This document shows, piece by piece, positions 1-64,000 of a stretch of 64,000 nt of DNA (position 1 is the stretch's first letter; each line of letters begins with the position of its first letter). The stretch is from Ruania rhizosphaerae (GTDB lineage: Bacteria > Actinomycetota > Actinomycetes > Actinomycetales > Beutenbergiaceae): NCBI RefSeq assembly GCF_009805705.1, contig NZ_VSMB01000009.1:1-64000 (forward strand), written 5' to 3'. A program made the translations under genes and the position numbers. Under the pieces are notes generated by a model, which searched no databases, was not told where the DNA came from, and saw only the letters and a program-made list of their open reading frames with translations.

Positions 1-605
1 GCACCCGCAACGCCGAGTACAAGCGTTCCTGTCACGACAGCTCGATCCGCGTGCCGTTGGCCCTATGCGGCCCGGGCTTCGACGGCGGTGGCCGCGTGGA
101 CCGGCCCGTCAGCACCATCGATCTGCCGCCCACCCTGCTGGATGCGGCCGGGATCACCGTGCCGGAGCAGATGCAGGGCAACTCAATTGTGCCGCTGCTG
201 CGTGATCCAGGTGCTGACTTCCCGCGGGAGGCGTTTGTGCAGGTCAGCGAGTCCGAGTTGGGCCGCACCCTGCGCACCGACCGGTGGAAGTACCACGTGG
301 TGGCCCCGGATACCGATCCGTGGATCGAGCACAGCGCCGATCGCTACGTGGAGGCCGAACTGTATGACCTGGCCAACGATCCCCACGAGCTGCGCAACGT
401 CGCCGGCGTCCCCGCCTTCCGCGAGGTGGCCGACGAGCTCCGGGAACGGCTCCTCGCCCGCATGGTCGCAGCGGGGGAGAAGCCGCCGGTGATCGAGGAG
501 GCGCCGGAGCGCGCTTCGCACGTGCAGCCCGAGACCAGGGCCTACTCAGGTGAGTGGGTGCCGGCCCGGTACGCCCACCAGCAGCCCAGGCGTAGCCAGT
601 TGTGA
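1..605 (+). CDS. Sulfatase, C-terminal fragment (cut by window edge)
   Basis: This is the C-terminal part of a type I sulfatase; its start lies before base 1 and the frame opens at base 3. The visible segment has the usual late-sulfatase features: a run PLALCGPGF resembling the 'P..I..PG' strand, then DLPPTLLDAAGI, a QGNSIVPLL segment, a TDRWKY strand and an ELYDLANDPHELRN segment that is typical of the sulfatase C-terminal subdomain. The catalytic Cys/Ser-x-Pro-x-Arg motif would be upstream and cannot be seen. The gene faces the polysaccharide locus at 2316-17252, which has a second sulfatase, so it probably removes sulfate esters from the same glycan. Substrate is not deducible. Confidence 0.85.
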   Translation, partial: TRNAEYKRSCHDSSIRVPLALCGPGFDGGGRVDRPVSTIDLPPTLLDAAGITVPEQMQGNSIVPLLRDPGADFPREAFVQVSESELGRTLRTDRWKYHVVAPDTDPWIEHSADRYVEAELYDLANDPHELRNVAGVPAFREVADELRERLLARMVAAGEKPPVIEEAPERASHVQPETRAYSGEWVPARYAHQQPRRSQL

Positions 606-657
606 ACGGCCTCATGCTCGCGCGGATCTACTCACTTGGCTTGCCCTTAGACCGTAT

Positions 658-730
658 GAAGATGCCCTTCTTGAGCGGGTGATGCGGACCTTCGACAAGT
701 CGCACTTTCCCAGTTCAGAGGGGCATCTTC
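658..730. repeat. Inverted repeat next to IS remnants
   Basis: A perfect 10-bp inverted repeat, GAAGATGCCC at 658-667 and GGGCATCTTC at 721-730, with weaker pairing continuing inward. It lies between the sulfatase end and the degenerate IS110 gene. It could be the end of a lost insertion sequence, a small non-autonomous element, or a terminator for the sulfatase. No coding sequence is evident in 606-785. Confidence 0.45.
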
Positions 731-785
731 GTGTTCCCACGCCAACCCGCAACGCTCACCGATCGGTGGATTCTCAATGACTTTG

Positions 786-1611
786 TCAAGCCGTTCGGGG
801 CAACGGGTTTCGGGTAGGTGGGGCGAGTTCGAAGGGTCGGTGGTCGCGGAGTAGCGCCCAGAGGACGTCGACGCGTCGACGGGCCAGCGCGATGAGCGCC
901 TGGACGTGTCCGTGGCCCTATCCCCGCTTCTCCTGCTGGGCCTTGGCCGCGACCAGGGCAGTTGCTGCGATCTGGTCCGCGCTGCGGACCTTCCGCTTGG
1001 TCAGCCGGGCCCGCAACCGGGACTCGCCGATCCGGCGGATCGCCTGCGGGGTCTGGTAGCCGGTCAGCAGGGTCAGAGCGCCACGGCTGTGGGCGTAGTC
1101 GAACGCCCGCCTCCAGCGTGGGGAAGTAGCCGCTGAGCACGTCGCGGAGCCGGTTGACCATACGGACCCGGTCACCGACCAGGTCGGTGCGATGGGTCAC
1201 CAGCAGCTGCAGCTCGGTCACCAGCGAGGTGGCGACCTCCACTTCCTGAAGATCGCCTCGGTGACGCAGCGTCTCGGCGATCACGTAGGCGTCGCGGGCG
1301 TTGGTCTTCGCCTCACCCCGGTAGGCGCCGGCCATCTGGTTCACCGTCCGCCCGGGCACGTATCTCACCGACTGACCGTGTGCCGCCAACAGCGCGAGCA
1401 GCAATCCCGACATGGTGCCGGTGACATCGACTCCCCAGACGACCTCATCCGCACGGGCAAGGACCCCGCCGACCGCGTCGAGAATGGTGGCCTCGTCGTT
1501 GGCCACCTTCGTCGACCAGACCGTGGTGCCGGCGTCGTCGAGAAGGCAGACCCAGTGGTGGGCCTTGCCGACATCGATGCCCGCCCACCCGAGCGGGATC
1601 CGTTCCTTCAT
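786..1611 (-). pseudogene. IS110-family transposase, broken and internally deleted
   Basis: The gene opens at ATG 1611 behind a good Shine-Dalgarno (GGAGGAG) with the IS110 DEDD-domain start (MKERIPLGWAGIDVGK) and the later segments NARDAYVIAETLRHRG and LVGDRVRMVNRLRDVL. Near base 1110 the frame shifts; the continuation (AHSRGALTLLTGYQTP) runs in the neighbouring frame to a stop at 918-920. Directly after that stop, in the same frame, comes the family C-terminus (HVQALIALARRRVDVLWALL) ending at 786. The catalytic C-terminal region around the Ser-containing transposase_20 domain is missing, so about 150 codons appear to have been deleted. It cannot encode an active transposase. Confidence 0.85.
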
Positions 1612-1918
1612 CCATCTCCTCCTTCCAGCGCACGAACAATGCCGTGGCCCGAAGGAACACCCCGCCGACAGATCCGTAAACAGCGACCAGGACGCGCAGC
1701 TCAATCAGCAGTCAAGGCGCCCCAGAAGGAGCCGGGCGGCCAATCCATCGGAGCCATCAGGGGCAATCAAGGCTCCGCCACACCCAGCCCTCCCGGGCCA
1801 CCCAAGAACTTACGGATCGAGGCTCAGTACCCGATGGGCCTGCAGACGATATGCCAACTCGGGCCCAACGGATGTCATCGCACCGATTAGTGCCCCAATC
1901 GACATCGTCGAGACCACC
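1612..1918. other. Non-coding remnant stretch between IS fragments
   Basis: I see no convincing gene here. It lies between the IS110 start and the IS3 fragment and is probably debris of old insertions. An 18-bp word beginning GCCAACTCGGGCC occurs at 1853-1870 and again at 1966-1983, inside the tail of the IS3 fragment. Confidence 0.4.
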
Positions 1919-2167
1919 TCACCGCAGGTCAGAACACCGAGGCCCTGAGCCAATCCATCCCGTGAGCCAACTCGGGCCCAACGATTGGTCCTCAACACCG
2001 GGCCCCTCACTACGGGCACGCTCACGATGGACCCACCGGCCTAGCAGTTGCTCACCCAGCCCGAGTTCACGCGCCACATGCGCGATCGGGCGCCCGGTAT
2101 CAACCACCAGCCGTGCAGCCTCAGCCCGGAACTCGGGCGTGTACTTCTTCCTCATCAGGACATCCAT
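1919..2167 (-). pseudogene. IS3-family OrfA fragment
   Basis: From ATG 2167 (or ATG 2155) the reading frame gives about 47 residues of a typical IS3 OrfA helix-turn-helix: RKKYTPEFRAEAARLV, then GRPIAHVARELGLGEQLLGRWV. After RERARSEGP the similarity ends and the frame runs through unrelated sequence to a stop at 1919. The leucine zipper part of OrfA and all of OrfB are absent, so this is a 5' remnant of an insertion sequence, not a working gene. Confidence 0.75.
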
Positions 2168-2315
2168 TCCAGCAGAACCCATCAGATCCCACCTCGATCG
2201 GTGTCCACAACAGGAGGCGAACCCCAAGTCAGGAGGAAGGAGGAGGGCGAGTGTGCGGGTGCGATATATGGATTCCGAGCGCGTCGTGCTGAGCTTGGCT
2301 TCGATTGACCACTGC

Positions 2316-4622
2316 TCAGGCGTGAAGAGTGACTGACCGTGTTTGTCCGGGTACATCTCCTGGCGAAGGCATCACGCACACCGACGTCGAGAATTGACCC
2401 GGATCCACGGTGACGTTTCGACTTCCCACATCCGATGAGGAGATGGCCGAGAACGCGAGTCGGAGACGGAGCGGTTTCGTGCTGCCGGTAGGGTCCGCTA
2501 TGGCGATGCGAGCGTGACGAGCGGTTTGCCAGACCAGGATGACTGAGCATGCGCGCTCTGCTTCGATGCCGGCGACAGAGCCGGCTGCGAAGAAGTTGAC
2601 TGCGGTCAGGTTCAACTCTGGAACGTCGATCGCGTGCACGTCCGGGGTTCGTGCCACGATCCTCGCGCGAGGCTGTTGTACTTCCTCAGCGACCTGCTGG
2701 GGTGAAGCGCCGGGAAGCAATGTGTAGGCGTAGCAACTGGCGGCGCTATTCTTGTGAGGCAGCCATAGAGTGACGAACTCGCGGATGAGGGGTGCCTCGG
2801 GACCATCGAGGTTGAGGCGACGCCACGACCCCTTCCTACGTTCGCGCAGGACGCGCAGCGTAGGGGTGTCGTGAAAGATGTATCCGCCTACGCCTTCGAG
2901 ATGTGCCCATTGAGCCTTCCCGGCAAACATCTGGCGCCCGGCCAGGATTTCGACGCCGTCGAGCAGTAGGACCTGCTGGCTGTCCTGCCCGAGGTTCCGG
3001 TTCTCGACCGTGGTTTCGGCAGGATGCCCAGTCCGTGACGTGATTCCCGATCCGACCGCGACGACGCGGTCGTCCAGGCAGAACCATGATTTGCGTCCGC
3101 GGATCAGGGGGTGTCCATCGGGGGGTGCCATCTCCTCGAGTTCCGTACCGACCACTGAGTACAACTCGTCGAAGATGGCTCCGCCGGCGAACGAGGCTCG
3201 AGCAGGCTTCGCGCGCTGCGCACGGAATTGATCCGGTTTGCTCGGCTGGGGATGGTCGACTGTTGTGCCAGGGAGTCGTCCGAGATCAACGGTTGGCCAG
3301 AACGCGTCATCGAAGTGTTGTCTATCGCCCCCGTACAGATACGTCATCCCGTCCCCGAGGTGGAAGGCAGCCTGATTCTCGCGACCTTTCTCGTACCAGG
3401 CGACAGCCCGCGAGGCCATGGAAATGGTGAGAGTCCATCCCGGTCTGCGGTGAACTGCCCGGGCCATCCCCGGGAAGATCTGTGAGCTAGCCGGCTCCGG
3501 CAGAGCTGTCACGCTGGGATCTAGCAAGAGGTCGCGCATGAGCGCGACCTCTGCGGGCGATCCGTGTAGATGGTGCGGTTCAGGCGATCGCTGCAGCCAT
3601 CCGCAACAGCGGTCGCGCCATGCGCTCTCGCGTTCGATGAGGCCACTTCGGATGAGCCGGAGCATGATGCTGATGAGCAATTGGGCGCGACGGGCGCTGC
3701 TGTTGCGGGGCTCGCCAATCATCCGCCCGCGAACAGCATCCATCATCTGGCCATCGACGATCATCGGGCTGAAGGTGTTATCGACGACCTCAGTCAGGAA
3801 CCTCTGTTCCGTTGTACTCAACGACCACTCAGTACCCGCGGTCAACTCTGTGTAAGACGCAACGGCGTTGAGCAGATCAATGCCGTAGTGGCCTGTGTAT
3901 GGTACTGAATGGTGCTGGATGAAGGATCCGTCGCGATAGAAGCCGTCGCCAGAGTCGACGTACTGAAAGATGCTGTGTCGCCCCTGACCGAGCTGATCCA
4001 CGAGCGCGCCGTACCCACGCTGGAGTTGAGAATTGTCACCGGCAAGAACTTCCCGAAGCATATGATTGTACGCCTTGTCGGCTCTGTTGGCACCGGTCTC
4101 CGGTACGTGAGGGAGCTTAGTTCGTACCGAGGGTTCGGGGACGAAATGATCGTAGGTATCGAGATAGTTGGTGAGCGCGACAGGGTCGAGGGCATCTTTG
4201 ACCAGTGCGCACGTCTCGAGCATGGCTCGTGGGGATCCGATCTCATTGAAGTACCAGTTCCCGAAAGGGTGGCGTCCAGGATGATAGGCGCGTGCATGTG
4301 TGACAGCTAGCCCTTGCAGAACTTGCCGAAGGATTCTGGCATCGTTGTTGAACTGTGAGGATGGTGTGCGCCATGCCAGAGCCAAGCACCGGAGGTTCCG
4401 ATAGGTTTGCCAGATGCTCTGCGAGGCGGCATATGACTCTTCGCGCATCAAAGGGAGCCCTGTGAAGAATCCCGCCCCACTGGCCTCAATAGCGTCGAGC
4501 ACTGCCGACGCTCGGCGATCTACGGCGGCTACTGCCGAAGCGACTGCGGCGTCGGTGGGGTCGCTACCTGGGCCGACTACCGCTTCGTACCAAGCACGGA
4601 GCATTGATTCAGGCGTCTTCAT
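2316..4622 (-). CDS. Polysaccharide lyase family 8 (hyaluronate/chondroitin/xanthan lyase type)
   Basis: Lyases of this family cleave uronate-containing polysaccharides by beta-elimination. The 768-residue protein has the alpha/alpha-toroid signature NWYFNEIG (about 122-129), the catalytic Asn in TGANR (N179), and the motif DGFYRDGSFIQH with His237 and Tyr246 spaced as in known PL8 enzymes, followed by the beta-sandwich half. The start ATG 4622 overlaps the upstream gene's stop as ATGA, indicating translational coupling; a longer frame upstream is not credible. Unlike most PL8 enzymes no signal peptide is visible, so it may act on oligosaccharides in the cytoplasm or be exported by another route. 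Base composition is visibly less GC-rich than the housekeeping genes. Exact substrate is unknown. Confidence 0.92.
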   Translation of the reverse strand: MKTPESMLRAWYEAVVGPGSDPTDAAVASAVAAVDRRASAVLDAIEASGAGFFTGLPLMREESYAASQSIWQTYRNLRCLALAWRTPSSQFNNDARILRQVLQGLAVTHARAYHPGRHPFGNWYFNEIGSPRAMLETCALVKDALDPVALTNYLDTYDHFVPEPSVRTKLPHVPETGANRADKAYNHMLREVLAGDNSQLQRGYGALVDQLGQGRHSIFQYVDSGDGFYRDGSFIQHHSVPYTGHYGIDLLNAVASYTELTAGTEWSLSTTEQRFLTEVVDNTFSPMIVDGQMMDAVRGRMIGEPRNSSARRAQLLISIMLRLIRSGLIERESAWRDRCCGWLQRSPEPHHLHGSPAEVALMRDLLLDPSVTALPEPASSQIFPGMARAVHRRPGWTLTISMASRAVAWYEKGRENQAAFHLGDGMTYLYGGDRQHFDDAFWPTVDLGRLPGTTVDHPQPSKPDQFRAQRAKPARASFAGGAIFDELYSVVGTELEEMAPPDGHPLIRGRKSWFCLDDRVVAVGSGITSRTGHPAETTVENRNLGQDSQQVLLLDGVEILAGRQMFAGKAQWAHLEGVGGYIFHDTPTLRVLRERRKGSWRRLNLDGPEAPLIREFVTLWLPHKNSAASCYAYTLLPGASPQQVAEEVQQPRARIVARTPDVHAIDVPELNLTAVNFFAAGSVAGIEAERACSVILVWQTARHARIAIADPTGSTKPLRLRLAFSAISSSDVGSRNVTVDPGQFSTSVCVMPSPGDVPGQTRSVTLHA

Positions 4623-7600
4623 CTGCTGCTTTCGTCGATCGCAGTGCGAATAAGTGTGACGTACTCGAGCGGTGCCAGGTGCCCTTCGTGCATCCAATCG
4701 AGGGCCACGGTACGTACTTCGTGAACCAGTTCGTTCTGGTCGAATGGTCTGCGGTCGTCGAGAACATCCATGAATGTGCATCCGTCTACGCGCTGATAGT
4801 TCGGCACGTCCGTCTCCGAAGATCCGATTGCGATGACCTCCTCATCGCTATGCGTGCCGCAGACGAATGCGACCGTGTAGATCGTGTGAACTCGACGGTT
4901 GTCGGAGATGACTACGACTGACGTAGTCCCGTCCCGCTGTTGGGCGGGAGAGATATGGAGGCTGGCGTCGGCATCCGTCGTCGCGGCATCGACGGTTGGT
5001 AGAGGATCGCCAGGCGCAAGTTCAACGACATAGTCGGTGACGGATGGATCGAATCCTTCGAGTGGCTCGGTGTCCATGGTGAGGGTCGCGAGCGTGGTGT
5101 CGTGCCCCTCAGTCGATGCTCGGAGGGAGTCGACCCAGAAAGTCCCTGGACCCGCCTGCCATTCCACGGTCTCGATTGATGCTACGGGGTGTCGGAATGG
5201 CACATCGGATGCGAGCAGGTCTCCGTTCAATTCGACATCCAGCATTTGTGTTGTTGTGTCCACGTGGACATCGAGTTCGTGCCAACGGTCGGCGTCGTAG
5301 GTCCCGATCTTCGTCCGGTTTCCGTCCGCGTCGACGATTCTAATCGATCCGTTGTTCACGAACCACAGGTGGAGTGCTTGTTCTCCACGATCTGCCGCGC
5401 TCAGCCTCACGATGAACTGTGCGGTCGTCTGGTCTGGCCGGAATCGCATCGTGTATGTGAGTTGTCCGCTTCCGGGAGGAAGGTCGCCGAGGAGATGAAA
5501 GAGCGTTGCTGAACTGTCGATCTGAAGGGACTGGCTGTCGCTGTAGCCGTCCTCGACGATGTACGTCTCACCATTCTCTGGAGTGAAGGTGCGCAGGCCC
5601 TCGGGCATCTCGCCGATCGGCTCATCGTTGAAGTCGAGCGAAGTGTGCAGGGGGGCATGGCGACTGTCGTTGAACACTTGTAGGCCGTCGCGGAGCACGG
5701 ACAAGGCCGCACTGACTTGATTCTCCGTGGCGGTACTCCCGAGGTCGAGAACATCGTTCGCGTGGTCCACGTGACCTTGGAGATCGGTGACGGCCCCTGC
5801 GGGGTACTCACCGGTGTCATCCCCCGTGACGCTCGTAGCGAGGTAGGCCGTCGCGATCGTCGTCTCATTTTCGAGCGTTGCCAAGGTCTCGGCGGCGGCA
5901 GGTTCCGGATCAAGTGGCTCCAACTGGACGTCCGTGAACGTTGCTTGTGAGATGCCTGCTGTGTCGAACGCCGCGTTCCAGATACCGACTTCGATCGTCT
6001 CGCCCAGGTCGAGGGTCGCTTGCCCGGATTCGATCCACTCAGTCCCATCAAGGTAGGACGAGGTCACCAGGCCATCGCGATAGGTCAACCTGAGCGTGGC
6101 AGGAAAGGAGAGGTAGGGATTGCCTGAGACGTTCGTCGTCCTGCTTCCGGTCTCACTGCGAACCCCGACTGGCATCGCGCCTCCAGGGCGCACCCGTGGG
6201 GCCACCACAACAGAGGAAGAGGCGAGGTCATCGCGGATCATCAGACCCGCCATGGAGTTGACATGTACCTGGCTTACGGACTCGAGGGTTGCTGTGAGGG
6301 AGAATCCGTCGGGGTAGTCCGTCGGTGAGACGGTGCGGTGCACAAGATGGGCCGCGTCTGCCGTACCCCAGGCATCGCGCGCATTGGTAGCAAGCGTGAA
6401 GCGACCGTCGTCGTAGTCGAGGTAGGTTTCCGGATCGCTCCACGTTCCGACTTCGGTCGACGTCCAGCCCGTCGGAGCAGGGCTTTCACCTACTACGTAG
6501 GCACTGGTCTGGGTAGTGACCTCGAGACCGTCCACCTCGGCCGCGACGCGTATGCGTGCCGTTCCCGGTGCGAGGCCGTTGATCGTCCCTTCGGAGTTGA
6601 CGGTTGCGACGCTTTGGTCACTACTGGAGTAGGTCACCTGCATCACTGAAGGATCGATGGAGCTGCCATCTGACCATGTGCCCGTGACGTCGACCGATGC
6701 GGTAGCGCCGACGGCAATGCCGAGGGCACTGTTCTGCGCGTCGAGGGTGTCGAGGACGCGGTCCTTGACGGCGATCTCGATTGTATCGACGAGCGTCTGT
6801 GAACCTGTGTCGACTGTGGCCGTGATGGTTGCCTGGCCTGTTTGGTGTGCTGTCACCACTGCATCGGTAACCGACGCGACAGCCGAGTTACTGGAGGTGA
6901 AGGTGACATTGTCTGGGTCGAGAAGGTCGACTATGCCCATCGTCGACTCCTGTATTGTTCGCAGGCTGGTCTCCTGGTCGACGGCGAGGGTTGCTTCCTC
7001 GTCTGTGGTCACCGAGATCGAACTCGGAGTGTCACCGACGAGGACAGGAATCGATACCTCGACGGTAGCCCCATCGGCGGTCGCCGATGCCGTAATCGCA
7101 GTCGCACCGACGCTGTGACCACTCACCCGGCCTGTGGCATCCACTGTTGCCACGGTGGGATCGGCGCTTGTGAACGTCACAGCATAGTCCTCGGCAGAGA
7201 GCAGTAGCCCGTGTTCGTCCCGCGCAACGATCTCCAGATCTGCTTCCGTACCTACTTCAAGGGCGACCTGGGTCGGGTCCTCGCCAGCAGTTGCATGGAG
7301 CCGAGCCAGCGGACCGGCGTCGAATCGGTCGGTGGTAGTGCCGATCTGGGATAGATCGATGTTCTCGATGCCGAGGGCGAAAGCAGGGGAGAACGGCGAG
7401 AGGGTGTAGTCACCCGACTCCGGGTCGCGGAACTGTGGATCGGTGAACTCGGAGTGTTGGTCAAACTGAGAGTCGCGGAAGAGTAGCCAGTCTCCTCCGT
7501 CGAGAACTCCAGATAGCCCAGTCACGCGGTACTCGTCGGCGACGTGATAGAAGACATTGTCGTCGGAGTGCTCCAAGCTGTCAGGTTCATAATTGAGGAA

Positions 7601-9442
7601 ATCGTAGAACGCTGCCCCATCGGACTCGAGATAACTCACGTTGCGTGTGTATCGGTGCGCTACGGCATCGTTGTTGCCGTGCTGCATGTTGGCGATGGCC
7701 ATAGCGGATGGGGTGTGAGAGTTCTCGATGAGGAAGTTGTTTTCCAGAGAGTTGTAGTGCCCCTTGATGGCGATTGGCCCATGGTGGGAAGAGTCGCTAG
7801 GTGCTCCGATGTCGTGGATGACATTGAAGCGAGCCGTGGCGTAAGTGTTCTCATTGTCGAGATAGATTCCGTAGGACGGGCCGCGATGCACCAGCTCCGC
7901 GCTGTAGTCGTGGATGCGGTTGTTCTCGATCACGTTACCGGGGCCGGTGGTGGTGAACGTGATCCCACCGGCATCGTCTGAGTTCTGCAGGACGCGTGAT
8001 ATGTCGTTGTATCTGACGATGTTGTCGCGACTGGTGAGTTCATGCGCCATGTCTGGGAAGCGACCTCCCTTCGCCCCGATTCCGTAGCGCGGCATGTCAT
8101 GGATCACGTTGTGCTCGACAATGTTCTCGCCGCTTTGGTGCAGGAAGATTCCTCCCGCGTGCCCAACCAGGTCGCCGTCATGGTGTAGATAGTTGTTGGA
8201 GATGAGGTTCGACCGGTTGTCGTAGACTTGGTCGCCATTTCCATCGAATGTGCCACTGATGGTTCCCATTGCGAGGATGCCGTGATATCCGGCGCCCGAT
8301 ATCTCGTTTCCCGAGACGGTGATGTCCTGGGCGTATCGGTGGAGCGACACTCCATTCAGTCCAGCATTTGAAATGTTGTTGTTGACGACGCCAATGTCTT
8401 GCGCGTTCTCGATGTAGATGATTCCTGGCGTGTTGTCGTCGGCAGGTCGGTTCCATTCGATGTCATGGGTCTCACTGAAATAGCGGGTGAAGGATGAGGT
8501 ACTGAGCTGCAGTCCTTCGATCCGAACATTCTCGATCGGCAGTTCCGGTGTCGAGCCATGGAGGGAGATGATCCTGTCCGTCGTTGGTGCCACGATCGTC
8601 GATGTGGATAGGTCAGACGTGGGCCAGTAGTAGAGGTAGCCGTCCGACTCGTCAAGGAAGAACTCACCCGGACTGTCGAGTGCCTCACGGAAGCCTTGGA
8701 CGAAGTACCGTGCGTTGTCGTCTTGACGGATCGGACGAAACAGGTCTTCGGAAACTGTGACCGTGTTCGACTCCTGGTCGATCGTTGCTATTTCGATGGT
8801 GTCCATGAAGAACGGCCGAGTCCAGATGGTGACCTGCGCCCCTGCGGGCGGTGACCAAGCTGGAAGGTCGCCCTGCGTACGAAAGTCGCGCCACCCGTCC
8901 GGAGTGCCCTCGGTGTAGAGATAGCCATCGTTCGGGAACCGAGCCTTGGTTTGGCGTTCTCCGTCAACAAACACTTGCTCGAACGTCCACTCGCCGGCGG
9001 CGACCTCTGGCAGGTGGATTCGCTGGATGTCAGGGTGATCGGTAGCTTCCCAGGTCCCCTCGATCGGTTTGCCGCCCACCAGCTCTGGCGTAGCGCCGTC
9101 TGCGTTCGTCCAGGTGATGGTGTGCCCGTCTCGACCTGAGTCTTGTTCGTCGAGGTGAAGGCTGTCTTCGAGGTAGTACGTGCCGTCATGCAGGAGTACT
9201 TGTATGTCCGCCGTCATGCCCGAACTCACCTCTGTCCGGACATGGTCGCGTGCCTCAGAGAGTGTCGGGAACGGGTGTGCAGCCGATCCGTCTGCTGTGG
9301 CGGCATCGCTGTCAGGTGAGACATGGATCTCGAGCGACGAGGTAGCCGGTAGCGCGTCTGACGGTTGAGCGCCTGCGAGAGCGCCTGCCGATGCAAGCGC
9401 CGCGGTGATAACGATGGCGATGGGTGATCGGTTCAAGTGCAC
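4619..9442 (-). CDS. Very large secreted beta-helix enzyme, GH141-like, with Ig-like and sandwich domains
   Basis: A 1607-residue exported protein. After an N-terminal signal peptide (residues 1-30, AALASAGALAGAQP) comes a right-handed beta-helix region (about 35-720) beginning with HVSPDSD and FPTLSEARDHV, then FEQVFVDGERQTKARFPNDG and many Asn-rich turns. This arrangement resembles GH141 alpha-L-fucosidase/xylanase-type proteins (inference). Three BIG2-like domains follow (about 735-1000, each with a VATV.. or VASV.. core), then a laminin-G-like sandwich, a FIVAR-like helical segment, a second sandwich, a cadherin-like beta-sandwich (SVTDYVVEL) and a short helical C-terminal tail. No LPxTG sorting signal is present. 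The start GTG 9442 follows a GGAAGG Shine-Dalgarno. A perfect GntR-type operator lies at 9507-9517. It is coupled to the PL8 gene. Confidence 0.8.
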   Translation of the reverse strand: MHLNRSPIAIVITAALASAGALAGAQPSDALPATSSLEIHVSPDSDAATADGSAAHPFPTLSEARDHVRTEVSSGMTADIQVLLHDGTYYLEDSLHLDEQDSGRDGHTITWTNADGATPELVGGKPIEGTWEATDHPDIQRIHLPEVAAGEWTFEQVFVDGERQTKARFPNDGYLYTEGTPDGWRDFRTQGDLPAWSPPAGAQVTIWTRPFFMDTIEIATIDQESNTVTVSEDLFRPIRQDDNARYFVQGFREALDSPGEFFLDESDGYLYYWPTSDLSTSTIVAPTTDRIISLHGSTPELPIENVRIEGLQLSTSSFTRYFSETHDIEWNRPADDNTPGIIYIENAQDIGVVNNNISNAGLNGVSLHRYAQDITVSGNEISGAGYHGILAMGTISGTFDGNGDQVYDNRSNLISNNYLHHDGDLVGHAGGIFLHQSGENIVEHNVIHDMPRYGIGAKGGRFPDMAHELTSRDNIVRYNDISRVLQNSDDAGGITFTTTGPGNVIENNRIHDYSAELVHRGPSYGIYLDNENTYATARFNVIHDIGAPSDSSHHGPIAIKGHYNSLENNFLIENSHTPSAMAIANMQHGNNDAVAHRYTRNVSYLESDGAAFYDFLNYEPDSLEHSDDNVFYHVADEYRVTGLSGVLDGGDWLLFRDSQFDQHSEFTDPQFRDPESGDYTLSPFSPAFALGIENIDLSQIGTTTDRFDAGPLARLHATAGEDPTQVALEVGTEADLEIVARDEHGLLLSAEDYAVTFTSADPTVATVDATGRVSGHSVGATAITASATADGATVEVSIPVLVGDTPSSISVTTDEEATLAVDQETSLRTIQESTMGIVDLLDPDNVTFTSSNSAVASVTDAVVTAHQTGQATITATVDTGSQTLVDTIEIAVKDRVLDTLDAQNSALGIAVGATASVDVTGTWSDGSSIDPSVMQVTYSSSDQSVATVNSEGTINGLAPGTARIRVAAEVDGLEVTTQTSAYVVGESPAPTGWTSTEVGTWSDPETYLDYDDGRFTLATNARDAWGTADAAHLVHRTVSPTDYPDGFSLTATLESVSQVHVNSMAGLMIRDDLASSSVVVAPRVRPGGAMPVGVRSETGSRTTNVSGNPYLSFPATLRLTYRDGLVTSSYLDGTEWIESGQATLDLGETIEVGIWNAAFDTAGISQATFTDVQLEPLDPEPAAAETLATLENETTIATAYLATSVTGDDTGEYPAGAVTDLQGHVDHANDVLDLGSTATENQVSAALSVLRDGLQVFNDSRHAPLHTSLDFNDEPIGEMPEGLRTFTPENGETYIVEDGYSDSQSLQIDSSATLFHLLGDLPPGSGQLTYTMRFRPDQTTAQFIVRLSAADRGEQALHLWFVNNGSIRIVDADGNRTKIGTYDADRWHELDVHVDTTTQMLDVELNGDLLASDVPFRHPVASIETVEWQAGPGTFWVDSLRASTEGHDTTLATLTMDTEPLEGFDPSVTDYVVELAPGDPLPTVDAATTDADASLHISPAQQRDGTTSVVVISDNRRVHTIYTVAFVCGTHSDEEVIAIGSSETDVPNYQRVDGCTFMDVLDDRRPFDQNELVHEVRTVALDWMHEGHLAPLEYVTLIRTAIDESSR

Positions 9443-9506
9443 GTTCAGCCTTCCGTAGCGAGCGTCGATGCTCGGCCATAGATAGAGCGGTCACCCGGTA
9501 CCCGGG

Positions 9507-9517
9507 TTGTCCGACAA
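9507..9517. promoter_or_regulatory. Candidate GntR operator before the beta-helix gene
   Basis: TTGTCCGACAA is a perfect 5-1-5 palindrome in the gap between the lactonase stop and the beta-helix start. It is the most symmetric of four related sites in this locus (see 14831, 14932 and 16511). Confidence 0.6.
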
Positions 9518-9611
9518 GTAGAGTACTGCGTGTCTCTGTATCGCGTCAATCGCTTTCTGCGTCGAGATTGGTGCGTCTGATTGGTGTGGCCGATGAGATG
9601 CGTACGGATTG

Positions 9612-10430
9612 CTAGCGCAAATAGAGGCGGGCGGCCGTCGCGCTGGCGATTTCTGTACTGACCCCAACCTCGCCCAGCATCCGCAGTCCCGTGTGCCAGG
9701 TGGTCTCGTACGGGCCTTCGATCAGGCACAGTGGGTAGTTCGAACCGAGAGTGAGACGCTGTGGTCCGAAAGCGTCGAGTAGGACAGTGAGGCACCGGGC
9801 GCGACTGTCTCGGGAAACAGTGTGATGGTCGTGCACGATGGGGCCCGAGAGCTTGCATGCGACGTGGTCGTGCGCGGCGAGCTGCCGGATGTGATGCTCC
9901 CATTCGGTGATGTCCTGCCCGTCCAACGGCGGATTGCCGGCATGGTTGAGGACGAATGTCATCTCGGGGAGCTCGCTTGCCATCTGCACGGTTGCTGGCA
10001 GTTGGTCTGGACGGACAAGGACCTCGAACAGGAGGTCGCGCTCCTCGAGTTCATGGAGCCCTCGGAGGACGTCGGGGCGGATGAGCCAGTCCGGATCTGG
10101 GTCTCGTTGCACTGGGTGGCGCAGGCCACGAAACCGGTGTGAGGTCGTCTGGAGGATGTCGAGCTGCTTGGCGAGCTGTGGTCCAGCGAGGTCAGCCCAT
10201 CCGATGACGGCAGCGATGAGGCTGTCGTCATCGGCAAGGTCCAGTATCCGTTGAGACTCTGCGAATGTTGGAATGGACGGTACGGAGACGATGGCGTCGA
10301 CGTCGGTCGGGGCAGTATCGTCCCGGATGTTGTCTGGTGTGAACGGGCGGCGCACTGGCTGCAGGCGTGGTGCTCGGACCCACGAAGGATCGTCGACGAG
10401 ATGTACGTGTGTGTCCAGCACCTGGGTCAT
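9612..10430 (-). CDS. Amidohydrolase, L-fuconolactonase-like
   Basis: A 272-residue TIM-barrel hydrolase of the amidohydrolase-2 family, whose members hydrolyse sugar lactones. It has the amino-terminal metal motif THVHL (His8, His10), a conserved segment IGWADL, the FVLNHAGNP histidine strand and the late GSNYPLC strand. In most relatives this last strand reads GSDWP, with Asp as a metal or base ligand; here it is Asn, which may change metal dependence. The start ATG 10430 overlaps the upstream aldo/keto reductase stop (ATGA). Next to a fucose-dehydrogenase-like reductase, the natural reading is hydrolysis of the lactone made by that enzyme. Confidence 0.75.
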   Translation of the reverse strand: MTQVLDTHVHLVDDPSWVRAPRLQPVRRPFTPDNIRDDTAPTDVDAIVSVPSIPTFAESQRILDLADDDSLIAAVIGWADLAGPQLAKQLDILQTTSHRFRGLRHPVQRDPDPDWLIRPDVLRGLHELEERDLLFEVLVRPDQLPATVQMASELPEMTFVLNHAGNPPLDGQDITEWEHHIRQLAAHDHVACKLSGPIVHDHHTVSRDSRARCLTVLLDAFGPQRLTLGSNYPLCLIEGPYETTWHTGLRMLGEVGVSTEIASATAARLYLR

Positions 10431-11326
10431 ATCAGTCCCTTCCGACGGAGGTCCTCCCACAGCGATGGGGGAACGGGGTGGTGAAGGTTCCTCACGTTCG
10501 CTCGAACCTCGGAAGCGGCGGCCGCGCCGACGGTCACCGACTTCACTGCTTGGTTCGTGAAGGGAAATTGGAGAGCCGCTGTCTGTAGGGCCACGTCGTG
10601 GCGTAGGCAGGCATCGCTGAGGTCGCGAGCTCGAGAACGCACCGCTTCCGACGCGGGGGCGTAGTTGAAGGTAGCGTCGGCAGCGTCAGGATTGGCGAGC
10701 ACTCCGGTGTTGAAGACACCTGCCGCGGTGACATCGATCGCCAGCTCGGAGCAACGTGGAAGCAGCCACTCGGCGCCTCGCTGATCGAGCAAGGTCCATC
10801 GACCTGCCAGCAGGATCACCTCGAGACGGTGTTCACCGACGAAGGGACGGGCATACTCGGTCTGGTTGATCCCGATCCCGATCGCATCCGTGAGCCCCTC
10901 CTCGCGCATGCGTTCCAGTTCGCGGTAGGCCGAAACGCCGCCGTCCTCGGCGTTCTGCGGATCGTGCAGAAGTAGCCGATCCACGCGGTCCACGCGCAAC
11001 CGTTCCAGGCTCTCGTCGAGCGAGCGCCGCACGCCTGACGGCGTGTAGTCGCCGACGGCGGCTCTCACCCCGTCCGGTCCGGTGCGGAGCCGTCGGCCTA
11101 CCTTTGTCGACACACGGACCTGAGATCGTGGGACCTCGGTCAGGGCCTCGCCCAGGACCGACTCGGCAGCGCCGGCGTTGTACAGGGGTGCGACGTCGAA
11201 GGTGCGGATCCCACAGTCGAGGGCGGCCTGGACGGTCGCGTGAGCGACCTCGGGTTCGGACCGGGGTGGGCCCAGCCAGGCACAACCCAGTTCAAGCCGG
11301 GAGGCCTGGGCGGGGGTCGCCGTCAT
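10427..11326 (-). CDS. Aldo/keto reductase, D-threo-aldose (L-fucose) 1-dehydrogenase-like
   Basis: A 299-residue NAD(P)-dependent barrel oxidoreductase with the catalytic tetrad visible as Asp44 and Tyr49 (TFDVAPLYN), Lys75 (VSTKVG) and His121 (LLLHDPQ). Proteins of this subgroup oxidise L-fucose or related aldoses to the 1,5-lactone. Start ATG 11326 overlaps the sulfatase stop (ATGA) and its own stop overlaps the lactonase start, so the three are translated as a coupled series. Together with the lactonase it suggests an oxidative route for a free deoxyhexose such as fucose. The sugar specificity is inferred from context only. Confidence 0.8.
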   Translation of the reverse strand: MTATPAQASRLELGCAWLGPPRSEPEVAHATVQAALDCGIRTFDVAPLYNAGAAESVLGEALTEVPRSQVRVSTKVGRRLRTGPDGVRAAVGDYTPSGVRRSLDESLERLRVDRVDRLLLHDPQNAEDGGVSAYRELERMREEGLTDAIGIGINQTEYARPFVGEHRLEVILLAGRWTLLDQRGAEWLLPRCSELAIDVTAAGVFNTGVLANPDAADATFNYAPASEAVRSRARDLSDACLRHDVALQTAALQFPFTNQAVKSVTVGAAAASEVRANVRNLHHPVPPSLWEDLRRKGLI

Positions 11327-12792
11327 CGGCTCACCTCGGGCTCCGATCGCCCGCTGAGCGCGCTCATCTGGGGAACTAGATGCCAGCGGTAGGTGTCCGC
11401 CGGTTCGGTGCGCGCGGCCCAGGTGGTGCGGATGTCCAGATCGGCGTGTATCTCCTCGATCTCGGCTCGCACGCGGGCCGGATCCCATCCGTCCAGCACG
11501 AGGGCGGTCAGCTCGGTGACCGTCCCCGCATGGGCAGGGTCATCGGCCAGGTCGTGCACCTCGTGCGGATCGGCATCGAGGTCGAACAGCTGCACAGGCT
11601 GACCGTCGTAGTAGGCGAGCTTGTAGTGGCCGCGACGGACCATCCGCTGGATCGCTCCGTCGTCCGTGCAGTACTCCGAGTAGACCGCCTCGGGAACCTC
11701 GTCAGGCGCGTCGCCGGTCAGCGCGCCGAGGAGTGAGCGTCCGTCGGCGTTCGGCAGCGTCGGCGCTCCGGTGGCATCCAGCACGGTGGCGGTCAGGTCG
11801 ACCCCTCCGGCCGGGGCCCGGTGAACCGTGCCGGCCGGGATGTGACCGGGCCAGGAGACCAGGCAGGGGACCTTCACCGACTCCTCATAGAAGGTCTGCT
11901 TCCACCACAGGTCACGGTTGCCGAGGTGGTCCCCGTGGTCGGAGGTGTAGACGACGATCGTGTTCTCCGCCAGGCCCTCCTCCTCGAGCACGTCCAGCAC
12001 CTGCCCGACCATCACGTCCATGCGGTAGGTCAGCGCGTAGAACGCCGTACGGGCCCGGATGGCCTCCTCCTCGGAGACATCGGTGATCGCGGTCTGCTCC
12101 CGCCACCGTTGATGGTGGGGGTGATCAGGCAGGACCCGGATCGGCGCCGGTCCTATCTTCGCCTCGAAGCGGGCGTAGTCCTCCGGGTCGGCCACGTACG
12201 GCTGGTGCGGCAGCATGTATCCGACCGAGAGGGCGAACGGCTGATCGTCGCCGGCCCGCCGACGGGCTCCGAACTCGCGGAGGCTGTCCATCGCCGAGAC
12301 CGTCACGTCCACATCGTGCTGCTGGTAGGGGTGTCGACCTGGGCCAGACCGGTCCAGACTGACCCGGGTTGGCCCGGCCGTGCCCATGAGGACGCCGAGG
12401 TCGGAGAGCTTGCCGCCGGGGTGGTTGGGGGAGTGGTCACCCACTGTCCGCTCGGAGAAACCGAGGAGCTGATCGGTGCCGATCGAGTGCAACCGCCCGA
12501 CGAGCCGGGTGCGGTATCCGGTGGCCCCGAGTGCCTGTGGCCAGGTCGCGATCGAGCCCGGCAGTGGGTGGTCGTTCGTCCAGACGTGGTTGCGGTGCGG
12601 GTGGCGCCCGCTGAGCATCGACATCCGGGACGGTACGCAGATCGGTGACGGGCAGTAGACGTCGGTCAGCCGAGCGCCGCTCGCGGCCAGGCGATCGAGG
12701 TTCGGTGTCTCGGCCACTGGATCGCCGGCGCAGCCCAGCACGGTGCTCGTGTGCTGGTCGGACATCAGATAGAGCACGTTCGGTGGGCGCAA
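11323..12792 (-). CDS. Type I sulfatase (formylglycine-dependent)
   Basis: A 489-residue sulfatase of the alkaline-phosphatase superfamily. Visible are the first metal-site strand NVLYLMSDQH, the activation motif CVPSR with Cys52 to be converted to formylglycine, the GRLHSIG strand, the second metal site TSDHGDHLG and the C-terminal LFDLDADPHEVHDLA segment. I place the start at TTG 12792 because GAGGAG lies 8 nt before it and the protein then begins right at the first core strand; a start at 12870 would overlap the permease gene. No signal peptide is seen, so it probably acts inside the cell on imported sugars. A formylglycine-generating enzyme is not in this window. Confidence 0.9.
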   Translation of the reverse strand: MRPPNVLYLMSDQHTSTVLGCAGDPVAETPNLDRLAASGARLTDVYCPSPICVPSRMSMLSGRHPHRNHVWTNDHPLPGSIATWPQALGATGYRTRLVGRLHSIGTDQLLGFSERTVGDHSPNHPGGKLSDLGVLMGTAGPTRVSLDRSGPGRHPYQQHDVDVTVSAMDSLREFGARRRAGDDQPFALSVGYMLPHQPYVADPEDYARFEAKIGPAPIRVLPDHPHHQRWREQTAITDVSEEEAIRARTAFYALTYRMDVMVGQVLDVLEEEGLAENTIVVYTSDHGDHLGNRDLWWKQTFYEESVKVPCLVSWPGHIPAGTVHRAPAGGVDLTATVLDATGAPTLPNADGRSLLGALTGDAPDEVPEAVYSEYCTDDGAIQRMVRRGHYKLAYYDGQPVQLFDLDADPHEVHDLADDPAHAGTVTELTALVLDGWDPARVRAEIEEIHADLDIRTTWAARTEPADTYRWHLVPQMSALSGRSEPEVSR

Positions 12793-12853
12793 CGTCGATT
12801 CTCCTCGGCGGTGGGGTAGGGGGTCAGGAAGGGATTTCAGGTGGTCGGTGTGG

Positions 12854-13756
12854 TCAGCCCTTGACGGCACCGGCGATCCCTTCGATGAAGTAGCGCTGCA
12901 TGAACAGGAACACGATGATGATCGGCACCACCGAGATCACCGCGCCGGCCGCCAGACCGGTCCAGTCGACGCTGTACTCGCCGAAGAAGGAGAACATCCC
13001 CACGCCCGTCGTGCGTAGCTCCGGTGCTCCGAGCGTAAAGACGAGGGGGATCAGGAAGCCCTGCCAGCCGGAGATGAAGTTAAAGATGAACACCGTCGCT
13101 GTCACAGGGGTAGCGAGGGGGAACATGATCCGCAGGAAGATGCGCCAGTAGCCGGCGCCGTCGACGATTGCGGCCTCCTCCAGGTCGCGAGGGATCTGCG
13201 AGAAGTAGCCCATGAAGAGCAGAATGCCGACAATGTGCGCTGGGCCAGCCTCCGCAAGGACGATCCCGAACAGCGTGTTGTTCAACCCCAGCGCGTTGAT
13301 CAGGATGTAGACGGGCAAGATCGTGTATCCCTTGGGAAGGAACATCGTGGCGACCAGGACTCCCACGATGATCTTCTTGCCCGGCATGTTTCCTCGGCCG
13401 AGTGCGTAGCCAGCCAGCGCTGAGACTGCGACGACCAGCACTGCAGATCCCACGGAGACGACCACGGAGTTGAACGTGTACTGCCCGAAGTTGGCGGAGT
13501 CCCACGCGCGGGCGAAGTTCTCGAAAGTTGGATCTGTTGGGATGAGATCCAGGTTGAAGATGTCGCCGGATTGCTTGAGTGCGGTGGAGATCATCCAGAC
13601 GAACGGATACGTCCAGGCGAGACAGATGGCGATGAGGATGACGTGCGTCGGCACTTGCCTCACGCGCTGAATCCACGCGCGGCGTCGATTCTGGTTGGTC
13701 CGGCGGGTACGGATCGTTGTCGTGCCGACCCGGGGGCGATCGTCGGTCAGCGTCAT
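12854..13756 (-). CDS. ABC sugar transporter permease (MalG/UgpE type)
   Basis: A 300-residue inner-membrane permease with a basic N-terminus, six predicted hydrophobic segments and the EAA loop DLEEAAIVDGAGYW that contacts the ATPase. It pairs with the permease encoded just upstream (ATGA overlap at 13753-13756) and with the solute-binding lipoprotein at 14987. No ATPase gene is present; actinobacterial sugar transporters of this kind normally share a distant MsiK-type ATPase. Imports the oligosaccharide released by the locus enzymes (inference). Confidence 0.93.
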   Translation of the reverse strand: MTLTDDRPRVGTTTIRTRRTNQNRRRAWIQRVRQVPTHVILIAICLAWTYPFVWMISTALKQSGDIFNLDLIPTDPTFENFARAWDSANFGQYTFNSVVVSVGSAVLVVAVSALAGYALGRGNMPGKKIIVGVLVATMFLPKGYTILPVYILINALGLNNTLFGIVLAEAGPAHIVGILLFMGYFSQIPRDLEEAAIVDGAGYWRIFLRIMFPLATPVTATVFIFNFISGWQGFLIPLVFTLGAPELRTTGVGMFSFFGEYSVDWTGLAAGAVISVVPIIIVFLFMQRYFIEGIAGAVKG

Positions 13757-14796
13757 CGCTCGTCTCCGTTCGTGGGTGCGGGACCGATCTGTGTACGTCG
13801 CCTCCTGCGCAGGAGCATGGGGAGGGAGCTCAGCAGCATGACAGCGACGCCGAACAGGATTCCGACTGCGGACGCGAATCCGAACTGTGGAGCCCCCTCG
13901 GGATCGAAGGCGTAGCGATAGATGTAGGTCTGGACGATATCGGTAGCACCGTTCGGGCCGCCGTCGGTCATCACCTTGATGATGTCGAAGGCGTTCATAC
14001 TTGTGATGAAGGTCAAGAGCAGGATGACGATGCCGATCGGCACGATCAGGGGGACAGTGATACGCGCGAACTGTTGTACCTTGTTGGCGCCGTCGATGCG
14101 TGCAGCCTCGTAGAGTTCGCCAGGGACCGTCTGCAGCGCAGCCAGCCAGTAGATGATCGTGATCCCGATGCCCTTCCACATGTCGATCACGAGCACAGTC
14201 GGCAGAGCGAGCTCGGTGCTCCCAAGAAAGTTGATGGGTCGGTCCAAGAACTCACGGCTGAGCAGGAACTCGTTGATCGGTCCGCCCGAGGGGTTGAGCA
14301 GGATCGCGAAGACCACACCGACGACGGCGGTCGTCGTGACGACCGGAAGGAAGAGCAGGATTCGGTAGACGTTCCGCCCCTTGAGTGCGTTGTCGTTCAA
14401 CACAACTGCAACGATGAGCGCCAGCGGAAGCTGGACGAAGATGGCGAAGGCAGCGAAGATTGCCGTGTTCTTGAATGCATTCCAGAACAGTGGGTCCCTG
14501 AACGCGCTATCGAAGTTGTCCAGCCCGACGAAGTTCTGCAGGGGGCCGTAGCCGGACCAGTCGAAGACTGAGTACACCCAGCTGGCGACCATAGGCCAAA
14601 GGGTGAACGCAATGAACAACACGATCATGGGAGCCACGAACAGGTACTGCCATCGGTACTGCCACATGCGAGCGGCAAGGGACTCGGCCTTCGTCGGCCG
14701 TGCCGCTCGCACGCTGCTGGTTGAGGAGACGGGCGTCACCTGCTGGACCTCTCTGTTCTGGGACGAGCCAGCGACCTGCGCGGACCTCATGTCCAC
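13753..14796 (-). CDS. ABC sugar transporter permease (MalF/UgpA type)
   Basis: A 347-residue permease, the first gene of the leftward operon. A Ser/Ala-rich cytoplasmic N-terminus (1-48) is followed by membrane segments starting at LFVAPMIVLFIAFTLW and an EAA loop (LYEAARIDGANKVQQF). Two starts are possible: GTG 14796, five bases after GGAG, or the in-frame ATG at 14790. A GntR-type half-symmetric site (14831-14841) lies in the shared divergent promoter region with the binding-protein gene. Confidence 0.92.
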   Translation of the reverse strand: MDMRSAQVAGSSQNREVQQVTPVSSTSSVRAARPTKAESLAARMWQYRWQYLFVAPMIVLFIAFTLWPMVASWVYSVFDWSGYGPLQNFVGLDNFDSAFRDPLFWNAFKNTAIFAAFAIFVQLPLALIVAVVLNDNALKGRNVYRILLFLPVVTTTAVVGVVFAILLNPSGGPINEFLLSREFLDRPINFLGSTELALPTVLVIDMWKGIGITIIYWLAALQTVPGELYEAARIDGANKVQQFARITVPLIVPIGIVILLLTFITSMNAFDIIKVMTDGGPNGATDIVQTYIYRYAFDPEGAPQFGFASAVGILFGVAVMLLSSLPMLLRRRRRTQIGPAPTNGDER

Positions 14797-14830
14797 CGTC
14801 GCTCCGCAATGCAGTCATCACGTTAACGGG

Positions 14831-14841
14831 TGATCGGACAA
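14831..14841. promoter_or_regulatory. Candidate GntR operator, permease side
   Basis: TGATCGGACAA, matching the palindromic site TTGTCCGACAA (9507) in its right half and in most of the left. It lies 35 bp upstream of the permease start. Confidence 0.5.
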
Positions 14842-14894
14842 CTTTCAAGGCGGCGGATCGGGGTGTGATGTTGTCGAACCGTGACCGGGCGTGG

Positions 14895-14944
14895 TTGACA
14901 GGTCGTGGACGTATCGACGATCCTGGCTTGGTTATCAGACAACC
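14895..14944 (+). promoter_or_regulatory. Promoter and operator of the solute-binding-protein gene
   Basis: TTGACA at 14895-14900 is a consensus -35 box; a plausible -10 (GATCCT) is at 14919-14924. Just after it, GGTTATCAGACAACC (14930-14944) is an imperfect dyad containing the GntR-type core TTATCAGACAA (14932-14942). It would cover the transcription start, a classic repressor position. Confidence 0.5.
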
Positions 14945-14986
14945 GGGCAAGCAGAGTGAATGGTTGCCCTTGGTCGAGGAGGACCC

Positions 14987-16501
14987 ATGGAACATCCCGT
15001 CAAACTGTCGGACCGGGCGCGCGTGCTCGATGCGAGGTCGGCGCTCAGTAGGCGGTCCGTTCTGCAGGCTTCTGGAGTTCTGGGAGCCTCAGGTCTTCTT
15101 GCTGCGTGCGGGCCAGGCGGGGCGGAGCCGGCGCCCGGCGGAACGTCGTCGGGTGGCGCAAGCGGAGGAACGGTGAGGGTCTGGACGGTGCCCGAGGGGC
15201 CGACGGATGAGGAGTTTCAGCGCGCACAGTTCGACAAGTTCATGGAAGCGAACCCCGATATCACGGTCGAGTTGCAGTTCTTTGCACCGGACTCCTACGC
15301 CAACGCCATGCAGCTCGCATTCACGGGTGGGGCGGAAGATGCTCCGGACGTGTTCCGCCAGTCTGGCGCGGGGCGGCTCTTGCTGCGAGACCTGCATCAG
15401 CGCGGCTGGATCCAACCGCTGGACGAGTTCCTGACCGACGACTTCACGTCCCGATTCCCCGACTGGGTGTACGACTCTCAGCGGAGCCCGCTGTACGTTG
15501 ACGGCGCAGCGTATGGGGTACCGCGGCCCGACCCTCAGGTCCAAGCGCTCAACCCTCTCTTCTACAACGTGGACGTCCTTGATCGCTTCGGTTTCAGCGA
15601 ACCGCCGTCGACGTGGTCTGAGATGCGCGAGATGGCTGAGGTCATCACCACTGATGGCAACCGCGAGGTGTATGGCACCAGTGGCTTCGGGTTCCTGATC
15701 ATGCAGCGATTTGCAGGGACGCATCCGTACGGCGGTGACAATGAGGTCCCGATCGATCTGCGCACCGGCGAGCCGATGGCGTCCGATGGCTCGTTCGTTG
15801 ATCTCGTGGAGTTCGGTCAGTCCATGCAGCGCGACGAGATCTTCTCTCCCGGTTGGGAGGCGTGGGGCGGACGGGACGCCATCCAACAGATGGCGGCGGG
15901 GCGGCTCGGCTTCTACATGTTCCCGATTCATCATGCCTACGAGATCCGCAAGGTGAACCCAGACATCAATCTCGCTCTGGCAGCCCCGCCGATGCCTGAC
16001 TCTGGTCAGGTCGGTACCCTGCGACCGCGCAATGAGAATCTCGGGTTCTGGTTCATGAGTTCCGAGGCGCGCTCTGCCGAGGCTGCGTGGCGAGTCCTTG
16101 ACTTCTTCGGCTCGGTTGAGTTCCAACGAGCTGCCTTTGAGGCGGAGAAGCAGATCTCGGTCATCCCCGAGGTCTACGAAGGAATTGAGGTCGACCAGGA
16201 CACTCAACGGCTTCGCGAACTGGCAGATGAGCTCGTCCGGACTCAGCCAGATCCATTCCAGGTCGATCCCGCCGCTGGCGAGTTCTACAACGCTGTTGTG
16301 GAGGATGGGCCGCGTCCAACCGTTCGGGAGCGATTCAACGATTCGCTCAAGGATGCTTCGATCGACTTTGCGTCGTTCGCCGAGGAGTACGACGCGCAGG
16401 TCGATACGGTTCTCGAGGACGTGCTGGGGCGCGGGATCATCGACAGCATGGACCCGTTCATGTTTCCAGGCTGGGACCCACTCGAGGACTACATCGGTTG
16501 A
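14987..16501 (+). CDS. Extracellular sugar-binding lipoprotein of ABC transporter
   Basis: A 504-residue family-1 solute-binding protein. The N-terminus carries a twin-arginine-like SRRSVLQ and a lipobox LLAAC, followed by a Gly/Ser/Pro linker and the periplasmic-binding fold beginning GGTVRVWTVPEGP. Late segments (NLGFWFMSSEA, AAWRVLDFF) are normal for the family. Start ATG 14987 has GAGGAGG seven bases upstream. It is divergent from the two permeases and belongs to the same transporter. The gene is followed within 37 bp by the regulator gene. Confidence 0.93.
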   Translation: MEHPVKLSDRARVLDARSALSRRSVLQASGVLGASGLLAACGPGGAEPAPGGTSSGGASGGTVRVWTVPEGPTDEEFQRAQFDKFMEANPDITVELQFFAPDSYANAMQLAFTGGAEDAPDVFRQSGAGRLLLRDLHQRGWIQPLDEFLTDDFTSRFPDWVYDSQRSPLYVDGAAYGVPRPDPQVQALNPLFYNVDVLDRFGFSEPPSTWSEMREMAEVITTDGNREVYGTSGFGFLIMQRFAGTHPYGGDNEVPIDLRTGEPMASDGSFVDLVEFGQSMQRDEIFSPGWEAWGGRDAIQQMAAGRLGFYMFPIHHAYEIRKVNPDINLALAAPPMPDSGQVGTLRPRNENLGFWFMSSEARSAEAAWRVLDFFGSVEFQRAAFEAEKQISVIPEVYEGIEVDQDTQRLRELADELVRTQPDPFQVDPAAGEFYNAVVEDGPRPTVRERFNDSLKDASIDFASFAEEYDAQVDTVLEDVLGRGIIDSMDPFMFPGWDPLEDYIG

Positions 16502-16510
16502 TCCGGCAAT

Positions 16511-16521
16511 TGATCGGGCAA
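16511..16521. promoter_or_regulatory. Candidate GntR operator before the regulator gene
   Basis: TGATCGGGCAA lies between the binding-protein stop and the gntR start, immediately upstream of a TAACAT -10 box (16527-16532). Related to the sites at 9507, 14831 and 14932; it suggests autoregulation. Confidence 0.45.
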
Positions 16522-16538
16522 CCAGGTAACATCGCGAC

Positions 16539-17252
16539 ATGACGTTCCAACCCGTAGCACCTGCCCAGAGCCGGTCGCAGCAGATCATGGCCCAGATCGA
16601 GTCCCAGATTCGCTCGGGTGCGATCAAGGTCGGGGAGAAGCTCGCCACTGAGAAGGAGCTCTCCGAGCAGTTCGGGGTGAGCCGCAGCGTGGTGCGTGAG
16701 GCCATCAAGTTGCTTGAGGCGATGGGCCTGGTGGTCTCCCGGCAGGGGAGCGGCAGCTACGTCCGCAACGACACCGGAACGGCCGTGTCCCGGTTGCTCT
16801 CGCTATCGGTCTCCCCGAACGACCGTGGGGTCCAGGACCTGTTCGAGTTCCGCGAGGGTCTGGAGCTGCTCTCGGCACGCTGGGCAGCCGAGCGCCGCCA
16901 GTCCGAGGACCTGGATGAGATCCGTGGCCGCCTGGAGGAGAACCGCACGGCAGCGCAGGGGCACGACGCCGAGGGCTTCACGGTCAGCGACTGGCAGTTC
17001 CACTCCCGCATCGCTGAGGCGACCGGCAACCAGTACCTCACCGTGGTCCTCAGTGCCGTCCGGGAGATGCAGCACGACGTCGTGGCCATGATGAGCTCGG
17101 ACATCGGCTCGATGGAACGGGCGATCGGTGAGCACGAACGCATTGTCGACGCACTCGAACGCGGTGACGCCGCCGAGGCCGAGGAAGCCGCGCGCGCCCA
17201 CATCGCCTCCACTCGCAAGAACATCGAGGAGATGCTGCACCGGGCGAAGTGA
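16539..17252 (+). CDS. GntR/FadR-family transcriptional regulator
   Basis: A 237-residue regulator with an N-terminal winged helix (residues 12-76; KLATEKELSEQFGVSRSVVREAIK is the recognition region) and a C-terminal FCD domain with the metal-type residues of DWQFHSRIAEATGN and GEHERIVDAL. FadR-type FCD domains usually bind sugar acids or organic acids. It adjoins the transporter and four related operator-like sites occur across the locus, so it is the likely local repressor. The start has no Shine-Dalgarno but a TAACAT box ends 7 bases before the ATG, suggesting a leaderless transcript. Confidence 0.92.
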   Translation: MTFQPVAPAQSRSQQIMAQIESQIRSGAIKVGEKLATEKELSEQFGVSRSVVREAIKLLEAMGLVVSRQGSGSYVRNDTGTAVSRLLSLSVSPNDRGVQDLFEFREGLELLSARWAAERRQSEDLDEIRGRLEENRTAAQGHDAEGFTVSDWQFHSRIAEATGNQYLTVVLSAVREMQHDVVAMMSSDIGSMERAIGEHERIVDALERGDAAEAEEAARAHIASTRKNIEEMLHRAK

Positions 17253-17314
17253 GCTCCGCCGTCGGGGCGGCATGGCGCACCTGTCCTGTCAGGGGCCGCA
17301 GTTACCGTAGGGCC

Positions 17315-19267
17315 ATGGTCACCCCGACGGCGCAGCGACAGTCATCCCGGAGAGTTCGGGTACTCGCGGTGCTCGCCTCCACCTCGCTCATGCTCGCCGC
17401 TTGCTCGGACTCCGACCCCGAGCCCGAGGAGCCGGCCACCCCGCACGTCGACGCCGCCGAGGCGCTCGCGGCTGCGTTGGAGGAAGGTGACCTCACCTCC
17501 GCACCACTCGCCGAGGAGGATGCGACCACGGCCGCCGAGGAGTACGAGCAAGTGCTCGGCGACCTGACGCCGTTGGTGCCACACAGCGTGGAGGTCACCT
17601 GGTTCTCCACTCCCTACGAAGAGGACGACGGATCCATGGCGGCCGACGCCGCTCTCACCTGGACGTGGGACGTGCCCGGTACCGATCAGGACTGGAGCTA
17701 CCCTTCCTCCATTCACCTCGTCTCCACTGACGACGGTCCCTACATCGCCGACTGGCAGCGCTCGCTCCTCGCCCCCGACCTGGGGGAGGACGGCGTGCTC
17801 GCCGTCGAGCAGTCCGAGGCGCCACGCGGTGAGGTGCTCGGCCGGGACGGCGAGGTGCTCGTCACCGCCACCGAGGTGTACCGGATCGGGATTGACAAGA
17901 TCCACATCGAGTCCGACACCTGGGAAGACCAGGCGATTGCCCTGGCCGAGGCGCTCGAGTTCGACGATCCACAGGCCTATGCCGACCGGGTGCTCTCCGC
18001 CGGGGAGCGCGCGTTCGTGGTGGCGGTCGTCGCACCGCAAGACGCTCCCGTGGTGGAGGACGTGCGCGGCATCGACGGGGTCAACCTCGTCAGCGACGAA
18101 CGGCAGATGGGGCCGACCGAGTACTTTGCCTACTCCATCCTCGGGCGCGTGGGCCCGGCTACGGCCGAGATCATCGAAGCCTCCGACGGCGCGATCGCCG
18201 AGGGGGACCAGGTGGGCCTGGCAGGATTGCAGCTCGCCTATGACGAACAGCTGCGCGGGTTCGGCGGCCTGACGATCTCGGTCACGTCGGGGGAGGAGTC
18301 CACCGAGGTCTACACCTCCGACGCGGTCGAGGGTGAGCCGTTGCGCACGACCATGGACCGGGAGTTGCAGGAGCGGGCCGAGCAGATCGTGGACGGGCTC
18401 GATGTGCCCGCCGGGCTCGTGGCGATCGAGCCGTCGACCGGCAATCTCCTCGCCGCCTCATCCAGTGCCGCCAGCAACGGCTGGTCGACGGCCACGCTCG
18501 GGCAGTACGCGCCGGGCTCCACGTTCAAGGTCGTCACCCTCCTGGCTCTCCTGCGCGCCGGCATGAGCCTCGATGACACCGTCTCCTGCACCGAGACCCT
18601 CACCGTGAATGGCCGCGAGTTCGACAACTACCCCGGCTACCCGGAGTCCTCGATCGGCAATATCACCCTCGAGCAGGCGATCGCGCAGTCCTGCAACACG
18701 GCGCTGATGTCCGAACGTGGCCAGATCACTGCCGCCGATCTCGCCGACGCCGCCACCAGCCTCGGGCTCGGGCGCGGCGAACTCGGTGGCCTCGGCTACC
18801 CCGTGTGGCTCGGCTCGGTCCCCACTGAGGCCGAGGGCACCCTCCACGCGGCCGACCTCATCGGCCAGGGGCAGGTGCTGGCCTCACCGCTGGCCATGGC
18901 CACCGTGGCCGCCTCGATCAGCACCGGCCACGCCGTCACCCCGGTCCTGGTCGACACCGAGGAGTTCCGCGAGACCGCCCAGGCCGAGCAGGACGTGCCC
19001 ACGCCGCTCACCGAGACCGAGGCGACTCTGCTGCGGCAGGCGATGCGCGCCGTCGTGACAGAAGGAACGGCGAGCCAGGCGCTCGCGGACGTGACCGACA
19101 ACGGCGACCTCATCGCCAAGACCGGCACCGCCGAGTACGACGGCGGCACGCACGCCTGGATGATCGCCGTGCAGGACGACCTGGCGGTCGCGGTGTTCCT
19201 GGAGGAAGGCTCCGACGGCGCAGGTGCGGCTGGGCCGCTGATGGCGCAGTTCCTCGGCGGCGGGTGA
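17315..19267 (+). CDS. Penicillin-binding transpeptidase lipoprotein (MecA-N type)
   Basis: A 650-residue class B-like penicillin-binding protein that cross-links peptidoglycan. It has a lipobox (LMLAAC, Cys30), an NTF2-like MecA-N domain, a dimerisation domain (APRGEVLGRDGEVL) and a transpeptidase domain with Ser402-x-x-Lys405 (GSTFK), Ser459-Cys-Asn461 and Lys602-Thr-Gly. Start ATG 17315 lacks a Shine-Dalgarno but TACCGT (17303-17308) precedes it by six bases, so a leaderless transcript is likely. It is not functionally tied to the sugar locus. Confidence 0.93.
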   Translation: MVTPTAQRQSSRRVRVLAVLASTSLMLAACSDSDPEPEEPATPHVDAAEALAAALEEGDLTSAPLAEEDATTAAEEYEQVLGDLTPLVPHSVEVTWFSTPYEEDDGSMAADAALTWTWDVPGTDQDWSYPSSIHLVSTDDGPYIADWQRSLLAPDLGEDGVLAVEQSEAPRGEVLGRDGEVLVTATEVYRIGIDKIHIESDTWEDQAIALAEALEFDDPQAYADRVLSAGERAFVVAVVAPQDAPVVEDVRGIDGVNLVSDERQMGPTEYFAYSILGRVGPATAEIIEASDGAIAEGDQVGLAGLQLAYDEQLRGFGGLTISVTSGEESTEVYTSDAVEGEPLRTTMDRELQERAEQIVDGLDVPAGLVAIEPSTGNLLAASSSAASNGWSTATLGQYAPGSTFKVVTLLALLRAGMSLDDTVSCTETLTVNGREFDNYPGYPESSIGNITLEQAIAQSCNTALMSERGQITAADLADAATSLGLGRGELGGLGYPVWLGSVPTEAEGTLHAADLIGQGQVLASPLAMATVAASISTGHAVTPVLVDTEEFRETAQAEQDVPTPLTETEATLLRQAMRAVVTEGTASQALADVTDNGDLIAKTGTAEYDGGTHAWMIAVQDDLAVAVFLEEGSDGAGAAGPLMAQFLGGG

Positions 19268-19290
19268 TGCGCGGCGGACCGCCTGGCACT

Positions 19291-20259
19291 TCAGGTGTCG
19301 CGATGGGTTGGGCTATGGCGATCTGCCGGCCGACGCCGACCCTCTGATCGCAGGGCCACGACCCAGTCTCGTTCCGAAGGGTTCCACGTGGACTCGGCAT
19401 GGATCCCGTCGAGCACCGGGTCGACGAAAGCAGCAACGGCAGCAACGGTCTCGGAGAGTCTTACCGGCAGATTCGCACCCGCCTCACCGAGCCCCTTGAC
19501 ATAGGCGACATATGCCGAGGCGCGCAGTTCCCCGAACCCCTCAGTAGCCTGCGCCAGCGGGATCAACGTGGTGCCCCGGAATCCTGCGGTCGCCAGGAGT
19601 GCGTCGCGCAGCGATCCGCACTGCAAGGACTGCGTACCGGTCAGGAGGTAGATGTCGACGAAATCACGCACGCGAGTGCTCGCTCTCCCCAGCTCGATCG
19701 CGGTGACGAGCTTTTCCGCAAGCACCGTTTCGATCGGGTAGCCCAGGATGCGAATCGGAGGGGCATCAGGTCGCAACGCTGGCAGCTCGACTGTTCGTGG
19801 GGCTGGGGTGACCGGGTCGCCGAAGTTGATGTCCAGACGCAGCATGACCCGCGCGGTTGCAAGTTGTGCTGTCATTGTCACCCGTACGCCGGAGTACAGC
19901 GCGTCATCTCGGATCACCGCAGTGGTGACGGTCTCGCGCATGAACTCCACACCGTCGTCTGGGTCTTCGATCGCTGCGATCTCGGCAACACGGCGGGCCA
20001 CGGTCTCCTGGTCAGAGGCCATATTGCGCGCAAGCGCGTCAGCGTCGACTGTTGGACGGCGGGTGCCGAAGGAGGCCAGCAGCATCCCACCCTTCAAGAT
20101 GAAGTCCTCGGCGTGGGGTGAGCGTGACATGCGCGACAGCCACCGTTCCACGACGTACATCGTGAGCAGTTCCTGCGTGCCACGCTTCTGACGGCGGGCC
20201 TGGTTCTGCAAATCGAGGTACGCGCGCCCTGCGGCGCTGGCTCGTGTTGGCCGGCTCAT
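19291..20259 (-). CDS. AbiEii-family nucleotidyltransferase toxin
   Basis: A 322-residue protein of the AbiEii/AbiGii nucleotidyltransferase family. The signature LKGGMLLASFG followed by RPTVDADAL is the family nucleotidyltransferase motif (commonly GG.AL..x..R.S.DID); the YPIETVLAEKL segment and a helical C-terminus follow. In related systems the toxin adds nucleotides to cellular RNAs and can protect against phage. Its ATG overlaps the AbiEi stop (ATGA). Paired with 20256-20846 it makes a type IV-like toxin-antitoxin module. The last about 25 residues are Arg-rich. Confidence 0.85.
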   Translation of the reverse strand: MSRPTRASAAGRAYLDLQNQARRQKRGTQELLTMYVVERWLSRMSRSPHAEDFILKGGMLLASFGTRRPTVDADALARNMASDQETVARRVAEIAAIEDPDDGVEFMRETVTTAVIRDDALYSGVRVTMTAQLATARVMLRLDINFGDPVTPAPRTVELPALRPDAPPIRILGYPIETVLAEKLVTAIELGRASTRVRDFVDIYLLTGTQSLQCGSLRDALLATAGFRGTTLIPLAQATEGFGELRASAYVAYVKGLGEAGANLPVRLSETVAAVAAFVDPVLDGIHAESTWNPSERDWVVALRSEGRRRPADRHSPTHRDT

Positions 20260-20846
20260 CGTGCGCTCGCGACATCGAGCGCAGCCCGCGTCGGACCGAA
20301 TGTCCCCAGCGCCTCCGCGTACTCGAGGAGCAGCACGGGCCTCGAGCCCGGTGCTGCCAGGTATCGGTGAAGCGCGGCGTGGGCGATCGGCTCGCCCAGA
20401 CGTTTCCGAAATCGCATGAGATCCACCACGGTCCTCGCCGCGTCGTAGATGCGCACGGGCTCTCCGGGCCCTGCCTCGAACGAGGTCAGCCCGAGCTCAA
20501 AGGTGGCCTCATCGAAGCGGAACACTGCCACCGGTGGGTACGTGATCACCGGCGTATGCGTTCGTCTGGGCACGGCGATCTGTACCGACGGCGGCATTTC
20601 GTCGGTCAGGTCATGGATCACTGCCGCCGAGACGCAGCACAGGATGGCGCGAGGTGAGCGGTGCGACACGGCGATCATGTCGGGGTACGACGCCGGGGGC
20701 GCGTCTGCTCGGCGGAAGACGCCGCGTGAGAGTTCGATGATCCGCCCGTCGTCTCGCCATGCATACAGGTCCCGCGGATGCACTCCGTGCGCTCGCGAGA
20801 GCTTGGCCGTGAACGTTGGCGGAAGCGACTTGTCTAGCTCCTTCAT
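20256..20846 (-). CDS. AbiEi-type antitoxin/transcriptional regulator
   Basis: A 196-residue protein with an N-terminal winged-helix region (YAWRDDGRIIELSRGVF, about 28-45) and the C-terminal antitoxin domain (VRIYDAARTVVDLMRFRKRLG). Such proteins repress their own operon and counter the AbiEii toxin. A Shine-Dalgarno AAGGA lies 8 bases before ATG 20846. An inverted repeat at 20860-20880 is a good candidate for its own operator. Confidence 0.85.
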   Translation of the reverse strand: MKELDKSLPPTFTAKLSRAHGVHPRDLYAWRDDGRIIELSRGVFRRADAPPASYPDMIAVSHRSPRAILCCVSAAVIHDLTDEMPPSVQIAVPRRTHTPVITYPPVAVFRFDEATFELGLTSFEAGPGEPVRIYDAARTVVDLMRFRKRLGEPIAHAALHRYLAAPGSRPVLLLEYAEALGTFGPTRAALDVASAR

Positions 20847-20859
20847 GGATATGATCCTT

Positions 20860-20880
20860 ACATAGATCGTTCGACTATGT
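20860..20880. promoter_or_regulatory. Candidate AbiEi operator
   Basis: ACATAG, nine bases, CTATGT: a perfect 6-bp inverted repeat 14 bp upstream of the abiEi start in an AT-richer stretch. AbiEi proteins are known to bind inverted repeats upstream of their operon. Confidence 0.5.
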
Positions 20881-21098
20881 GCGACTTTTATCCATGCCTA
20901 GCTACGCTGCCGCGCCGGAGCATTTCGGGTGTCATCTCCCAGATCTGCTCGGATGTGCTCGAGGCTCGCGAGGCAGGTCGGCTCCTGTGTTCCGCGACCG
21001 TGGTGGTTCCATCCGTCTACAGATGGTGTTGACCTGTCAGCAGTTGGCGGGTGCGTCGGCCGTCGATCGTCCGCGTGCGTCACCGATATCCTGGTCTT

Positions 21099-21363
21099 GT
21101 GCCGAGACCCACTGCGACGCCAGAGTCGCTCGCCTGAGCGAATACCTCGACCTGCGCCGCGATGAGATCGGCGTTGCGCTCCCTACTGAGGCTGACCGAT
21201 GTGATGCCCGGGCATGGGAGACCCAGTATTGAGGTATGGGTCCGGTGCCGACATCTTCGCCGACTATCCGGCCGTCATGCCCGAGGACATCGACGCGGCC
21301 CTTGGATACACGCTCCGTGTCGCCGACCGAGACGGGCGATCGCCTCAGATGCCAGATCGGTAG
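21099..21363 (+). pseudogene. Decayed DUF433-family gene
   Basis: A possible GTG start at 21099 has a TATCCT box ending 7 bases before it. The frame stops at 21135, then in the same frame reads RLTDVMPGHGRPSIEV, similar to the early part of DUF433 proteins; a neighbouring frame then gives DIFADYPAVMPEDIDAALGY, which closely resembles the DUF433 core 'EIL.DYP.LT.EDI.AAL.YA'. One stop and one frameshift mean it is not functional. DUF433 proteins are small and often sit next to PIN-type toxins; none is seen here. Confidence 0.5.
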
Positions 21364-21398
21364 AGCGACTGAGCGCTCGGAGGCCCGCGGGTGCGACG

Positions 21399-22121
21399 TC
21401 AGCTGTTGTCGCCCGTCCGCAGCACGTCGCTGAGCCGGTTCGCGGCCGCCATCACGGCGTTCGCGTGCAGCCGCCCCGGCTGGCGGGTCATGCGCTCGAT
21501 CGGCCCGGAGACCGACACTGCAGCGATCACCCGGCCGGATGGGCCACGCACCGGTGCCGAGACCGACGCCACACCGACCTCGCGCTCACTGACGCTCTGC
21601 GCCCAGCCGCGCCGGCGCACACCGGAGAGAATCGTGGCGGTGAACTTCGCGCCATGCAGTCCGCGGTGCAACCGGTCCGGTTCCTCCCAGGCGAGCAGTA
21701 CCTGCGCGGCCGAACCGGCGAGCATGGAGAGTGTGGCACCGACCGGGATCGAGTCGCGCAGGCCCATCTGCTTCTCGGCTGCGGCCACGCAGATGCGCTG
21801 GTCGCTCTGACGGCGGAACAGCTGGGCGCTCTCGCCCGTGTGGTCGCGTAGGGCGAGTAGCACCGAACCGGCGGCGGCGAGCAGCCGGTCCTCACCGGCG
21901 GCAGAAGCGAGCTCAGCCAGGCGAGGGCCCAGCACGAAGCGCCCCTGCATATCGCGGGCAACGAATCGGTGGTGCTCGAGTGCCACCGCAAGCCGGTGCG
22001 CCGTGGGGCGTGCAAGGTGGGTCGCGGCGACCAGCTGTGCCAGCGTCGCCGGGCCGGCCTCAAGGGCTCCCAGGACGATCGCGGCTTTGTCGAGGACGCC
22101 GACTCCGCTAGAGTTGTCCAT
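21399..22121 (-). CDS. ndgR: IclR-family regulator, NdgR/LtbR type
   Basis: A 240-residue regulator with an N-terminal winged helix ([20 protein letters not shown]) and an IclR effector domain. A NdgR/LtbR-type IclR gene divergent from leuCD is a conserved arrangement in actinobacteria, where it controls leucine (and other amino-acid) synthesis. The start ATG 22121 is chosen because the frame extending further upstream runs antisense through leuC. A 6-3-6 inverted repeat at 22137-22151 lies between the two genes. Confidence 0.88.
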
Positions 22122-22136
22122 AGGTCGATACTGCCA

Positions 22137-22151
22137 TCTCACACCGTGAGA
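22137..22151. promoter_or_regulatory. Candidate operator between ndgR and leuC
   Basis: TCTCAC-ACC-GTGAGA, a perfect inverted repeat 16 bp from the ndgR start and 79 bp from leuC; a likely regulator-binding site for the divergent pair. Confidence 0.45.
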
Positions 22152-22229
22152 CTGCAAGTCTTGAGATCCGACCCAGGCAGAAGGGGTCCCACCACCCACC
22201 GGGACCCACGAACGAAGAAGGTGACACGC

Positions 22230-23711
22230 ATGGCCGGAACGCTGGCAGAGAAGGTGTGGCAGGACCACGTGGTCCGCAAGGGGAGCGACGGCGCTCCTGA
22301 CTTGCTCTACATCGATCTTCACCTCGTGCACGAGGTGACCAGTCCCCAGGCGTTCGAGGGGCTCCGCCTCGCCGGCCGAAAGGTGCGCCGTCCCGACCTG
22401 ACGCTCGCCACCGAGGACCACAACACGCCGACGCTCGACATCGACCTGCCGATCGCGGACCTGACCAGCCGCACGCAGATCGACACCCTGCGCAAGAACG
22501 CCGAGGAGTTCGGCGTGCGCATCCACTCCCTGGGAGACGCCGACCAGGGCATCGTGCACCAGGTCGGTCCCCAGCTCGGCCTGACGATGCCCGGCCTGAC
22601 GGTCGTCTGCGGTGACTCCCACACCTCCACCCACGGCGCCTTCGGTGCGCTGGCCTTCGGTATCGGCACCTCCGAGGTGGAGCACGTGCTCGCCACCCAG
22701 ACACTGCCCCTGGCCCCGTTCAAGACCATGGCGATCACCGTCAACGGCGACCTGCCCCCGGGCGCGACGTCGAAGGACATCATCCTGGCGATCATCGCCA
22801 AGATCGGCACCGGCGGCGGTCAGGGCTACGTGCTCGAGTACCGCGGCGAAGCCATCCGCAAGCTCTCGATGGAAGCGCGGATGACTGTCTGCAACATGTC
22901 CATCGAGGCAGGCGCCCGGGCGGGCATGATCGCCCCGGACGAGACCACCTTCGACTACCTCAAGGGCCGTCCGCACGCCCCCGAGGGAGCCGACTGGGAC
23001 GAGGCCGTCGAGTACTGGAAGACGCTGCGCAGCGACGACGACGCGGTCTTCGACACCGAGGTGGTCCTCGAGGCCGACGACCTCGAGCCCTTCGTCACCT
23101 GGGGCACCAACCCTGGCCAGGGCCTGCCGCTCAGTGCCAACGTGCCGGTCCCGGAGGAGATCGCTGACGAGAACGAGCGCGTCGCCGCCGAGCGGGCAGT
23201 GGAGTACATGGGCCTGGTGCCAGGCGCCCCGCTGCGGGACATCGCCGTCGACACGGTCTTCATCGGCTCCTGCACGAACGGCCGGATCGAGGACCTGCGC
23301 TCGGTGGCGAAGGTGCTCAAGGGCCGGAAGAAGGCCGACAACGTCCGCGTGCTTGTGGTTCCGGCCTCCGCCCGCGTGCGACTGCAGGCTGAGGCCGAGG
23401 GCCTCGACGAGATCTTCCTGGACTTCGGTGCCGAGTGGCGCAACGCCGGGTGCTCGATGTGCCTGGGCATGAACCCCGACCAGCTCGCCCCGGGGGAGCG
23501 GTCCGCGTCCACGTCCAACCGCAACTTCGAGGGCCGGCAGGGCAAGGGCGGGCGCACTCACCTGGTCTCGCCCCTGGTCGCCGCCGCGACCGCCATCCGC
23601 GGCACGCTCTCGTCGCTCGCCGACCTGGACCTACCGGAGGACGTCGACCTCACATCCTTCGACGGCACCCCGCTGGCCCCGCTCGACCCGCGCGTGCCGC
23701 TGCAGGTCTGA
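22230..23711 (+). CDS. leuC: 3-isopropylmalate dehydratase large subunit
   Basis: The 493-residue aconitase-family subunit isomerises 2- to 3-isopropylmalate in leucine synthesis. The [4Fe-4S] ligands are present in [10 protein letters not shown] (about residue 348) and [10 protein letters not shown] (about 408 and 411); the N-terminal [16 protein letters not shown] and [18 protein letters not shown] segments are family hallmarks. Start ATG 22230 follows AAGAAGG. It pairs with leuD 25 bp downstream. Confidence 0.98.
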
Positions 23712-23736
23712 GCCCCGACTCGTCAGGAGAAGAACC

Positions 23737-24375
23737 ATGGAGAAGTTCGCCACTCACACCGGCGTCGGGGTTCCGCTGCGTCGCAGCAACGTCGACACCG
23801 ACCAGATCATCCCCGCCGTCTACCTCAAGCGCGTCACCCGCACCGGCTTCGAGGACGCCCTGTTCGCTGCCTGGCGCGGCGATCCGGAGTTCGTGCTCAA
23901 CCAGGAGGCCTACTCCTCCGGCTCGGTGCTGGTGGCGGGTCCCGACTTCGGCACCGGCTCCTCCCGTGAGCATGCCGTCTGGGCGCTGAAGGACTACGGC
24001 TTCAAGGCCGTCCTCGCCTCCCGGTTCGCGGACATTTTCCGCGGCAACTCCGGTAAGCAGGGGCTGCTCGCCGCCCAGCTCGCCCAGGACGACATCGAGC
24101 AGATCTGGAAGGTGCTCGAGACCGAGCCCGGCACGGAGATCACGGTCGACCTGGAGAACCGGACTGTCACCTGCGGTTCGGTCGTGGCGCCGTTCCAGGT
24201 GGATGAGTACACCCGCTGGCGGCTCATGGAGGGCCTCGACGACATCGGCCTGACGCTGAACCACGAAGAGGAGATCACCTCCTTCGAGGCGACCCGCGGC
24301 TCCTGGCGTCCGAAGGCGCTGCCGGCCAAGCACCTGCCGAGCGTCGAGATCGAGGCGGCCCGCCCGAGCGTCTGA
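23737..24375 (+). CDS. leuD: 3-isopropylmalate dehydratase small subunit
   Basis: The 212-residue swivelling-domain partner of LeuC. It starts [31 protein letters not shown] and holds the [17 protein letters not shown] active-site loop. An AGGAG lies 7 bases before ATG 23737. Full length for the family; same transcript as leuC. Confidence 0.98.
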
Positions 24376-24442
24376 CGTACCCTTGTCTGGCCCGTCCCAC
24401 CGGTCGGGCGCTAGGTCGGGGGATGACGACGAGGACGGTTGC

Positions 24443-25756
24443 ATGAGTCATCTGCAGGTGCACGGCGGGACCCCGCTGCAGGGCGAGATCACGGTTCGCG
24501 GAGCGAAGAACTTCGTCTCCAAGGCCATGGTCGCGGCGCTGCTGGGCGAGGACACGAGCGAGCTGCGCAATGTGCCCGAGATCCGCGACGTCAACGTGGT
24601 CGCGGGACTGCTCCGGCTCCACGGCGTCCAGGTCGAACGTGACGTACCGGGCGGTGTGGTCCGTCTGGACCCGCGCAACGTCGAAATCGCCCACAAGGCG
24701 GACATTGACACCCACGCCGGCGCGAGCCGCATCCCGATCCTCTTGTGCGGCCCGCTGCTGCACCGCCTCGGAGAGGCCTTCATCCCCGACCTCGGCGGTT
24801 GCCGTATCGGTGACCGCCCCATCGACTACCACCTGGAGATCCTGCGCCAGTTCGGCGCCCAGGTGGACAAGCTCGACACCGGCATCCTCATCACCGCCCC
24901 CCGCGGCCTGCATGGCACCAAGGTCGACCTGCCCTACCCCAGCGTCGGAGCCACCGAGCAGCTGCTGCTCACGGCCGTCCGGGCTGCCGGCGTGACCGAA
25001 CTGCGTAACGCCGCGATCGAGCCGGAGATCATGGACCTGATCGCGGTGCTGCAGCGCATGGGCGCCATCATCTCCGTCGACACCGACCGGGTGATCCGGG
25101 TGGAGGGTGTGCCACGCCTCGGGGGTTTCACCCACGCCGCGCTCCCGGACCGGATCGAGGCCGCGTCCTGGGCCTCGGCCGCACTCGCCACACGGGGTGA
25201 CGTCTACGTACGGGGCGCCCGGCAGCCCGACATGATGACCTTCCTGAACACGTTCCGGAAGGTCGGCGGTGAGTTCGACATCGACGACGACGGCATCCGC
25301 TTCCGTCATCCCGGCACCGAACTGGCCTCGATCGTGCTCGAGACCGATGTCCACCCCGGCTTCATGACCGACTGGCAGCAGCCGCTCGTCGTTGCCCTGA
25401 CCCAGGCCACGGGTCTGTCGATCGTGCACGAGACCGTCTACGAGAACCGGTTCGGTTTCACCGAGGCACTGCGCCAGATGGGCGCCACGATCCAGGTCTA
25501 CCGGGAGTGCCTGGGCGGCTTGGAGTGCCGCTTCGGGCAGCGCAACTTCTTCCACTCCGCCGTCGTCTCTGGCCCGGCGCCGCTGCGCGCTGCCGATATC
25601 GAGGTGCCGGACCTGCGTGGCGGCTTCTCCCACCTGATCGCCGCACTGGCGGCCGAGGGCACCTCCCAGGTGCGTGGGATCGAGCTCATCAACCGCGGGT
25701 ATGAGAACTTCACCGGCAAGCTCGAGGCGCTCGGCGCGACGTTCGAGACAGTCTGA
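24443..25756 (+). CDS. murA: UDP-N-acetylglucosamine 1-carboxyvinyltransferase
   Basis: A 437-residue EPSP-synthase-fold enzyme that makes the first committed peptidoglycan precursor in the cytoplasm. Lys22-Asn23 (RGAKN) bind substrate, and the active-site loop GGCRIGDRP keeps the Cys (about residue 121) that is the fosfomycin target; DLRGG with its Arg is present near the C-terminus. Start ATG 24443 is chosen over the longer frame because the protein then begins at the first sheet. It follows leuD, a common order in this group. Confidence 0.96.
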   Translation: MSHLQVHGGTPLQGEITVRGAKNFVSKAMVAALLGEDTSELRNVPEIRDVNVVAGLLRLHGVQVERDVPGGVVRLDPRNVEIAHKADIDTHAGASRIPILLCGPLLHRLGEAFIPDLGGCRIGDRPIDYHLEILRQFGAQVDKLDTGILITAPRGLHGTKVDLPYPSVGATEQLLLTAVRAAGVTELRNAAIEPEIMDLIAVLQRMGAIISVDTDRVIRVEGVPRLGGFTHAALPDRIEAASWASAALATRGDVYVRGARQPDMMTFLNTFRKVGGEFDIDDDGIRFRHPGTELASIVLETDVHPGFMTDWQQPLVVALTQATGLSIVHETVYENRFGFTEALRQMGATIQVYRECLGGLECRFGQRNFFHSAVVSGPAPLRAADIEVPDLRGGFSHLIAALAAEGTSQVRGIELINRGYENFTGKLEALGATFETV

Positions 25757-25974
25757 GAGCCCGCCTGGGCGGATCCTGAGGCGAATTGCCAGGTTGCTCC
25801 CAGCGGGCTCTCAGGTTCGCCTCGCACAGTGGAGGAGTCGGGCAGCCCCGACCGGCCGGAATCCGAGATCCGGACGTAGTAGCCCCGGTGCCAGTCTCCC
25901 GCCGGGGCAGGCGCTGGTGCGTACCTCTCCCGCGCGCCGCGTCACCGGGAGCCGGGCCTTCGGGCCCGGCTCCC
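25755..25974 (+). other. Structured non-coding stretch downstream of murA
   Basis: No gene is evident in 25757-26092. The stretch holds a series of inverted repeats: GAGAGCCCGC/GCGGGCTCTC (25755-25764 with 25803-25812), an overlapping alternative GAGGCGAA/TTCGCCTC (25778-25785 with 25816-25823), GTCGGG/CCCGAC (25837-25852), GCCCCGG/CCGGGGC (25882-25908), and a final strong terminator. Two of the stems cannot form together. It could be a long murA 3' end, a small RNA, or a leader for the downstream kinase operon. I could not match it to a known riboswitch. Confidence 0.4.
25947..25974 (+). terminator. Strong hairpin terminator
   Basis: A perfect 12-bp stem GGGAGCCGGGCC with a TTCG loop (25959-25962). 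There is no T-tract, which is usual for actinobacterial terminators. Confidence 0.75.
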
Positions 25975-26092
25975 TCCATCACGACAGCCCCCGCTCCCAT
26001 GACATTCGTCATCGCCCTTCTATGCGCAGCTACCCGTCGAGCGTGAGCTCCGGCACTGGTGCCCGGAGGGCTGTGGGCCGAGGCTGGACTGC

Positions 26093-27379
26093 ATGATGAC
26101 CTCGTTGCGGCCCGGTACCGTGAGCCCGATGCGAGCAGCGTGGTGGAGCGGGTGGAGCGATCCGGAACGGTTCGAGGTCTACAACCGGTGGTCGCTGTAC
26201 GTCCTGCTGGTGTTCGGTCCCTTCTTCGGCTTGGTGGTGGTCACCACCGAGTTCGCGGATCTTGCCGCGTGGTACATCCCGGTCCTGGTCGGCGGCTTCC
26301 TCCTCCAGGCTGGTCTCGCCGAGATCGTCCTGGCACGTGCGGTCGATCAGTACCTGGGTCGCCGTCCACGCCCGGTTCGCCTCATCGTGACCCTGATCGC
26401 GACGACAGTGGCGCTGCTGACCGTGGTTGCCATGGCGCTGTACGCCCTCCCGTGGCCGGTCGATCCGCCTGAGGGCACCAGGATCCCGGGCTGGCTCCTG
26501 CTGATGCCGCTGCTGGTGCTCGGGGCGGCGGTCGCACCCGTGGTCCGGCCCCGGACTCTCGTCCTGCTGGCACTGCCGATCCTGGTGGGCGTCGCCGCCA
26601 TCCAGGTCGATGCGACCGGTGACCCGCGCGCCGGTGTGCCATTCGTCATCGCATCGACGACGATCTTCGTCGGTATCACGCTGTCGTTCCGCGTCGCTGC
26701 CTGGATGATCGGCGTCGTCTGGGACCTCGACCGCCGCCGGGAGGTCGACGCGCGCCTTGCGGTGGCCGAGGAGCGGTTGCGCTTCTCGCGCGACCTGCAC
26801 GACATCTTCGGACGCACCCTGGCCACCGTCGCGGTCACCAGCGAGCTGGCTGCCGAACTGGCACGGCGAGGTGATCCTCGGGGTGCGGAGAAGATGCTCG
26901 AGGTACGCCAGATCTCCCAGGATGCACTCCGGGAGGTGAGGGCCGTCGTCGACGGCTACCGGCGGGCTGACCTGCCCACTGAGCTCGCCGGCGCTCGGGA
27001 CATCCTGCAGTCGGCGGGTGTGCGGGTGACGGTCTCCGGTGAACGGGAGCAGGTGGGAGACCAGGCAGCCGAAGCGCTCGCCTGGGTGGTGCGCGAGGCC
27101 GTCACGAATGTGGTCCGGCACGCCGATGCACGCACCGCCGTGATCACCCTTGAGGCCGGCGACGGCGCAGCCAGCGTCGAGATCGTCAACGACGGTGTCC
27201 GCCCGCTCGCCCAGGCGCGTCAGGGTTCGGGTCTACACGGCCTGGCCGAACGGCTCGCCACCGTGGGTGGCAGGATCGACTTCGGAGCGACCGACGACGG
27301 GGGCTTCCGGATCCGGGCCGAAGTGCCCGACGACGGCGAGAGAGCCACCACAGCTGAGCAGGAGGAGTCACGGCGATGA
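26093..27379 (+). CDS. Membrane sensor histidine kinase (NarL/DesK class)
   Basis: A 428-residue kinase with about six membrane segments (residues 35-215), then a HisKA_3 phosphoacceptor region with His near 238 (FSRDLHDIFG) and an HATPase domain with the N-box REAVTNVVRHA and a glycine-rich GLHGLAERL. The start is uncertain: ATG 26093 (or 26096), or ATG 26129. Its stop overlaps the response regulator start (ATGA). Signal unknown. This pair sits between murA and plsC, which are normally neighbours in this group. Confidence 0.88.
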   Translation: MMTSLRPGTVSPMRAAWWSGWSDPERFEVYNRWSLYVLLVFGPFFGLVVVTTEFADLAAWYIPVLVGGFLLQAGLAEIVLARAVDQYLGRRPRPVRLIVTLIATTVALLTVVAMALYALPWPVDPPEGTRIPGWLLLMPLLVLGAAVAPVVRPRTLVLLALPILVGVAAIQVDATGDPRAGVPFVIASTTIFVGITLSFRVAAWMIGVVWDLDRRREVDARLAVAEERLRFSRDLHDIFGRTLATVAVTSELAAELARRGDPRGAEKMLEVRQISQDALREVRAVVDGYRRADLPTELAGARDILQSAGVRVTVSGEREQVGDQAAEALAWVVREAVTNVVRHADARTAVITLEAGDGAASVEIVNDGVRPLAQARQGSGLHGLAERLATVGGRIDFGATDDGGFRIRAEVPDDGERATTAEQEESRR

Positions 27380-28017
27380 CCGACCGGACCAACGACGCGG
27401 GCACGGCCTCGCCCATCCGAGTGCTTCTCGCCGATGACGAGAACCTCATCCGGGACGCCGTCGCCTCGCTGCTCGACCTGGAGGACGACATCGCAGTGAT
27501 CGGCCAGGCCGCGAGCGGCACGGAAGCGGTGGCCGTGGCGCGCAGACTGTCCCCGGACGTGGCCGTTCTGGACCTGCAGATGCCCGGACTGGACGGTATC
27601 GAGGCTGCTCAGCAGATCCTCGCCGAGGTGCCGCGGTGTGCGTGCGTGATCGTCACCAGTCACGGCAGGCCCGGCTATCTGAAGAAGGCGCTCGAGGCGG
27701 GAGTGCGCGGATTCCTGCCCAAGACTGTCTCGGCGAAGGTGCTCGCGGACGTGCTCCGCCAGGTGGTCGCGGGCGGGCGTTACGTCGATCCCGAGCTCGC
27801 AGCCGAGGCGATCTCCGCCGGTGCGAGCCCGCTCACCGCGCGGGAGGCCGATGTGCTCGAACTGGCAGCGGACGGGGCGCCGGTGGAGGAGATCGCGTCG
27901 CGTGCGTCGCTCAGTCCCGGCACGGTGCGCAACTACCTGTCTGCTGCGGCCACCAAACTCGGTGCCGCGAACCGGCACGAGGCTGTGCGCACGGCCCGCG
28001 CGCGAGGGTGGATCTGA
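27376..28017 (+). CDS. NarL/LuxR-family response regulator
   Basis: A 213-residue regulator with a receiver domain (acidic LLADDEN, phosphoacceptor Asp66 in VAVLDLQMPG, Lys in FLPKTVSA) and a C-terminal LuxR helix-turn-helix (LTAREADVLELAADGAPVEE and SLSPGTVRNYLSAA). It is translationally coupled to the kinase upstream and its stop overlaps the plsC start (TGATG). Targets not identifiable here. Confidence 0.93.
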   Translation: MTDRTNDAGTASPIRVLLADDENLIRDAVASLLDLEDDIAVIGQAASGTEAVAVARRLSPDVAVLDLQMPGLDGIEAAQQILAEVPRCACVIVTSHGRPGYLKKALEAGVRGFLPKTVSAKVLADVLRQVVAGGRYVDPELAAEAISAGASPLTAREADVLELAADGAPVEEIASRASLSPGTVRNYLSAAATKLGAANRHEAVRTARARGWI

Positions 28018-28757
28018 TGGGGGAGGATCGCAGCGAGGACAGGGCGCCGGTGCCGCGTGCGTACCGCGTTGCTGCCGGGATTGCGCGCCCGCTCGTCCGG
28101 GCCATGACCCGCCCGCACTGGATCGGGATCGAGAACCTGCCCGAGGGCCCGTTCCTGGCCGTGGCCAACCATGTCTCCACCGTCGACCCGCTGACGGCAC
28201 TGCACTTCTTCGTCGGGCAGGGCCACTTCCCGGTCGCGTTGGCCAAGTCGCCGCTGTTCGAGGCACGCGGACTCGGCTGGTTACTGCGCGCCTGCGGTTT
28301 CGTGCCGGTCTACCGGGACACGGGAGAGGCCTCCGAGTCCGTGACGGTGGCTGCGCAGCGGCTCCAGTCGGGGACGAGCGTGCTGATCTTCCCCGAAGGC
28401 ACCCTCACCCGCGATCCGGACCTGTGGCCGATGGCGGCCCGCACCGGTGCGGCACGGCTGGCGCTGGAGACCGGGGTGCCGGTGGTCCCGGTGGCGCAGT
28501 GGGGTGCACATGAACTCATGCCTCCGCCCACGTACCGGCTGCACCCCTGGCGACGTCCCCGTATCACGGTGCGCGCGGGGCAGCCGTTGGATCTTGGGGA
28601 ATTTCGTGACCGGGAGATCGACGCGGACGTGCTGCGCGAGGTGAGTGGGCTGATCATGGCCGAGATCACCACCCTGCTGGCCACGATCCGACCGGGCACG
28701 CCGCCGGCTGAACCCTTGATGTGGCGGCCGGAGCCGGGGCAGGGGTACCGGCGCTGA
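28017..28757 (+). CDS. plsC: 1-acyl-sn-glycerol-3-phosphate acyltransferase family protein
   Basis: A 246-residue membrane-associated acyltransferase that makes phosphatidic acid. It has the family motifs NHVSTVD (His52 and Asp57), YRDTGE, FPEGTLT and a later VPVAQWG. The start at ATG 28017 overlaps the response regulator stop. In relatives plsC usually follows murA and is followed by gpsA; here gpsA is absent and a toxin-antitoxin pair takes its place. Confidence 0.88.
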   Translation: MGEDRSEDRAPVPRAYRVAAGIARPLVRAMTRPHWIGIENLPEGPFLAVANHVSTVDPLTALHFFVGQGHFPVALAKSPLFEARGLGWLLRACGFVPVYRDTGEASESVTVAAQRLQSGTSVLIFPEGTLTRDPDLWPMAARTGAARLALETGVPVVPVAQWGAHELMPPPTYRLHPWRRPRITVRAGQPLDLGEFRDREIDADVLREVSGLIMAEITTLLATIRPGTPPAEPLMWRPEPGQGYRR

Positions 28758-28760
28758 TTC

Positions 28761-28796
28761 TTGACCAGACTAGACCAGACCAGAATAATGTCGCTA
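28761..28796 (+). promoter_or_regulatory. Promoter of the Phd/PIN module, with tandem octamers
   Basis: TTGACC (28761-28766), 17-bp spacer, AATAAT (28784-28789), predicting transcription from about the A of the ATG at 28796, so a leaderless message. The octamer GACCAGAC occurs twice, at 28763-28770 and 28773-28780, overlapping the promoter, and is a likely antitoxin operator. Confidence 0.6.
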
Positions 28797-29029
28797 TGGC
28801 AACCGTGAGTGTGTACGAGGCGAAGTCGCAGCTCTCGCGACTGATCGCGGACGCCGAGCGCGGCGAGGAGACGATCGTGACGCGGCACGGGCGCCCCGTC
28901 GCGCGGCTGGTGCCCTTCGCTGTGCGTCGCGCCCCCCGTGTCCCGGGCCGATGGCGGGGCCGTGTCGACATCGCTGACGACTTCGACGACTTCAGCGTCG
29001 CAGACGAGCACGACTGGTACGGCGCGTGA
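28796..29029 (+). CDS. Phd/YefM-family antitoxin
   Basis: A 77-residue protein whose N-terminal half (SVYEAKSQLSRLIADAERGE, VTRHGRPVARLVP) is a typical Phd/YefM DNA-binding fold and whose acidic C-terminus (DDFDDFSVADEHDW) would bind the toxin. Start ATG 28796 fits a leaderless promoter. Its TGA overlaps the toxin GTG (GTGA). Confidence 0.92.
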   Translation: MATVSVYEAKSQLSRLIADAERGEETIVTRHGRPVARLVPFAVRRAPRVPGRWRGRVDIADDFDDFSVADEHDWYGA

Positions 29030-29400
29030 CGAGGGTCCTCGCAGACACCCATGTGCTCCTGTGGTGGCTCGCCGACGACCCGTCCTTACGCCGGCATCAT
29101 CGCGAACTGATTGCCGATCCGGGCGTCGGGGTGTGGTTCTCGGCCGTCAGTATTGCCGAGATCGTGATCAAGCAGTCGCTGGGCAAACTGTCAGCGCCCG
29201 ACGGGGTGCGCGAGGTGCTGATCGAGGAAGGATTCACCGCACTACCCCTGGTACCGGAGCATGCAGCAGCCCTGGCGACATTGCCGTGGCATCATCGCGA
29301 CCCCTTTGACCGGATGCTGATCGCGCAGGCGCAGGTCGAGAGCATGACGATCGCGACCGTCGATCGCCACTTCTCCGGCTACGAGGTCCTCCTCGCCTGA
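29026..29400 (+). CDS. PIN-domain toxin (VapC-like ribonuclease)
   Basis: A 124-residue PIN-domain nuclease. The acidic residues of the active site are present: Asp in LADTHVLLWW, Glu in SIAEIVIKQS, and Asp in RDPFDRMLIAQA and ATVDRHF. Start GTG 29026 overlaps the antitoxin stop, the usual arrangement. The protein would cleave RNA unless neutralised by the upstream antitoxin. The module sits where gpsA is commonly found. Confidence 0.93.
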   Translation: MTRVLADTHVLLWWLADDPSLRRHHRELIADPGVGVWFSAVSIAEIVIKQSLGKLSAPDGVREVLIEEGFTALPLVPEHAAALATLPWHHRDPFDRMLIAQAQVESMTIATVDRHFSGYEVLLA

Positions 29401-29412
29401 GTGTGCGATCTC

Positions 29413-30108
29413 TTAGTCCTCGGTGTGCTGGACGTCGATGACCACTCGCGTGGGGTCGGTCAACGAGAACACCCGGAACGGAGCGTCACCGTCATCCACA
29501 CCGACGACGACCTGCGTGTAGCCCTCGAACGTGCCACCGACGTCGACCTCCTCGATCGCCTCACCATCGACGCCGAGCACGGCGGGGGAGAAGTAGTCGT
29601 CGGTCTTCTCCGGATACCGGGTGCCCTCCACGGTCACCTGGATCGTGGCGTCACCGTCGACCTCGATCGGTAGCCCGCTGCCGTCCTGCACCGGATCCTC
29701 GACGTACTCTCCGACCCAGCCCGGGGTCCCGGATCCGGTGAACTCCAGCACCACTCTGTCGTAGCCCTCGTGCCGGCCGGTGCGTGCCTCCACCAGCAGC
29801 AGGTCGATGTCCCCGGCCGCCTCCTGGGTGTCACGTGAGGTGTCCGCCGGGAACGGTGCAGCGCCCCCGGAGGGTTCGTCCTGCGACCCGTCGTCAGTCT
29901 CGTCAGTGTCGTCTGCGCCGTCAGTTCCGTCAGTGCCATCACTGTCATCGGTCGGCTCGTCCGTGGCCGACTCGCCGGTGGTGGGATCGGGTGCACCACC
30001 GTACGGGCCGCCACCGCCGCCGTCGGAATCGCCGTTACACCCGGCCAGTGCGAGCGCGGCCGCCGCCAGGGCCGCCGCGGGGGCGTATCGGAACCGTCTG
30101 CGTTGCAT
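29413..30108 (-). CDS. AMIN-like domain lipoprotein
   Basis: A 231-residue exported lipoprotein: basic start MQRRRFR, hydrophobic stretch, lipobox ALAGC, then a Gly/Asp/Thr-rich linker with repeated DGTD-type units encoded by short tandem DNA repeats, and a C-terminal beta-rich AMIN-like domain (GYDRVVLEF, YFSPAVLGV, TRVVIDVQH). ATG 30108 follows GGAGGTG; a GTG further up lies inside that Shine-Dalgarno. AMIN-type domains bind cell-wall material; the exact function is unknown. Confidence 0.82.
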   Translation of the reverse strand: MQRRRFRYAPAAALAAAALALAGCNGDSDGGGGGPYGGAPDPTTGESATDEPTDDSDGTDGTDGADDTDETDDGSQDEPSGGAAPFPADTSRDTQEAAGDIDLLLVEARTGRHEGYDRVVLEFTGSGTPGWVGEYVEDPVQDGSGLPIEVDGDATIQVTVEGTRYPEKTDDYFSPAVLGVDGEAIEEVDVGGTFEGYTQVVVGVDDGDAPFRVFSLTDPTRVVIDVQHTED

Positions 30109-30139
30109 ATTCGGCACCTCCCTCGGCGAGAAAAGACCT

Positions 30140-31315
30140 CTACTCAGCGTACTGCGCTGCGACAGCCAACGCCTGGTCGAGATCGGCGATCAGATCGGCC
30201 ACGTCCTCGATCCCCACCGACAGTCGCAACAGGTCCTCCGGCACCGTGGGCGCCTCCGCAGCGAACCGGCGCCGGCGCTCCAGCGACGACTCCACACCGC
30301 CCAGGCTGGTGGCCGGCAGCCACAGTCGCAGCGCCCGCGTCAGCGCTTCGGCGCCCTCCACCCCACCAACCGGGCGCAGCGTCAGGATCGACCCGAACCC
30401 AGACATCTGCGCGGCGGCGCGCTCGTGCTGCGGGTGGTCAGGCAGGCCCGGGTAGCTGACCGCCGCCACCAGCGGGTGGGTGCGCAGATGCTCGGCCAGC
30501 GCCGCCGCGTTCTGCTGGGAGCGCTGCACCCGCAGTGCGAGTGTGCGCATCCCGCGAAGCGCCAGCCACGCCTCCCACGGTCCGGCCACGGCACCGCCGA
30601 TGCTGCGGCGGACGCGCAGCCGCTCATGCAGCCCCTCGTCGTCGGTCAGCGCGGCCCCGAGGATCACATCGGAGTGCCCGGCCAGGTACTTGGTCACCGA
30701 GTGCACCACCACATCCGCCCCGAGTGTGAGCGGGCGCTGCCCGAGTGGGGTCGCGAAGGTGTTGTCCGCGATCACCAGGCCGCCGGCCGCGTGGGTCACC
30801 TCCGCCAGCGCCGGCAGGTCCGCCACCTCCAGCATGGGGTTGGTGGGTGATTCCACCCAGAGCACCGGCTCGTGCCCGCGGGCGGCGGACTCTCGCACGG
30901 CCGCGGTCACCTGATCGGTGTCGGCGATGTCCACCTCGCTCACGCGCACCTGCGAGCGCTCGGCCAGGTGCCGGGCGGCCACCAGCGAGGCGTGGTAACT
31001 GTGCCGGGGGATGATCACCTCACCCCCGGCCGGCACCAGGTCCAGGGCCGCCGAGATCGCGCCCATCCCGGAGCCGAAGACGAGCCCGGGCCGGGTCGAT
31101 CCCTCCAGCGTGCCCAGCGCCTCCTCCAGCGGCAGCCACGTCTCGGTGCCCAGCCGCGCGTACACGAGGTCGCCGCCGTCGGGGGAGCCGGTGGAGAAGT
31201 AGGTGGAGGAGAGCACCACCGGCGGGTTCACCGGCGCCTGCTCCTCGCGGGCCGGGCGGCCCGCAGCCACCGTGAGCGTGTCGGGACGAAGCGTGGGGTC
31301 ATGCTGATCGGTCAC
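30140..31315 (-). CDS. Cys/Met-metabolism PLP enzyme (cystathionine gamma-synthase/lyase type)
   Basis: A 391-residue fold-type I PLP enzyme. It has the cofactor-binding SGMGAIS loop, the WVESPTNPMLEV and IADNTFATP segments, and the PLP lysine in HSVTKYLAGHSDV. These enzymes interconvert cysteine, homocysteine and cystathionine or eliminate sulfur; the sequence does not decide between synthase and lyase. The start is GTG 31315: there is no Shine-Dalgarno, but TAGTCT (31329-31324 on this strand) ends nine bases before it. Confidence 0.87.
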   Translation of the reverse strand: MTDQHDPTLRPDTLTVAAGRPAREEQAPVNPPVVLSSTYFSTGSPDGGDLVYARLGTETWLPLEEALGTLEGSTRPGLVFGSGMGAISAALDLVPAGGEVIIPRHSYHASLVAARHLAERSQVRVSEVDIADTDQVTAAVRESAARGHEPVLWVESPTNPMLEVADLPALAEVTHAAGGLVIADNTFATPLGQRPLTLGADVVVHSVTKYLAGHSDVILGAALTDDEGLHERLRVRRSIGGAVAGPWEAWLALRGMRTLALRVQRSQQNAAALAEHLRTHPLVAAVSYPGLPDHPQHERAAAQMSGFGSILTLRPVGGVEGAEALTRALRLWLPATSLGGVESSLERRRRFAAEAPTVPEDLLRLSVGIEDVADLIADLDQALAVAAQYAE

Positions 31316-31417
31316 GGTGAGCCAGACTACGCACTGCCCGCTGCAGGTGCGTTCTGGCGAGGTCGGTGACCGGAGTGTGGGCCGCCGTCGGGCGCCCTCG
31401 TTGCCGTACGCTCGGCG

Positions 31418-32533
31418 GTGATGAGCGAACGTACCCGTGTGGCGATCCTGTTCGGCGGCCGCAGCGACGAGCACTCGGTCAGCTGTGCGACTGCCGCCGG
31501 TGTGCTCGTAGCGATCGACCGCGACCGCTACGAGGTGGTGCCGATCGGCATCGCCCGCACCGGCGAGTGGGTGATGGCCGCCGACGATCCGGCCAGATGG
31601 CAGATCACCGGCACCACACCCCCGCAGGTGGACGCCGCCGATGCAGCGCAGGTGCTGCTGCCGATGGGGGATGCCTCCCGGGAGGTGGTCAGCTACCACC
31701 CCGGCGCCGTCCCGGCCGTCCTCGGGCAGGTGGATGTGGTGCTCCCGCTGCTGCACGGGCCCTTCGGCGAGGACGGCACCCTGCAGGGGATGCTCGAGCT
31801 CGCGGGGATGCCCTACGTCGGCTCCGGGGTGCTGGCCTCGGCCGTCGGGATGGACAAGCACTACATGAAGATCGTGCTGGCCGGGGAGGGCTTGCCGGTC
31901 GGGCCGTACACGGTGATCACCGACCGTCAGTGGCGCACCGCTCGTGAGGACGCCCTCGCCGCCGTGGCCGCGCTCGGGTGGCCCGTCTTCGTCAAGCCGT
32001 GCCGGGCGGGCTCGAGTATCGGCATCTCCAAGGTGGACCGCCCTGAGGATCTGGCTGACGCCGTCGAGGTCGCTCGCGCGCACGACCCGAAGGTGATCGT
32101 GGAGGCCGCGATCGTCGGCCGTGAGATCGAGTGTGCCGTGCTGGAAGGACGCCAGGACGCGCCCCCGCGCACCACACTGCCCGGGGAGATCGTCGTCACC
32201 GACACCGGCCACGGGTTCTACGACTATCAGGCCAAGTACTTCGACGCCGACGGCGTCACCCTCGCCTGGCCCGCGGACCTGCCGGAGGAGACCACGGCCG
32301 AGGTGCGGGCCCTGGCCGCGCAGACCTTCGAGGCGCTCAGTTGTGAGGGGCTGGCCCGGGTGGACTTCTTCGTCACCGAGACCGGGGTGCTCGTCAACGA
32401 ACTGAACACCATGCCCGGTTTCACGCCGTTCTCGATGTATCCGATGATGTGGGAACGCTCCGGCCTGGCCTATCGCGACCTGATCACCGAGCTGATCGAG
32501 CTGGCGCGGGAGCGACGCACCGGCCTGCGGTAA
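31418..32533 (+). CDS. ddl: D-alanine--D-alanine ligase
   Basis: A 371-residue ATP-grasp ligase for the D-Ala-D-Ala dipeptide of peptidoglycan. Visible are AILFGGRSDEHSVS at the N-terminus, LLHGPFGEDGTLQGM, VFVKPCRAGSSIGISK and the metal-binding VNELNTMPGFTPFSMYP. Two adjacent starts exist, GTG 31418 and ATG 31421. A TACGCT box (31407-31412) without a Shine-Dalgarno suggests a leaderless message starting at the GTG. Confidence 0.96.
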   Translation: MMSERTRVAILFGGRSDEHSVSCATAAGVLVAIDRDRYEVVPIGIARTGEWVMAADDPARWQITGTTPPQVDAADAAQVLLPMGDASREVVSYHPGAVPAVLGQVDVVLPLLHGPFGEDGTLQGMLELAGMPYVGSGVLASAVGMDKHYMKIVLAGEGLPVGPYTVITDRQWRTAREDALAAVAALGWPVFVKPCRAGSSIGISKVDRPEDLADAVEVARAHDPKVIVEAAIVGREIECAVLEGRQDAPPRTTLPGEIVVTDTGHGFYDYQAKYFDADGVTLAWPADLPEETTAEVRALAAQTFEALSCEGLARVDFFVTETGVLVNELNTMPGFTPFSMYPMMWERSGLAYRDLITELIELARERRTGLR

Positions 32534-32545
32534 GTGGCGGCGTCC

Positions 32546-33094
32546 TCAGACGTCGTCGAGGGCGAGACACGCCCGCTCGGCGCCGATGATGTCCACAACC
32601 TCTCCCAGATCGACCAACAGGGTGGTCGGGTCGGCGTCCGAGGCGTTCCCGGCATGGAAGACCGGCACCGTCAGCTCGATCGCCGGCACCCGCCCGTAGG
32701 TCGTGAACTGCCAGCCACCCTCGACGTCTCCGAGCTCGGTGACCACCCAGTCCACCGATGTACCGTTCGCCGCCTCGGCCGTGATGCACCGGTCGGTGGT
32801 CGGCCCGGGCGGCTGCACCCCGCAGCGGAGCGTGATGGCCGGATCCTCACCCCACGCGGCACTCGCTTGCGAGGTGGTCGAGCGCCGCTCTGCGCCCGCG
32901 AGCTCGTCCGGCAGCGCCCGCAGCACCTCCGCGCACACCGGAGCGCTCGCGGTCGGGCCCGGATCCACCTCCACAGCCGATTGGCATCCAACAAGAACCC
33001 CGACGGCGGCCATCGCCATGGTCAGGACTCCCGCCCTGACAGACGGGGCAGTAGGGCCGAGGAGGGGGCGTGTGGTGGCAGGCACGTTCACCAC
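32546..33094 (-). CDS. DUF3515 lipoprotein
   Basis: A 182-residue exported lipoprotein with lipobox VLVGC and the DUF3515 pattern (PVCAEVLRALPDELAGAERRS, ITLRCGV, GRVPAIELTVP). DUF3515 genes lie between ddl and thiL in many actinobacteria, exactly as here; the function is unknown. Three in-frame GTG codons are near the start (33094, 33091, 33085); the last has a TACGGT box 7 bases upstream and may be the true leaderless start. Confidence 0.88.
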   Translation of the reverse strand: MVNVPATTRPLLGPTAPSVRAGVLTMAMAAVGVLVGCQSAVEVDPGPTASAPVCAEVLRALPDELAGAERRSTTSQASAAWGEDPAITLRCGVQPPGPTTDRCITAEAANGTSVDWVVTELGDVEGGWQFTTYGRVPAIELTVPVFHAGNASDADPTTLLVDLGEVVDIIGAERACLALDDV

Positions 33095-33129
33095 CGTAAT
33101 CGCTGCGCGTGACTGGGTAGGCTCAGCGA

Positions 33130-34113
33130 GTGCATCAGGTCGAGCGGGTCCAGGACCTCACCGAGGACGAACTGCTGGAGCGGGTGGTGCCGCTGCTGCC
33201 GGCCAGCGCTGCCCGGGTACTCGGGCCGGGTGATGATGCGGCCGTGGTGGCGGCCCCGGACGGGCGGTTCGTCGTCACCACGGACGTGCTGGTGGAGGAC
33301 CGGCACTTCCGGCGCGCCTGGGGGAGCGGTGCGGACGTCGGCTGGCGCGCCGTCATGCAAAACCTCGCCGATGTGGCTGCCATGGGGGCACGCCCGACGG
33401 CGATCGTCACCTCCCTGGTGCTGCCGGGTGACCTGGAGGTCGCCTGGGTGGAGGATTTCGCCCACGGGATGGCGCAGGCGTGCCGTCTCCACGCCGTCGG
33501 GGCCGAGGGCGGGGATCTCTCCGGCGGACCGGTGGTGATGGTGTCCGTGACGGCGCACGGAGACCTGGAGGGTCGCGCACCGGCGCTCAGGGACGGTGCG
33601 CGGCCCGAAGCCCGGATCTGTCACGCCGGCCGCCTGGGGTGGTCCGCCGCCGGACTGGCGGTGCTGGAGGGCGGGTTCAGCGCATCGGATGACCACCTCG
33701 AGGCGGAGGCGAGGGACGCCGTCGGGAGATTCCTGCGGCCGCGCCCGCCGGTGCGGGCCGGGCTGCGAGCGGCAGAGGCGGGCGTGGAGGCCATGATGGA
33801 CGTCAGCGACGGACTGCTGCGGGACGCGGGGCGCATGGCGCGGGCCAGCGGCGTGGTGCTCGACCTGAGCTCACAGGCGATCGCCGCGGATGTGGCAGCG
33901 CTGGAGGCGCTCGCACGCGCCTACGGGCAGGACGCCCTCACGTGGGTGCTCACCGGTGGGGAGGACCATGGCCTGCTGGCCGTGGTGGAGGGTGAGGTAC
34001 CGGAGGGATTCCGGCAGATCGGGACGGTGAGAGCGGGCGAACCCGGAGTGACGGTCGACGGCGGGCCACCGTCGGTGCTGGGCTCGGGCTGGGATCACTT
34101 CTCCGGCCGGTGA
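33130..34113 (+). CDS. thiL: Thiamine-monophosphate kinase
   Basis: A 327-residue enzyme that phosphorylates thiamine phosphate to the diphosphate cofactor. It has the PurM-like features GPGDDAAVV, TTDVLVEDRHF, NLADVAAMGARP, EGGDLSGG and MMDVSDGLLRDAGR. GTG 33130 is preceded by TAGGCT (33118-33123) at the leaderless spacing, and no Shine-Dalgarno. It is divergent from DUF3515. Confidence 0.95.
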   Translation: MHQVERVQDLTEDELLERVVPLLPASAARVLGPGDDAAVVAAPDGRFVVTTDVLVEDRHFRRAWGSGADVGWRAVMQNLADVAAMGARPTAIVTSLVLPGDLEVAWVEDFAHGMAQACRLHAVGAEGGDLSGGPVVMVSVTAHGDLEGRAPALRDGARPEARICHAGRLGWSAAGLAVLEGGFSASDDHLEAEARDAVGRFLRPRPPVRAGLRAAEAGVEAMMDVSDGLLRDAGRMARASGVVLDLSSQAIAADVAALEALARAYGQDALTWVLTGGEDHGLLAVVEGEVPEGFRQIGTVRAGEPGVTVDGGPPSVLGSGWDHFSGR

Positions 34114-34179
34114 GACGCGATCGGCCGACACGGCCTCGTTCGGGATGTGACAACGCTCACACTCGGCGTATCGTGAAGT

Positions 34180-34611
34180 ATGCGTATCTCAGAGGTGATC
34201 CGTCGTAAGGGCTCGTCGGTCGTGACCGTCTCCCCGCAGGCCAGCGTGGCCGATCTGCTCGCCGTGCTCGACGACCACAACATCGGTGCCGTGGTCGTCT
34301 CCGAGGATGACGGCCAGAGCGTGGCCGGCATCGTCACCGAGCGGGACGTCGTCAGACACCTGCACACACGCGGTGCCGAGGTGCTCGGCGTGGCTGTGGG
34401 TGAGGTGATGACCGCGGAGGTGTACACCTGCGTACCCGAGGACGAGCTGGAGGTGCTGGGCCGGGTGATGACCGAGCGACGCATCCGGCACCTGCCGGTG
34501 GTCGTGGACGGCAAGCTGGAGGCCATCGTCTCCATCGGCGACATCGTGAAGAACCGGCTGGATGAACTGCAGTCGGAGCGTGACTCGTTGGTGGACTACG
34601 TCTCACACTGA
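34180..34611 (+). CDS. Two-CBS-domain protein
   Basis: A 143-residue protein made of a tandem CBS pair (residues 8-70 and 77-135; VAGIVTERDVVRHL and LEAIVSIGDIVKNRL end each domain). Stand-alone CBS pairs bind adenine nucleotides and act as energy sensors or regulators of other enzymes; no catalytic domain is present. TATCGT (34169-34174) lies five bases before ATG 34180, so the message may be leaderless. Confidence 0.9.
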   Translation: MRISEVIRRKGSSVVTVSPQASVADLLAVLDDHNIGAVVVSEDDGQSVAGIVTERDVVRHLHTRGAEVLGVAVGEVMTAEVYTCVPEDELEVLGRVMTERRIRHLPVVVDGKLEAIVSIGDIVKNRLDELQSERDSLVDYVSH

Positions 34612-34706
34612 CAACGCGCAGGGCATGTCGAGGATCCGTCGCGCGCTCCGACGTTCATGATGAGAGCCGAGGTCATGGGTGCCCGGCCCGATTCGAGGAG
34701 CACGAG

Positions 34707-35081
34707 ATGAAGTACCTGATCCTGATCCACTCCAACCCGCGGCCCTGGGGTCACCCGACCGGCGACTACCTGCCCGAGTTCCAGGACCAGCCGGCAGAGG
34801 TCCGCGAGCGTTTGAACGCTGAGTTCGAGGAGGTACTCACCGAACTGCAGAACCGCGGTGAGCTGATCACCGGGGAGGCGCTGGGCGACCCGACGTCGTC
34901 GCGCCTGTTCCGTTGGCAGGACGGAGAGCGACTGGTCACGGACGGCCCGTACGCGGAAGGCAAGGAGCACCTGGCCGGGTTCTTCCTGATCGATGTGGAG
35001 TCCCATGCCCGGGCCGAGGAGGTCACCCACCGCTTCTCCGGACCGGGCGAGACCACCGAACTGCGCCCGGTGATGAGCTGA
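34707..35081 (+). CDS. YCII-related protein paired with a sigma factor
   Basis: A 124-residue YCII-family ferredoxin-like fold: MKYLILIHSNP start and the family DGPYAEGKEHLAGFFLIDV block. ATG 34707 follows a GAGGAGC Shine-Dalgarno. Such proteins are regularly encoded just before an ECF-type sigma factor with a C-terminal DUF6596 extension, as here, and may modulate it; the mechanism is not known. Confidence 0.92.
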   Translation: MKYLILIHSNPRPWGHPTGDYLPEFQDQPAEVRERLNAEFEEVLTELQNRGELITGEALGDPTSSRLFRWQDGERLVTDGPYAEGKEHLAGFFLIDVESHARAEEVTHRFSGPGETTELRPVMS

Positions 35082-35095
35082 CAGCTGCCTCCGCT

Positions 35096-36304
35096 GTGGA
35101 CGAATGGGAGGACGTGTGGCGTCGGCAGACGCCGCACGTCCTCGCGGCGCTGGTGCGGCGGCACGGTCGGTTCGCGGACTGTGAGGACGCTGTGCAGGAG
35201 GCGATGTTCGCGGCGAGTGTGCAGTGGCCGCGCGAGGGTGCGCCGCGCGATCCCCGCGGTTGGCTGGTACGGGTCGCGAGCCGCCGGCTCATCGACCAGG
35301 TGCGCAGCGAGGCGAGTCGCTGGGCACGGGAGGAGCGTCTGGCCCAGTTGCGTGAGACAGGTCCGGCGCGCAGCACCGACGATGACCCGCTGCACCTGAT
35401 GATCCTGTGCTGTCATCCCGCTCTGACGAAGGCGTCCCAGGTGGCACTGATGCTGCGAGCGGTGGGTGGACTGACCACGTCGGAGGTCGCGGCCGGGTTC
35501 CTGGTGCCGGAGTCCACCATGGCGCAACGGATCAGCCGCGCCAAGGCGACCCTGACGCGTCATGGTGCCACCTTCCCCGCACCCGCACCGCAGGAGGAGG
35601 CGACCCGGATGGCGGCAGTGCGGCACGCCGTCGCCTTGCTCTACACCGAGGCCCACACCCGCAGCAGCGGCCCAGTGATCACCGACGCCGCGCTCACCGG
35701 CGAAGCGCTCCGGCTCGCCCGGGAGCTGGTGAGAGCACGCCCGGCCGACCCTGAGAACCTCGGACTGCTTGCGCTGCTCCTGCTCACCCAGGCACGGGCA
35801 GCGAGCCGCACCGATGGCGGTGAGATCGTCCCGCTGGAGCAACAGGATCGTACTCGCTGGGACGTGGGGCGGATCGCCGAGGGGGTGGCGTTGATCGAAG
35901 CGGCGCTACCGGTCGGGCCGGTCGGGGAGTTCCAGCTCCAGGCGGCGATCGCCGCCGTGCACGCCGAGGCGCGCACCTGGCCAGATACCGACTGGACACA
36001 GATCGCTGAGCTGTACCGGCTCCTGGATGCCGTCGCGCCGAGCCTCTCGGTGACCTTGGGGCGGTCCGCCGCTCTCGCCCGGGTACACGGGCCGGACGCC
36101 GGGCTCGCGACGCTTGACCCGCTTGCGAGCAGGCATGCCCGCAGCCATCGCCTGCAGGCGGTGCGCGGGCACCTGCTCGCTGAGGCCGGCCGCCGCGAAG
36201 AAGCGGTGGCCGCGCTGACCGAGGCCGCGCGGCTGACCCGCAGCATCCCCGAGCAGCGCTACCTGAACAGGGTGGTCGCGAACCTCGCGGTGCCGGGGCC
36301 CTGA
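35096..36304 (+). CDS. ECF-type RNA polymerase sigma factor with DUF6596 extension
   Basis: A 402-residue sigma factor. Region 2 (HVLAALVRRHGRFADCEDAVQEAMF, PRGWLVRVASRRLIDQVRSE) and region 4 (LTTSEVAAGFLVPESTMAQRISRAKATL) occupy the first about 165 residues; the rest is the helical, TPR-like DUF6596 domain found in this group. It starts at GTG 35096, 14 bp after the YCII stop. Signal and target promoters are unknown. Confidence 0.93.
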   Translation: MDEWEDVWRRQTPHVLAALVRRHGRFADCEDAVQEAMFAASVQWPREGAPRDPRGWLVRVASRRLIDQVRSEASRWAREERLAQLRETGPARSTDDDPLHLMILCCHPALTKASQVALMLRAVGGLTTSEVAAGFLVPESTMAQRISRAKATLTRHGATFPAPAPQEEATRMAAVRHAVALLYTEAHTRSSGPVITDAALTGEALRLARELVRARPADPENLGLLALLLLTQARAASRTDGGEIVPLEQQDRTRWDVGRIAEGVALIEAALPVGPVGEFQLQAAIAAVHAEARTWPDTDWTQIAELYRLLDAVAPSLSVTLGRSAALARVHGPDAGLATLDPLASRHARSHRLQAVRGHLLAEAGRREEAVAALTEAARLTRSIPEQRYLNRVVANLAVPGP

Positions 36305-36370
36305 CGTCGAAAATCCCCCGCCAACCCGGTCAACGACCAGATCGACGAGGGATCTCGGGAAGCGTGTGCC

Positions 36371-36562
36371 TCAGACGGCGCGGGTGACCTTCCCAGCCTT
36401 GAGGCAGGAGGTGCACACGTTGAGGCGCTTCGGGGTGCCACCGACGACGGTGCGCACCTTCTGGATGTTCGGGTTCCAGCGCCGCTTGGTCCGGCGGTGG
36501 GAGTGCGAGATGCTGTGGCCGAAGCTCGGGGCCTTGGCGCAGACGTCACACGTAGCAGCCAC
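36371..36562 (-). CDS. rpmB: 50S ribosomal protein L28
   Basis: A 63-residue L28 with both zinc-binding CxxC pairs intact (CDVC near the N-terminus and CTSC near the C-terminus) and the central GHSISHSHRRTKRRW. Start ATG 36562 follows GAGGAGA. It stands alone. Confidence 0.96.
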   Translation of the reverse strand: MAATCDVCAKAPSFGHSISHSHRRTKRRWNPNIQKVRTVVGGTPKRLNVCTSCLKAGKVTRAV

Positions 36563-36628
36563 GGTGTGTCTCCTCTAGGTCAGTGCTCGCCACAGGGTGA
36601 AGCGGCAGTCTGTGATTGAACAGATCGG

Positions 36629-36656
36629 GGCCCGGCCCTCGCCACGGGGGCGGGCC
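36629..36656. terminator. Candidate hairpin terminator upstream of rpmB
   Basis: GGCCCGGCCC and GGGGCGGGCC form a 10-bp stem with one mismatch and an 8-base loop, between the DUF1772 stop and rpmB. It could end the DUF1772 transcript. Confidence 0.5.
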
Positions 36657-36760
36657 GGAACGCGTGCCCGGGGCGGGCAACCGCTCAAGAGTACTGTATC
36701 GGCGGCTCGGTGCTCAAACGTCGCCCCGGGCGGCGCGCGTGTTCTGGCGCACAGCAGTGG

Positions 36761-37354
36761 TCACGGGTGCACTGATGCCCGACGACGGCCCGAGCATCGC
36801 CCGAGGTCGTACAGTCCGGCGGCAGCCAGAACCAGCGCGAGTCCGCTCACCGCGGTGCGAGCAGCGTTCGCCACCTGCCACGGTGGAGAGTAGGTGTCCC
36901 ACATCTGCTGTGCTGCATCGCGGCTCTCCGGTACCGGCGCTGTCGCGAGCGTCTCGTTCATCGGCACGTTGACCGCCATGGTCAGGCCCAGTCCGCCGAT
37001 CAAGTACAGCAGCGCCGCCGCGCCGAACCACCTACCGCGAGCGCCGGCCCGGTGGGCACTGAGCGCCGCCACCGCCAGCACGGCCGGGGTGCCAAAGAAG
37101 ACGGGGGCGAAGACGGCATTGCGCACCGAAGCGTTCATGGCTCGCATCGCCTCGATCGCCACGTGTGGGTCGGCCGTGTCCAGGCCCCACATCGTTGAGC
37201 ATGTCCACGCGTAGAAGAAGCCGAAGATCGCCGCCGTGAAGGTGGTGGCGATGATGGCGGTGCCAAGCGTGAGCGGACCGATCGTGCGGGACCGCGGTGG
37301 ATTCGTGTGGGGCTGTCGTGCCCGGATGGTGGGCTGCGGATCGGTCGCCGTCAT
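36761..37354 (-). CDS. DUF1772 / anthrone-oxygenase-like membrane protein
   Basis: A 197-residue protein with four hydrophobic segments (AIIATTFTAAIFGFFYAW; PVFFGTPAVLAVAALSA; AALLYLIGGLGLTMAV; TAVSGLALVLAAAGLY) and the family AMRAMNASVRN and VNVPMNETLA segments. The family has been linked to anthrone oxygenation and to exported small-molecule chemistry, but the function in bacteria is unclear. It is divergent from a TetR gene, probably its regulator, and two palindromes lie between them. Confidence 0.82.
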   Translation of the reverse strand: MTATDPQPTIRARQPHTNPPRSRTIGPLTLGTAIIATTFTAAIFGFFYAWTCSTMWGLDTADPHVAIEAMRAMNASVRNAVFAPVFFGTPAVLAVAALSAHRAGARGRWFGAAALLYLIGGLGLTMAVNVPMNETLATAPVPESRDAAQQMWDTYSPPWQVANAARTAVSGLALVLAAAGLYDLGRCSGRRRASVHP

Positions 37355-37393
37355 AGGTGCACTCCTGGCTAGGTGGGATGACTGCCTAGATCC

Positions 37394-37441
37394 GAACCGG
37401 ACGGTTCGATTTATGGATGGTACACGTACTATCAGGTACGT
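37394..37441. promoter_or_regulatory. Two palindromes between DUF1772 and TetR genes
   Basis: GAACCG-GA-CGGTTC (37394-37407) and ACGTAC-TATCAG-GTACGT (37424-37441) are both perfect inverted repeats. They lie in the shared promoter region and are candidate TetR operators. Confidence 0.55.
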
Positions 37442-37461
37442 TTCTACGGTTGGATGAACAG

Positions 37462-38151
37462 ATGACCCGACGCGGACGACTCCCGGCCGAGCAGCGCGCG
37501 GCCAGGGAGCACGCCATCCTTGACGCCGCGGTCGACGAGCTTGTCGCCGTCGGGGTGGAACACCTCACCATGCAGGCTGTCGCCGTCCGGGCGCGGGCGT
37601 CCAAGGAGACGCTCTATCGATGGTTCGCCGACCGTGACGGCCTGCTCCGAGCCGTGATCGAGCGAGCGGCCGATCAGTCTGCGACGCGGGTGATGACTGC
37701 GTTCGAGGAACCCCTTCCGGAGGGCCCAGAGGCGGCCCGGCGCGCGGCCCAGGAGGTGCTGACCGAGTACGGCACGGCTCTGCTCCGCCTGCTCACCGGT
37801 GAGCCGTCGCTCGCGCTCAACCGTGCTGCGATGGCAACACCTGCGCTGCGAGCCGTGCTGCTCGAGTCCGGGCGGAGGCGCATCGGGCCCGTCGTGGAGT
37901 CCGCGCTCACCCGCCTGGATTCGGCCGGGCTGCTCGACCTGACCCGTCTGGGTGGACCCGCCCGGGCGTTCGAGATCCTCTACGGGCTGATCGTCCGCGA
38001 CATTCAGATCCGCGTCCTGCTCGGTGACGTGCCGCCAGCAGAACCCGAGTGCGTGGACCGGGCGAGGACCGCCGTCGGGCTGTTCTGGCAGTTGGCCGAA
38101 TGTCCGCAGCCGGGAGCGGGCGAGGGCGGAATGTCAGAGGGTTGGCGATAG
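37462..38151 (+). CDS. TetR-family regulator
   Basis: A 229-residue repressor. The N-terminal helix-turn-helix (AILDAAVDELVAVGVEHLTM, SKETLYRWFADRDGLL) is clear; the C-terminal ligand-binding part is variable. Start ATG 37462 is chosen since the palindromes and a short leader lie just upstream. It probably represses the divergent DUF1772 gene. Ligand unknown. Confidence 0.9.
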   Translation: MTRRGRLPAEQRAAREHAILDAAVDELVAVGVEHLTMQAVAVRARASKETLYRWFADRDGLLRAVIERAADQSATRVMTAFEEPLPEGPEAARRAAQEVLTEYGTALLRLLTGEPSLALNRAAMATPALRAVLLESGRRRIGPVVESALTRLDSAGLLDLTRLGGPARAFEILYGLIVRDIQIRVLLGDVPPAEPECVDRARTAVGLFWQLAECPQPGAGEGGMSEGWR

Positions 38152-38161
38152 CATCACCGAG

Positions 38162-40396
38162 GTGGCCAGCACGGATGAGGAGTACGCCGCGGAGCAACTG
38201 ACGCGGCAACTCTCGCGCGCCGTCGGAGCCGCGACCGCCAAGGCCCTGGGTGCTCTGAACATTCGGTCCATCGATGATCTGCTGCGTCACTATCCGCGCC
38301 GCTACCTCCATCGCGGCAAGTACACTCGGCTCGCGGACCTCGTTCCCGGGGAGCATGCCACCGTGATGGCTGAGGTGGCCGACATCGACAGCCGCCCCGC
38401 CCGCAACCGTCGCCTGCACATCGTGACTGTGACCATTACCGACGGCAGCACCCGCCTACCGCTGACGTTCTTCGCCCGTAACGCCGGTATGGCCACTCAC
38501 CTGCGACGCCAGCTCCCGATCGGCGCCTCGGCGATGTTCTCGGGACAGGTCTCCCTCTACCGCGGGGAACTTCAGCTCACCCACCCCGAGTACGAACCGT
38601 TGGATGACTCCGCGGATGAGTCGCTCGTGCAGGCTCATGTGAATCGTCCGGTTCCGGTGTACCCGGCGACTGCGAAGCTCCCGAGCTGGAAGATCGCCAA
38701 GGCGGTCCGGATGGTGCTGGACCCGATGAACGAGGCCGACACCGCCGAGTGGCTGCCTGCCGAGATTGTCGAGAGCCGGAGCCTCCCCTCGGCCGGCGCC
38801 GCGCTGCGAATGATCCACCGACCCACGGTGGATGAGGAGTGGAAACAGGCACAGCGTCGCTACCGCTACGAGGAGGCGTTCATCCTGCAGACGGCCCTCG
38901 CACGCCGTCGCGCCGATGTCGCCGCCTACGACGCCACCCCACGGCCGGCTCGAGCGGACGGCCTCGTGGACGCCCTCGATGCGCAACTCCCGTTCGAGCT
39001 GACCAGCGGTCAGCGGGCAGTGGCCGAGGAGATCAGCACCGATCTCGCCGGTGCCGAACCCATGCAGCGGCTGCTGCAGGGTGAGGTGGGATCCGGCAAG
39101 ACGGTCGTCGCACTGCGGGCGATGCTGCAGGTGATCGACGCCGGAGGGCAGGCCGCGCTGCTCGCCCCCACCGAGGTGCTCGCCCAGCAGCACCAGCGAT
39201 CGATCACCGCGATGCTCGGCCCACTGGGGGAGGCGGGCATGCTGGGCGGCGCCGCGAACGGCACCCGGGTGGCGCTGCTGACCGGTTCGATGGGTGCCAC
39301 TGCGCGGCGGCAGGCGCTCGCTGATGCCGCCTCGGGCGCGGCAGGCATCGTGATCGGTACGCACGCGCTGCTCTCCCAGCATGTCCAGTTCGCCGACCTG
39401 GGGCTGACGGTCGTGGACGAGCAGCACCGCTTCGGTGTGGAGCAGCGGGACGCGCTGCGTTCCAAGGGACGCACGATGCCGCACCAACTGTTCCTCACCG
39501 CCACCCCGATCCCACGGTCTGTCGCGATGACGTTCTTCGGGGACGTGGACGTCTCGACCCTTCGCCAGATCCCGGAGGGCCGGCCCGGGGTGGAGACCTT
39601 CGCCGTCCCTGCCGACAAGCCCCGCTGGCTCACCCGCACCTGGGAGAAGGTGGCCGAGGACGTCGACCGCGGCGGGAGGGCGTACGTGGTGGCGCCCCGG
39701 ATCAGTTCCTCGACTCCGGAGGACGACGACGCCCCGGCACCGGTCACCGAACTGCGGGCCACGGACGCTGTGGCAGGCGGTGACCTGGCGAATGTGGAGG
39801 ACACCTTCGCGACGTTGAGCCGCGATCCCAGCCTGGCGGGTGTCTCGCTGGGGATGATGCACGGCCGGCTCCCCGCCGAGGAGAAGGACCGGGCAATGGC
39901 CGACTTCGCGGCGGGCCGTACCCCGGTGCTCGTGACCACGACCGTGATCGAGGTGGGGGTGGACGTGCCGGAGGCCACCGTGATGGTGATCCTCGACGCC
40001 GACCGGTTCGGTATTTCCCAGCTGCATCAGCTGCGAGGGCGCGTGGGCCGCGGAACCACGGCCGGTACCTGCCTGCTGGTCAGTGCGGCTCAGCCAGGCA
40101 CACCCGCGTGGCAGCGGCTGCAGGCTCTGGTCGAGACCACCGACGGGTTCGTCCTCGCGGAGAAGGACCTGGAGCAGCGGCGCGAGGGAGACGTCCTCGG
40201 TGCCGCCCAGTCCGGGCGCGGGAACTCCCTGACGATGTTGCGGGTGGTTCGCGACCGGGATCTCATCGAGCAGGCCCGCGACGATGCCCGCACCTTGATC
40301 GCCAACGACCCGAATCTGGTGGGCCACCCCGAGGTGCTGCTCGCTGTCACCCGTCTCGTCGACCCCGACCACGAGGAGTATCTCGATCGTGCCTAA
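38162..40396 (+). CDS. recG: ATP-dependent DNA helicase RecG
   Basis: A 744-residue branch-migration helicase for stalled replication forks. It has the N-terminal wedge/OB region (LPLTFFARNAGMATHL), Walker A GEVGSGKT, the VVDEQHRFGVEQR motif II, LTATPIPR motif III, and motifs IV-VI with TTTVIEVGVDVPEA and QLRGRVGRG. Start GTG 38162 has no Shine-Dalgarno; TAGCAT (38149-38154) precedes it and overlaps the TetR stop, giving a leaderless pattern. A longer upstream frame overlaps the TetR gene. Confidence 0.96.
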   Translation: MASTDEEYAAEQLTRQLSRAVGAATAKALGALNIRSIDDLLRHYPRRYLHRGKYTRLADLVPGEHATVMAEVADIDSRPARNRRLHIVTVTITDGSTRLPLTFFARNAGMATHLRRQLPIGASAMFSGQVSLYRGELQLTHPEYEPLDDSADESLVQAHVNRPVPVYPATAKLPSWKIAKAVRMVLDPMNEADTAEWLPAEIVESRSLPSAGAALRMIHRPTVDEEWKQAQRRYRYEEAFILQTALARRRADVAAYDATPRPARADGLVDALDAQLPFELTSGQRAVAEEISTDLAGAEPMQRLLQGEVGSGKTVVALRAMLQVIDAGGQAALLAPTEVLAQQHQRSITAMLGPLGEAGMLGGAANGTRVALLTGSMGATARRQALADAASGAAGIVIGTHALLSQHVQFADLGLTVVDEQHRFGVEQRDALRSKGRTMPHQLFLTATPIPRSVAMTFFGDVDVSTLRQIPEGRPGVETFAVPADKPRWLTRTWEKVAEDVDRGGRAYVVAPRISSSTPEDDDAPAPVTELRATDAVAGGDLANVEDTFATLSRDPSLAGVSLGMMHGRLPAEEKDRAMADFAAGRTPVLVTTTVIEVGVDVPEATVMVILDADRFGISQLHQLRGRVGRGTTAGTCLLVSAAQPGTPAWQRLQALVETTDGFVLAEKDLEQRREGDVLGAAQSGRGNSLTMLRVVRDRDLIEQARDDARTLIANDPNLVGHPEVLLAVTRLVDPDHEEYLDRA

Positions 40397-41099
40397 GCGC
40401 AAATCTTCGACGCCGCCCCTGGTCCGCGCCTCCTCGGTCAGCGTCGGGTACGGCTCAACGATCGACAGCGCCGTCTGCCCGCCCATCAGCGTGGACCTGC
40501 CCGCTGGGGGAGGGCTGGCGATCGTCGGCTCCAACGGCACCGGCAAGTCGACATTCCTGCGCGCCGCCGCCGGTCTCCTCGACCTGCTCGGCGGCTCGAT
40601 CCAGGTGCTCGGCCGGCCGGTGGACGAACGCACGCAGCAGTTCCGTGCTCAGGTGGCAGTGGTGCTGGACGAGGATTCTTACTTGCCGGCCCTCACGGTG
40701 CGCGAGCACCTGCTGCTGACCGCGCGTGGGCACGGTATGAGCGAAGTGACCGCCCGCGTCAACGAGGCGATCGAGGAGTTCGGTCTGACCGCGCGCCAGA
40801 ACGCCGCCCCGACAGCCCTCTCCTCCGGTCAGCGGCGACGTTTACTGCTGGCGGCCGCCTTCGTCCGGCCCCGCACCCTGTTGGTGCTCGATGAACCGGA
40901 GCAGCGCCTGGACTCCGGGATGCGGGACCGGCTCGCCGAACGACTGAAGCTCGAGCGATCCCAGGGCGGGGGCGTGGTGATGGCCACGCACGACCCGGTG
41001 CTGGTGCGCGAGGTTGCCTCAAAGGTTGTCGTGCTCGCCGAGGATGAGGTGCGGGTGGTCTCGGCCGAGGCCGGCGCGCAGGCGATCGAGGCGCTGTGA
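40389..41099 (+). CDS. ABC transporter ATP-binding protein
   Basis: A 236-residue ATPase with Walker A GSNGTGKST, a signature that reads LSSGQRRR, Walker B LLVLDEPEQ and the switch His in MATHDP. It starts at GTG 40389 inside the end of recG and its stop overlaps the DUF6297 start (GTGA), so the two form a transporter pair. Substrate unknown. Confidence 0.9.
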   Translation: MPKRKSSTPPLVRASSVSVGYGSTIDSAVCPPISVDLPAGGGLAIVGSNGTGKSTFLRAAAGLLDLLGGSIQVLGRPVDERTQQFRAQVAVVLDEDSYLPALTVREHLLLTARGHGMSEVTARVNEAIEEFGLTARQNAAPTALSSGQRRRLLLAAAFVRPRTLLVLDEPEQRLDSGMRDRLAERLKLERSQGGGVVMATHDPVLVREVASKVVVLAEDEVRVVSAEAGAQAIEAL

Positions 41100-42736
41100 G
41101 CGAGCCGATCACCCCCGGGCGCCTCCACCCCGAGCAAGCCGACCCCGAAGACTGGCCCACCGGTCGTCAGCTGCGCCGCCTCACCCGCGACGCCACCGAG
41201 GCGCACACCGGTGGCAGCTTCATGGAGGCGATCGCCGAGGTCTACTCGGTGCTGTTCTCGATGGTGATCGCCCTGGCCGTGGCGCTCGGCGCGGTGCAGG
41301 CACTCAATGCCACGCTCTCCACCGGGCCCGAGCAGGCGACCCTGGACCCGACCTGGCTCTCGATCGTCGCAACGCTGATCGTCGTCGGTGGCATCATCGG
41401 CCTGGCCGCGCGGCTGGGCCCGATCGGCATGGGTGGCGGGCGCGCCACCTGGTGGTTGACCGCCCCGGCAGACCGCCGCGGGTTGTTGCGGCCACGGTTC
41501 GTGCTCGTGCCCGTGCTGGGTGGCAGCGTGGGTGCGGCCGGGGGAGCACTCGCGTTGTTCCTCGCCGACGGCACCGGCACCCAGATCCTGTGGGGTGTCG
41601 GCGCGTTCGCGGCCGGGGGAGCGCTGCTGGCGATGGCCACCACCGCCGGGCAGGTGCTGCGCGGCAACCGGAAGGAGCGACGGGTCCGGCCCGCTGTCCT
41701 CATCGGGGATCTACTCATGGCCGCCGGCCCGGTGGTGGGCATCGCCGTGGCCCTCCTTCGACCGCCGGCCCCGCAGGTGCAGAACTTCACCGCCTGGCCG
41801 GTGCTGGTGGCAATCCTTGCCGGACTTGCCGTGGTGCTCGTGTGGTGGGCCGAACGCAACCTGGAGAAGATCGCCGGCCGGGAACTGCGCGCTCGCGGTG
41901 CCGTGAGCGCCTATGCCGGCGGTGCCGTCACCTCGATGGACACCCGCGAGCTGGGACGGGCCCTCAGCGTGGTCACCGCTCCCGATTCGCGACGGCGCTC
42001 GGCCAGTTTCCCGTGGGTGCGCGGCCCGGTCTCGGCGATCGTGACGGGCGACGCGACCGTGTTCTGGCGCTCGCCGCGACACGTCATCCAGGTGTTCGTG
42101 GCAGCGAGCCTCGGGCTGCTGCCAGTGCTCGCGGGCTGGCCGATCTGGCTGAACCTGGCCTCACTGGTGGTCGGAGGGTACCTGGCGGCGATGGCCACCG
42201 GTGAAGGTGCTCGGCGGGCTGAGATGGCGCCGGTGCTGGATCGTCACTTCCCGATCTCGGCCTTCGATGTGCGTAAGGCGCGAGCGATCGTTCCGCTGAC
42301 GGTGATGATCCTGTGGTGCGTGCCGATCTTCGGGCTGTGGGGCGCCGCGCACGGGCACCTGGTCGGGTGGCTGATCTTCGGGCTGCTGTGCGCACCGACG
42401 TTCGCCGCCGGGGTCATCCGTGCCGCCTACCGCAAGCCACCGGACTGGAACAAGCCGCTCGTGAACGGCCCGGCCGGTCCGGTGGCCCCCGGGGTGATGC
42501 TCGCCTTCGCTCGCGGCCCGGACCTGGTGGTGCTGGCATTGATCCCGCTGGTGATCGCGGCAATCGCGATCGGTCCGGTGCCGATCCTGATGATGCTGCA
42601 GCTGAGCACCTCCGCGCTCGGATTCTTTGTCGCGACCCGGGTCAAGGATGAGACCAAGCCGAGTTGGATGGAGCAGGCGCAGGCCGAGCAGGAGCGCCAG
42701 CAGCGGGAGAAGGCGCGACGCAAGGGCGGCCGGTGA
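41096..42736 (+). CDS. DUF6297 membrane protein, ABC transporter permease partner
   Basis: A 546-residue integral membrane protein with about ten or more hydrophobic segments (for example VLFSMVIALAVALGAVQAL, VIAAIAIGPVPILMMLQL) and a highly charged, Gln/Arg-rich C-terminal tail. It follows the ATPase with a 4-bp overlap and overlaps rsmD at its end, so it is likely the membrane half of an exporter. Function not known. Confidence 0.8.
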   Translation: MSEPITPGRLHPEQADPEDWPTGRQLRRLTRDATEAHTGGSFMEAIAEVYSVLFSMVIALAVALGAVQALNATLSTGPEQATLDPTWLSIVATLIVVGGIIGLAARLGPIGMGGGRATWWLTAPADRRGLLRPRFVLVPVLGGSVGAAGGALALFLADGTGTQILWGVGAFAAGGALLAMATTAGQVLRGNRKERRVRPAVLIGDLLMAAGPVVGIAVALLRPPAPQVQNFTAWPVLVAILAGLAVVLVWWAERNLEKIAGRELRARGAVSAYAGGAVTSMDTRELGRALSVVTAPDSRRRSASFPWVRGPVSAIVTGDATVFWRSPRHVIQVFVAASLGLLPVLAGWPIWLNLASLVVGGYLAAMATGEGARRAEMAPVLDRHFPISAFDVRKARAIVPLTVMILWCVPIFGLWGAAHGHLVGWLIFGLLCAPTFAAGVIRAAYRKPPDWNKPLVNGPAGPVAPGVMLAFARGPDLVVLALIPLVIAAIAIGPVPILMMLQLSTSALGFFVATRVKDETKPSWMEQAQAEQERQQREKARRKGGR

Positions 42737-43284
42737 CCCGCCTGATCGCCGGAACTGCGGGTGGCCAGCGTCTCGACGTTCCCCCGAAGGGCACGCGGCC
42801 CACCAGCGACCGGGTGCGAGAGGCGATCTTCTCCCGGCTCGACCACCTCGGTGTGCTGGACGGAACCCGCGTTCTCGACCTGTATGCCGGTTCGGGCGCC
42901 CTGGGACTGGAGGCCGCGAGCAGGGGTGCCGTGCGGGTGACATTGGTGGAGTCCGCACGGGTGGCAGCCGGAATCTGCCGCTCGAACGCCCGGCGAACCG
43001 GCCTTGCCGACCGCGTCGATGTGGTGTCAGCCCCGGTCGAGCGGTATGTCGCAGGGCCGGCACCAGCCGTGGGGTACGACGTGGTGCTCATCGACCCCCC
43101 GTACGCCGCGGAGGTCGACGAGGTGCTGGCCGCGCTCACTCAACCCGGGTGGCTCGCACCCGACGCCACGATCGTGCTCGAACGATCCGGCCGATCACCC
43201 GCACCGGACTGGCCGGATGGCTGGACCGACGACGGTACGAAGTCCTACGGCGAGACCGCCGTCCACTACGCGCTGGTGCCTTGA
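42733..43284 (+). CDS. rsmD: 16S rRNA (guanine966-N2)-methyltransferase
   Basis: A 183-residue SAM-dependent methyltransferase: RLIAGTAGGQRL start, the PTSDRVREAIFSRLDHLG block, SAM motif LDLYAGSGALGLEAASRG and catalytic DPPY. Start GTG 42733 overlaps the DUF6297 stop. Normally coaD follows rsmD directly in this group; here about 4.9 kb of sugar-acid genes intervene. Confidence 0.95.
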   Translation: MTRLIAGTAGGQRLDVPPKGTRPTSDRVREAIFSRLDHLGVLDGTRVLDLYAGSGALGLEAASRGAVRVTLVESARVAAGICRSNARRTGLADRVDVVSAPVERYVAGPAPAVGYDVVLIDPPYAAEVDEVLAALTQPGWLAPDATIVLERSGRSPAPDWPDGWTDDGTKSYGETAVHYALVP

Positions 43285-43324
43285 GGGGTGGCGCCGGGCC
43301 GGGGGAGAGCACACCCTGGGTGAT

Positions 43325-43396
43325 GCCGGCCCCCGTCCACGGGCCGAATAATTGACCCCTTCTCGGGTTTCACCCTGAGTTTCGGGCCCGGGGAGC
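43325..43396. repeat. 49-bp dispersed repeat, copy A (with flanks)
   Basis: The core 43341-43389 starts GGGCCGAATAATTGACCCC, contains the mini-stem GGGTTTCACCC and ends TTTCGGGCCC. Its ends are inverted relative to each other (GGGC.CGAA with TTCGGGCCC), allowing an outer hairpin. Its left flank also matches copy D inside cydC (62631-62694). The 3' flank GGGGAGC is shared with copy B. Confidence 0.8.
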
Positions 43397-43423
43397 GGTC
43401 GCCGCTGGGTCGGCCCGCTTCGC

Positions 43424-43472
43424 GGGTCGATTATTCGGCCCCTTGTTGGGTTTGACCCTGAGTTTCAGGCCC
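43424..43472. repeat. 49-bp dispersed repeat, copy B
   Basis: Begins GGGTCGATTATTCGGCCCC, has the inner mini-stem GGGTTTGACCC and ends TTTCAGGCCC. It starts 83 bp after the start of copy A. Confidence 0.8.
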
Positions 43473-43507
43473 GGGGAGCGCTGGTGGGTTGGTCAGCTGT
43501 AGTCCGC

Positions 43508-43556
43508 GGGTCGATTATTCGGCCCCTTCTCAGGGGCGACCCTGACTATCGGGCCC
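43508..43556. repeat. 49-bp dispersed repeat, copy C
   Basis: Begins GGGTCGATTATTCGGCCCC, has the inner segment GGGGCGACCC and ends TATCGGGCCC. It starts 84 bp after copy B. Together the three copies fill most of the 329-bp gene-free stretch after rsmD. Confidence 0.8.
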
Positions 43557-43613
43557 GCGGAGCTATCGGGCTCGTGTGGCGTGGTGACGGGCCAGGTGTG
43601 AATTCGGCGCCGG

Positions 43614-44738
43614 TCAGCGGGTCCAGGGAGCGCCGAGCTCGGAGAACGTCGCCAGCTCGGTTGCTACCCGTCGGCACCAGTCGTCGACCCCGTGGATCAC
43701 CCGGTAGGAGTCGGGGCCCTCGCCGACCTGGGTGAAGCAGTCGTCCGGCACCTGCGTGGGGTCCGGAGCGGTGCGGACCGCTTCGAGCACGCGCATGAAC
43801 GCACCGGTGTCGCGCACGTCCGCCAGCAACGGAGCGCCGTGCTCCAGGTGATCGAGGAGGTTCACGAACAGGCCGGTGCGCCCGACTTCCTCGGTCTCCT
43901 CGCCGGCAGCGGTGCGGACCACCAGCACGTCCGTGGTGTAGCGGAACTCGATCGTTCCCTCCGAGCCGTGCACCAGCACCCGCGGCTTGGTGTCCGGCTC
44001 TTCCGCCGCCAGCGTCAGGCCCAGGGCGATCGGGGTGCCCTTCGTCGTGAGCAACCGGACGGCGGAGGTGTCGTCGGCCTCGATGTCGTTGGCGTGGTAC
44101 AGGTCGACCACCACCTCGGCCACGTCCTCTGCCCGGGACGAGCCATCGATCCGCAGGGCTGACGCGATCGAGTGTGCCAGCGGGTTGGTCACCGCACCGT
44201 CGACCACCTCGACACCGTCCAGACGGCGCTGCCCGGCCCACCGGGAGCGGTCATAGTAGCTGCGCGCCCGGCGCCATAGGCCCAGGCCGCCGATGCCACG
44301 CACCTCGCCGATCCGGCCGGAGGTGACGATCTCGGCGATCCGCTCGAAGGCGTGCGAGCCGAAGCTCTGGAATCCGATCTGGACGGCTCTGCCGGTATCA
44401 TCGCTGACCTGCACGAGCCTCTCGAACTCCGCCAGCGAGGCCGTCGTCGGCTTCTCCAGCAGCACGTGCGCACCGGCGCGCATGGCCCGCTCGGCGAGCG
44501 GCAGATGTGTGTGGATCGGGGTGGCGAGCGTGACCACATCTGGGGTCACCTCGGCGAGCAGAGCATCGAGGTCGGAGTAGACCGCGGTGCCCTCGGGGAG
44601 GTTCCGCGCGCCCTCTCCGCCACGGGGGTCGGCCACCCCGACCAGACGTGCCCGGCCGGCCTCGGCGAGCTCGTTGATCTGGCCCAGGTGCTGAGCGCCG
44701 TATCCGTGGAGTCCGACGACGGCGAAGGTGATGGTCAC
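43614..44738 (-). CDS. Gfo/Idh/MocA-family oxidoreductase
   Basis: A 374-residue NAD(P)-dependent sugar or sugar-acid oxidoreductase. The N-terminal Rossmann fold reads FAVVGLHGYGAQHL, and HVLLEKPTTASLAEF is the family EKP motif. Start GTG 44738 overlaps the upstream DUF6807 stop (GTGA). The neighbours suggest a role in catabolism of a modified sugar; substrate not predictable. Confidence 0.88.
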   Translation of the reverse strand: MTITFAVVGLHGYGAQHLGQINELAEAGRARLVGVADPRGGEGARNLPEGTAVYSDLDALLAEVTPDVVTLATPIHTHLPLAERAMRAGAHVLLEKPTTASLAEFERLVQVSDDTGRAVQIGFQSFGSHAFERIAEIVTSGRIGEVRGIGGLGLWRRARSYYDRSRWAGQRRLDGVEVVDGAVTNPLAHSIASALRIDGSSRAEDVAEVVVDLYHANDIEADDTSAVRLLTTKGTPIALGLTLAAEEPDTKPRVLVHGSEGTIEFRYTTDVLVVRTAAGEETEEVGRTGLFVNLLDHLEHGAPLLADVRDTGAFMRVLEAVRTAPDPTQVPDDCFTQVGEGPDSYRVIHGVDDWCRRVATELATFSELGAPWTR

Positions 44739-45589
44739 GCGAGCTGCTCCAGTCGTTCGTAGAGGGTGGTGGCTTCGGTGGTGCTCAGTGCCCGGTCGGC
44801 GAGCACGGCCCACAGGTGCAGATCCAGGTGCCCGCCGGCGGGGATGACACGCTCGGCGTCCCACGCAACAGCAGGTCCGGCGCCCACATAGCCGGAGGTC
44901 CGCACGAACCACGGCAGGATCGCCTCGCGGGGTTGCCCCAGCAGCAGGCTCACCGGCCCGGTGCTGCGGTCCTGCACCAAGAGCAACCACGGCGAGATGG
45001 CGTTGCCGAGCGGATCCGTGCCGTCCGCCACTGTGGCCACCGTGGGGACGTCTTCACCGGAGAGCCGCCAGAACAGCCCGCCATAGCCGGCCCCGACCCG
45101 GCCACGGGTAGCGGGGGAGCCAATCGTCAGGTCCGCACCGCCGTCGGCGTGCAGCCGCGAGTGCCAGCGCAGCGTCCACACCTCGTGCTCAGGCAGCAGA
45201 TCGGCCAGAATCTCGCGGTCTTCGGTGAGTACGTGCGAACCAGCACCGTCCACCCATTGCAGCCGCTGGGAGATGCGGTGGTCGCCGGACTCGGTGCTCA
45301 GCGGCACCTGCCGGCCGTGGTTGTCGAGCATCTCGTACCCGGTGGGGTGCACGTAGGACTTACCGCCCCAGAACATCGTGCCGTTCACCTCGACCACGGC
45401 ATTGCTGACGCCGTAGTGATGGGTGTGATCCTCGGGCAGGATCTCGGTGAGCCCGACACCGTCGAGCGTGGTCACCGGGTGCAGGTACGGGCGAGGGGAG
45501 AGAGTGCCGGCCATGTCCTGGCCGTCTGCGTACCGGGCGACGTCGCGCGCTCCGATACGCAGCACGGGCTCGCCGTCAGGGGCGCTCAC
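44735..45589 (-). CDS. DUF6807 (PmoA-like) protein
   Basis: A 284-residue protein of the DUF6807 family: RPYLHPVTTLDGVGLTE, then EDHTHHYGVSNA with conserved His, SPWLLLVQD and late strands. Members are common in sugar-degradation clusters with Gfo/Idh/MocA and ThuA-like proteins; activity is not established. I prefer the GTG at 45589, six bases after AGGAG, over the ATG at 45655, because a TAGGGT promoter box just before that ATG would place transcription start at or after it. Confidence 0.8.
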   Translation of the reverse strand: MSAPDGEPVLRIGARDVARYADGQDMAGTLSPRPYLHPVTTLDGVGLTEILPEDHTHHYGVSNAVVEVNGTMFWGGKSYVHPTGYEMLDNHGRQVPLSTESGDHRISQRLQWVDGAGSHVLTEDREILADLLPEHEVWTLRWHSRLHADGGADLTIGSPATRGRVGAGYGGLFWRLSGEDVPTVATVADGTDPLGNAISPWLLLVQDRSTGPVSLLLGQPREAILPWFVRTSGYVGAGPAVAWDAERVIPAGGHLDLHLWAVLADRALSTTEATTLYERLEQLA

Positions 45590-45666
45590 GCTGTGCTCCT
45601 TGTTCTGCGGGTACTGGATAGCCACGCCTCGCCTCGCGGCGAAGGCAGCTTGCATGACACCCTATC

Positions 45667-45680
45667 GGCAAACGCTTACC
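45667..45680. promoter_or_regulatory. LacI-type operator between DUF6807 and ThuA genes
   Basis: GGCAAACGCTTACC, a CG-centred dyad typical of LacI-family regulators, in the divergent promoter region. It resembles the sites near the LacI gene at 56116. Confidence 0.5.
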
Positions 45681-45714
45681 ATCACGTGACCGGACCATCG
45701 TCAAAGGAGAGCAC

Positions 45715-46440
45715 GTGTCTGCAGACCATCGCACCGCCGTCGTGATCAGCGGAGCCGGACGCTACGCCGACCCCTGGCACGACTTCGAGGGCACGTCGGC
45801 CGCGCTCGGCGAACTGCTGGGCGACCGTGGTTTCGAGGCCCGGGTGCTGCGGACCGGTGAGGTCGAGTCCGCCGACCTGGGCCAGCCTGACCTGATCGTC
45901 GTGAATGCCGGCGGTGGCAGCACTCCGGTGGAGGTCTCTGAGGAGGCCGGAGACGTGCGCGCCCGGGACCTGCGCGACGCGGTGCTCGCTGCCGTGGCCG
46001 CAGGTGTGCCTGTGCTGGCCACCCACACCGGGTCGAACACGTTCTACGAGCACGATCAGTGGGCCCGGGCCCTCGGTGGCCGGTGGGTACCCAAGCACGA
46101 GGTCGAAGCGGGCACGGCGGCGCGTGCCTCCTGGCATCCGAAGCGCGGGCCGGCGCAGGTGCGGGTGAGCCCGGTACAGCACCCCATCACCGCGGGCCTG
46201 ACCGGGGCGGTGGAGATCGACGACGAGCGCTACACCGACCTGGAAGTCTCCCCGGAGGCGACCGTGCTGCTCGAGCACGACGAGGGCGGCCGCACCCACG
46301 CGCTCGTCTGGGTCGCGGACGCAGTCCCCGGCCTGCGAGGCAAGGCGGTCTATGACGCCCTGGGCCACGACGGCGGCGCGGTCCGCGCGCGGGTGCGGAC
46401 GCTGCTGCTGGACCGGGAGCTGGCCTGGCTGCTGAGCTGA
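45715..46440 (+). CDS. ThuA-like domain protein
   Basis: A 241-residue glutamine-amidotransferase-like fold, ThuA type: VVISGAGRYADPWHDFEGTS start, LIVVNAGGGS, GVPVLATHTGSNTF, HPITAGLTG and GKAVYDALGHDGGAV. ThuA-like proteins occur in sugar catabolic clusters, in which some take part in 3-keto-sugar or trehalose use. Start GTG 45715 follows AAAGGAG. It is divergent from DUF6807 and the oxidoreductase. Confidence 0.85.
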   Translation: MSADHRTAVVISGAGRYADPWHDFEGTSAALGELLGDRGFEARVLRTGEVESADLGQPDLIVVNAGGGSTPVEVSEEAGDVRARDLRDAVLAAVAAGVPVLATHTGSNTFYEHDQWARALGGRWVPKHEVEAGTAARASWHPKRGPAQVRVSPVQHPITAGLTGAVEIDDERYTDLEVSPEATVLLEHDEGGRTHALVWVADAVPGLRGKAVYDALGHDGGAVRARVRTLLLDRELAWLLS

Positions 46441-46469
46441 CGCGCGCGTGCGCTGCCGCACTGACGTGC

Positions 46470-46521
46470 GTTGCCCCGAATCGTCGGATCCCTGACGGTG
46501 GAGGCGACAGATCGCGGCAAC
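46470..46521. repeat. 52-bp dispersed repeat, intergenic copy
   Basis: Starts GTTGCCCCGAATCGTCG, then 18 unconserved bases, then CGACAGATCGCGGCAAC. The two arms form an imperfect 17-bp inverted repeat. It lies between the ThuA-like and altronate dehydratase stops. The other copy is inside cydC at 61562-61613, in the opposite orientation. Confidence 0.8.
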
Positions 46522-46535
46522 GCGTGGTCCGAGGC

Positions 46536-48089
46536 TTAGGTCACCGCACCCACGTGCCACGGAATGAACTCGTCCTGACCGAGGTCGAGCTCTTCGCTGA
46601 CGGTCTCGCGGCCGGAAGCGACCTCGACGATCATCCGGTAGATCTCCTCGCCCACCTCGGTGAGGCTGGCGGTGCCGTCGACAATCCGCCCGCAGTTGAG
46701 GTCCATGTCCTCGTGCATGCGTTCGTACATCGGGGTATTCGTGGCCAACTTGATCGAGGGCGCCGGCTTGCACCCGAGCACCGACCCCCGCCCGGTGGTG
46801 AAGCACACCACCGTGGCGCCGCCGGCGACCAGGCCGGTCACCGAGACCGGGTCGTAGCCGGGGGTGTCCATGAACGTGAACCCCTTCGCGGCAATCGGCT
46901 CGGCGTACTCGTACACGCCGGTCAGTTCGGCCGTACCGCCCTTGGCGACGGCGCCGAGCGACTTCTCGAGGATCGTGGTCAGGCCACCGGCCTTGTTCCC
47001 GGGGGAGGGGTTGTTGTCCAGGGTGCCCTCGCCGGCAGCGGTGTAGTCCTTCCACCACTCGATCCGGTCCAGCAGCCGCTGACCGACCTCGGGTGAGACC
47101 GCGCGCCGGGTGAGCAGGTGCTCGGCCCCGTACACCTCCGGGGTCTCGGCCAGGGTGGAGGTACCACCGGCCGCCACCAGCAGGTCCGAGGCGTACCCCA
47201 GGGCAGGATTGGCCGTGATTCCCGAGTAGCCGTCACTGCCGCCGCAGTTCAGGCCCAGGGTCAGGTGGGCGACGTCGGCCGGTTCCCGCCGCGCCTCGTT
47301 CACCCGCGGCATCATCTCCTGGATCTTCTCCACCCCGGCCCGCACGGTGGCCCGGATGCCCCCGAAGTCCTGGATGGTCATGGTCTCCACGTAGGCGCCC
47401 TCGGGCAGGCCCAGGCCGTCGACGAGCTGATTCACGGCGATCATCTCGCAGCCGAGCCCCAGCACCAGCAGTCCGCCGAAGTTCGGATGGTTGGCATACC
47501 CCCGCAGGGTGCGCAGCAGCATCTGCCCACCCTCGGAGTCCGGCACCAGCCCGCACCCGCTCTGGTGGGTGATCGCCATGACGCCGTCGACGTTCTCGAA
47601 CTCCTCCAGCCCCGTGTGGCGGAACTGGTCGGCGATCATGTTCGCTGAGCTCGCCGAGCAGTTCACCGAGGTGATCACGCCGATGTAGTTGCGGGTGCCC
47701 ACCCGTCCGTCGGGTCGGTGGTAGCCGAGGAAGGTGCGCGGCAGGTCACGTCCCTCGGGGAACGTCGGTTGCACCCGCGCGGTCCCGAACTCGTGCTCGC
47801 GTTCGTCGAGATCCATCCCGAGGTTGTGCGAGTGCACATGATCCCCGGGAGCGATCGCCGTCGTCGCCCGCCCGATCGACTGCCCGTACTTGAGCACCTG
47901 GCCACCCTGGGTGACCGGACGGACGGCCAGCTTGTGACCCCGGGGGATGGGCGCCGTCGTGCGAAACGCCTCCACCCCGGGTAGCGGGATCTCGGCACCG
48001 ATGGGCAGATCGGCCGTGGCCACAACCACGTGGTCCTCCTCCCGCAGGCGCAGGATGGGCGGCTCGGACGGGGTGGGATCGGCAGACAC
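46536..48089 (-). CDS. uxaA: Altronate dehydratase (UxaA/GarD family)
   Basis: A 517-residue two-domain dehydratase: an N-terminal SAF domain (about 1-100; HVHSHNLGMDL) and the large catalytic domain (TRNYIGVITSVNCSASS, AITHQSGCGL, LNCGGSDGYSGITANPALG, AELTGVYEYAEPI). UxaA makes 2-keto-3-deoxygluconate from altronate; GarD acts on galactarate. Because KdgK and Eda are encoded at 54215-55987, a feed into 2-keto-3-deoxygluconate is consistent. I start at GTG 48089, with AGGTC upstream; the longer frame runs antisense across coaD. Confidence 0.88.
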   Translation of the reverse strand: MSADPTPSEPPILRLREEDHVVVATADLPIGAEIPLPGVEAFRTTAPIPRGHKLAVRPVTQGGQVLKYGQSIGRATTAIAPGDHVHSHNLGMDLDEREHEFGTARVQPTFPEGRDLPRTFLGYHRPDGRVGTRNYIGVITSVNCSASSANMIADQFRHTGLEEFENVDGVMAITHQSGCGLVPDSEGGQMLLRTLRGYANHPNFGGLLVLGLGCEMIAVNQLVDGLGLPEGAYVETMTIQDFGGIRATVRAGVEKIQEMMPRVNEARREPADVAHLTLGLNCGGSDGYSGITANPALGYASDLLVAAGGTSTLAETPEVYGAEHLLTRRAVSPEVGQRLLDRIEWWKDYTAAGEGTLDNNPSPGNKAGGLTTILEKSLGAVAKGGTAELTGVYEYAEPIAAKGFTFMDTPGYDPVSVTGLVAGGATVVCFTTGRGSVLGCKPAPSIKLATNTPMYERMHEDMDLNCGRIVDGTASLTEVGEEIYRMIVEVASGRETVSEELDLGQDEFIPWHVGAVT

Positions 48090-48200
48090 GCAGAGACCTT
48101 CGCTCGCTGATGGGTCGTGATCACCCAGTCTACCCGAGAAACCGGTCTCTCGGGCGGTGTCGTCACGATGGTCGCGCCCCGGGAAGGTAAGTTGGCGGCC

Positions 48201-48698
48201 GTGACCTCTCGTATCGCCGTGTGCCCCGGATCCTTCGATCCGGTCACCCTCGGGCACCTGGACATCGTGCGCCGCGCGCGTACCCTGTTCGACGAGGTGG
48301 TGGTGGCCGTGGGGATCAACTCCGGCAAGGCGCCACTGCTGGACGCCGACACCCGCCTGCGGCTGTTCACCGACGCCGTCGCCGACCAGGCGGGTGTGCG
48401 GGTGGTGCGCATGCCCGGCCTGCTCGCCGACCTGTGCCACGAACTCGGGGCCAGCGCCATCGTCAAGGGCCTGCGGGGTGGCGCCGACTACGACGCCGAG
48501 CAACCGATGGCCTTGATGAACCGGCATCTGAGCGGTGTGGAGACGGTCTTCGTGACCGGTGCACCCGAACTCGCCCACGTTTCCTCCACCATGGTCAAGG
48601 ACGTCGCCCGGCACGGGGGCAGCATCAGCGACCTCGTTCCGCCCGCCGTCGACGATGCCGTCCGCACCGCCCTGCACCCGAAAGATGGACACTCATGA
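48201..48698 (+). CDS. coaD: Phosphopantetheine adenylyltransferase
   Basis: A 165-residue nucleotidyltransferase of coenzyme A synthesis. It opens with RIAVCPGSFDPVTLGHLDIV (the HxGH-type motif) and includes IVKGLRGGADYDAE and HVSSTMVKDVA. GTG 48201 is preceded by TAAGTT (48188-48193), a leaderless arrangement. Its stop overlaps the next start (ATGA). Confidence 0.96.
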   Translation: MTSRIAVCPGSFDPVTLGHLDIVRRARTLFDEVVVAVGINSGKAPLLDADTRLRLFTDAVADQAGVRVVRMPGLLADLCHELGASAIVKGLRGGADYDAEQPMALMNRHLSGVETVFVTGAPELAHVSSTMVKDVARHGGSISDLVPPAVDDAVRTALHPKDGHS

Positions 48699-49228
48699 GC
48701 AAAGCAGCAGAGCAGGGCGAGTCGCTGGTCGCGATCCTCGACGAGCTCGCCGACCTGGTCTCCTCCGCACGCTCGATGCCGATGTCAGCCTCCGTGCTCG
48801 TCAACCGCGCTGAAGTGCTCGAGCTGATCGACTCCGCGACCGGCGTGCTGCCTGACCAGATCACCCGCGCGGACTCCGTGGTAGCCGACGCCGACGCCGT
48901 GCTGCAGCGCGCGCGGCGTGAAGCCGGCACCATCGTGGAGAAGGCCAAGGAGCGGGCCGACGAGCTGGTCTCCCGGGAGGCCGTGGTGGCAGCAGCGAAC
49001 GAACGCGCCGAGAAGATCGTGGCTGAGGCGAAGGCCGCGGCCGAGAAGCTCTCCCGCGAGGCCGACGACTACTGCGACCGCCAGCTCGCCCAGTTCGAGA
49101 TCGACCTGAACTCCATCTCCTCCCAGGTGGCGGCCGGGCGTGCCCGGCTGATGGAGCGCACCCGCGGCCGCAGCGCCGGGGCCGACGAGACCAGCGGCGG
49201 GAACGACAAGGAGGCGACCGACTCATGA
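48695..49228 (+). CDS. Coiled-coil protein, cell-division/ATP-synthase-B-like
   Basis: A 177-residue hydrophilic protein with an Ala/Glu/Arg-rich helical stretch (about 60-165; QRARREAGTIVEKAKERADEL, KIVAEAKAAAEKLSREADD) likely to form a coiled coil. It sits between coaD and yceD, where DivIVA-like helical proteins are common in actinobacteria. No enzymatic motif is visible. Start ATG 48695 overlaps coaD; its stop overlaps yceD (ATGA). Confidence 0.78.
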   Translation: MSKAAEQGESLVAILDELADLVSSARSMPMSASVLVNRAEVLELIDSATGVLPDQITRADSVVADADAVLQRARREAGTIVEKAKERADELVSREAVVAAANERAEKIVAEAKAAAEKLSREADDYCDRQLAQFEIDLNSISSQVAAGRARLMERTRGRSAGADETSGGNDKEATDS

Positions 49229-49797
49229 CGCCCTTCCAGATCTCCACCCACGACCTGGGCCGACGGCCCGGATCGATGCGGACCCTCACCCTCGACGTGC
49301 CCGTCGCCGAGCAGATGGGCAACGAGGTGATCGCCGTCCGGGCCGGCAGCGAGGTAGCCCTCGATCTGCGGCTGGAAGCCGTGATGGACGGCGTGCTCGT
49401 GACTGGCACCGCGCAGGCCGTTGCCGAGGGCGAATGCGTGCGCTGCCTGACGGATGTCTCCCTCGACCTCGACGCGGACATCACCGAGATGTTCGCCTAC
49501 CCCGGCACGCAGGACGCCAGCGAGATGGGGGAGGACGAGGAGTTGTTGCCCGAGCTCGATGGGGAGACGCTGGACCTCGAACCCACGGTGACGGACGCCG
49601 TCGTGCTGGCCCTGCCGTTCCGGCCGCTGTGCCGGCCGGACTGCCCGGGCCTGTGCCCGGACTGCGGCATCCGTCTCGACGAGGCGGAGGAGGGGCACGC
49701 ACACGAGAACCTGGACCCGCGCTGGTCGGCCCTGGCGGCGCTCGCGGGTGCCGAGGATGCTCCGGATGACGCCCCGGACGAGGAGCCTCAGCAGTGA
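49225..49797 (+). CDS. yceD: DUF177 (YceD) protein
   Basis: A 190-residue DUF177 protein with the family [14 protein letters not shown] motif and a C-terminal zinc-ribbon-like [16 protein letters not shown], then an acidic tail. YceD-family proteins are linked to ribosomal RNA or ribosome maturation. rpmF, which often follows it, is not present: the stop overlaps the rnc start (GTGA). Confidence 0.9.
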
Positions 49798-50510
49798 CCG
49801 CACGCGCCGTCGACGAACTGGTCGAGGCGCTGGGCATCGAGGTCGATCCCGAGCTGCTCGTCCTGGCCCTCACGCACCGGTCCTTCGCGCACGAGGCCGG
49901 CGGTATCCCGACCAACGAGCGGCTGGAGTTCCTCGGCGACTCGGTGCTCGGGGTGATCGTCACCGAGCACCTGTACCGCACCCACCCCGACCGCGCTGAG
50001 GGGGACCTGGCGAAGATGCGCGCGGCCACCGTCTCCCAGCGTGCGCTGTCGGTGGTGGCTCGCGAGATGGGGCTGGGGGAGTACCTGCTGCTCGGGCGGG
50101 GTGAGCAGACCACCGGCGGGCACGACAAGGACTCCATCCTGTGTGACACGCTCGAAGCCGTGATCGGGGCGGTGTACCTGTGCCACGGGCTCGAACCGAC
50201 ACGCGCGTTCGTGGAGCGGATCGTGGGGGGACGGCTCACCGACGCCGCCGGTCTAGGTGCCGGCCTGGACTGGAAGACCAGCGTGCAGGAGCTCGCGGCC
50301 GAGCGTGGCCTGGGCGCCCCGGAGTACCGCATCGAGGCGACCGGCCCGGACCATCAGCGGCACTTCACCTCCACGCTCATGCTCGGCGACCAGTCGTGGG
50401 GTGTCGGTGAGGGGTCGGCGAAGAAGATCGCCGAGCAGCGTGCGGCCGAGCAGGCCTACCGGGCCCTCGAAGAGGACACAGCGCCCGACGACGTCGCACA
50501 CGAGGCGTAG
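49794..50510 (+). CDS. rnc: Ribonuclease III
   Basis: A 238-residue double-strand RNA endonuclease: the RNase III signature [14 protein letters not shown], the second acidic site [11 protein letters not shown], and a C-terminal dsRNA-binding domain ([33 protein letters not shown]). Overlaps yceD and mutM by a few bases, so it is part of a tightly packed operon. Confidence 0.96.
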
Positions 50511-51424
50511 TGCCGGAGCTCCCCGAGGTCGAGACCGTTCGCGCCGGCCTCGCCGACCATGTGCTCGGGCGCCCCGTGACCGGGGTGCGGGTGCTGCGTG
50601 AACGTGCCGTGCGCCGTCAGGCAGGGGGAGCTGCGGAGCTCGAAGCCTTGCTGACGGGCCGGACCTTCACAGCCGCCGTGCGGCGCGGAAAGTTCTGCTG
50701 GCTCACGCTCGCCGGGCCGGATGGCGAGCCCGAGGACCACGCGTTGCTGGTGCACCTGGGCATGAGCGGTCAGCTGCTGATCTCCGAGGATGCCCGGAGC
50801 AACCCGCATCTGCGGGTCCACCTCGAGCTGGCCGGCGGACCTGATCTGTGGTTCGTGGACCAGCGCACCTTCGGCTATCTCACCGTGGCTGATCTCCTGC
50901 CCACTCCCGACGGCGGCCCTGGCGGTGATGCAGGCGGCGCACCTGTCGCTGCGCTGCTTCCCGCACCGGTGGCCCATATCGGGCGTGACCTGCTCGATCC
51001 CGTGCTGGCCGCGCCCGCCGCCCGGGCGGCACTGAACCGGCGGGTGCGGCGGGGCCGGCGCGGGATCAAGACGGTGTTGCTGGACCAGACCGTGACCGCC
51101 GGGATCGGCAACATTTACGCCGACGAGGCGCTGTGGCGGGCGGGCGTGCACTACGCGCGGCCCGCGGACCGGATGCGCCCGGGTACGGTGGCGGCGGTGC
51201 TGGACGCCGCCGAGGCAGTGATGCGGCAGGCGCTCGTGGCCGGGGGAACGAGCTTCGATGCGCTGTACGTCAACGTCAACGGTGCCTCGGGCTATTTTGA
51301 CCGGTCGCTCGCGGTCTACGGCCAGGAGGGGCGTCCCTGCCCGCGATGCGGCACCTCGATCATGCGCGAGGCATTCGCGAATCGGTCGGCGTTCTTCTGC
51401 CCGAGGTGTCAGCGCCGTCGCTGA
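50510..51424 (+). CDS. mutM: Formamidopyrimidine-DNA glycosylase
   Basis: A 304-residue base-excision repair glycosylase/lyase. The N-terminal PELPEVETVR supplies the catalytic Pro and Glu; the Lys of RRGKFCWL, the DQRTFGYL segment and a C-terminal zinc finger with two complete CPRC pairs are present. It starts with GTG 50510. A second, degraded copy of the last about 124 bp lies at 53212-53334 beyond the hipBA module (see findings), so this 3' end may have arrived with that module. Confidence 0.95.
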   Translation: MPELPEVETVRAGLADHVLGRPVTGVRVLRERAVRRQAGGAAELEALLTGRTFTAAVRRGKFCWLTLAGPDGEPEDHALLVHLGMSGQLLISEDARSNPHLRVHLELAGGPDLWFVDQRTFGYLTVADLLPTPDGGPGGDAGGAPVAALLPAPVAHIGRDLLDPVLAAPAARAALNRRVRRGRRGIKTVLLDQTVTAGIGNIYADEALWRAGVHYARPADRMRPGTVAAVLDAAEAVMRQALVAGGTSFDALYVNVNGASGYFDRSLAVYGQEGRPCPRCGTSIMREAFANRSAFFCPRCQRRR

Positions 51425-51545
51425 GTTCTCCGTGTGGGGGCGCCTCGCCACTTCCATGCTGGCACCCGACGTCAGTCACTCCGAGTATCGGCCGCGATGC
51501 CAGCGGACACGAGGTCGATGCCTCGCACGTGCCGTCGCGTCTCGG

Positions 51546-52784
51546 TTACGCTGCCGCCGCCGCAGCCTTGAGTACGCTCTCCAGGCGAGGCTGGATCGAT
51601 TCGGCCATCATCGTGATCTCCTGCGTGCGGACGCCGTTGTTCCGCGCGGCGTCGCGCCAGCCGATCAGCCCTGCGGCGACGTTGCGCATCCTCTCCTGGG
51701 CCTGCGTTGCGTTGAGGCTACATTCCTGCGCGAGAGCCAGTAGAGCCTCGGCCTCGTCGGGGTGCGTGTCTGCTCCCATGACCGATGTCGACCTCGCCCG
51801 CCACAGGTCCTGGCTCGGGTTCACGTCGAACGTGGGGCTGAGGGTCCAGGAGCCACGGTCGGCGAGGAAGCCGTGGTTGCGCAGATGGTCGTCCGTGTTG
51901 CCCAGTGCGACGCCCGCGACCACGCGGTCGAAGAGCTCGTGGTGGTCCGCCCGAGGGGAGAGCGAGAGGTCGCGGATCGCCTCGGCGATCTCGGCGTAGT
52001 CGCGGTGCTCGCCGTCGGTCGAGCCCAACGCCGTCATGGCGCTGATGTACCCGATCCTGTGTCCCAGCTCAGTGCGGTCGAACCGGCGCAGGATCAGCAC
52101 GCTGCGCCCGCCGACGCGGGTGAGCCTTCTGCAGGGCGTCCTGATCCCGGCGGCCTCCATGAGGTCGAGCGCCGTGGCCTCCCAGGCCATGACGTCCCAC
52201 TGGTCGCTGCCGTGCGGGAACTTCGCAATCGCCAGCGATCCGTCCTCGAGGCGCACCGACGCCTTGGGGCGCGCACCGCCCAGTCCTGTCGTGCCTGTGT
52301 CCAGGAGCTGCTTGATCGCCAGGGCGGGATCGATATCGGAGGCGACCTCATCGGCCGCGCGCAGCAGCTCGGGCAGCGACACCAGCTGAGGGACGCTCGA
52401 CGGCTTCCCCAGGAAGGCATCCTCCCCGGGGAGCCTGAAGCGCAGAGCTCCCTGGCGGGTGTCGTCGCTGACCTCGAGCAGGAAGTCGAGGTCGTCCAGC
52501 CGGCGCGGTGCCCGGCCCGCCTCGCGGGCGCGTCGGCGCTCGGCCTTCTCGATGAGGTTCCGGCCCCAGCGGTCCGGGGCGCTGTCGGCGAACGCACGCA
52601 CGAGCCCTGCCTGATGCTGGGATCCGGACACGAGCGGCAGAGCGGGATCGATGCTCATGCCGCCGTCGGCGAGATAGCCGGCGTCGTACAGGAACGTCGT
52701 GGAGATCTGGCCCCGAGTCCGGGTGAAGTGCGCCCGGCCGACCAGCCTGGCATCGTCGCCCTCGAAGACTTCGACGGCGGTCAT
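51546..52784 (-). CDS. hipA: HipA-family serine/threonine kinase toxin
   Basis: A 412-residue kinase of the HipA family. It has an N-terminal HipA-N1-like domain, the ATP-site loop LGGARPKASVR, the AIAKFPHGSDQW lysine strand, the catalytic-loop motif NTDDHLRNHGF and the metal-binding Asp in FDVNPSQDL (near 319). HipA proteins phosphorylate aminoacyl-tRNA synthetases and drive dormancy. Its ATG overlaps the hipB stop (ATGA). Full length for the family. Confidence 0.9.
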   Translation of the reverse strand: MTAVEVFEGDDARLVGRAHFTRTRGQISTTFLYDAGYLADGGMSIDPALPLVSGSQHQAGLVRAFADSAPDRWGRNLIEKAERRRAREAGRAPRRLDDLDFLLEVSDDTRQGALRFRLPGEDAFLGKPSSVPQLVSLPELLRAADEVASDIDPALAIKQLLDTGTTGLGGARPKASVRLEDGSLAIAKFPHGSDQWDVMAWEATALDLMEAAGIRTPCRRLTRVGGRSVLILRRFDRTELGHRIGYISAMTALGSTDGEHRDYAEIAEAIRDLSLSPRADHHELFDRVVAGVALGNTDDHLRNHGFLADRGSWTLSPTFDVNPSQDLWRARSTSVMGADTHPDEAEALLALAQECSLNATQAQERMRNVAAGLIGWRDAARNNGVRTQEITMMAESIQPRLESVLKAAAAAA

Positions 52785-53068
52785 CGGGCCCTCTTCTTCG
52801 TGAGGCTCCCGGCCCGCAGTCGTCCGATGTCGCTGCTGAGCGGATCGATCGCGTCGACGGCCTGGTCGAGCGTGCCGAGAGCGCGCAGGACCTGCATGAC
52901 GCTGCCGAAGCGCACGCCAGGATCTCCTGTCTCGATCTTGCGCAGGGTGTCGCGCGTGATGTCGGCGCGCTCTGCGACCTGCTGTGCGGTCAGGCCCAGC
53001 ACCATGCGCCAGCCGTGCACGTGCTCGCCGAACGTGCTGAGTTGACCGTCGATCTTGTACCCGGCCAT
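52781..53068 (-). CDS. hipB: HipB-like antitoxin (XRE family)
   Basis: A 95-residue protein with an XRE helix-turn-helix (GLTAQQVAERADITRDTLRKIE, residues 25-46) and a short basic tail. It would repress the operon and bind HipA. Start ATG 53068. An inverted repeat CGATATG/CATATCG at 53113-53140 upstream is a candidate operator. Confidence 0.88.
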   Translation of the reverse strand: MAGYKIDGQLSTFGEHVHGWRMVLGLTAQQVAERADITRDTLRKIETGDPGVRFGSVMQVLRALGTLDQAVDAIDPLSSDIGRLRAGSLTKKRAR

Positions 53069-53112
53069 CGCGACTCCTTTCGTCTATGACGAGGATACAC
53101 GATCTAACGTAT

Positions 53113-53140
53113 CGATATGGCGAGCAACGTCGTCATATCG
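53113..53140. promoter_or_regulatory. Candidate HipB operator
   Basis: CGATATG (53113-53119) and CATATCG (53134-53140), a perfect 7-bp inverted repeat separated by 14 bp, 45 bp upstream of hipB. Confidence 0.45.
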
Positions 53141-53208
53141 TTCCTATTTGATCGCGAGTCGAATGGTGAATCGACTGGCGGTACGTGAATGGCGATCGCA
53201 CGGCGAGG

Positions 53209-53356
53209 CGGGCTATGTGACCGGTCGCTCGCGGTCTACGGCCAGGAGGGGGAGCCGTGCCGGCGATGGGGCACCGCGATCGTGCGCGAGGCATTCGCGA
53301 ACCGGTCGTCGTTCTTCTGCCCGAGGTGTCAGCGGGCGGGCAGACCTCAGGCATGA
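53209..53356 (+). pseudogene. Remnant of mutM 3' end
   Basis: The 114 bp at 53221-53334 match mutM 51301-51414 with about ten substitutions and no gap. In frame it reads [20 protein letters not shown] and [11 protein letters not shown] with a stop at 53354, but the first zinc pair is C-R-R-W: the second Cys is lost. There is no start. It appears to be the displaced end of an original mutM gene, left on the far side of the hipBA insertion. Confidence 0.8.
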
Positions 53357-53414
53357 TGGCGTTGGCCGATCCGCTGTCGCGCTCACGCCGTCCGCCAGAC
53401 TATAGGCTCGTGTG

Positions 53415-53975
53415 ATGGCCATGCCGATCCAGCACCCGCACGCCGTGTTCTCCGGGGCATGGGGCGACACCACGACGGGGGCCTGGTACCCCGCGCAGGC
53501 GGTCGTGAGCGCAGGCATCGTCACGCTGTGGATCGGATCGGCGGCGGCCGGCTGGACGCAGCATTTCAGCGTGCCGGCACGGGAGGTCACGGTGAAGTCC
53601 GCCGCGCAGCGCATCACGCTGGTCGTCGGCGGTCGAAGCTACCCGATCCTCGCCGACCCGGGTGCGGTGAGCCGCGCCCTCGGCTTCACGAGCATGGGCA
53701 TCGTCGGCGGGGTCGCCCATCACGGTCATCGCCCGTATCGCTACCGCCGCTACCGCCGCCGCTCCGGTGCTGCCTGGGACGTCGCCCGCGGTGTGAACCA
53801 GGCCGCTGCTGCGTACGCCTTCAATGCACGGGGCGGCGGCGAGTTCCTCTCAGCCGTGCGGGCTTCGGGTGCGCGGGTCTCGCGTCTCGGCTACGGCGCG
53901 TTGGCCGCCATCGGCTGCGGTGGCGGCGTGCTGGTCGTGTTCCTCGTAGTCGCCATGACGTTGGCGCTCCTCTAG
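53415..53975 (+). CDS. DUF6232-like small membrane protein
   Basis: A 186-residue protein with a beta-strand-rich N-terminal half (VTLWIGSAA, REVTVKSAAQRITLVVGG), a basic middle (YRYRRYRRRSG) and a C-terminal membrane anchor (GGGVLVVFLVVAMTLALL). The N-terminal pattern resembles DUF6232 proteins; no function is known. TAGGCT (53403-53408) ends seven bases before ATG 53415, so that start is chosen over GTG 53412. Confidence 0.6.
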   Translation: MAMPIQHPHAVFSGAWGDTTTGAWYPAQAVVSAGIVTLWIGSAAAGWTQHFSVPAREVTVKSAAQRITLVVGGRSYPILADPGAVSRALGFTSMGIVGGVAHHGHRPYRYRRYRRRSGAAWDVARGVNQAAAAYAFNARGGGEFLSAVRASGARVSRLGYGALAAIGCGGGVLVVFLVVAMTLALL

Positions 53976-54106
53976 GCAACTCGCTGACGCGAATCAGACC
54001 CTGCTCATGCGGGCATCCGGACACATGGAGGAGACGAGGGCGCTCTCGACGGCGATCGGGGAGTTCTCGTGGACATGGCCGAGGATGCCCCGGCGGCGAC
54101 CTGGTC

Positions 54107-54137
54107 GCGGGTCCGACACCCAGACTGCCGGACCCGC
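54107..54137. terminator. Hairpin terminator, first of two
   Basis: GCGGGTCCG (54107-54115) with CGGACCCGC (54129-54137), a perfect 9-bp stem. It lies in the gene-free stretch 53976-54214 between converging transcripts. Confidence 0.55.
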
Positions 54138-54165
54138 GGCCACGCCGTCGACGGGAGGTGAATCC

Positions 54166-54200
54166 GGGCCGGCCGATAGTGCAGTGCCACCGGCCGGCCC
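54166..54200. terminator. Hairpin terminator, second of two
   Basis: GGGCCGGCCG (54166-54175) with CGGCCGGCCC (54191-54200), a perfect 10-bp stem and 15-base loop, just beyond the kdgK stop. Likely bidirectional. Confidence 0.65.
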
Positions 54201-54214
54201 AGGTCAGGCGATGA

Positions 54215-55315
54215 TCAGCGATCCACGCGGGCGCTGCCGCCGCCGGCGAGCTTGAGCACCTCGGCCTTGGTGACCATGGTCGTGTCGCCCGGGGTGGTCA
54301 TGGCCAGGGCGCCGTGCGCTGCCCCGTACTCGACCGCCGTCTGGATGGGCTCGCCCTCCAACAGACCGTAGATGAGGCCGGAGGCGAAGGAGTCACCACC
54401 ACCGACGCGGTCGAGGATCTCGAGGTGCTCGCGGTGGGTGGCCTCGGCGAAGCCTTCGTCTCGCGACCAGGCGATCGCGCCCCAGTCGTTGTCCGAGGCC
54501 GTGTGCACCGTGCGCAGCGTGGTGCCGATCACCTGGAAGTTCTCATACGTCCGCCCGGCTTCGGTGATCATCGCCTTGAAGCTGTCGATCTCCAGGTTGT
54601 CGAGGTTGTCCCCGGTGCCCTGGACCTCGAACCCGAGGGAAGCGGTGAAGTCCTCCTCATTGCCGATCATCACGTCGATGAGCGGAGCGATCGCCTTGTT
54701 GACCTCCTGGGCCTTGGCCTGGCCACCGATGGTCTTCCACAGGCTCGGCCGGTAGTTGAGGTCGTACGAGACCACGGTGCCGTGCTTCTTGGCTGCCGTG
54801 ACCGCCTCGATGACGACCTCGGCCGTGGACTCCGAGAGGGCGGCGAAGATGCCGCCGGTGTGCAGCCACCGCACGCCCAGCTCGCCGAACAGGTGGTCCC
54901 AGTCCACCTGGCCCGGCTTGATCTGGCTGATGGCGGTGTTGCCCCGGTCGGAGACGCCGACGGCGCCGCGCACGCCGAAGCCCCGCTCGGTGAAGTTCAG
55001 GCCGTTGCGCACCTCACGCCCGATGCCGTCGTAGGGCGCCCAGCTGATGAACGAGGTGTCGACGCCACCGGTGAGCATGCAGTCCTCGACCAGCCGGCCG
55101 ACCTCGTTGTCCGCGAGCGCGGTCACGGCCACGGCACGTTGCCCGAACGCACGGCGCAGACCGCGGGCCACGTTGTACTCACCCCCGCCTTCCCAGACGC
55201 GGAACTGGCGGGTGGTGCGGATGCGACCCTCGCCCGGGTCCATGCGGAGCATGATCTCGCCCAGGGAGGCGATGTCGTAGCGGCACTCGGAGGCGGGACG
55301 GATGGACAGGCTCAT
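54215..55315 (-). CDS. kdgK: 2-keto-3-deoxygluconate kinase (PfkB family)
   Basis: A 366-residue ribokinase-like kinase of the PfkB family: SLGEIMLRMDPGEGRIRT start, EGGGEYNVARGLRR sugar-binding loop, VSYDLNYRPSLW, and the catalytic RVGGGDSFASGLIYGLL. It phosphorylates 2-keto-3-deoxygluconate ahead of the aldolase encoded 33 bp upstream. Member of the operon eda-kdgK. Confidence 0.93.
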   Translation of the reverse strand: MSLSIRPASECRYDIASLGEIMLRMDPGEGRIRTTRQFRVWEGGGEYNVARGLRRAFGQRAVAVTALADNEVGRLVEDCMLTGGVDTSFISWAPYDGIGREVRNGLNFTERGFGVRGAVGVSDRGNTAISQIKPGQVDWDHLFGELGVRWLHTGGIFAALSESTAEVVIEAVTAAKKHGTVVSYDLNYRPSLWKTIGGQAKAQEVNKAIAPLIDVMIGNEEDFTASLGFEVQGTGDNLDNLEIDSFKAMITEAGRTYENFQVIGTTLRTVHTASDNDWGAIAWSRDEGFAEATHREHLEILDRVGGGDSFASGLIYGLLEGEPIQTAVEYGAAHGALAMTTPGDTTMVTKAEVLKLAGGGSARVDR

Positions 55316-55348
55316 GAAATCCCTCGTCGAATTGGTCGTCAGGTCGGG

Positions 55349-55987
55349 TCAGGCAGCGGCGAGCGCGACGGCCTCGCGGGTCAGTTCGCTCACACGGTCG
55401 AAGTTGCCGGCGGCGATCTCGTCCCGCGGCACCATCCAGGAGCCGCCGACGGCGAGCACGGCACTGACTGCGGTGTACTCGGCCAGGTTCTTGGGGCCGA
55501 TGCCGCCGGTGGGAACGAAGCGCAGTCCACCGAAGGGGGCGGCGAGGGCCTTGATGGCCTTGGCGCCGCCGGAGGTCTCGGCCGGGAAGAACTTCACGAC
55601 CTCCAGGCCCTCGGCGAGCGCTGCCTGCACCTCCGTGGCGGTCACTGCGCCCGGGAGGGGGAGGACCCCGCGTTCGATACACCGGCGCACGACGGCCTGC
55701 GAGAACCCGGGGGAGACCACATAGGAGGCTCCGGCGTCCACGGCCGCATCGACCTGGTCCGGGGTCAGGACCGTCCCGGCGCCGACCAGCATGTCGCCCC
55801 GGGCGCTCATCGCCTTGATCGACTCCACCGCTGCGGCGGTGCGGAACGTCACCTCGGCCACGGGGAGGCCGCCGGCCACGAGCGCCTCGGCGAGCGGGGC
55901 GGCGGAGGCGGCGTCGTCGAGTACGACGACGGGAACGAGGCGGGCGGCGCCGATGCGCTCCAGCATCTCGGGGGACTGCACTGTCAT
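55349..55987 (-). CDS. eda: KDPG/KHG aldolase
   Basis: A 212-residue class I aldolase that splits 2-keto-3-deoxy-6-phosphogluconate to pyruvate and glyceraldehyde-3-phosphate. The Glu of VAEVTFRT and the Schiff-base Lys in LEVVKFFPAE are present, with PTGGIGPKNLAEY at the phosphate site. AGGAG lies before ATG 55987. It is divergent from a LacI regulator with operator-like sites between. Confidence 0.95.
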   Translation of the reverse strand: MTVQSPEMLERIGAARLVPVVVLDDAASAAPLAEALVAGGLPVAEVTFRTAAAVESIKAMSARGDMLVGAGTVLTPDQVDAAVDAGASYVVSPGFSQAVVRRCIERGVLPLPGAVTATEVQAALAEGLEVVKFFPAETSGGAKAIKALAAPFGGLRFVPTGGIGPKNLAEYTAVSAVLAVGGSWMVPRDEIAAGNFDRVSELTREAVALAAA

Positions 55988-56025
55988 GTCTCTCCTTGTG
56001 TGACCGGGTGTGCGGTGCTGGGCCA

Positions 56026-56035
56026 CAAACGTTTG
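56026..56035. promoter_or_regulatory. LacI operator O1 (CAAACGTTTG)
   Basis: A perfect 10-bp CG-centred palindrome 39 bp upstream of eda, in the divergent region with the lacI-type gene. Confidence 0.6.
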
Positions 56036-56069
56036 CAAACAATCGTGTGGCGGACACGCTAGCATGTGC

Positions 56070-56102
56070 AACATTCAAGGGACAATGTTCTGCAAGCGTT
56101 TG
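56070..56102. promoter_or_regulatory. LacI operator O2 and adjacent inverted repeat
   Basis: AACATT-8-AATGTT (56070-56089) is an inverted repeat, and CAAGCGTTTG (56093-56102) is a near-palindromic LacI site next to the regulator's Shine-Dalgarno. Together with O1 they make autoregulation and control of eda-kdgK likely. Confidence 0.55.
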
Positions 56103-56115
56103 TAGGAGGCGACGT

Positions 56116-57093
56116 ATGGTCACGACGCTCCGGGACGTCGCCGATGCGGCCGGCGTTTCGATGGCCACCGTCTCCCGCGCGCTCGCGGGGTCATCGGTCG
56201 TCGCAGCCGTGACGCGTGAGCGGGTGCAGCGGCTGGCGCAGGAGCTGGACTACCAGCCGAACCGGGCCGCCCGCCAGCTGGTCACCGGACGCGGGCAGGC
56301 GATCGGCCTGGTGGTCCCGGACCTGCAGAACGCCTTCTACGCCTCCGTCGCCACCGGGATGCAGCGGCGCGTCCGGGACGCGGGGCTGAATGCGATGATC
56401 GCCGACACGGACGAGGATCCGGAGCGCGAGTTGGAGGTACTCGGGCAACTCGCGATGGTCTGTGACGGCGCCGTGCTCGCCTCCTCCCGCACGAGTGATT
56501 CGGCGCTCGCCGAAGTGGCCGGCCGCACGCGGGTGGTGCTGGTCAACCGGGTGCTCGAGGGTGTGCCGGCCGTGGTGGGCGACAACGCCGACGGCATCAC
56601 CCAGGCACTGCGGCACCTGGCAGCGCTCGGGCACACCAGAATCGGCTACGCCGGTGGGCCGCCCACCTCCTGGTCCGATGCGCGCCGGAGGGAAGGGTTG
56701 CGAGCAGCCGAAGCGGCCGGTATCGCCAGTGCGGAAGCCGTCGTGGACCTGGGGGCCTTCCGCCCGGGTTCGGCGGGCGGGATCGACGCCGCCGATCAGG
56801 CACTGGCTGCCAGGGTGACGGCGGTGCTCGCCTTCAACGATCAGCTTGCCCTGGGCATCCTGGGTCGCCTCGCCGACCGGGGCGTGCCTGTTCCGGAACG
56901 TATGAGCGTGGTCGGATTCGACGACGTCCCGGTGGCGCGCCTGCTCGCGCCGCCGCTGACGACGGTCGCGGTGCCGGCCCTGGAGATGGGGGCAGCGGCG
57001 GTGGATCTGCTACTCGCCTCGGCCCCGGAGACGCGGGTGCTGCCGGTGGAGCTTCAGGTGCGGCGCTCCACTGCCGAACCGTGCCCGGCCTGA
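56116..57093 (+). CDS. LacI-family regulator of eda-kdgK
   Basis: A 325-residue regulator with an N-terminal LacI helix-turn-helix (TLRDVADAAGVSMATVSRAL) and hinge (YQPNRAARQL), then a periplasmic-binding-like effector domain (GLVVPDLQNAFYASVATGM, AVLAFNDQLALGI, VVGFDDVPVARLL). ATG 56116 follows AGGAGG. It is divergent from eda-kdgK, so the effector is probably a uronate-pathway intermediate (inference). Confidence 0.93.
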   Translation: MVTTLRDVADAAGVSMATVSRALAGSSVVAAVTRERVQRLAQELDYQPNRAARQLVTGRGQAIGLVVPDLQNAFYASVATGMQRRVRDAGLNAMIADTDEDPERELEVLGQLAMVCDGAVLASSRTSDSALAEVAGRTRVVLVNRVLEGVPAVVGDNADGITQALRHLAALGHTRIGYAGGPPTSWSDARRREGLRAAEAAGIASAEAVVDLGAFRPGSAGGIDAADQALAARVTAVLAFNDQLALGILGRLADRGVPVPERMSVVGFDDVPVARLLAPPLTTVAVPALEMGAAAVDLLLASAPETRVLPVELQVRRSTAEPCPA

Positions 57094-57130
57094 CCCAGCC
57101 GGCCGTGCCCGGCCATGCCGAAGTGACACA

Positions 57131-57172
57131 GATGCGTCGAGCCGCGCACCATCGTGCCGCGTGCGACGCATC
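57131..57172. terminator. Hairpin after the LacI gene
   Basis: GATGCGTCG (57131-57139) with CGACGCATC (57164-57172), a perfect 9-bp stem enclosing a small inner stem GCAC/GTGC. Probably ends the LacI transcript. Confidence 0.5.
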
Positions 57173-57223
57173 CCGGTCGGTCGCGCTAGGGGATGGCCGT
57201 CCACCTGGTCGTATGCTGAATGA

Positions 57224-57868
57224 GTGAGCCCCCCGACTCGCGTACTCATCGTCGACGACCACGAGATCGTCCGCCGCGGCGTGGTGGACGTGATCAACAC
57301 GGCCGACGACCTGACCGTCGTCGCCGAGGCCTCGACCGTGGCCGAGGCGATCCAGCGCGCCGAGCTCACCCGCCCCGATCTGTTGCTGGTGGACCTGCAG
57401 TTGCCCGACGGCACGGGGGTGGACGTCATCGATGGCGTCCGTGCCCTGCTACCCGAGGTGCGTGCCGTCGTGCTCACCTCCTTCGGTGACCCGCAGGCAC
57501 GGACCGCCGCGAAGACAGCCGGCGCCCATGCCTTCGTGCTCAAATCCGTGCGAGGTGGGCAGATCCTCGATGCGGTCCGTGCCGTCGCAGCCGGGCGCAC
57601 GCTCTTGCGTGACACCCCGGCCGAACCGCGCGGCGACGATCCGTTCGAGTTGCTCACCCCCACCCAGCGCCGCATCGTCGAGCTCATCGGGGACGGCCTG
57701 TCCAACCGGGAGGTCGCCGAGCGGCTCGGCGTCGCGGAGAAGACCGTCAAGAACCACGTCACCTCGCTGCTGGCCACACTCGGTCTGCAGCGACGCACAC
57801 AGGTGGTCGCGTGGGTCACCGGACGTCGCCGTGACCAGGACCCGCAGTGGCGGCACGCACCGACCTGA
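57224..57868 (+). CDS. NarL/LuxR-family response regulator, DevR-like
   Basis: A 214-residue regulator with a receiver domain (VLIVDDHEIVRRG; phosphoacceptor Asp in LLLVDLQLPDG; Lys in FVLKSVRGG) and a LuxR helix-turn-helix (LTPTQRRIVELIGDGLSNREVA, EKTVKNHVTSLLATL). The most plausible partner is the GAF histidine kinase at 59321-60931, on the other side of the dipeptidase gene. TATGCT (57212-57217) precedes GTG 57224 at the leaderless spacing. Confidence 0.9.
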   Translation: MSPPTRVLIVDDHEIVRRGVVDVINTADDLTVVAEASTVAEAIQRAELTRPDLLLVDLQLPDGTGVDVIDGVRALLPEVRAVVLTSFGDPQARTAAKTAGAHAFVLKSVRGGQILDAVRAVAAGRTLLRDTPAEPRGDDPFELLTPTQRRIVELIGDGLSNREVAERLGVAEKTVKNHVTSLLATLGLQRRTQVVAWVTGRRRDQDPQWRHAPT

Positions 57869-57889
57869 GCGCCGATTACGCTCGCACCC

Positions 57890-59293
57890 ATGCACGAACA
57901 CACCAGTGACATCCCCGGGGCCAGCGTCACCCTCACCGGGGCCGTGACCGACCTGATGCCGCAGGCTCTCTCCGACCTGACCGAACTGGTCTCCTACCGA
58001 TCGGTGCAGGACCCTGCCGTCGAGGACCCCGAGCAGTGCCGCCTCGCCGCCGAGTGGGTGCGGGAACGCCTCGTCGAGCTCGGCCTGACCGATACGGCAC
58101 TGGTGCGCACCCCGGACGGAAGCGACGCCGTCATCGGGCACTACGAGGGCCCGCCCGGTGCGCAGCGAGTGCTGCTCTACGCGCACTACGACGTGCAGCC
58201 CGCCCCCGCTGAGGGCTGGCGCACCGACCCGTTCACGCTGACGTTCGCCGATGGGCGCTACTACGGCCGCGGGGCCGCTGACTGCAAGGGGAGCGTGGTC
58301 AGCCATCTCACGGCGCTGCGGGCTCTGCGTGCGGTGCGCGGGGCCGATCCTGCCGACCCTGATCCCTACCCCGTCTCTCTCACAGTCGTGATCGAGGGAT
58401 CGGAGGAGCAGGGGACCGCCGGCCTGGAGCAGTACGTGGCCGCGCACCCGGAAGAGTTCGCCGCCGACGTCATCCTCATCCAGGACACCGGCAACGTGAA
58501 GGTCGGCCAGCCCACCCTGACCACCGCCCTGCGCGGCATGGTGGACGTGACCGTGCGGGTGGAGTCCCTGGCCGGGCAACTGCACTCCGGTGCCTTCGGT
58601 GGTGCCGCCCCGGACGCGCTGGCGGCCCTGATCGCCATGCTCGCCTCGCTGAAGGATGATCGCGGCAACACGACGATCGACGGGCTCGACGCCACCGGCA
58701 CCTGGCCCGGCGCCCCGTACGACGAGGCCGCCTTCCGGGCCGATGCCGGGATGCTGGAGGGTGCCGAGGTGACCGGCTCGGGAACGGTGGCCGACATGTT
58801 GTGGGCGCGCCCCGCCGTCACCGTGCTCGGGATCGATGCCCCCGCCGTGGTGGGTTCGGTGCCGGCCATCCAACCCAGCGCGGCTGCCCGGGTGAGCCTG
58901 CGGGTGCCGCCGGGAGTCGACACCGGCGATGCCGCCGAGAAGCTGCAGGCTCACCTGCGTCGCGTCGCCCCGTGGGGTGTGCGGGTGGCCACCGAGCTCG
59001 TGGGGCAGGGGTCGGCCTTCGGGGCACGTACCGACACCGAGGCGTTCGCGCTGCTGGAGCAGGCGCTCACGGATGCCTTCGGCACCCCCACGATCACCTC
59101 CGGCCAGGGCGGATCCATCCCATTGACGGCGGCCCTCGCCTCCGCGCAACCGGATGCCTCGATCGTGATGCTGGGTCTGAGCGACCCGGCCAGCCAGATG
59201 CACGCCGCGAACGAGAGCGTCCACCCCGGCGAGCTGGAGAACATGGCCGCCGCGGTGGCGATGTTCCTGCAGCGCCTGGGCGAGCGGGGCTGA
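57890..59293 (+). CDS. M20-family dipeptidase
   Basis: A 467-residue zinc peptidase of the M20 family. Metal ligands are visible in YAHYDVQP, GRGAADCKGS, IEGSEEQG, IQDTGNV and the late MHAANESVH; the dimerisation domain (GQLHSGAFGGAAPDALAAL) is intact. TACGCT (57877-57882) lies before ATG 57890, so it may be leaderless. Confidence 0.92.
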   Translation: MHEHTSDIPGASVTLTGAVTDLMPQALSDLTELVSYRSVQDPAVEDPEQCRLAAEWVRERLVELGLTDTALVRTPDGSDAVIGHYEGPPGAQRVLLYAHYDVQPAPAEGWRTDPFTLTFADGRYYGRGAADCKGSVVSHLTALRALRAVRGADPADPDPYPVSLTVVIEGSEEQGTAGLEQYVAAHPEEFAADVILIQDTGNVKVGQPTLTTALRGMVDVTVRVESLAGQLHSGAFGGAAPDALAALIAMLASLKDDRGNTTIDGLDATGTWPGAPYDEAAFRADAGMLEGAEVTGSGTVADMLWARPAVTVLGIDAPAVVGSVPAIQPSAAARVSLRVPPGVDTGDAAEKLQAHLRRVAPWGVRVATELVGQGSAFGARTDTEAFALLEQALTDAFGTPTITSGQGGSIPLTAALASAQPDASIVMLGLSDPASQMHAANESVHPGELENMAAAVAMFLQRLGERG

Positions 59294-59320
59294 CGGCAGC
59301 CGCCGTGCGGTGGTCGGGCA

Positions 59321-60931
59321 TCACTGCGGATATAGCTGGGCGTGTGCCGCGGTCCACGTGAGCTGGGCGCCGCGCCGCGGGCCCGGTCCGGCCCCCGCCT
59401 GGAGCGAGCACGTCCCCCCGTGCCGGCGGGCGCGCCCGGCGAGGTTCGCGAGACCGGAGCGGCGCGTGACGGCCAGATCTGGCCCCACGCCGTCATCGGC
59501 CACGGTGACCACCAGCAACTGAGCCTGCCCGCCCCGGGCGCTGATCGTGACCGTGACGTGCTCGGCGCGGGCGTGACGGGCGGCATTGGCGAGACCCTCA
59601 CGGACCACGGCGACGACGTCATCGGCCAGATCGTCCTCCACGCGGGCCAGGTCTGCGGTGACCGTGAACCCCACCTGCAGACCCAGCGCGGTGCGGGCGT
59701 GCGCGAGTTCCCGTTCCACCCGAGCCTGCAACGGGAGGCGCTCCTCCTCAGTACGGAGCGCGTGCACGATCCGGCGGATCTGGCCCACGGCCTCGTCCAC
59801 ACCGTCCAGCGCCTCCTGCAACTCCTCGGCCTGCGGCTCACCGAGCTGGTCCTGCAGGTGCCCCAGCCGCAGGCCGGTCGCGAACAGTTGCTGGATCGCC
59901 AGATCGTGCAGGTCACTCGCGATCCGGCCGCGCTCGGAGAGCAGATCGGCGAGGCTCTCGGCCTGCCGGGCCTGGGAGAGGGTGATCGCCAGCGCCGCCT
60001 GCCGGGCGATCGACTCGGCGATAGTGAGCTCGTTCTCGGTGAATTCCACCGCACCGGTGTGCCGCAGCAGGATCAGCACACCGAGACCCTCATCCCCGGC
60101 CATCAATGGGGCGTAGAGCGAGGGACCGTACCGACCGAACTGGGGCACTCGCAGGTTCCTGGCCCGGGCGAAGGAGTCGACGATGATGCCGTACCCGTCC
60201 CGCAGCACGGTCATCGCGCGTCCGTTCGGGGGCATCGCGATCCCCACCAGATCACCGACCGGGTCCCCGTCGGCGAACTCGATCACCCAGTCCGAGCCGA
60301 CCCCGGGCAGGACCAGCACAGCCGTGTCGGCCTTGGCCACCTGGCGGACCCGGCGGGCGATGAGCGCGAGGGCGTCCTCGATCTCGGTGCCGGACAGGAG
60401 GGTGGTGGTGATCTCCTGCCCGACGGCGAGCCACCGTTCCCGCGTCCGTGCCGCCTCGTAGAGGCGTGCGTTCTGCACGGCGACCCCTGCGGCAGTGGCG
60501 AGCAGGTGCACACCGGCAGCGTCGTCGTCGGCGAACGGCTCGGACTTCCCGGCCACGTAGAGGCGGCCGTAGACCTGCCCACGCACCCGTACCTGCACCC
60601 CGAGGAAGCGGGCCGTGCGGGGGTGACCGGGGGGCAGATCCGCGAACCGCGGGTGGTCGACGAGATCGTCCAGCAGCAGCGGCTCGGTACCGATGGCCTC
60701 CAGCACCTCCACCCCGTGCGGGTGCGTGAGGAGTGCTTGCACGTGCGGCGCGTCACCGGTCTCGATGTGGGTCTCGACGTCCGCGGCGGCGTCGAGCACA
60801 CCGATCGCCGCGTACGGGGCACCGGTGAGGTCGGCCGCAGCCTCGACGACGTTGCGGAGCACCTCCTCCAGCTCCAGGTGCGAGGTGACCGCGAGCATCG
60901 CCTGCAGCATCTCGGCGGGAGCGGGTCTCAT
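59321..60931 (-). CDS. GAF-domain sensor histidine kinase (DevS-like)
   Basis: A 536-residue cytoplasmic kinase with two GAF domains (about 15-160 and 175-330; GVLDAAADVETHIETGD, GLGVLILLRHTGAVEF), a HisKA_3 phosphoacceptor region (RGRIASDLHDLAIQQL) and an HATPase domain (VREGLANAARHA, GRARRHGGTCSL). It is like mycobacterial DevS/DosT kinases, which sense redox gases through a haem-bearing GAF; I cannot confirm a haem-binding His here. Its ATG overlaps the cydC stop (ATGA), coupling it to the cytochrome bd assembly transporter. Confidence 0.88.
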   Translation of the reverse strand: MRPAPAEMLQAMLAVTSHLELEEVLRNVVEAAADLTGAPYAAIGVLDAAADVETHIETGDAPHVQALLTHPHGVEVLEAIGTEPLLLDDLVDHPRFADLPPGHPRTARFLGVQVRVRGQVYGRLYVAGKSEPFADDDAAGVHLLATAAGVAVQNARLYEAARTRERWLAVGQEITTTLLSGTEIEDALALIARRVRQVAKADTAVLVLPGVGSDWVIEFADGDPVGDLVGIAMPPNGRAMTVLRDGYGIIVDSFARARNLRVPQFGRYGPSLYAPLMAGDEGLGVLILLRHTGAVEFTENELTIAESIARQAALAITLSQARQAESLADLLSERGRIASDLHDLAIQQLFATGLRLGHLQDQLGEPQAEELQEALDGVDEAVGQIRRIVHALRTEEERLPLQARVERELAHARTALGLQVGFTVTADLARVEDDLADDVVAVVREGLANAARHARAEHVTVTISARGGQAQLLVVTVADDGVGPDLAVTRRSGLANLAGRARRHGGTCSLQAGAGPGPRRGAQLTWTAAHAQLYPQ

Positions 60932-62757
60932 CGGTCCAGTCTCGCCGACTCGTCCAGGCGGAGCACCTCATCCGCAGCGTCGATCCCTCGCTCGTCGTGG
61001 GTGATCAGCAGGATCCCGCGCTCGCGTCCGAGGGTGAGGATGTCCTGCTGCAGCGCCAGGGCGGTATCGGCGTCGAGGTGTTCGGTCGGTTCGTCCAGGA
61101 TCAGCAGTGGGGCGGGGGAGCACAGTGCGCGTGCCAGCAGCAGCCGGCGGCGCTCGCCGCCGGAGAGTGTCTCGGCGCTGACGAGCGTGTCGAGGCCCTC
61201 GGGCAGGGCGGCAACCAGGCCGTTGAGTCCGACCCGCTCCAGCACGCGGTGGGCCTCCTCTACGTCTACGTCTCCGCGTGCCACGCGCAGATTCTCCAGC
61301 ACCGTGGTGGAGAACAGGTGGGCATCCTCGGGGGTGAAAGAGACGGCGTCCGTGGGGGTGCGGCCGCCGCGGATCTCCAACTTGCCGCCGATCGGTTCGA
61401 TGAGACCTGCCAGGGTGAGGGCCGTCGTGGTCTTCCCCGATCCGCTGGGGCCGAGGAGCACGACGGCGCGACCCGGTTCCAACTGAAGATCGATCCCGCT
61501 GACCACCGTGTGACCTGGCCAGCCGCACGCGAGACCCCGCGCGAGGACCTTCGCATCGTGTGTTGCCGCGTTCTGTCGCTTCGACCGCACGCGAGGCGAC
61601 GATTCGGGGCAACGCTCGGGGCCGGCGGCGTGCAACAACGCCCGGATCCGGCGAGCTGCCGAGGCTGACCGGGTCACCTGCACGGCGGCGGCAGGCAGCG
61701 CTGCTGTCGCCTCGAAAGCCGCCATGGGGGTGAGCACCACCACGGCCAGCTCCACCGGCGTGAGGGTGCCCGCCGTCATGGCCGGGATGCCGATCACCAG
61801 CGCCGCAACGGTGGCGATGCCCGACGTCAGCACGCCGATCCCGTGTGCGAGGGCAGCGGGGCCCGCGGCGCGATCCCGGGCTCCCCGCAGGCCGGACTCC
61901 GCCTCGGCGAGTGCGGTCCGAGCGCGCGGCATCCCACCCTGGACCCGCAGCTCGGTGGCGCCGTCGAGGATGGTGGTGGTCGCAACCGAGACGTCCCGGC
62001 GGTGCTCCATCGCATCGACCTCTGCCACACGCGCCGCTCGGGCCGCGAGGACCGGTCCGAGCACCCCGGCGATCAGCAGGGTGAGGGCGAGCACCGCGCC
62101 GATGGCAGGCGAGAACGCACCCACCAGGATCACGCTGCCGGTCGAGACCACGGCGGCCACAGCGGCCGGCAGGAGGCCGCGGACCACCACATCACCCACG
62201 GCGTCGGCATCCGCGCCGATCCGCGAGAGCAGGTCCCCGCGCCGCAGACCCAGGGTCGCCTCGGGGCGACCCACGGCGAGAGTCCGGTAGAGCCGCTCGC
62301 GCAACGTGGCGACTCCCCGCAGCGCGACATCGTGTGAGGCCAGCCGGTCCAGGTAGCGGAACAATCCGCGCGAGATCCCCAGCGCGCGGACGGTGACCAC
62401 TGCGACGGTCAGGTCGAGGACGTGTGGCATCTGGCTCGCTCGGGCGATCAGCCACGCCGAGACGGCTGCGAGCCCGACAGCCGCGGAGAGGGTCAGCGAC
62501 CCCCATGCCACCGCTACCAGCGCGCGCCGGCGGGAGACGTCCAAGAGCGGAAGAATCGCCCGGACCGCGCGCAGGTCGGAGAGCAGGCCGCCCGATCGAG
62601 CGCCGCCTGCCGACCGGCCCCCTCTTCCCGGCCGGCCCCCTCCACGGGCCGAAAGATCGGCCCCTTCTCGGGATTCACCCTGACTTTCGGGCCCCTGAAG
62701 CACGTCGGCGGGCCGGGTCGGCTCGACCGGACTGCCGGAACGTGTCTCGGCGCTCAC
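60928..62757 (-). CDS. cydC: Thiol reductant ABC exporter subunit CydC
   Basis: A 609-residue ABC exporter half: about 75 residues of unusually Gly/Ser/Arg-rich N-terminus, six membrane segments, and an ATPase domain with Walker A GPSGSGKTT, signature LSGGERRR and Walker B LLILDEPTEHLD. CydDC exports thiols and is needed for cytochrome bd assembly. Start GTG 62757 overlaps the cydD stop (GTGA). Two dispersed repeats lie in frame: the 49-bp type at residues 22-38 and the 52-bp type (reverse orientation) at 382-399 in the linker to the ATPase. Confidence 0.9.
   Translation of the reverse strand: MSAETRSGSPVEPTRPADVLQGPESQGESREGADLSARGGGRPGRGGRSAGGARSGGLLSDLRAVRAILPLLDVSRRRALVAVAWGSLTLSAAVGLAAVSAWLIARASQMPHVLDLTVAVVTVRALGISRGLFRYLDRLASHDVALRGVATLRERLYRTLAVGRPEATLGLRRGDLLSRIGADADAVGDVVVRGLLPAAVAAVVSTGSVILVGAFSPAIGAVLALTLLIAGVLGPVLAARAARVAEVDAMEHRRDVSVATTTILDGATELRVQGGMPRARTALAEAESGLRGARDRAAGPAALAHGIGVLTSGIATVAALVIGIPAMTAGTLTPVELAVVVLTPMAAFEATAALPAAAVQVTRSASAARRIRALLHAAGPERCPESSPRVRSKRQNAATHDAKVLARGLACGWPGHTVVSGIDLQLEPGRAVVLLGPSGSGKTTTALTLAGLIEPIGGKLEIRGGRTPTDAVSFTPEDAHLFSTTVLENLRVARGDVDVEEAHRVLERVGLNGLVAALPEGLDTLVSAETLSGGERRRLLLARALCSPAPLLILDEPTEHLDADTALALQQDILTLGRERGILLITHDERGIDAADEVLRLDESARLDR
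61562..61613. repeat. 52-bp dispersed repeat, copy inside cydC
   Basis: The reverse complement of this stretch matches 46470-46521: the 17-base left arm is identical, the middle 18 bases differ, and the right arm differs by one base. It is read through in frame by cydC and encodes the TMD-ATPase linker. Confidence 0.8.
62631..62694. repeat. 49-bp dispersed repeat, copy D inside cydC (with left flank)
   Basis: The core 62646-62694 starts GGGCCGAAAGATCGGCCCC and ends TTTCGGGCCC, same length and orientation as copies A-C after rsmD. The flank before it (GCCGGCCCCCTCCAC) also matches copy A's flank with one base missing. It is translated by cydC on the other strand. Confidence 0.8.
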
Positions 62758-64000
62758 GCGACACGCTCCCCGGCCCGCACCGCGATCACCGCATCGCACG
62801 CCTCGATCAACTCCGGCCGGTGGGCCACCACGACCACCACCCGGCCCGCCGTGGCCGCCCGGCGGAGGACCTCGATCAGGTGCTCCTGGGCGAGGCCGTC
62901 CAGGTGCGCCGTCGGCTCATCGAGGGCGAGGACCGGCGCCGGGGCGAGCAGGGCGCGCGTGAGCGCCAGCCGCTGACGCTGCCCGAGGGAGAGGCCCCAG
63001 CCGCCCTGTCCGATCCGGGTCTGCCACCCCTGCGGTAGCGACGCGATGACTTCCGACCAGCCGGTGGCGCTCGCCGCTTCGGCCAGCCGCGAATCGTCGG
63101 CGGGCCGCGTCACTCCCAGGTAGTCGGCGACCGTTCCCGGTTCGATCACCGGTCGCTGCGGCACCCACGCCACCTGCTGCCACCACTGCTCAGGTGAGAG
63201 GGACGCAACGGAGGTGACGCCGTCGGGAGCCTCCACGAGAACCTCGCCCTCGTCCGGGGTGAGGGCCCCGACCAGGGTGAGCATCGCCGTCGACTTCCCT
63301 GCACCGTTCGGGCCGGTCAGGCCCGTGACCTGCCCCGCCACGGCGCGCCCGGTCAGGTCACGCGGTGCGGCGTAGGCGCGATCGTCTGCCCCCACCGTGA
63401 CGGCGTTCCACCGGATCGCGTGGACAGTCTCGGGTGCGTGGCCGGTCCCGTCGGGGGGCGGCTCGGTGTCGAGGACCGCGTGTACCCGTTCCGCGGCCGC
63501 GATGCCGTCGGCCGAGGCGTGGAAGTGGGCGCCCACCTGCCGGATCGGCAGCAGCGCCTCCGGTGCGAGGATCAGCACCGCCAGACCAGCCTCCAGACTC
63601 ACCGAACCGGTCACGAGCCGCAGCCCCACCCCGACGGCGACGGCCGCGACGATCAGGCTGGCGAACAGCTCCAGCACCGCGGAGGAGGCGAAGGCCACCC
63701 GCAACGTGGCCATGGTGCTGCGACGAGAGGCCTGAGCCAGTGAGCGGACGCGCTCCGCGGGCCCGAGTGCCCGCCCGAACGCCTGCAGCGTGGGCAGGCC
63801 CGCCAACAGGTCCAGCAGCTGGGCGCCGAGGCGCTCGGACTCCTCGAGGCGACGGCGCGCGAAGGTTTGGGTGACCACACCGATCAGCCACATGAACACC
63901 GGAATCACCGGAAGCAGTGCCACCACGGTCACCGCCGCGGTGAGATCGAGAGTCGCCATGAGGATCAGGACCGCGGGAGTGAGGATCGCCGCCAGCAACA
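62754..64000 (-). CDS. cydD: Thiol reductant ABC exporter subunit CydD (partial)
   Basis: The C-terminal 415 or so residues of CydD; the start is past the window edge. Membrane segments (LTAAVTVVALLPVIPVFMWL, ASLIVAAVAVGVGLRL), Walker A GPNGAGKST, an ABC signature reading LSLGQRQRLAL and Walker B LALDEPTAHLD are visible. Forms a heterodimer with CydC. Confidence 0.92.
   Translation of the reverse strand, partial: LLAAILTPAVLILMATLDLTAAVTVVALLPVIPVFMWLIGVVTQTFARRRLEESERLGAQLLDLLAGLPTLQAFGRALGPAERVRSLAQASRRSTMATLRVAFASSAVLELFASLIVAAVAVGVGLRLVTGSVSLEAGLAVLILAPEALLPIRQVGAHFHASADGIAAAERVHAVLDTEPPPDGTGHAPETVHAIRWNAVTVGADDRAYAAPRDLTGRAVAGQVTGLTGPNGAGKSTAMLTLVGALTPDEGEVLVEAPDGVTSVASLSPEQWWQQVAWVPQRPVIEPGTVADYLGVTRPADDSRLAEAASATGWSEVIASLPQGWQTRIGQGGWGLSLGQRQRLALTRALLAPAPVLALDEPTAHLDGLAQEHLIEVLRRAATAGRVVVVVAHRPELIEACDAVIAVRAGERVA

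Follow-up and report, generated by a model that had tools for sequence, protein, structure and literature searches.

The REPIN, as part of the REPtron, has features to which those of the repeat family described here (E1) can be likened, while the C-terminal part of the protein encoded between E1 clusters (X1) bears a weak likeness, at the level of profiles, to the homing endonuclease I-Bth0305I (3r3p) and the endonuclease-like 3hrl, both of which we take to be Vsr/DUF559-like. The likeness to the REPtron (PMC3733652) lies in the dispersed extragenic palindromes, their clusters and dimers, and a cognate gene that has its own repeats on either side; Di Nocera et al. state in the same paper, of CGTC REPs, that some REP families lack a known mobiliser. 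Of the type IV antitoxins described in PMC7319586, AbiEi binds to two 23-bp inverted repeats separated by 3 bp, and Rv2827c to pairs of such repeats with 13 bp between them; these operators have a geometry much like that of the E1 arms.

The E1/X1 pair departs from each of these. Unlike the REPtron with its Y1 HUH enzyme, the partner of E1 seems to be a DUF559/Vsr-like nuclease with an AbiEi-like N-terminus, no Y1 was found, and E1 is at most a candidate mobile element; unlike AbiEi and Rv2827c, with which it shares the AbiEi-like N-terminal part, X1 has a nuclease-like C-terminus and no toxin neighbour that could be noticed by eye, and its elements, unlike their operators, lie on both sides of the gene as well as at dozens of unrelated loci; unlike I-Bth0305I and 3hrl, it shows no intron or intein, has dispersed palindromic flanks and carries the additional AbiEi-like part. 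The best reading is that of a REPIN/REPtron-like organisation built around an unrelated enzyme. Searches of the open-access literature brought up no report that connects DUF559/Vsr-like or AbiEi-nuclease genes with palindromes beside them.

Within the window (the whole 64,000-nucleotide stretch of Ruania rhizosphaerae DNA that was analysed; its genome is G000 below), the sequence-only reading had described a repeat of exactly 49 bp with three clustered copies, 83 and 84 bp apart, and a fourth in cydC, all of which are present as described (Table 1). The 49 bp stand as the length of a core within a larger conserved unit that measures 61 bp and ends in CTCC / GGAG-like sequences, and what had been taken for an inner mini-stem is better seen as two boxes, GGGCCGAANNTTCGRCCC and ACCCTGANTTTCGGGCCC, whose centres are 31 bp apart (43349.5 and 43380.5 in copy A). 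The layout is a ~23 bp arm, a ~15 bp variable centre and a 23 bp arm, the arms being inverted. In a box scan that imposed no spacing (loci chosen by pattern or model match, L042 and L044 not included), boxes less than 40 bp from a neighbour were 31 bp apart in all 43 of 43 cases at the loci of the own genome and in 105/108 across four genomes, the others being 30, 30 and 32 bp apart, and 4/84 boxes at the own loci (score of at least 17) had no partner at 30–32 bp. A reading of E1 as a known RNA family was tried and rejected, Rfam giving no match at the gathering score (and four chance-level matches in 501 bp at E <= 10, with E 2.9–9.2). All five measures of covariation in the box hairpins were at the level of shuffles; the outer stem is less clear-cut, its covariation being reached by 4/500 shuffles, with some slid controls scoring higher.

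Table 1. Copies of the two repeat families located in the window
Feature	Start	End	Strand	Remarks
E1 copy A, 61-bp unit	43335	43395	+	49-bp core 43341-43389; model E 6.3e-19
E1 copy B	43418	43478	+	core 43424-43472; model E 4.3e-18
E1 copy C	43502	43562	+	core 43508-43556; model E 2.5e-16
E1 copy D	62640	62700	+	core 62646-62694; model E 4.6e-19
E2 copy	61563	61612	.	within cydC coding region; arms offset 32 bp
Diverged E2 copy	46470	46521	.	between two convergent genes

The family extends far beyond the four copies. A pattern search of the whole genome at no more than 3 mismatches returned 74 forward and 75 reverse matches (a palindromic pattern being counted once per strand), against 28 + 28 for the reversed control pattern, so the four copies are not a product of chance; a model built from 30 copies found 32 full-length matches (E <= 1.1e-13), 30 of which are the training copies themselves. 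There are at least 33 E1 clusters in this 4.43-Mb genome, and of the 33 counted in the fetched loci 2 lie within called ORFs (L013, which has one weak box, did not reach the cluster threshold and was left out of the counts). The copies are mostly intergenic and close to gene 3' ends, with 11 convergent and 3 divergent settings among the 30 classified intergenic clusters. Adjacent units are separated by some 4–8 turns of the helix (over 13 distances, R is 0.93 at a period of 10.45 bp, a value reached by 0/1500 nulls); helical phasing, striking as it is, was nevertheless set aside, as most values are 52–53, in part from units that are copies of each other, and the signal is weak once collapsed to 6 values (R 0.91, reached by 77/3000 nulls).

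The occurrence of E1 is patchy even inside one genus: G000, G004, G001 and G002 carry it, whereas the R1 search in the congeners G003, G005, G006 and G007 gave a best match of only E 0.296, and a strict exact pattern found none in viral contigs. Stretches longer than 400 bp matching the E1 stretches of the own genome, and bearing elements themselves, were found for 27/30 in G004, 14/30 in G001 and 6/30 in G002. The site of copies A to C holds 3 units in G000, 2 in G004 and 1 in G001. Copy D sits where the open cydC frame (minus strand) encodes an N-terminal part that is not conserved, upstream of the start chosen by the gene caller; cydC of G004 has it, G001 has it flipped, and cydC of the E1-less G005 is without it. 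Neither of the two outcomes that would have refuted the sequence-only reading, a total of just four copies or a copy D conserved in cydC of species lacking the repeat, was borne out. As to mobility, in the few loci compared the differences measured ~125 bp or more, with no clean element-only insertion or empty site and no target duplication seen; they exceeded the element both for L037 against G004 and for L204 of G004 against the own genome and G001.

In all four carriers the gene X1 lies between inverted E1 clusters, beside neighbours that, by eye, resemble rsgA and an sdhB-type gene, and no partner toxin or methylase was noticed by eye in the fetched flanks; a type IV AbiE system would be expected to have an AbiEii (DUF1814) toxin gene there. 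Its product (~304 residues) appears to join an AbiEi-like N-terminus to a C-terminal DUF559/Vsr-like nuclease domain of the PD-(D/E)XK type. Searched against a defence library, the N-terminal part matches AbiEi with E 8.5e-4 in X1 of G001 and with E 6.3e-11 in a relative from Arthrobacter ERGS1:01, and the C-terminal part has weak profile matches to 3hrl (E 0.0023) and 3r3p (E 0.85). X1 of G001 reaches E 0.093 against PF18741 (MTES_1575), short of the cut-off, that of G000 matches neither the DUF559 nor the MTES_1575 profile, and X1 has no match in NCBIfam; among 33 X-like proteins, 18 match DUF559 and 17 MTES_1575 at E <= 0.05. In these 33, E193 and D226 are invariant and E237 and H243 at least 90% conserved, these being presumably the catalytic residues of this type of nuclease. 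The predicted structure is confident (pLDDT 92.2, pTM 0.87), and Foldseek returned no match for it at E <= 0.001 (3r3p_B, E 0.84, TMt 0.55).

Orthologues of X1 are confined to the four E1-bearing congeners, at 67–70% identity to the G001 protein, while the best matches in the E1-less ones reach 37% (G003), 39% (G005) and 33% (G007), with none in G006. As the E1-less G005 is the sister of the E1-bearing G002 (100% support), and its rsgA-sdhB gap, the expected place of X1, is closed, E1 and X1 were probably lost together in that lineage, a joint absence that counts as one event. A second family, E2, repeats the arrangement: another X-like gene has E2 on both sides in four congeners, G000 and G003 have E2 pairs, yet no E2-flanked X-like gene was detected in them, and the E2 pair was not found in G005 either. 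The E2 copy in cydC is common to G004, G001 and G002 and is absent from G005, and in the diverged copy of the window one arm is an exact pattern match, the other, 32 bp before it, having diverged.

X-like genes are present in 103/396 genomes of the order, and a palindrome shared by both sides of the gene, differing in sequence between genomes, was found at 30 of the 39 loci compared (the remaining 9 had none at the threshold), against 1/75 cydC loci (5/80 being too short and excluded), 0/8 other loci and 0/117 shuffles. The cydC scan had kept 80 of 542 loci, none of them above 55% identity and with near records possibly omitted. Outside the genus the count is 20/25, with 6/600 cross-locus pairs. 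Inverted pairs of the arm motif 40–41 bp apart number 6 in G163 and 5 in G358, with 0 control matches; two adjoin the X-like gene and the rest lie elsewhere, the copy number being low. In Arthrobacter, both X-like genes that the protein search found on named replicons have shared palindromic flanks; among 72,556 records searched at E <= 0.01, these palindromes turned up again on replicons of the strain concerned and nowhere else. When 84 genes were taken as a gene-neutral control, 3 had matching flanks, one of them encoding another AbiEi-like protein, and among isolated genes 3/19 reached the threshold, including a gene for a membrane protein that lies between ~63-bp palindromes. Taken from sequence comparison, this points to a repeat-plus-nuclease pairing across many actinobacteria that would constitute an undescribed system.

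The E1 family, its spacing, the palindromes on both sides of X1 and of many of its relatives, and the co-distribution of repeat and gene are observed, and binding and cleavage by X1 and mobility of E1 are inferred. That E1 is a dispersed two-armed palindrome and the putative cognate DNA site of the nuclease it flanks seems, on balance, rather probable. Against it count the lack of a clean insertion, the E2 pairs of G000 and G003, the low copy numbers elsewhere, the place of X1 at the edge of the profiles, the one instance of joint absence (in G005, which has no E2 pair either), the 9 X-like loci that share no flank element and the 3/19 isolated control genes. For the fuller reading, the probability is put at roughly 0.4: such elements would be selfish Actinobacterial palindromes (~60-bp, two-armed), bound, cut and propagated by the lineage's own AbiEi-DUF559/Vsr nuclease, an enzyme of PD-(D/E)XK and not HUH type, convergent with REPIN-RAYT, the specificities of element and enzyme co-diversifying and the two being lost together. 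Two X1 subunits would bind the two arms on one helix face through their N-terminal parts, as AbiEi and the rigid spacing suggest; the nuclease domain would nick or cut E1, perhaps as an extruded hairpin, and repair would then copy, flip, duplicate or delete units, a turnover that would maintain the element population and could seed new elements near gene 3' ends. Once X1 is lost, the elements would vanish too, a joint absence being seen in one lineage. If so, the position of the RAYT would be filled, in a large bacterial group, by a second, unrelated type of enzyme, a function would be suggested for a common and barely annotated nuclease family, and some hairpins in high-GC genomes now read as terminators might be such elements.

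Less likely, yet the best survivor among the alternatives, is that X serves as a DNA-binding regulator or as an organiser of the nucleoid, binding the arms so as to repress itself and to insulate or punctuate the chromosome between genes, its nuclease domain being inactive or irrelevant and ordinary recombination alone spreading the elements. AbiEi keeps its own promoter repressed via paired inverted repeats (PMC7319586). The rigid box spacing and the 4–8 helical turns between units would suit such a role, as would the lack of covariation in the box hairpins and the largely inherited element loci (27/30 own stretches matched in G004). Autoregulation, however, accounts neither for the copies close to the 3' ends of unrelated genes nor for an element lying downstream of X, the nuclease-type acidic residues E193, D226 and E237 are invariant or nearly so in the 33 X-like proteins, and recombination alone does not explain why different element families go with different X-like genes.

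A self-marking or defence device, with X cutting DNA unless the elements are present or bound, or using them as self tags, is improbable: the AbiEi matches in the defence library and the nuclease-like domain would fit it, but 0 matches to X at E <= 1e-5 in 50,697 phage records, and no toxin or methylase noticed beside X1, argue against it. Terminators acting in both directions, or hairpins at mRNA 3' ends, that merely happen to recur, to which the copies near stop codons and the excess of convergent settings might point, are disfavoured and very doubtful, given the two boxes at an exact 31-bp spacing, the box-alpha pair 10-21 mismatched in 18/30 copies, box-hairpin covariation not above shuffles, the patchy presence in one genus and the flanking of X-like genes. 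In its abundance, its position and its palindromic form E1 bears out the sequence-only reading of a REP-like element, being dispersed, palindromic, composite and mostly extragenic, but REP elements of the classical kind, mobilised by a RAYT (a Y1 HUH transposase), are refuted for this genome within the reach of the search, and have next to no probability left, as PF01797 has 0 matches in it (the search control being positive in 5/14), no RAYT/TnpA-REP partner was found, the profile search found no Y1 match in X1, and no GTAG or CGTC end tag was seen by eye in the 30-copy consensus.

Folded as single-stranded DNA, the four copies have z-scores of -2.33, -1.35, -4.19 and -2.47; the scores are -0.16 and -1.16 for two control stretches nearby and -9.67 for the one outside example, the element L278. 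Genes of the Rpn type (PF04754) adjoin some of the elements, on one side only in the stretches fetched.

All four window copies of the palindrome family E1 lie where the sequence-only reading had put them, each 49 bp long, and the possibility considered there that these are the only copies can be set aside, as pattern and model searches of the Ruania rhizosphaerae genome (43 contigs, 4,426,037 bases in all; contig 43 begins with the window), as well as 33 clusters from a box scan of the fetched own loci (a part of the genome bases), indicate a far more numerous family. The E1 pattern gave 74/75 matches genome-wide vs. 28/28 with the reversed pattern, and the model, trained on 30 copies, gave 86 matches at E ≤ 1 and 32 full-length ones at E ≤ 1.1e-13 (30 of them being the training copies), a single place of such a palindrome possibly appearing on both strands in these match lists. 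Each element pairs an 18-bp alpha box (GGGCCGAANNTTCGRCCC) with a second 18-bp box that is either beta (ACCCTGANTTTCGGGCCC) or another alpha (30 alpha-beta and 11 alpha-alpha pairs at an imposed 31-bp spacing); when neighbouring boxes less than 40 bp apart were counted with spacing unconstrained, it was 31 bp in 43/43 own cases and in 39/39, 17/18 and 6/8 cases in the congeners G004, G001 and G002, respectively, and 4 of the 84 own boxes scoring at least 17 were solitary. CTCC/GGAG-like ends outside the boxes bring the whole unit, imperfectly palindromic at roughly 23 + 15 + 23, to 61 bp. The box-alpha pair 10-21 is mismatched in 18/30 copies and box covariation is at the shuffle level; since the box letters vary without RNA-hairpin covariation, a duplex protein site fits them better than an RNA stem. 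Outer-stem covariation was reached by 4/500 shuffles and did not beat some of the slid controls. Nearest boxes of tandem units are 42-84 bp apart, near whole helical turns, a statistic that is weak after mutual copies are collapsed.

Inverted E1 clusters enclose a single gene, X1, whose neighbours resemble rsgA and an sdhB-type gene; the same arrangement is seen in G004, G001 and G002, which, together with the own genome, are exactly the genomes with an X1 orthologue (67-70% identical to the G001 protein), the best matches in the other congeners being 37% in G003, 39% in G005, 33% in G007 and none in G006. In the own genome and G004, X1 has a double E1 unit per side (L244:1505-1639 and 2624-2758), as against one unit per side in G001 and G002; the two own sides repeat a ~105-bp stretch in inverse orientation.

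Locations of E1 and E2 (second palindrome family) copies in the window and of the gene X1
Feature	Location	Context
E1 copies A-C	window 43341-43556	cluster
E1 copy D	window 62646-62694	in cydC frame
E2 copy	window 46470-46521	between convergent genes
E2 copy	window 61563-61612	inside cydC coding region
X1	G000:C22:100498-101409	single gene between inverted E1 clusters

The own X1 protein (304 residues) had no Pfam match at E ≤ 0.05, and NCBIfam gave nothing for its G001 orthologue, which matches REase_MTES_1575 below the family cut-off (E 0.093) and, over residues 32-170, AbiEi in the defence library (E 8.5e-4). Among 33 aligned X-like proteins (relatives of X1), 18 match DUF559, 17 REase_MTES_1575 (MTES_1575 is termed a novel Vsr-type REase in PMC3710099) and 2 AbiEi_4; E193, D226, Y238 and G240 are invariant, and E237, H243, D252 and R255 at least 90% conserved. 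A profile search returned 3hrl (endonuclease-like protein, E 0.0023) and 3r3p (mobile intron protein, E 0.85). Since a PDB fold search with the confident AlphaFold2 model (pLDDT 92.2, pTM 0.87) found nothing at E 0.001 (3r3p_B, E 0.84, TMt 0.55), it is from the family sequence profiles that X1 is predicted to combine an AbiEi-like part with a DUF559/Vsr-like nuclease.

A search of 396 genomes from the order found X-like genes in 103 at E ≤ 1e-20. In the 39 loci fetched as best matches, the 350 bp on the upstream side were compared with the 350 bp on the downstream side, the best ungapped match giving the score: 30/39 reached the threshold of 16 (20/25 outside the genus) vs. 1/75 cydC loci, 0/8 rsmD/rsgA loci and 0/117 shuffled pairs (maximum 13). 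One of the 30, L252, owes its score mainly to a long duplication and has E2 pairs on both sides too. Pairing the upstream flank of one locus with the downstream flank of another gave 6/600 outside the genus, four of these between loci with visibly related arms, and self-palindromes scoring at least 12 were found in 37/50 X-like flanks vs. 19/150 cydC flanks. The shared elements are two-armed palindromes, many of 55-66 bp, with a different sequence in most genomes. Genome G163 has 12 copies of the arm, which form six inverted pairs with a 40-41 bp offset; two of these pairs flank the X-like gene and the other four lie at different places. G358 has 15 arms, of which five stand alone and the rest make up five pairs, two of them next to the X-like gene (0-3 occurrences in eight other genomes; 0-1 for the reversed control). 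Two X-like genes (about 30% identity) in named Arthrobacter plasmid records, fetched blind to their flanks and scored on 400 bp, both sit between shared palindromes, which, flanking copies counted, occupy 11 places on two StoSoilB13 replicons and 5 on one ERGS1:01 plasmid, and no other record among 72,556 at E ≤ 0.01.

A control ignoring gene identity (84 genes of 700-1100 bp) gave matching flanks for three, all of them among the 19 genes that have a gap both upstream and downstream. One is a LytR-type gene with similar coding sequence next to it; the second, which encodes a membrane protein of G005 (L310:14430-15700), lies between ~63-bp palindromes with arms like GCCGCACAANGTTGCGCTCGGCGG; and the third, between shared GGAATCC...GGATTCC palindromes in G001 (L329:7000-8400), encodes a protein that is itself AbiEi-like (defence library, E 5.5e-6; Pfam AbiEi_4, E 5.5e-4, below cut-off) and shows no BLAST similarity to X1. 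G005, which has no E1, thus carries a further element family of E1-like size.

E2 (arms TTGCC..TCTGTCGCC, offset 32 bp) lies on both sides of another X-like gene in G004, G002, G001 and G007. Its arm matches, forward and reverse, number 21 in G004, 19 in G002, 17 in G001, 11 in G003, 9 in the own genome, 7 in G007, 3 in G005 (no pair) and 0 in G006 (0-3 in six family controls; 0-2 with the reversed pattern); the own genome and G003 have E2 pairs, and no E2-flanked gene was found in either. One own copy lies inside cydC, which therefore carries both families.

The E1 search model matched 5/79 genomes at E ≤ 0.001, with 55 own matches, 52 in G004, 20 in G001, 13 in G002 and one weak place in G069; G003, G005, G006 and G007 had no E1 (best E 0.296 under laxer filters). 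With more than 400 bp of matching flanking DNA as the criterion, 27 of 30 own E1 stretches have an element-bearing counterpart in G004, 14 in G001 and 6 in G002, and in the 15 locus groups laid out, boxes and spacing are mostly kept, flanks have diverged and unit number varies (the window cluster has three units, that of G004 two and that of G001 one). Copy D is in the same orientation in G004, flipped in G001 and absent from G005, which argues against its being a stretch conserved in cydC of species lacking the repeat. In a tree of five proteins (two available for five genomes only), G005 is the sister of G002 with 100% support, and because G002 shares element loci with the own lineage, the simplest history would be a joint disappearance of X1 and every E1 copy from G005, counting as a single case. 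Its rsgA-sdhB gap is closed, and at the only other site alignable for E1 absence, beside the L236:2377-3222 gene, there is a short gap without boxes, the other neighbour differing from that in G002; G005 also lacks any E2 pair. In G006, G003 and G007, which have no X1, the rsgA-sdhB gap (L266, L267 and L268) contains other inverted repeats, GGAGGT...ACCTCC-like by eye.

That X1 is a pure autoregulator would explain neither the downstream element nor the dozens of E1 copies elsewhere. According to PMC7319586, AbiEi binds two 23-bp inverted repeats with 3 bp between them and Rv2827c repeat pairs with 13 bp between; because E1 geometry is much like these, it is fair to infer that two X1 subunits would bind the two E1 arms. 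The plan of a nuclease acting on its own flanking repeats is shared with REPtrons (REP/REPIN plus RAYT), here with a predicted different enzyme: X1 would cut at the elements, repair following, with which E1 flips, unit gain and loss, and joint loss with X1 are consistent. As no clean element-only insertion was found in the loci compared, movement of E1 is putative. The REP-like palindromic element of the sequence-only reading is thus real and much larger than reported, and, with no PF01797 match in the own genome, is not a RAYT REP; E1/X1 would work most like a REPtron and differs in the REPtron's defining enzyme, and its sites resemble AbiEi operators, no toxin partner being noticed by eye in the flanks fetched around X1. 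There is a fair chance that E1/X1 is a class of its own.

With gene context taken from a crude gene caller of our own, which places copy D in the gap separating cydD from cydC, the 33 clusters fall into 16 tandem, 11 convergent and 3 divergent gaps, 2 called ORFs and 1 contig edge (17 tandem, 6 convergent and 6 divergent among 29 adjacent window gene pairs), those in tandem gaps at a median of ~58 bp past the upstream stop and 107 bp before the downstream start. Copy D falls in the N-terminal portion of the cydC frame that is hypervariable; the frame is open. In both the own genome (L039:1533-2135) and G004 (L203), a shortened Rpn (Transposase_31) gene carries an E1 unit at its 5' end. Elsewhere in the window, the tRNA-Val called by ARAGORN at 41426-41518 falls within a permease-like ORF (41096-42736) that is long and scores well, and is probably a false call.
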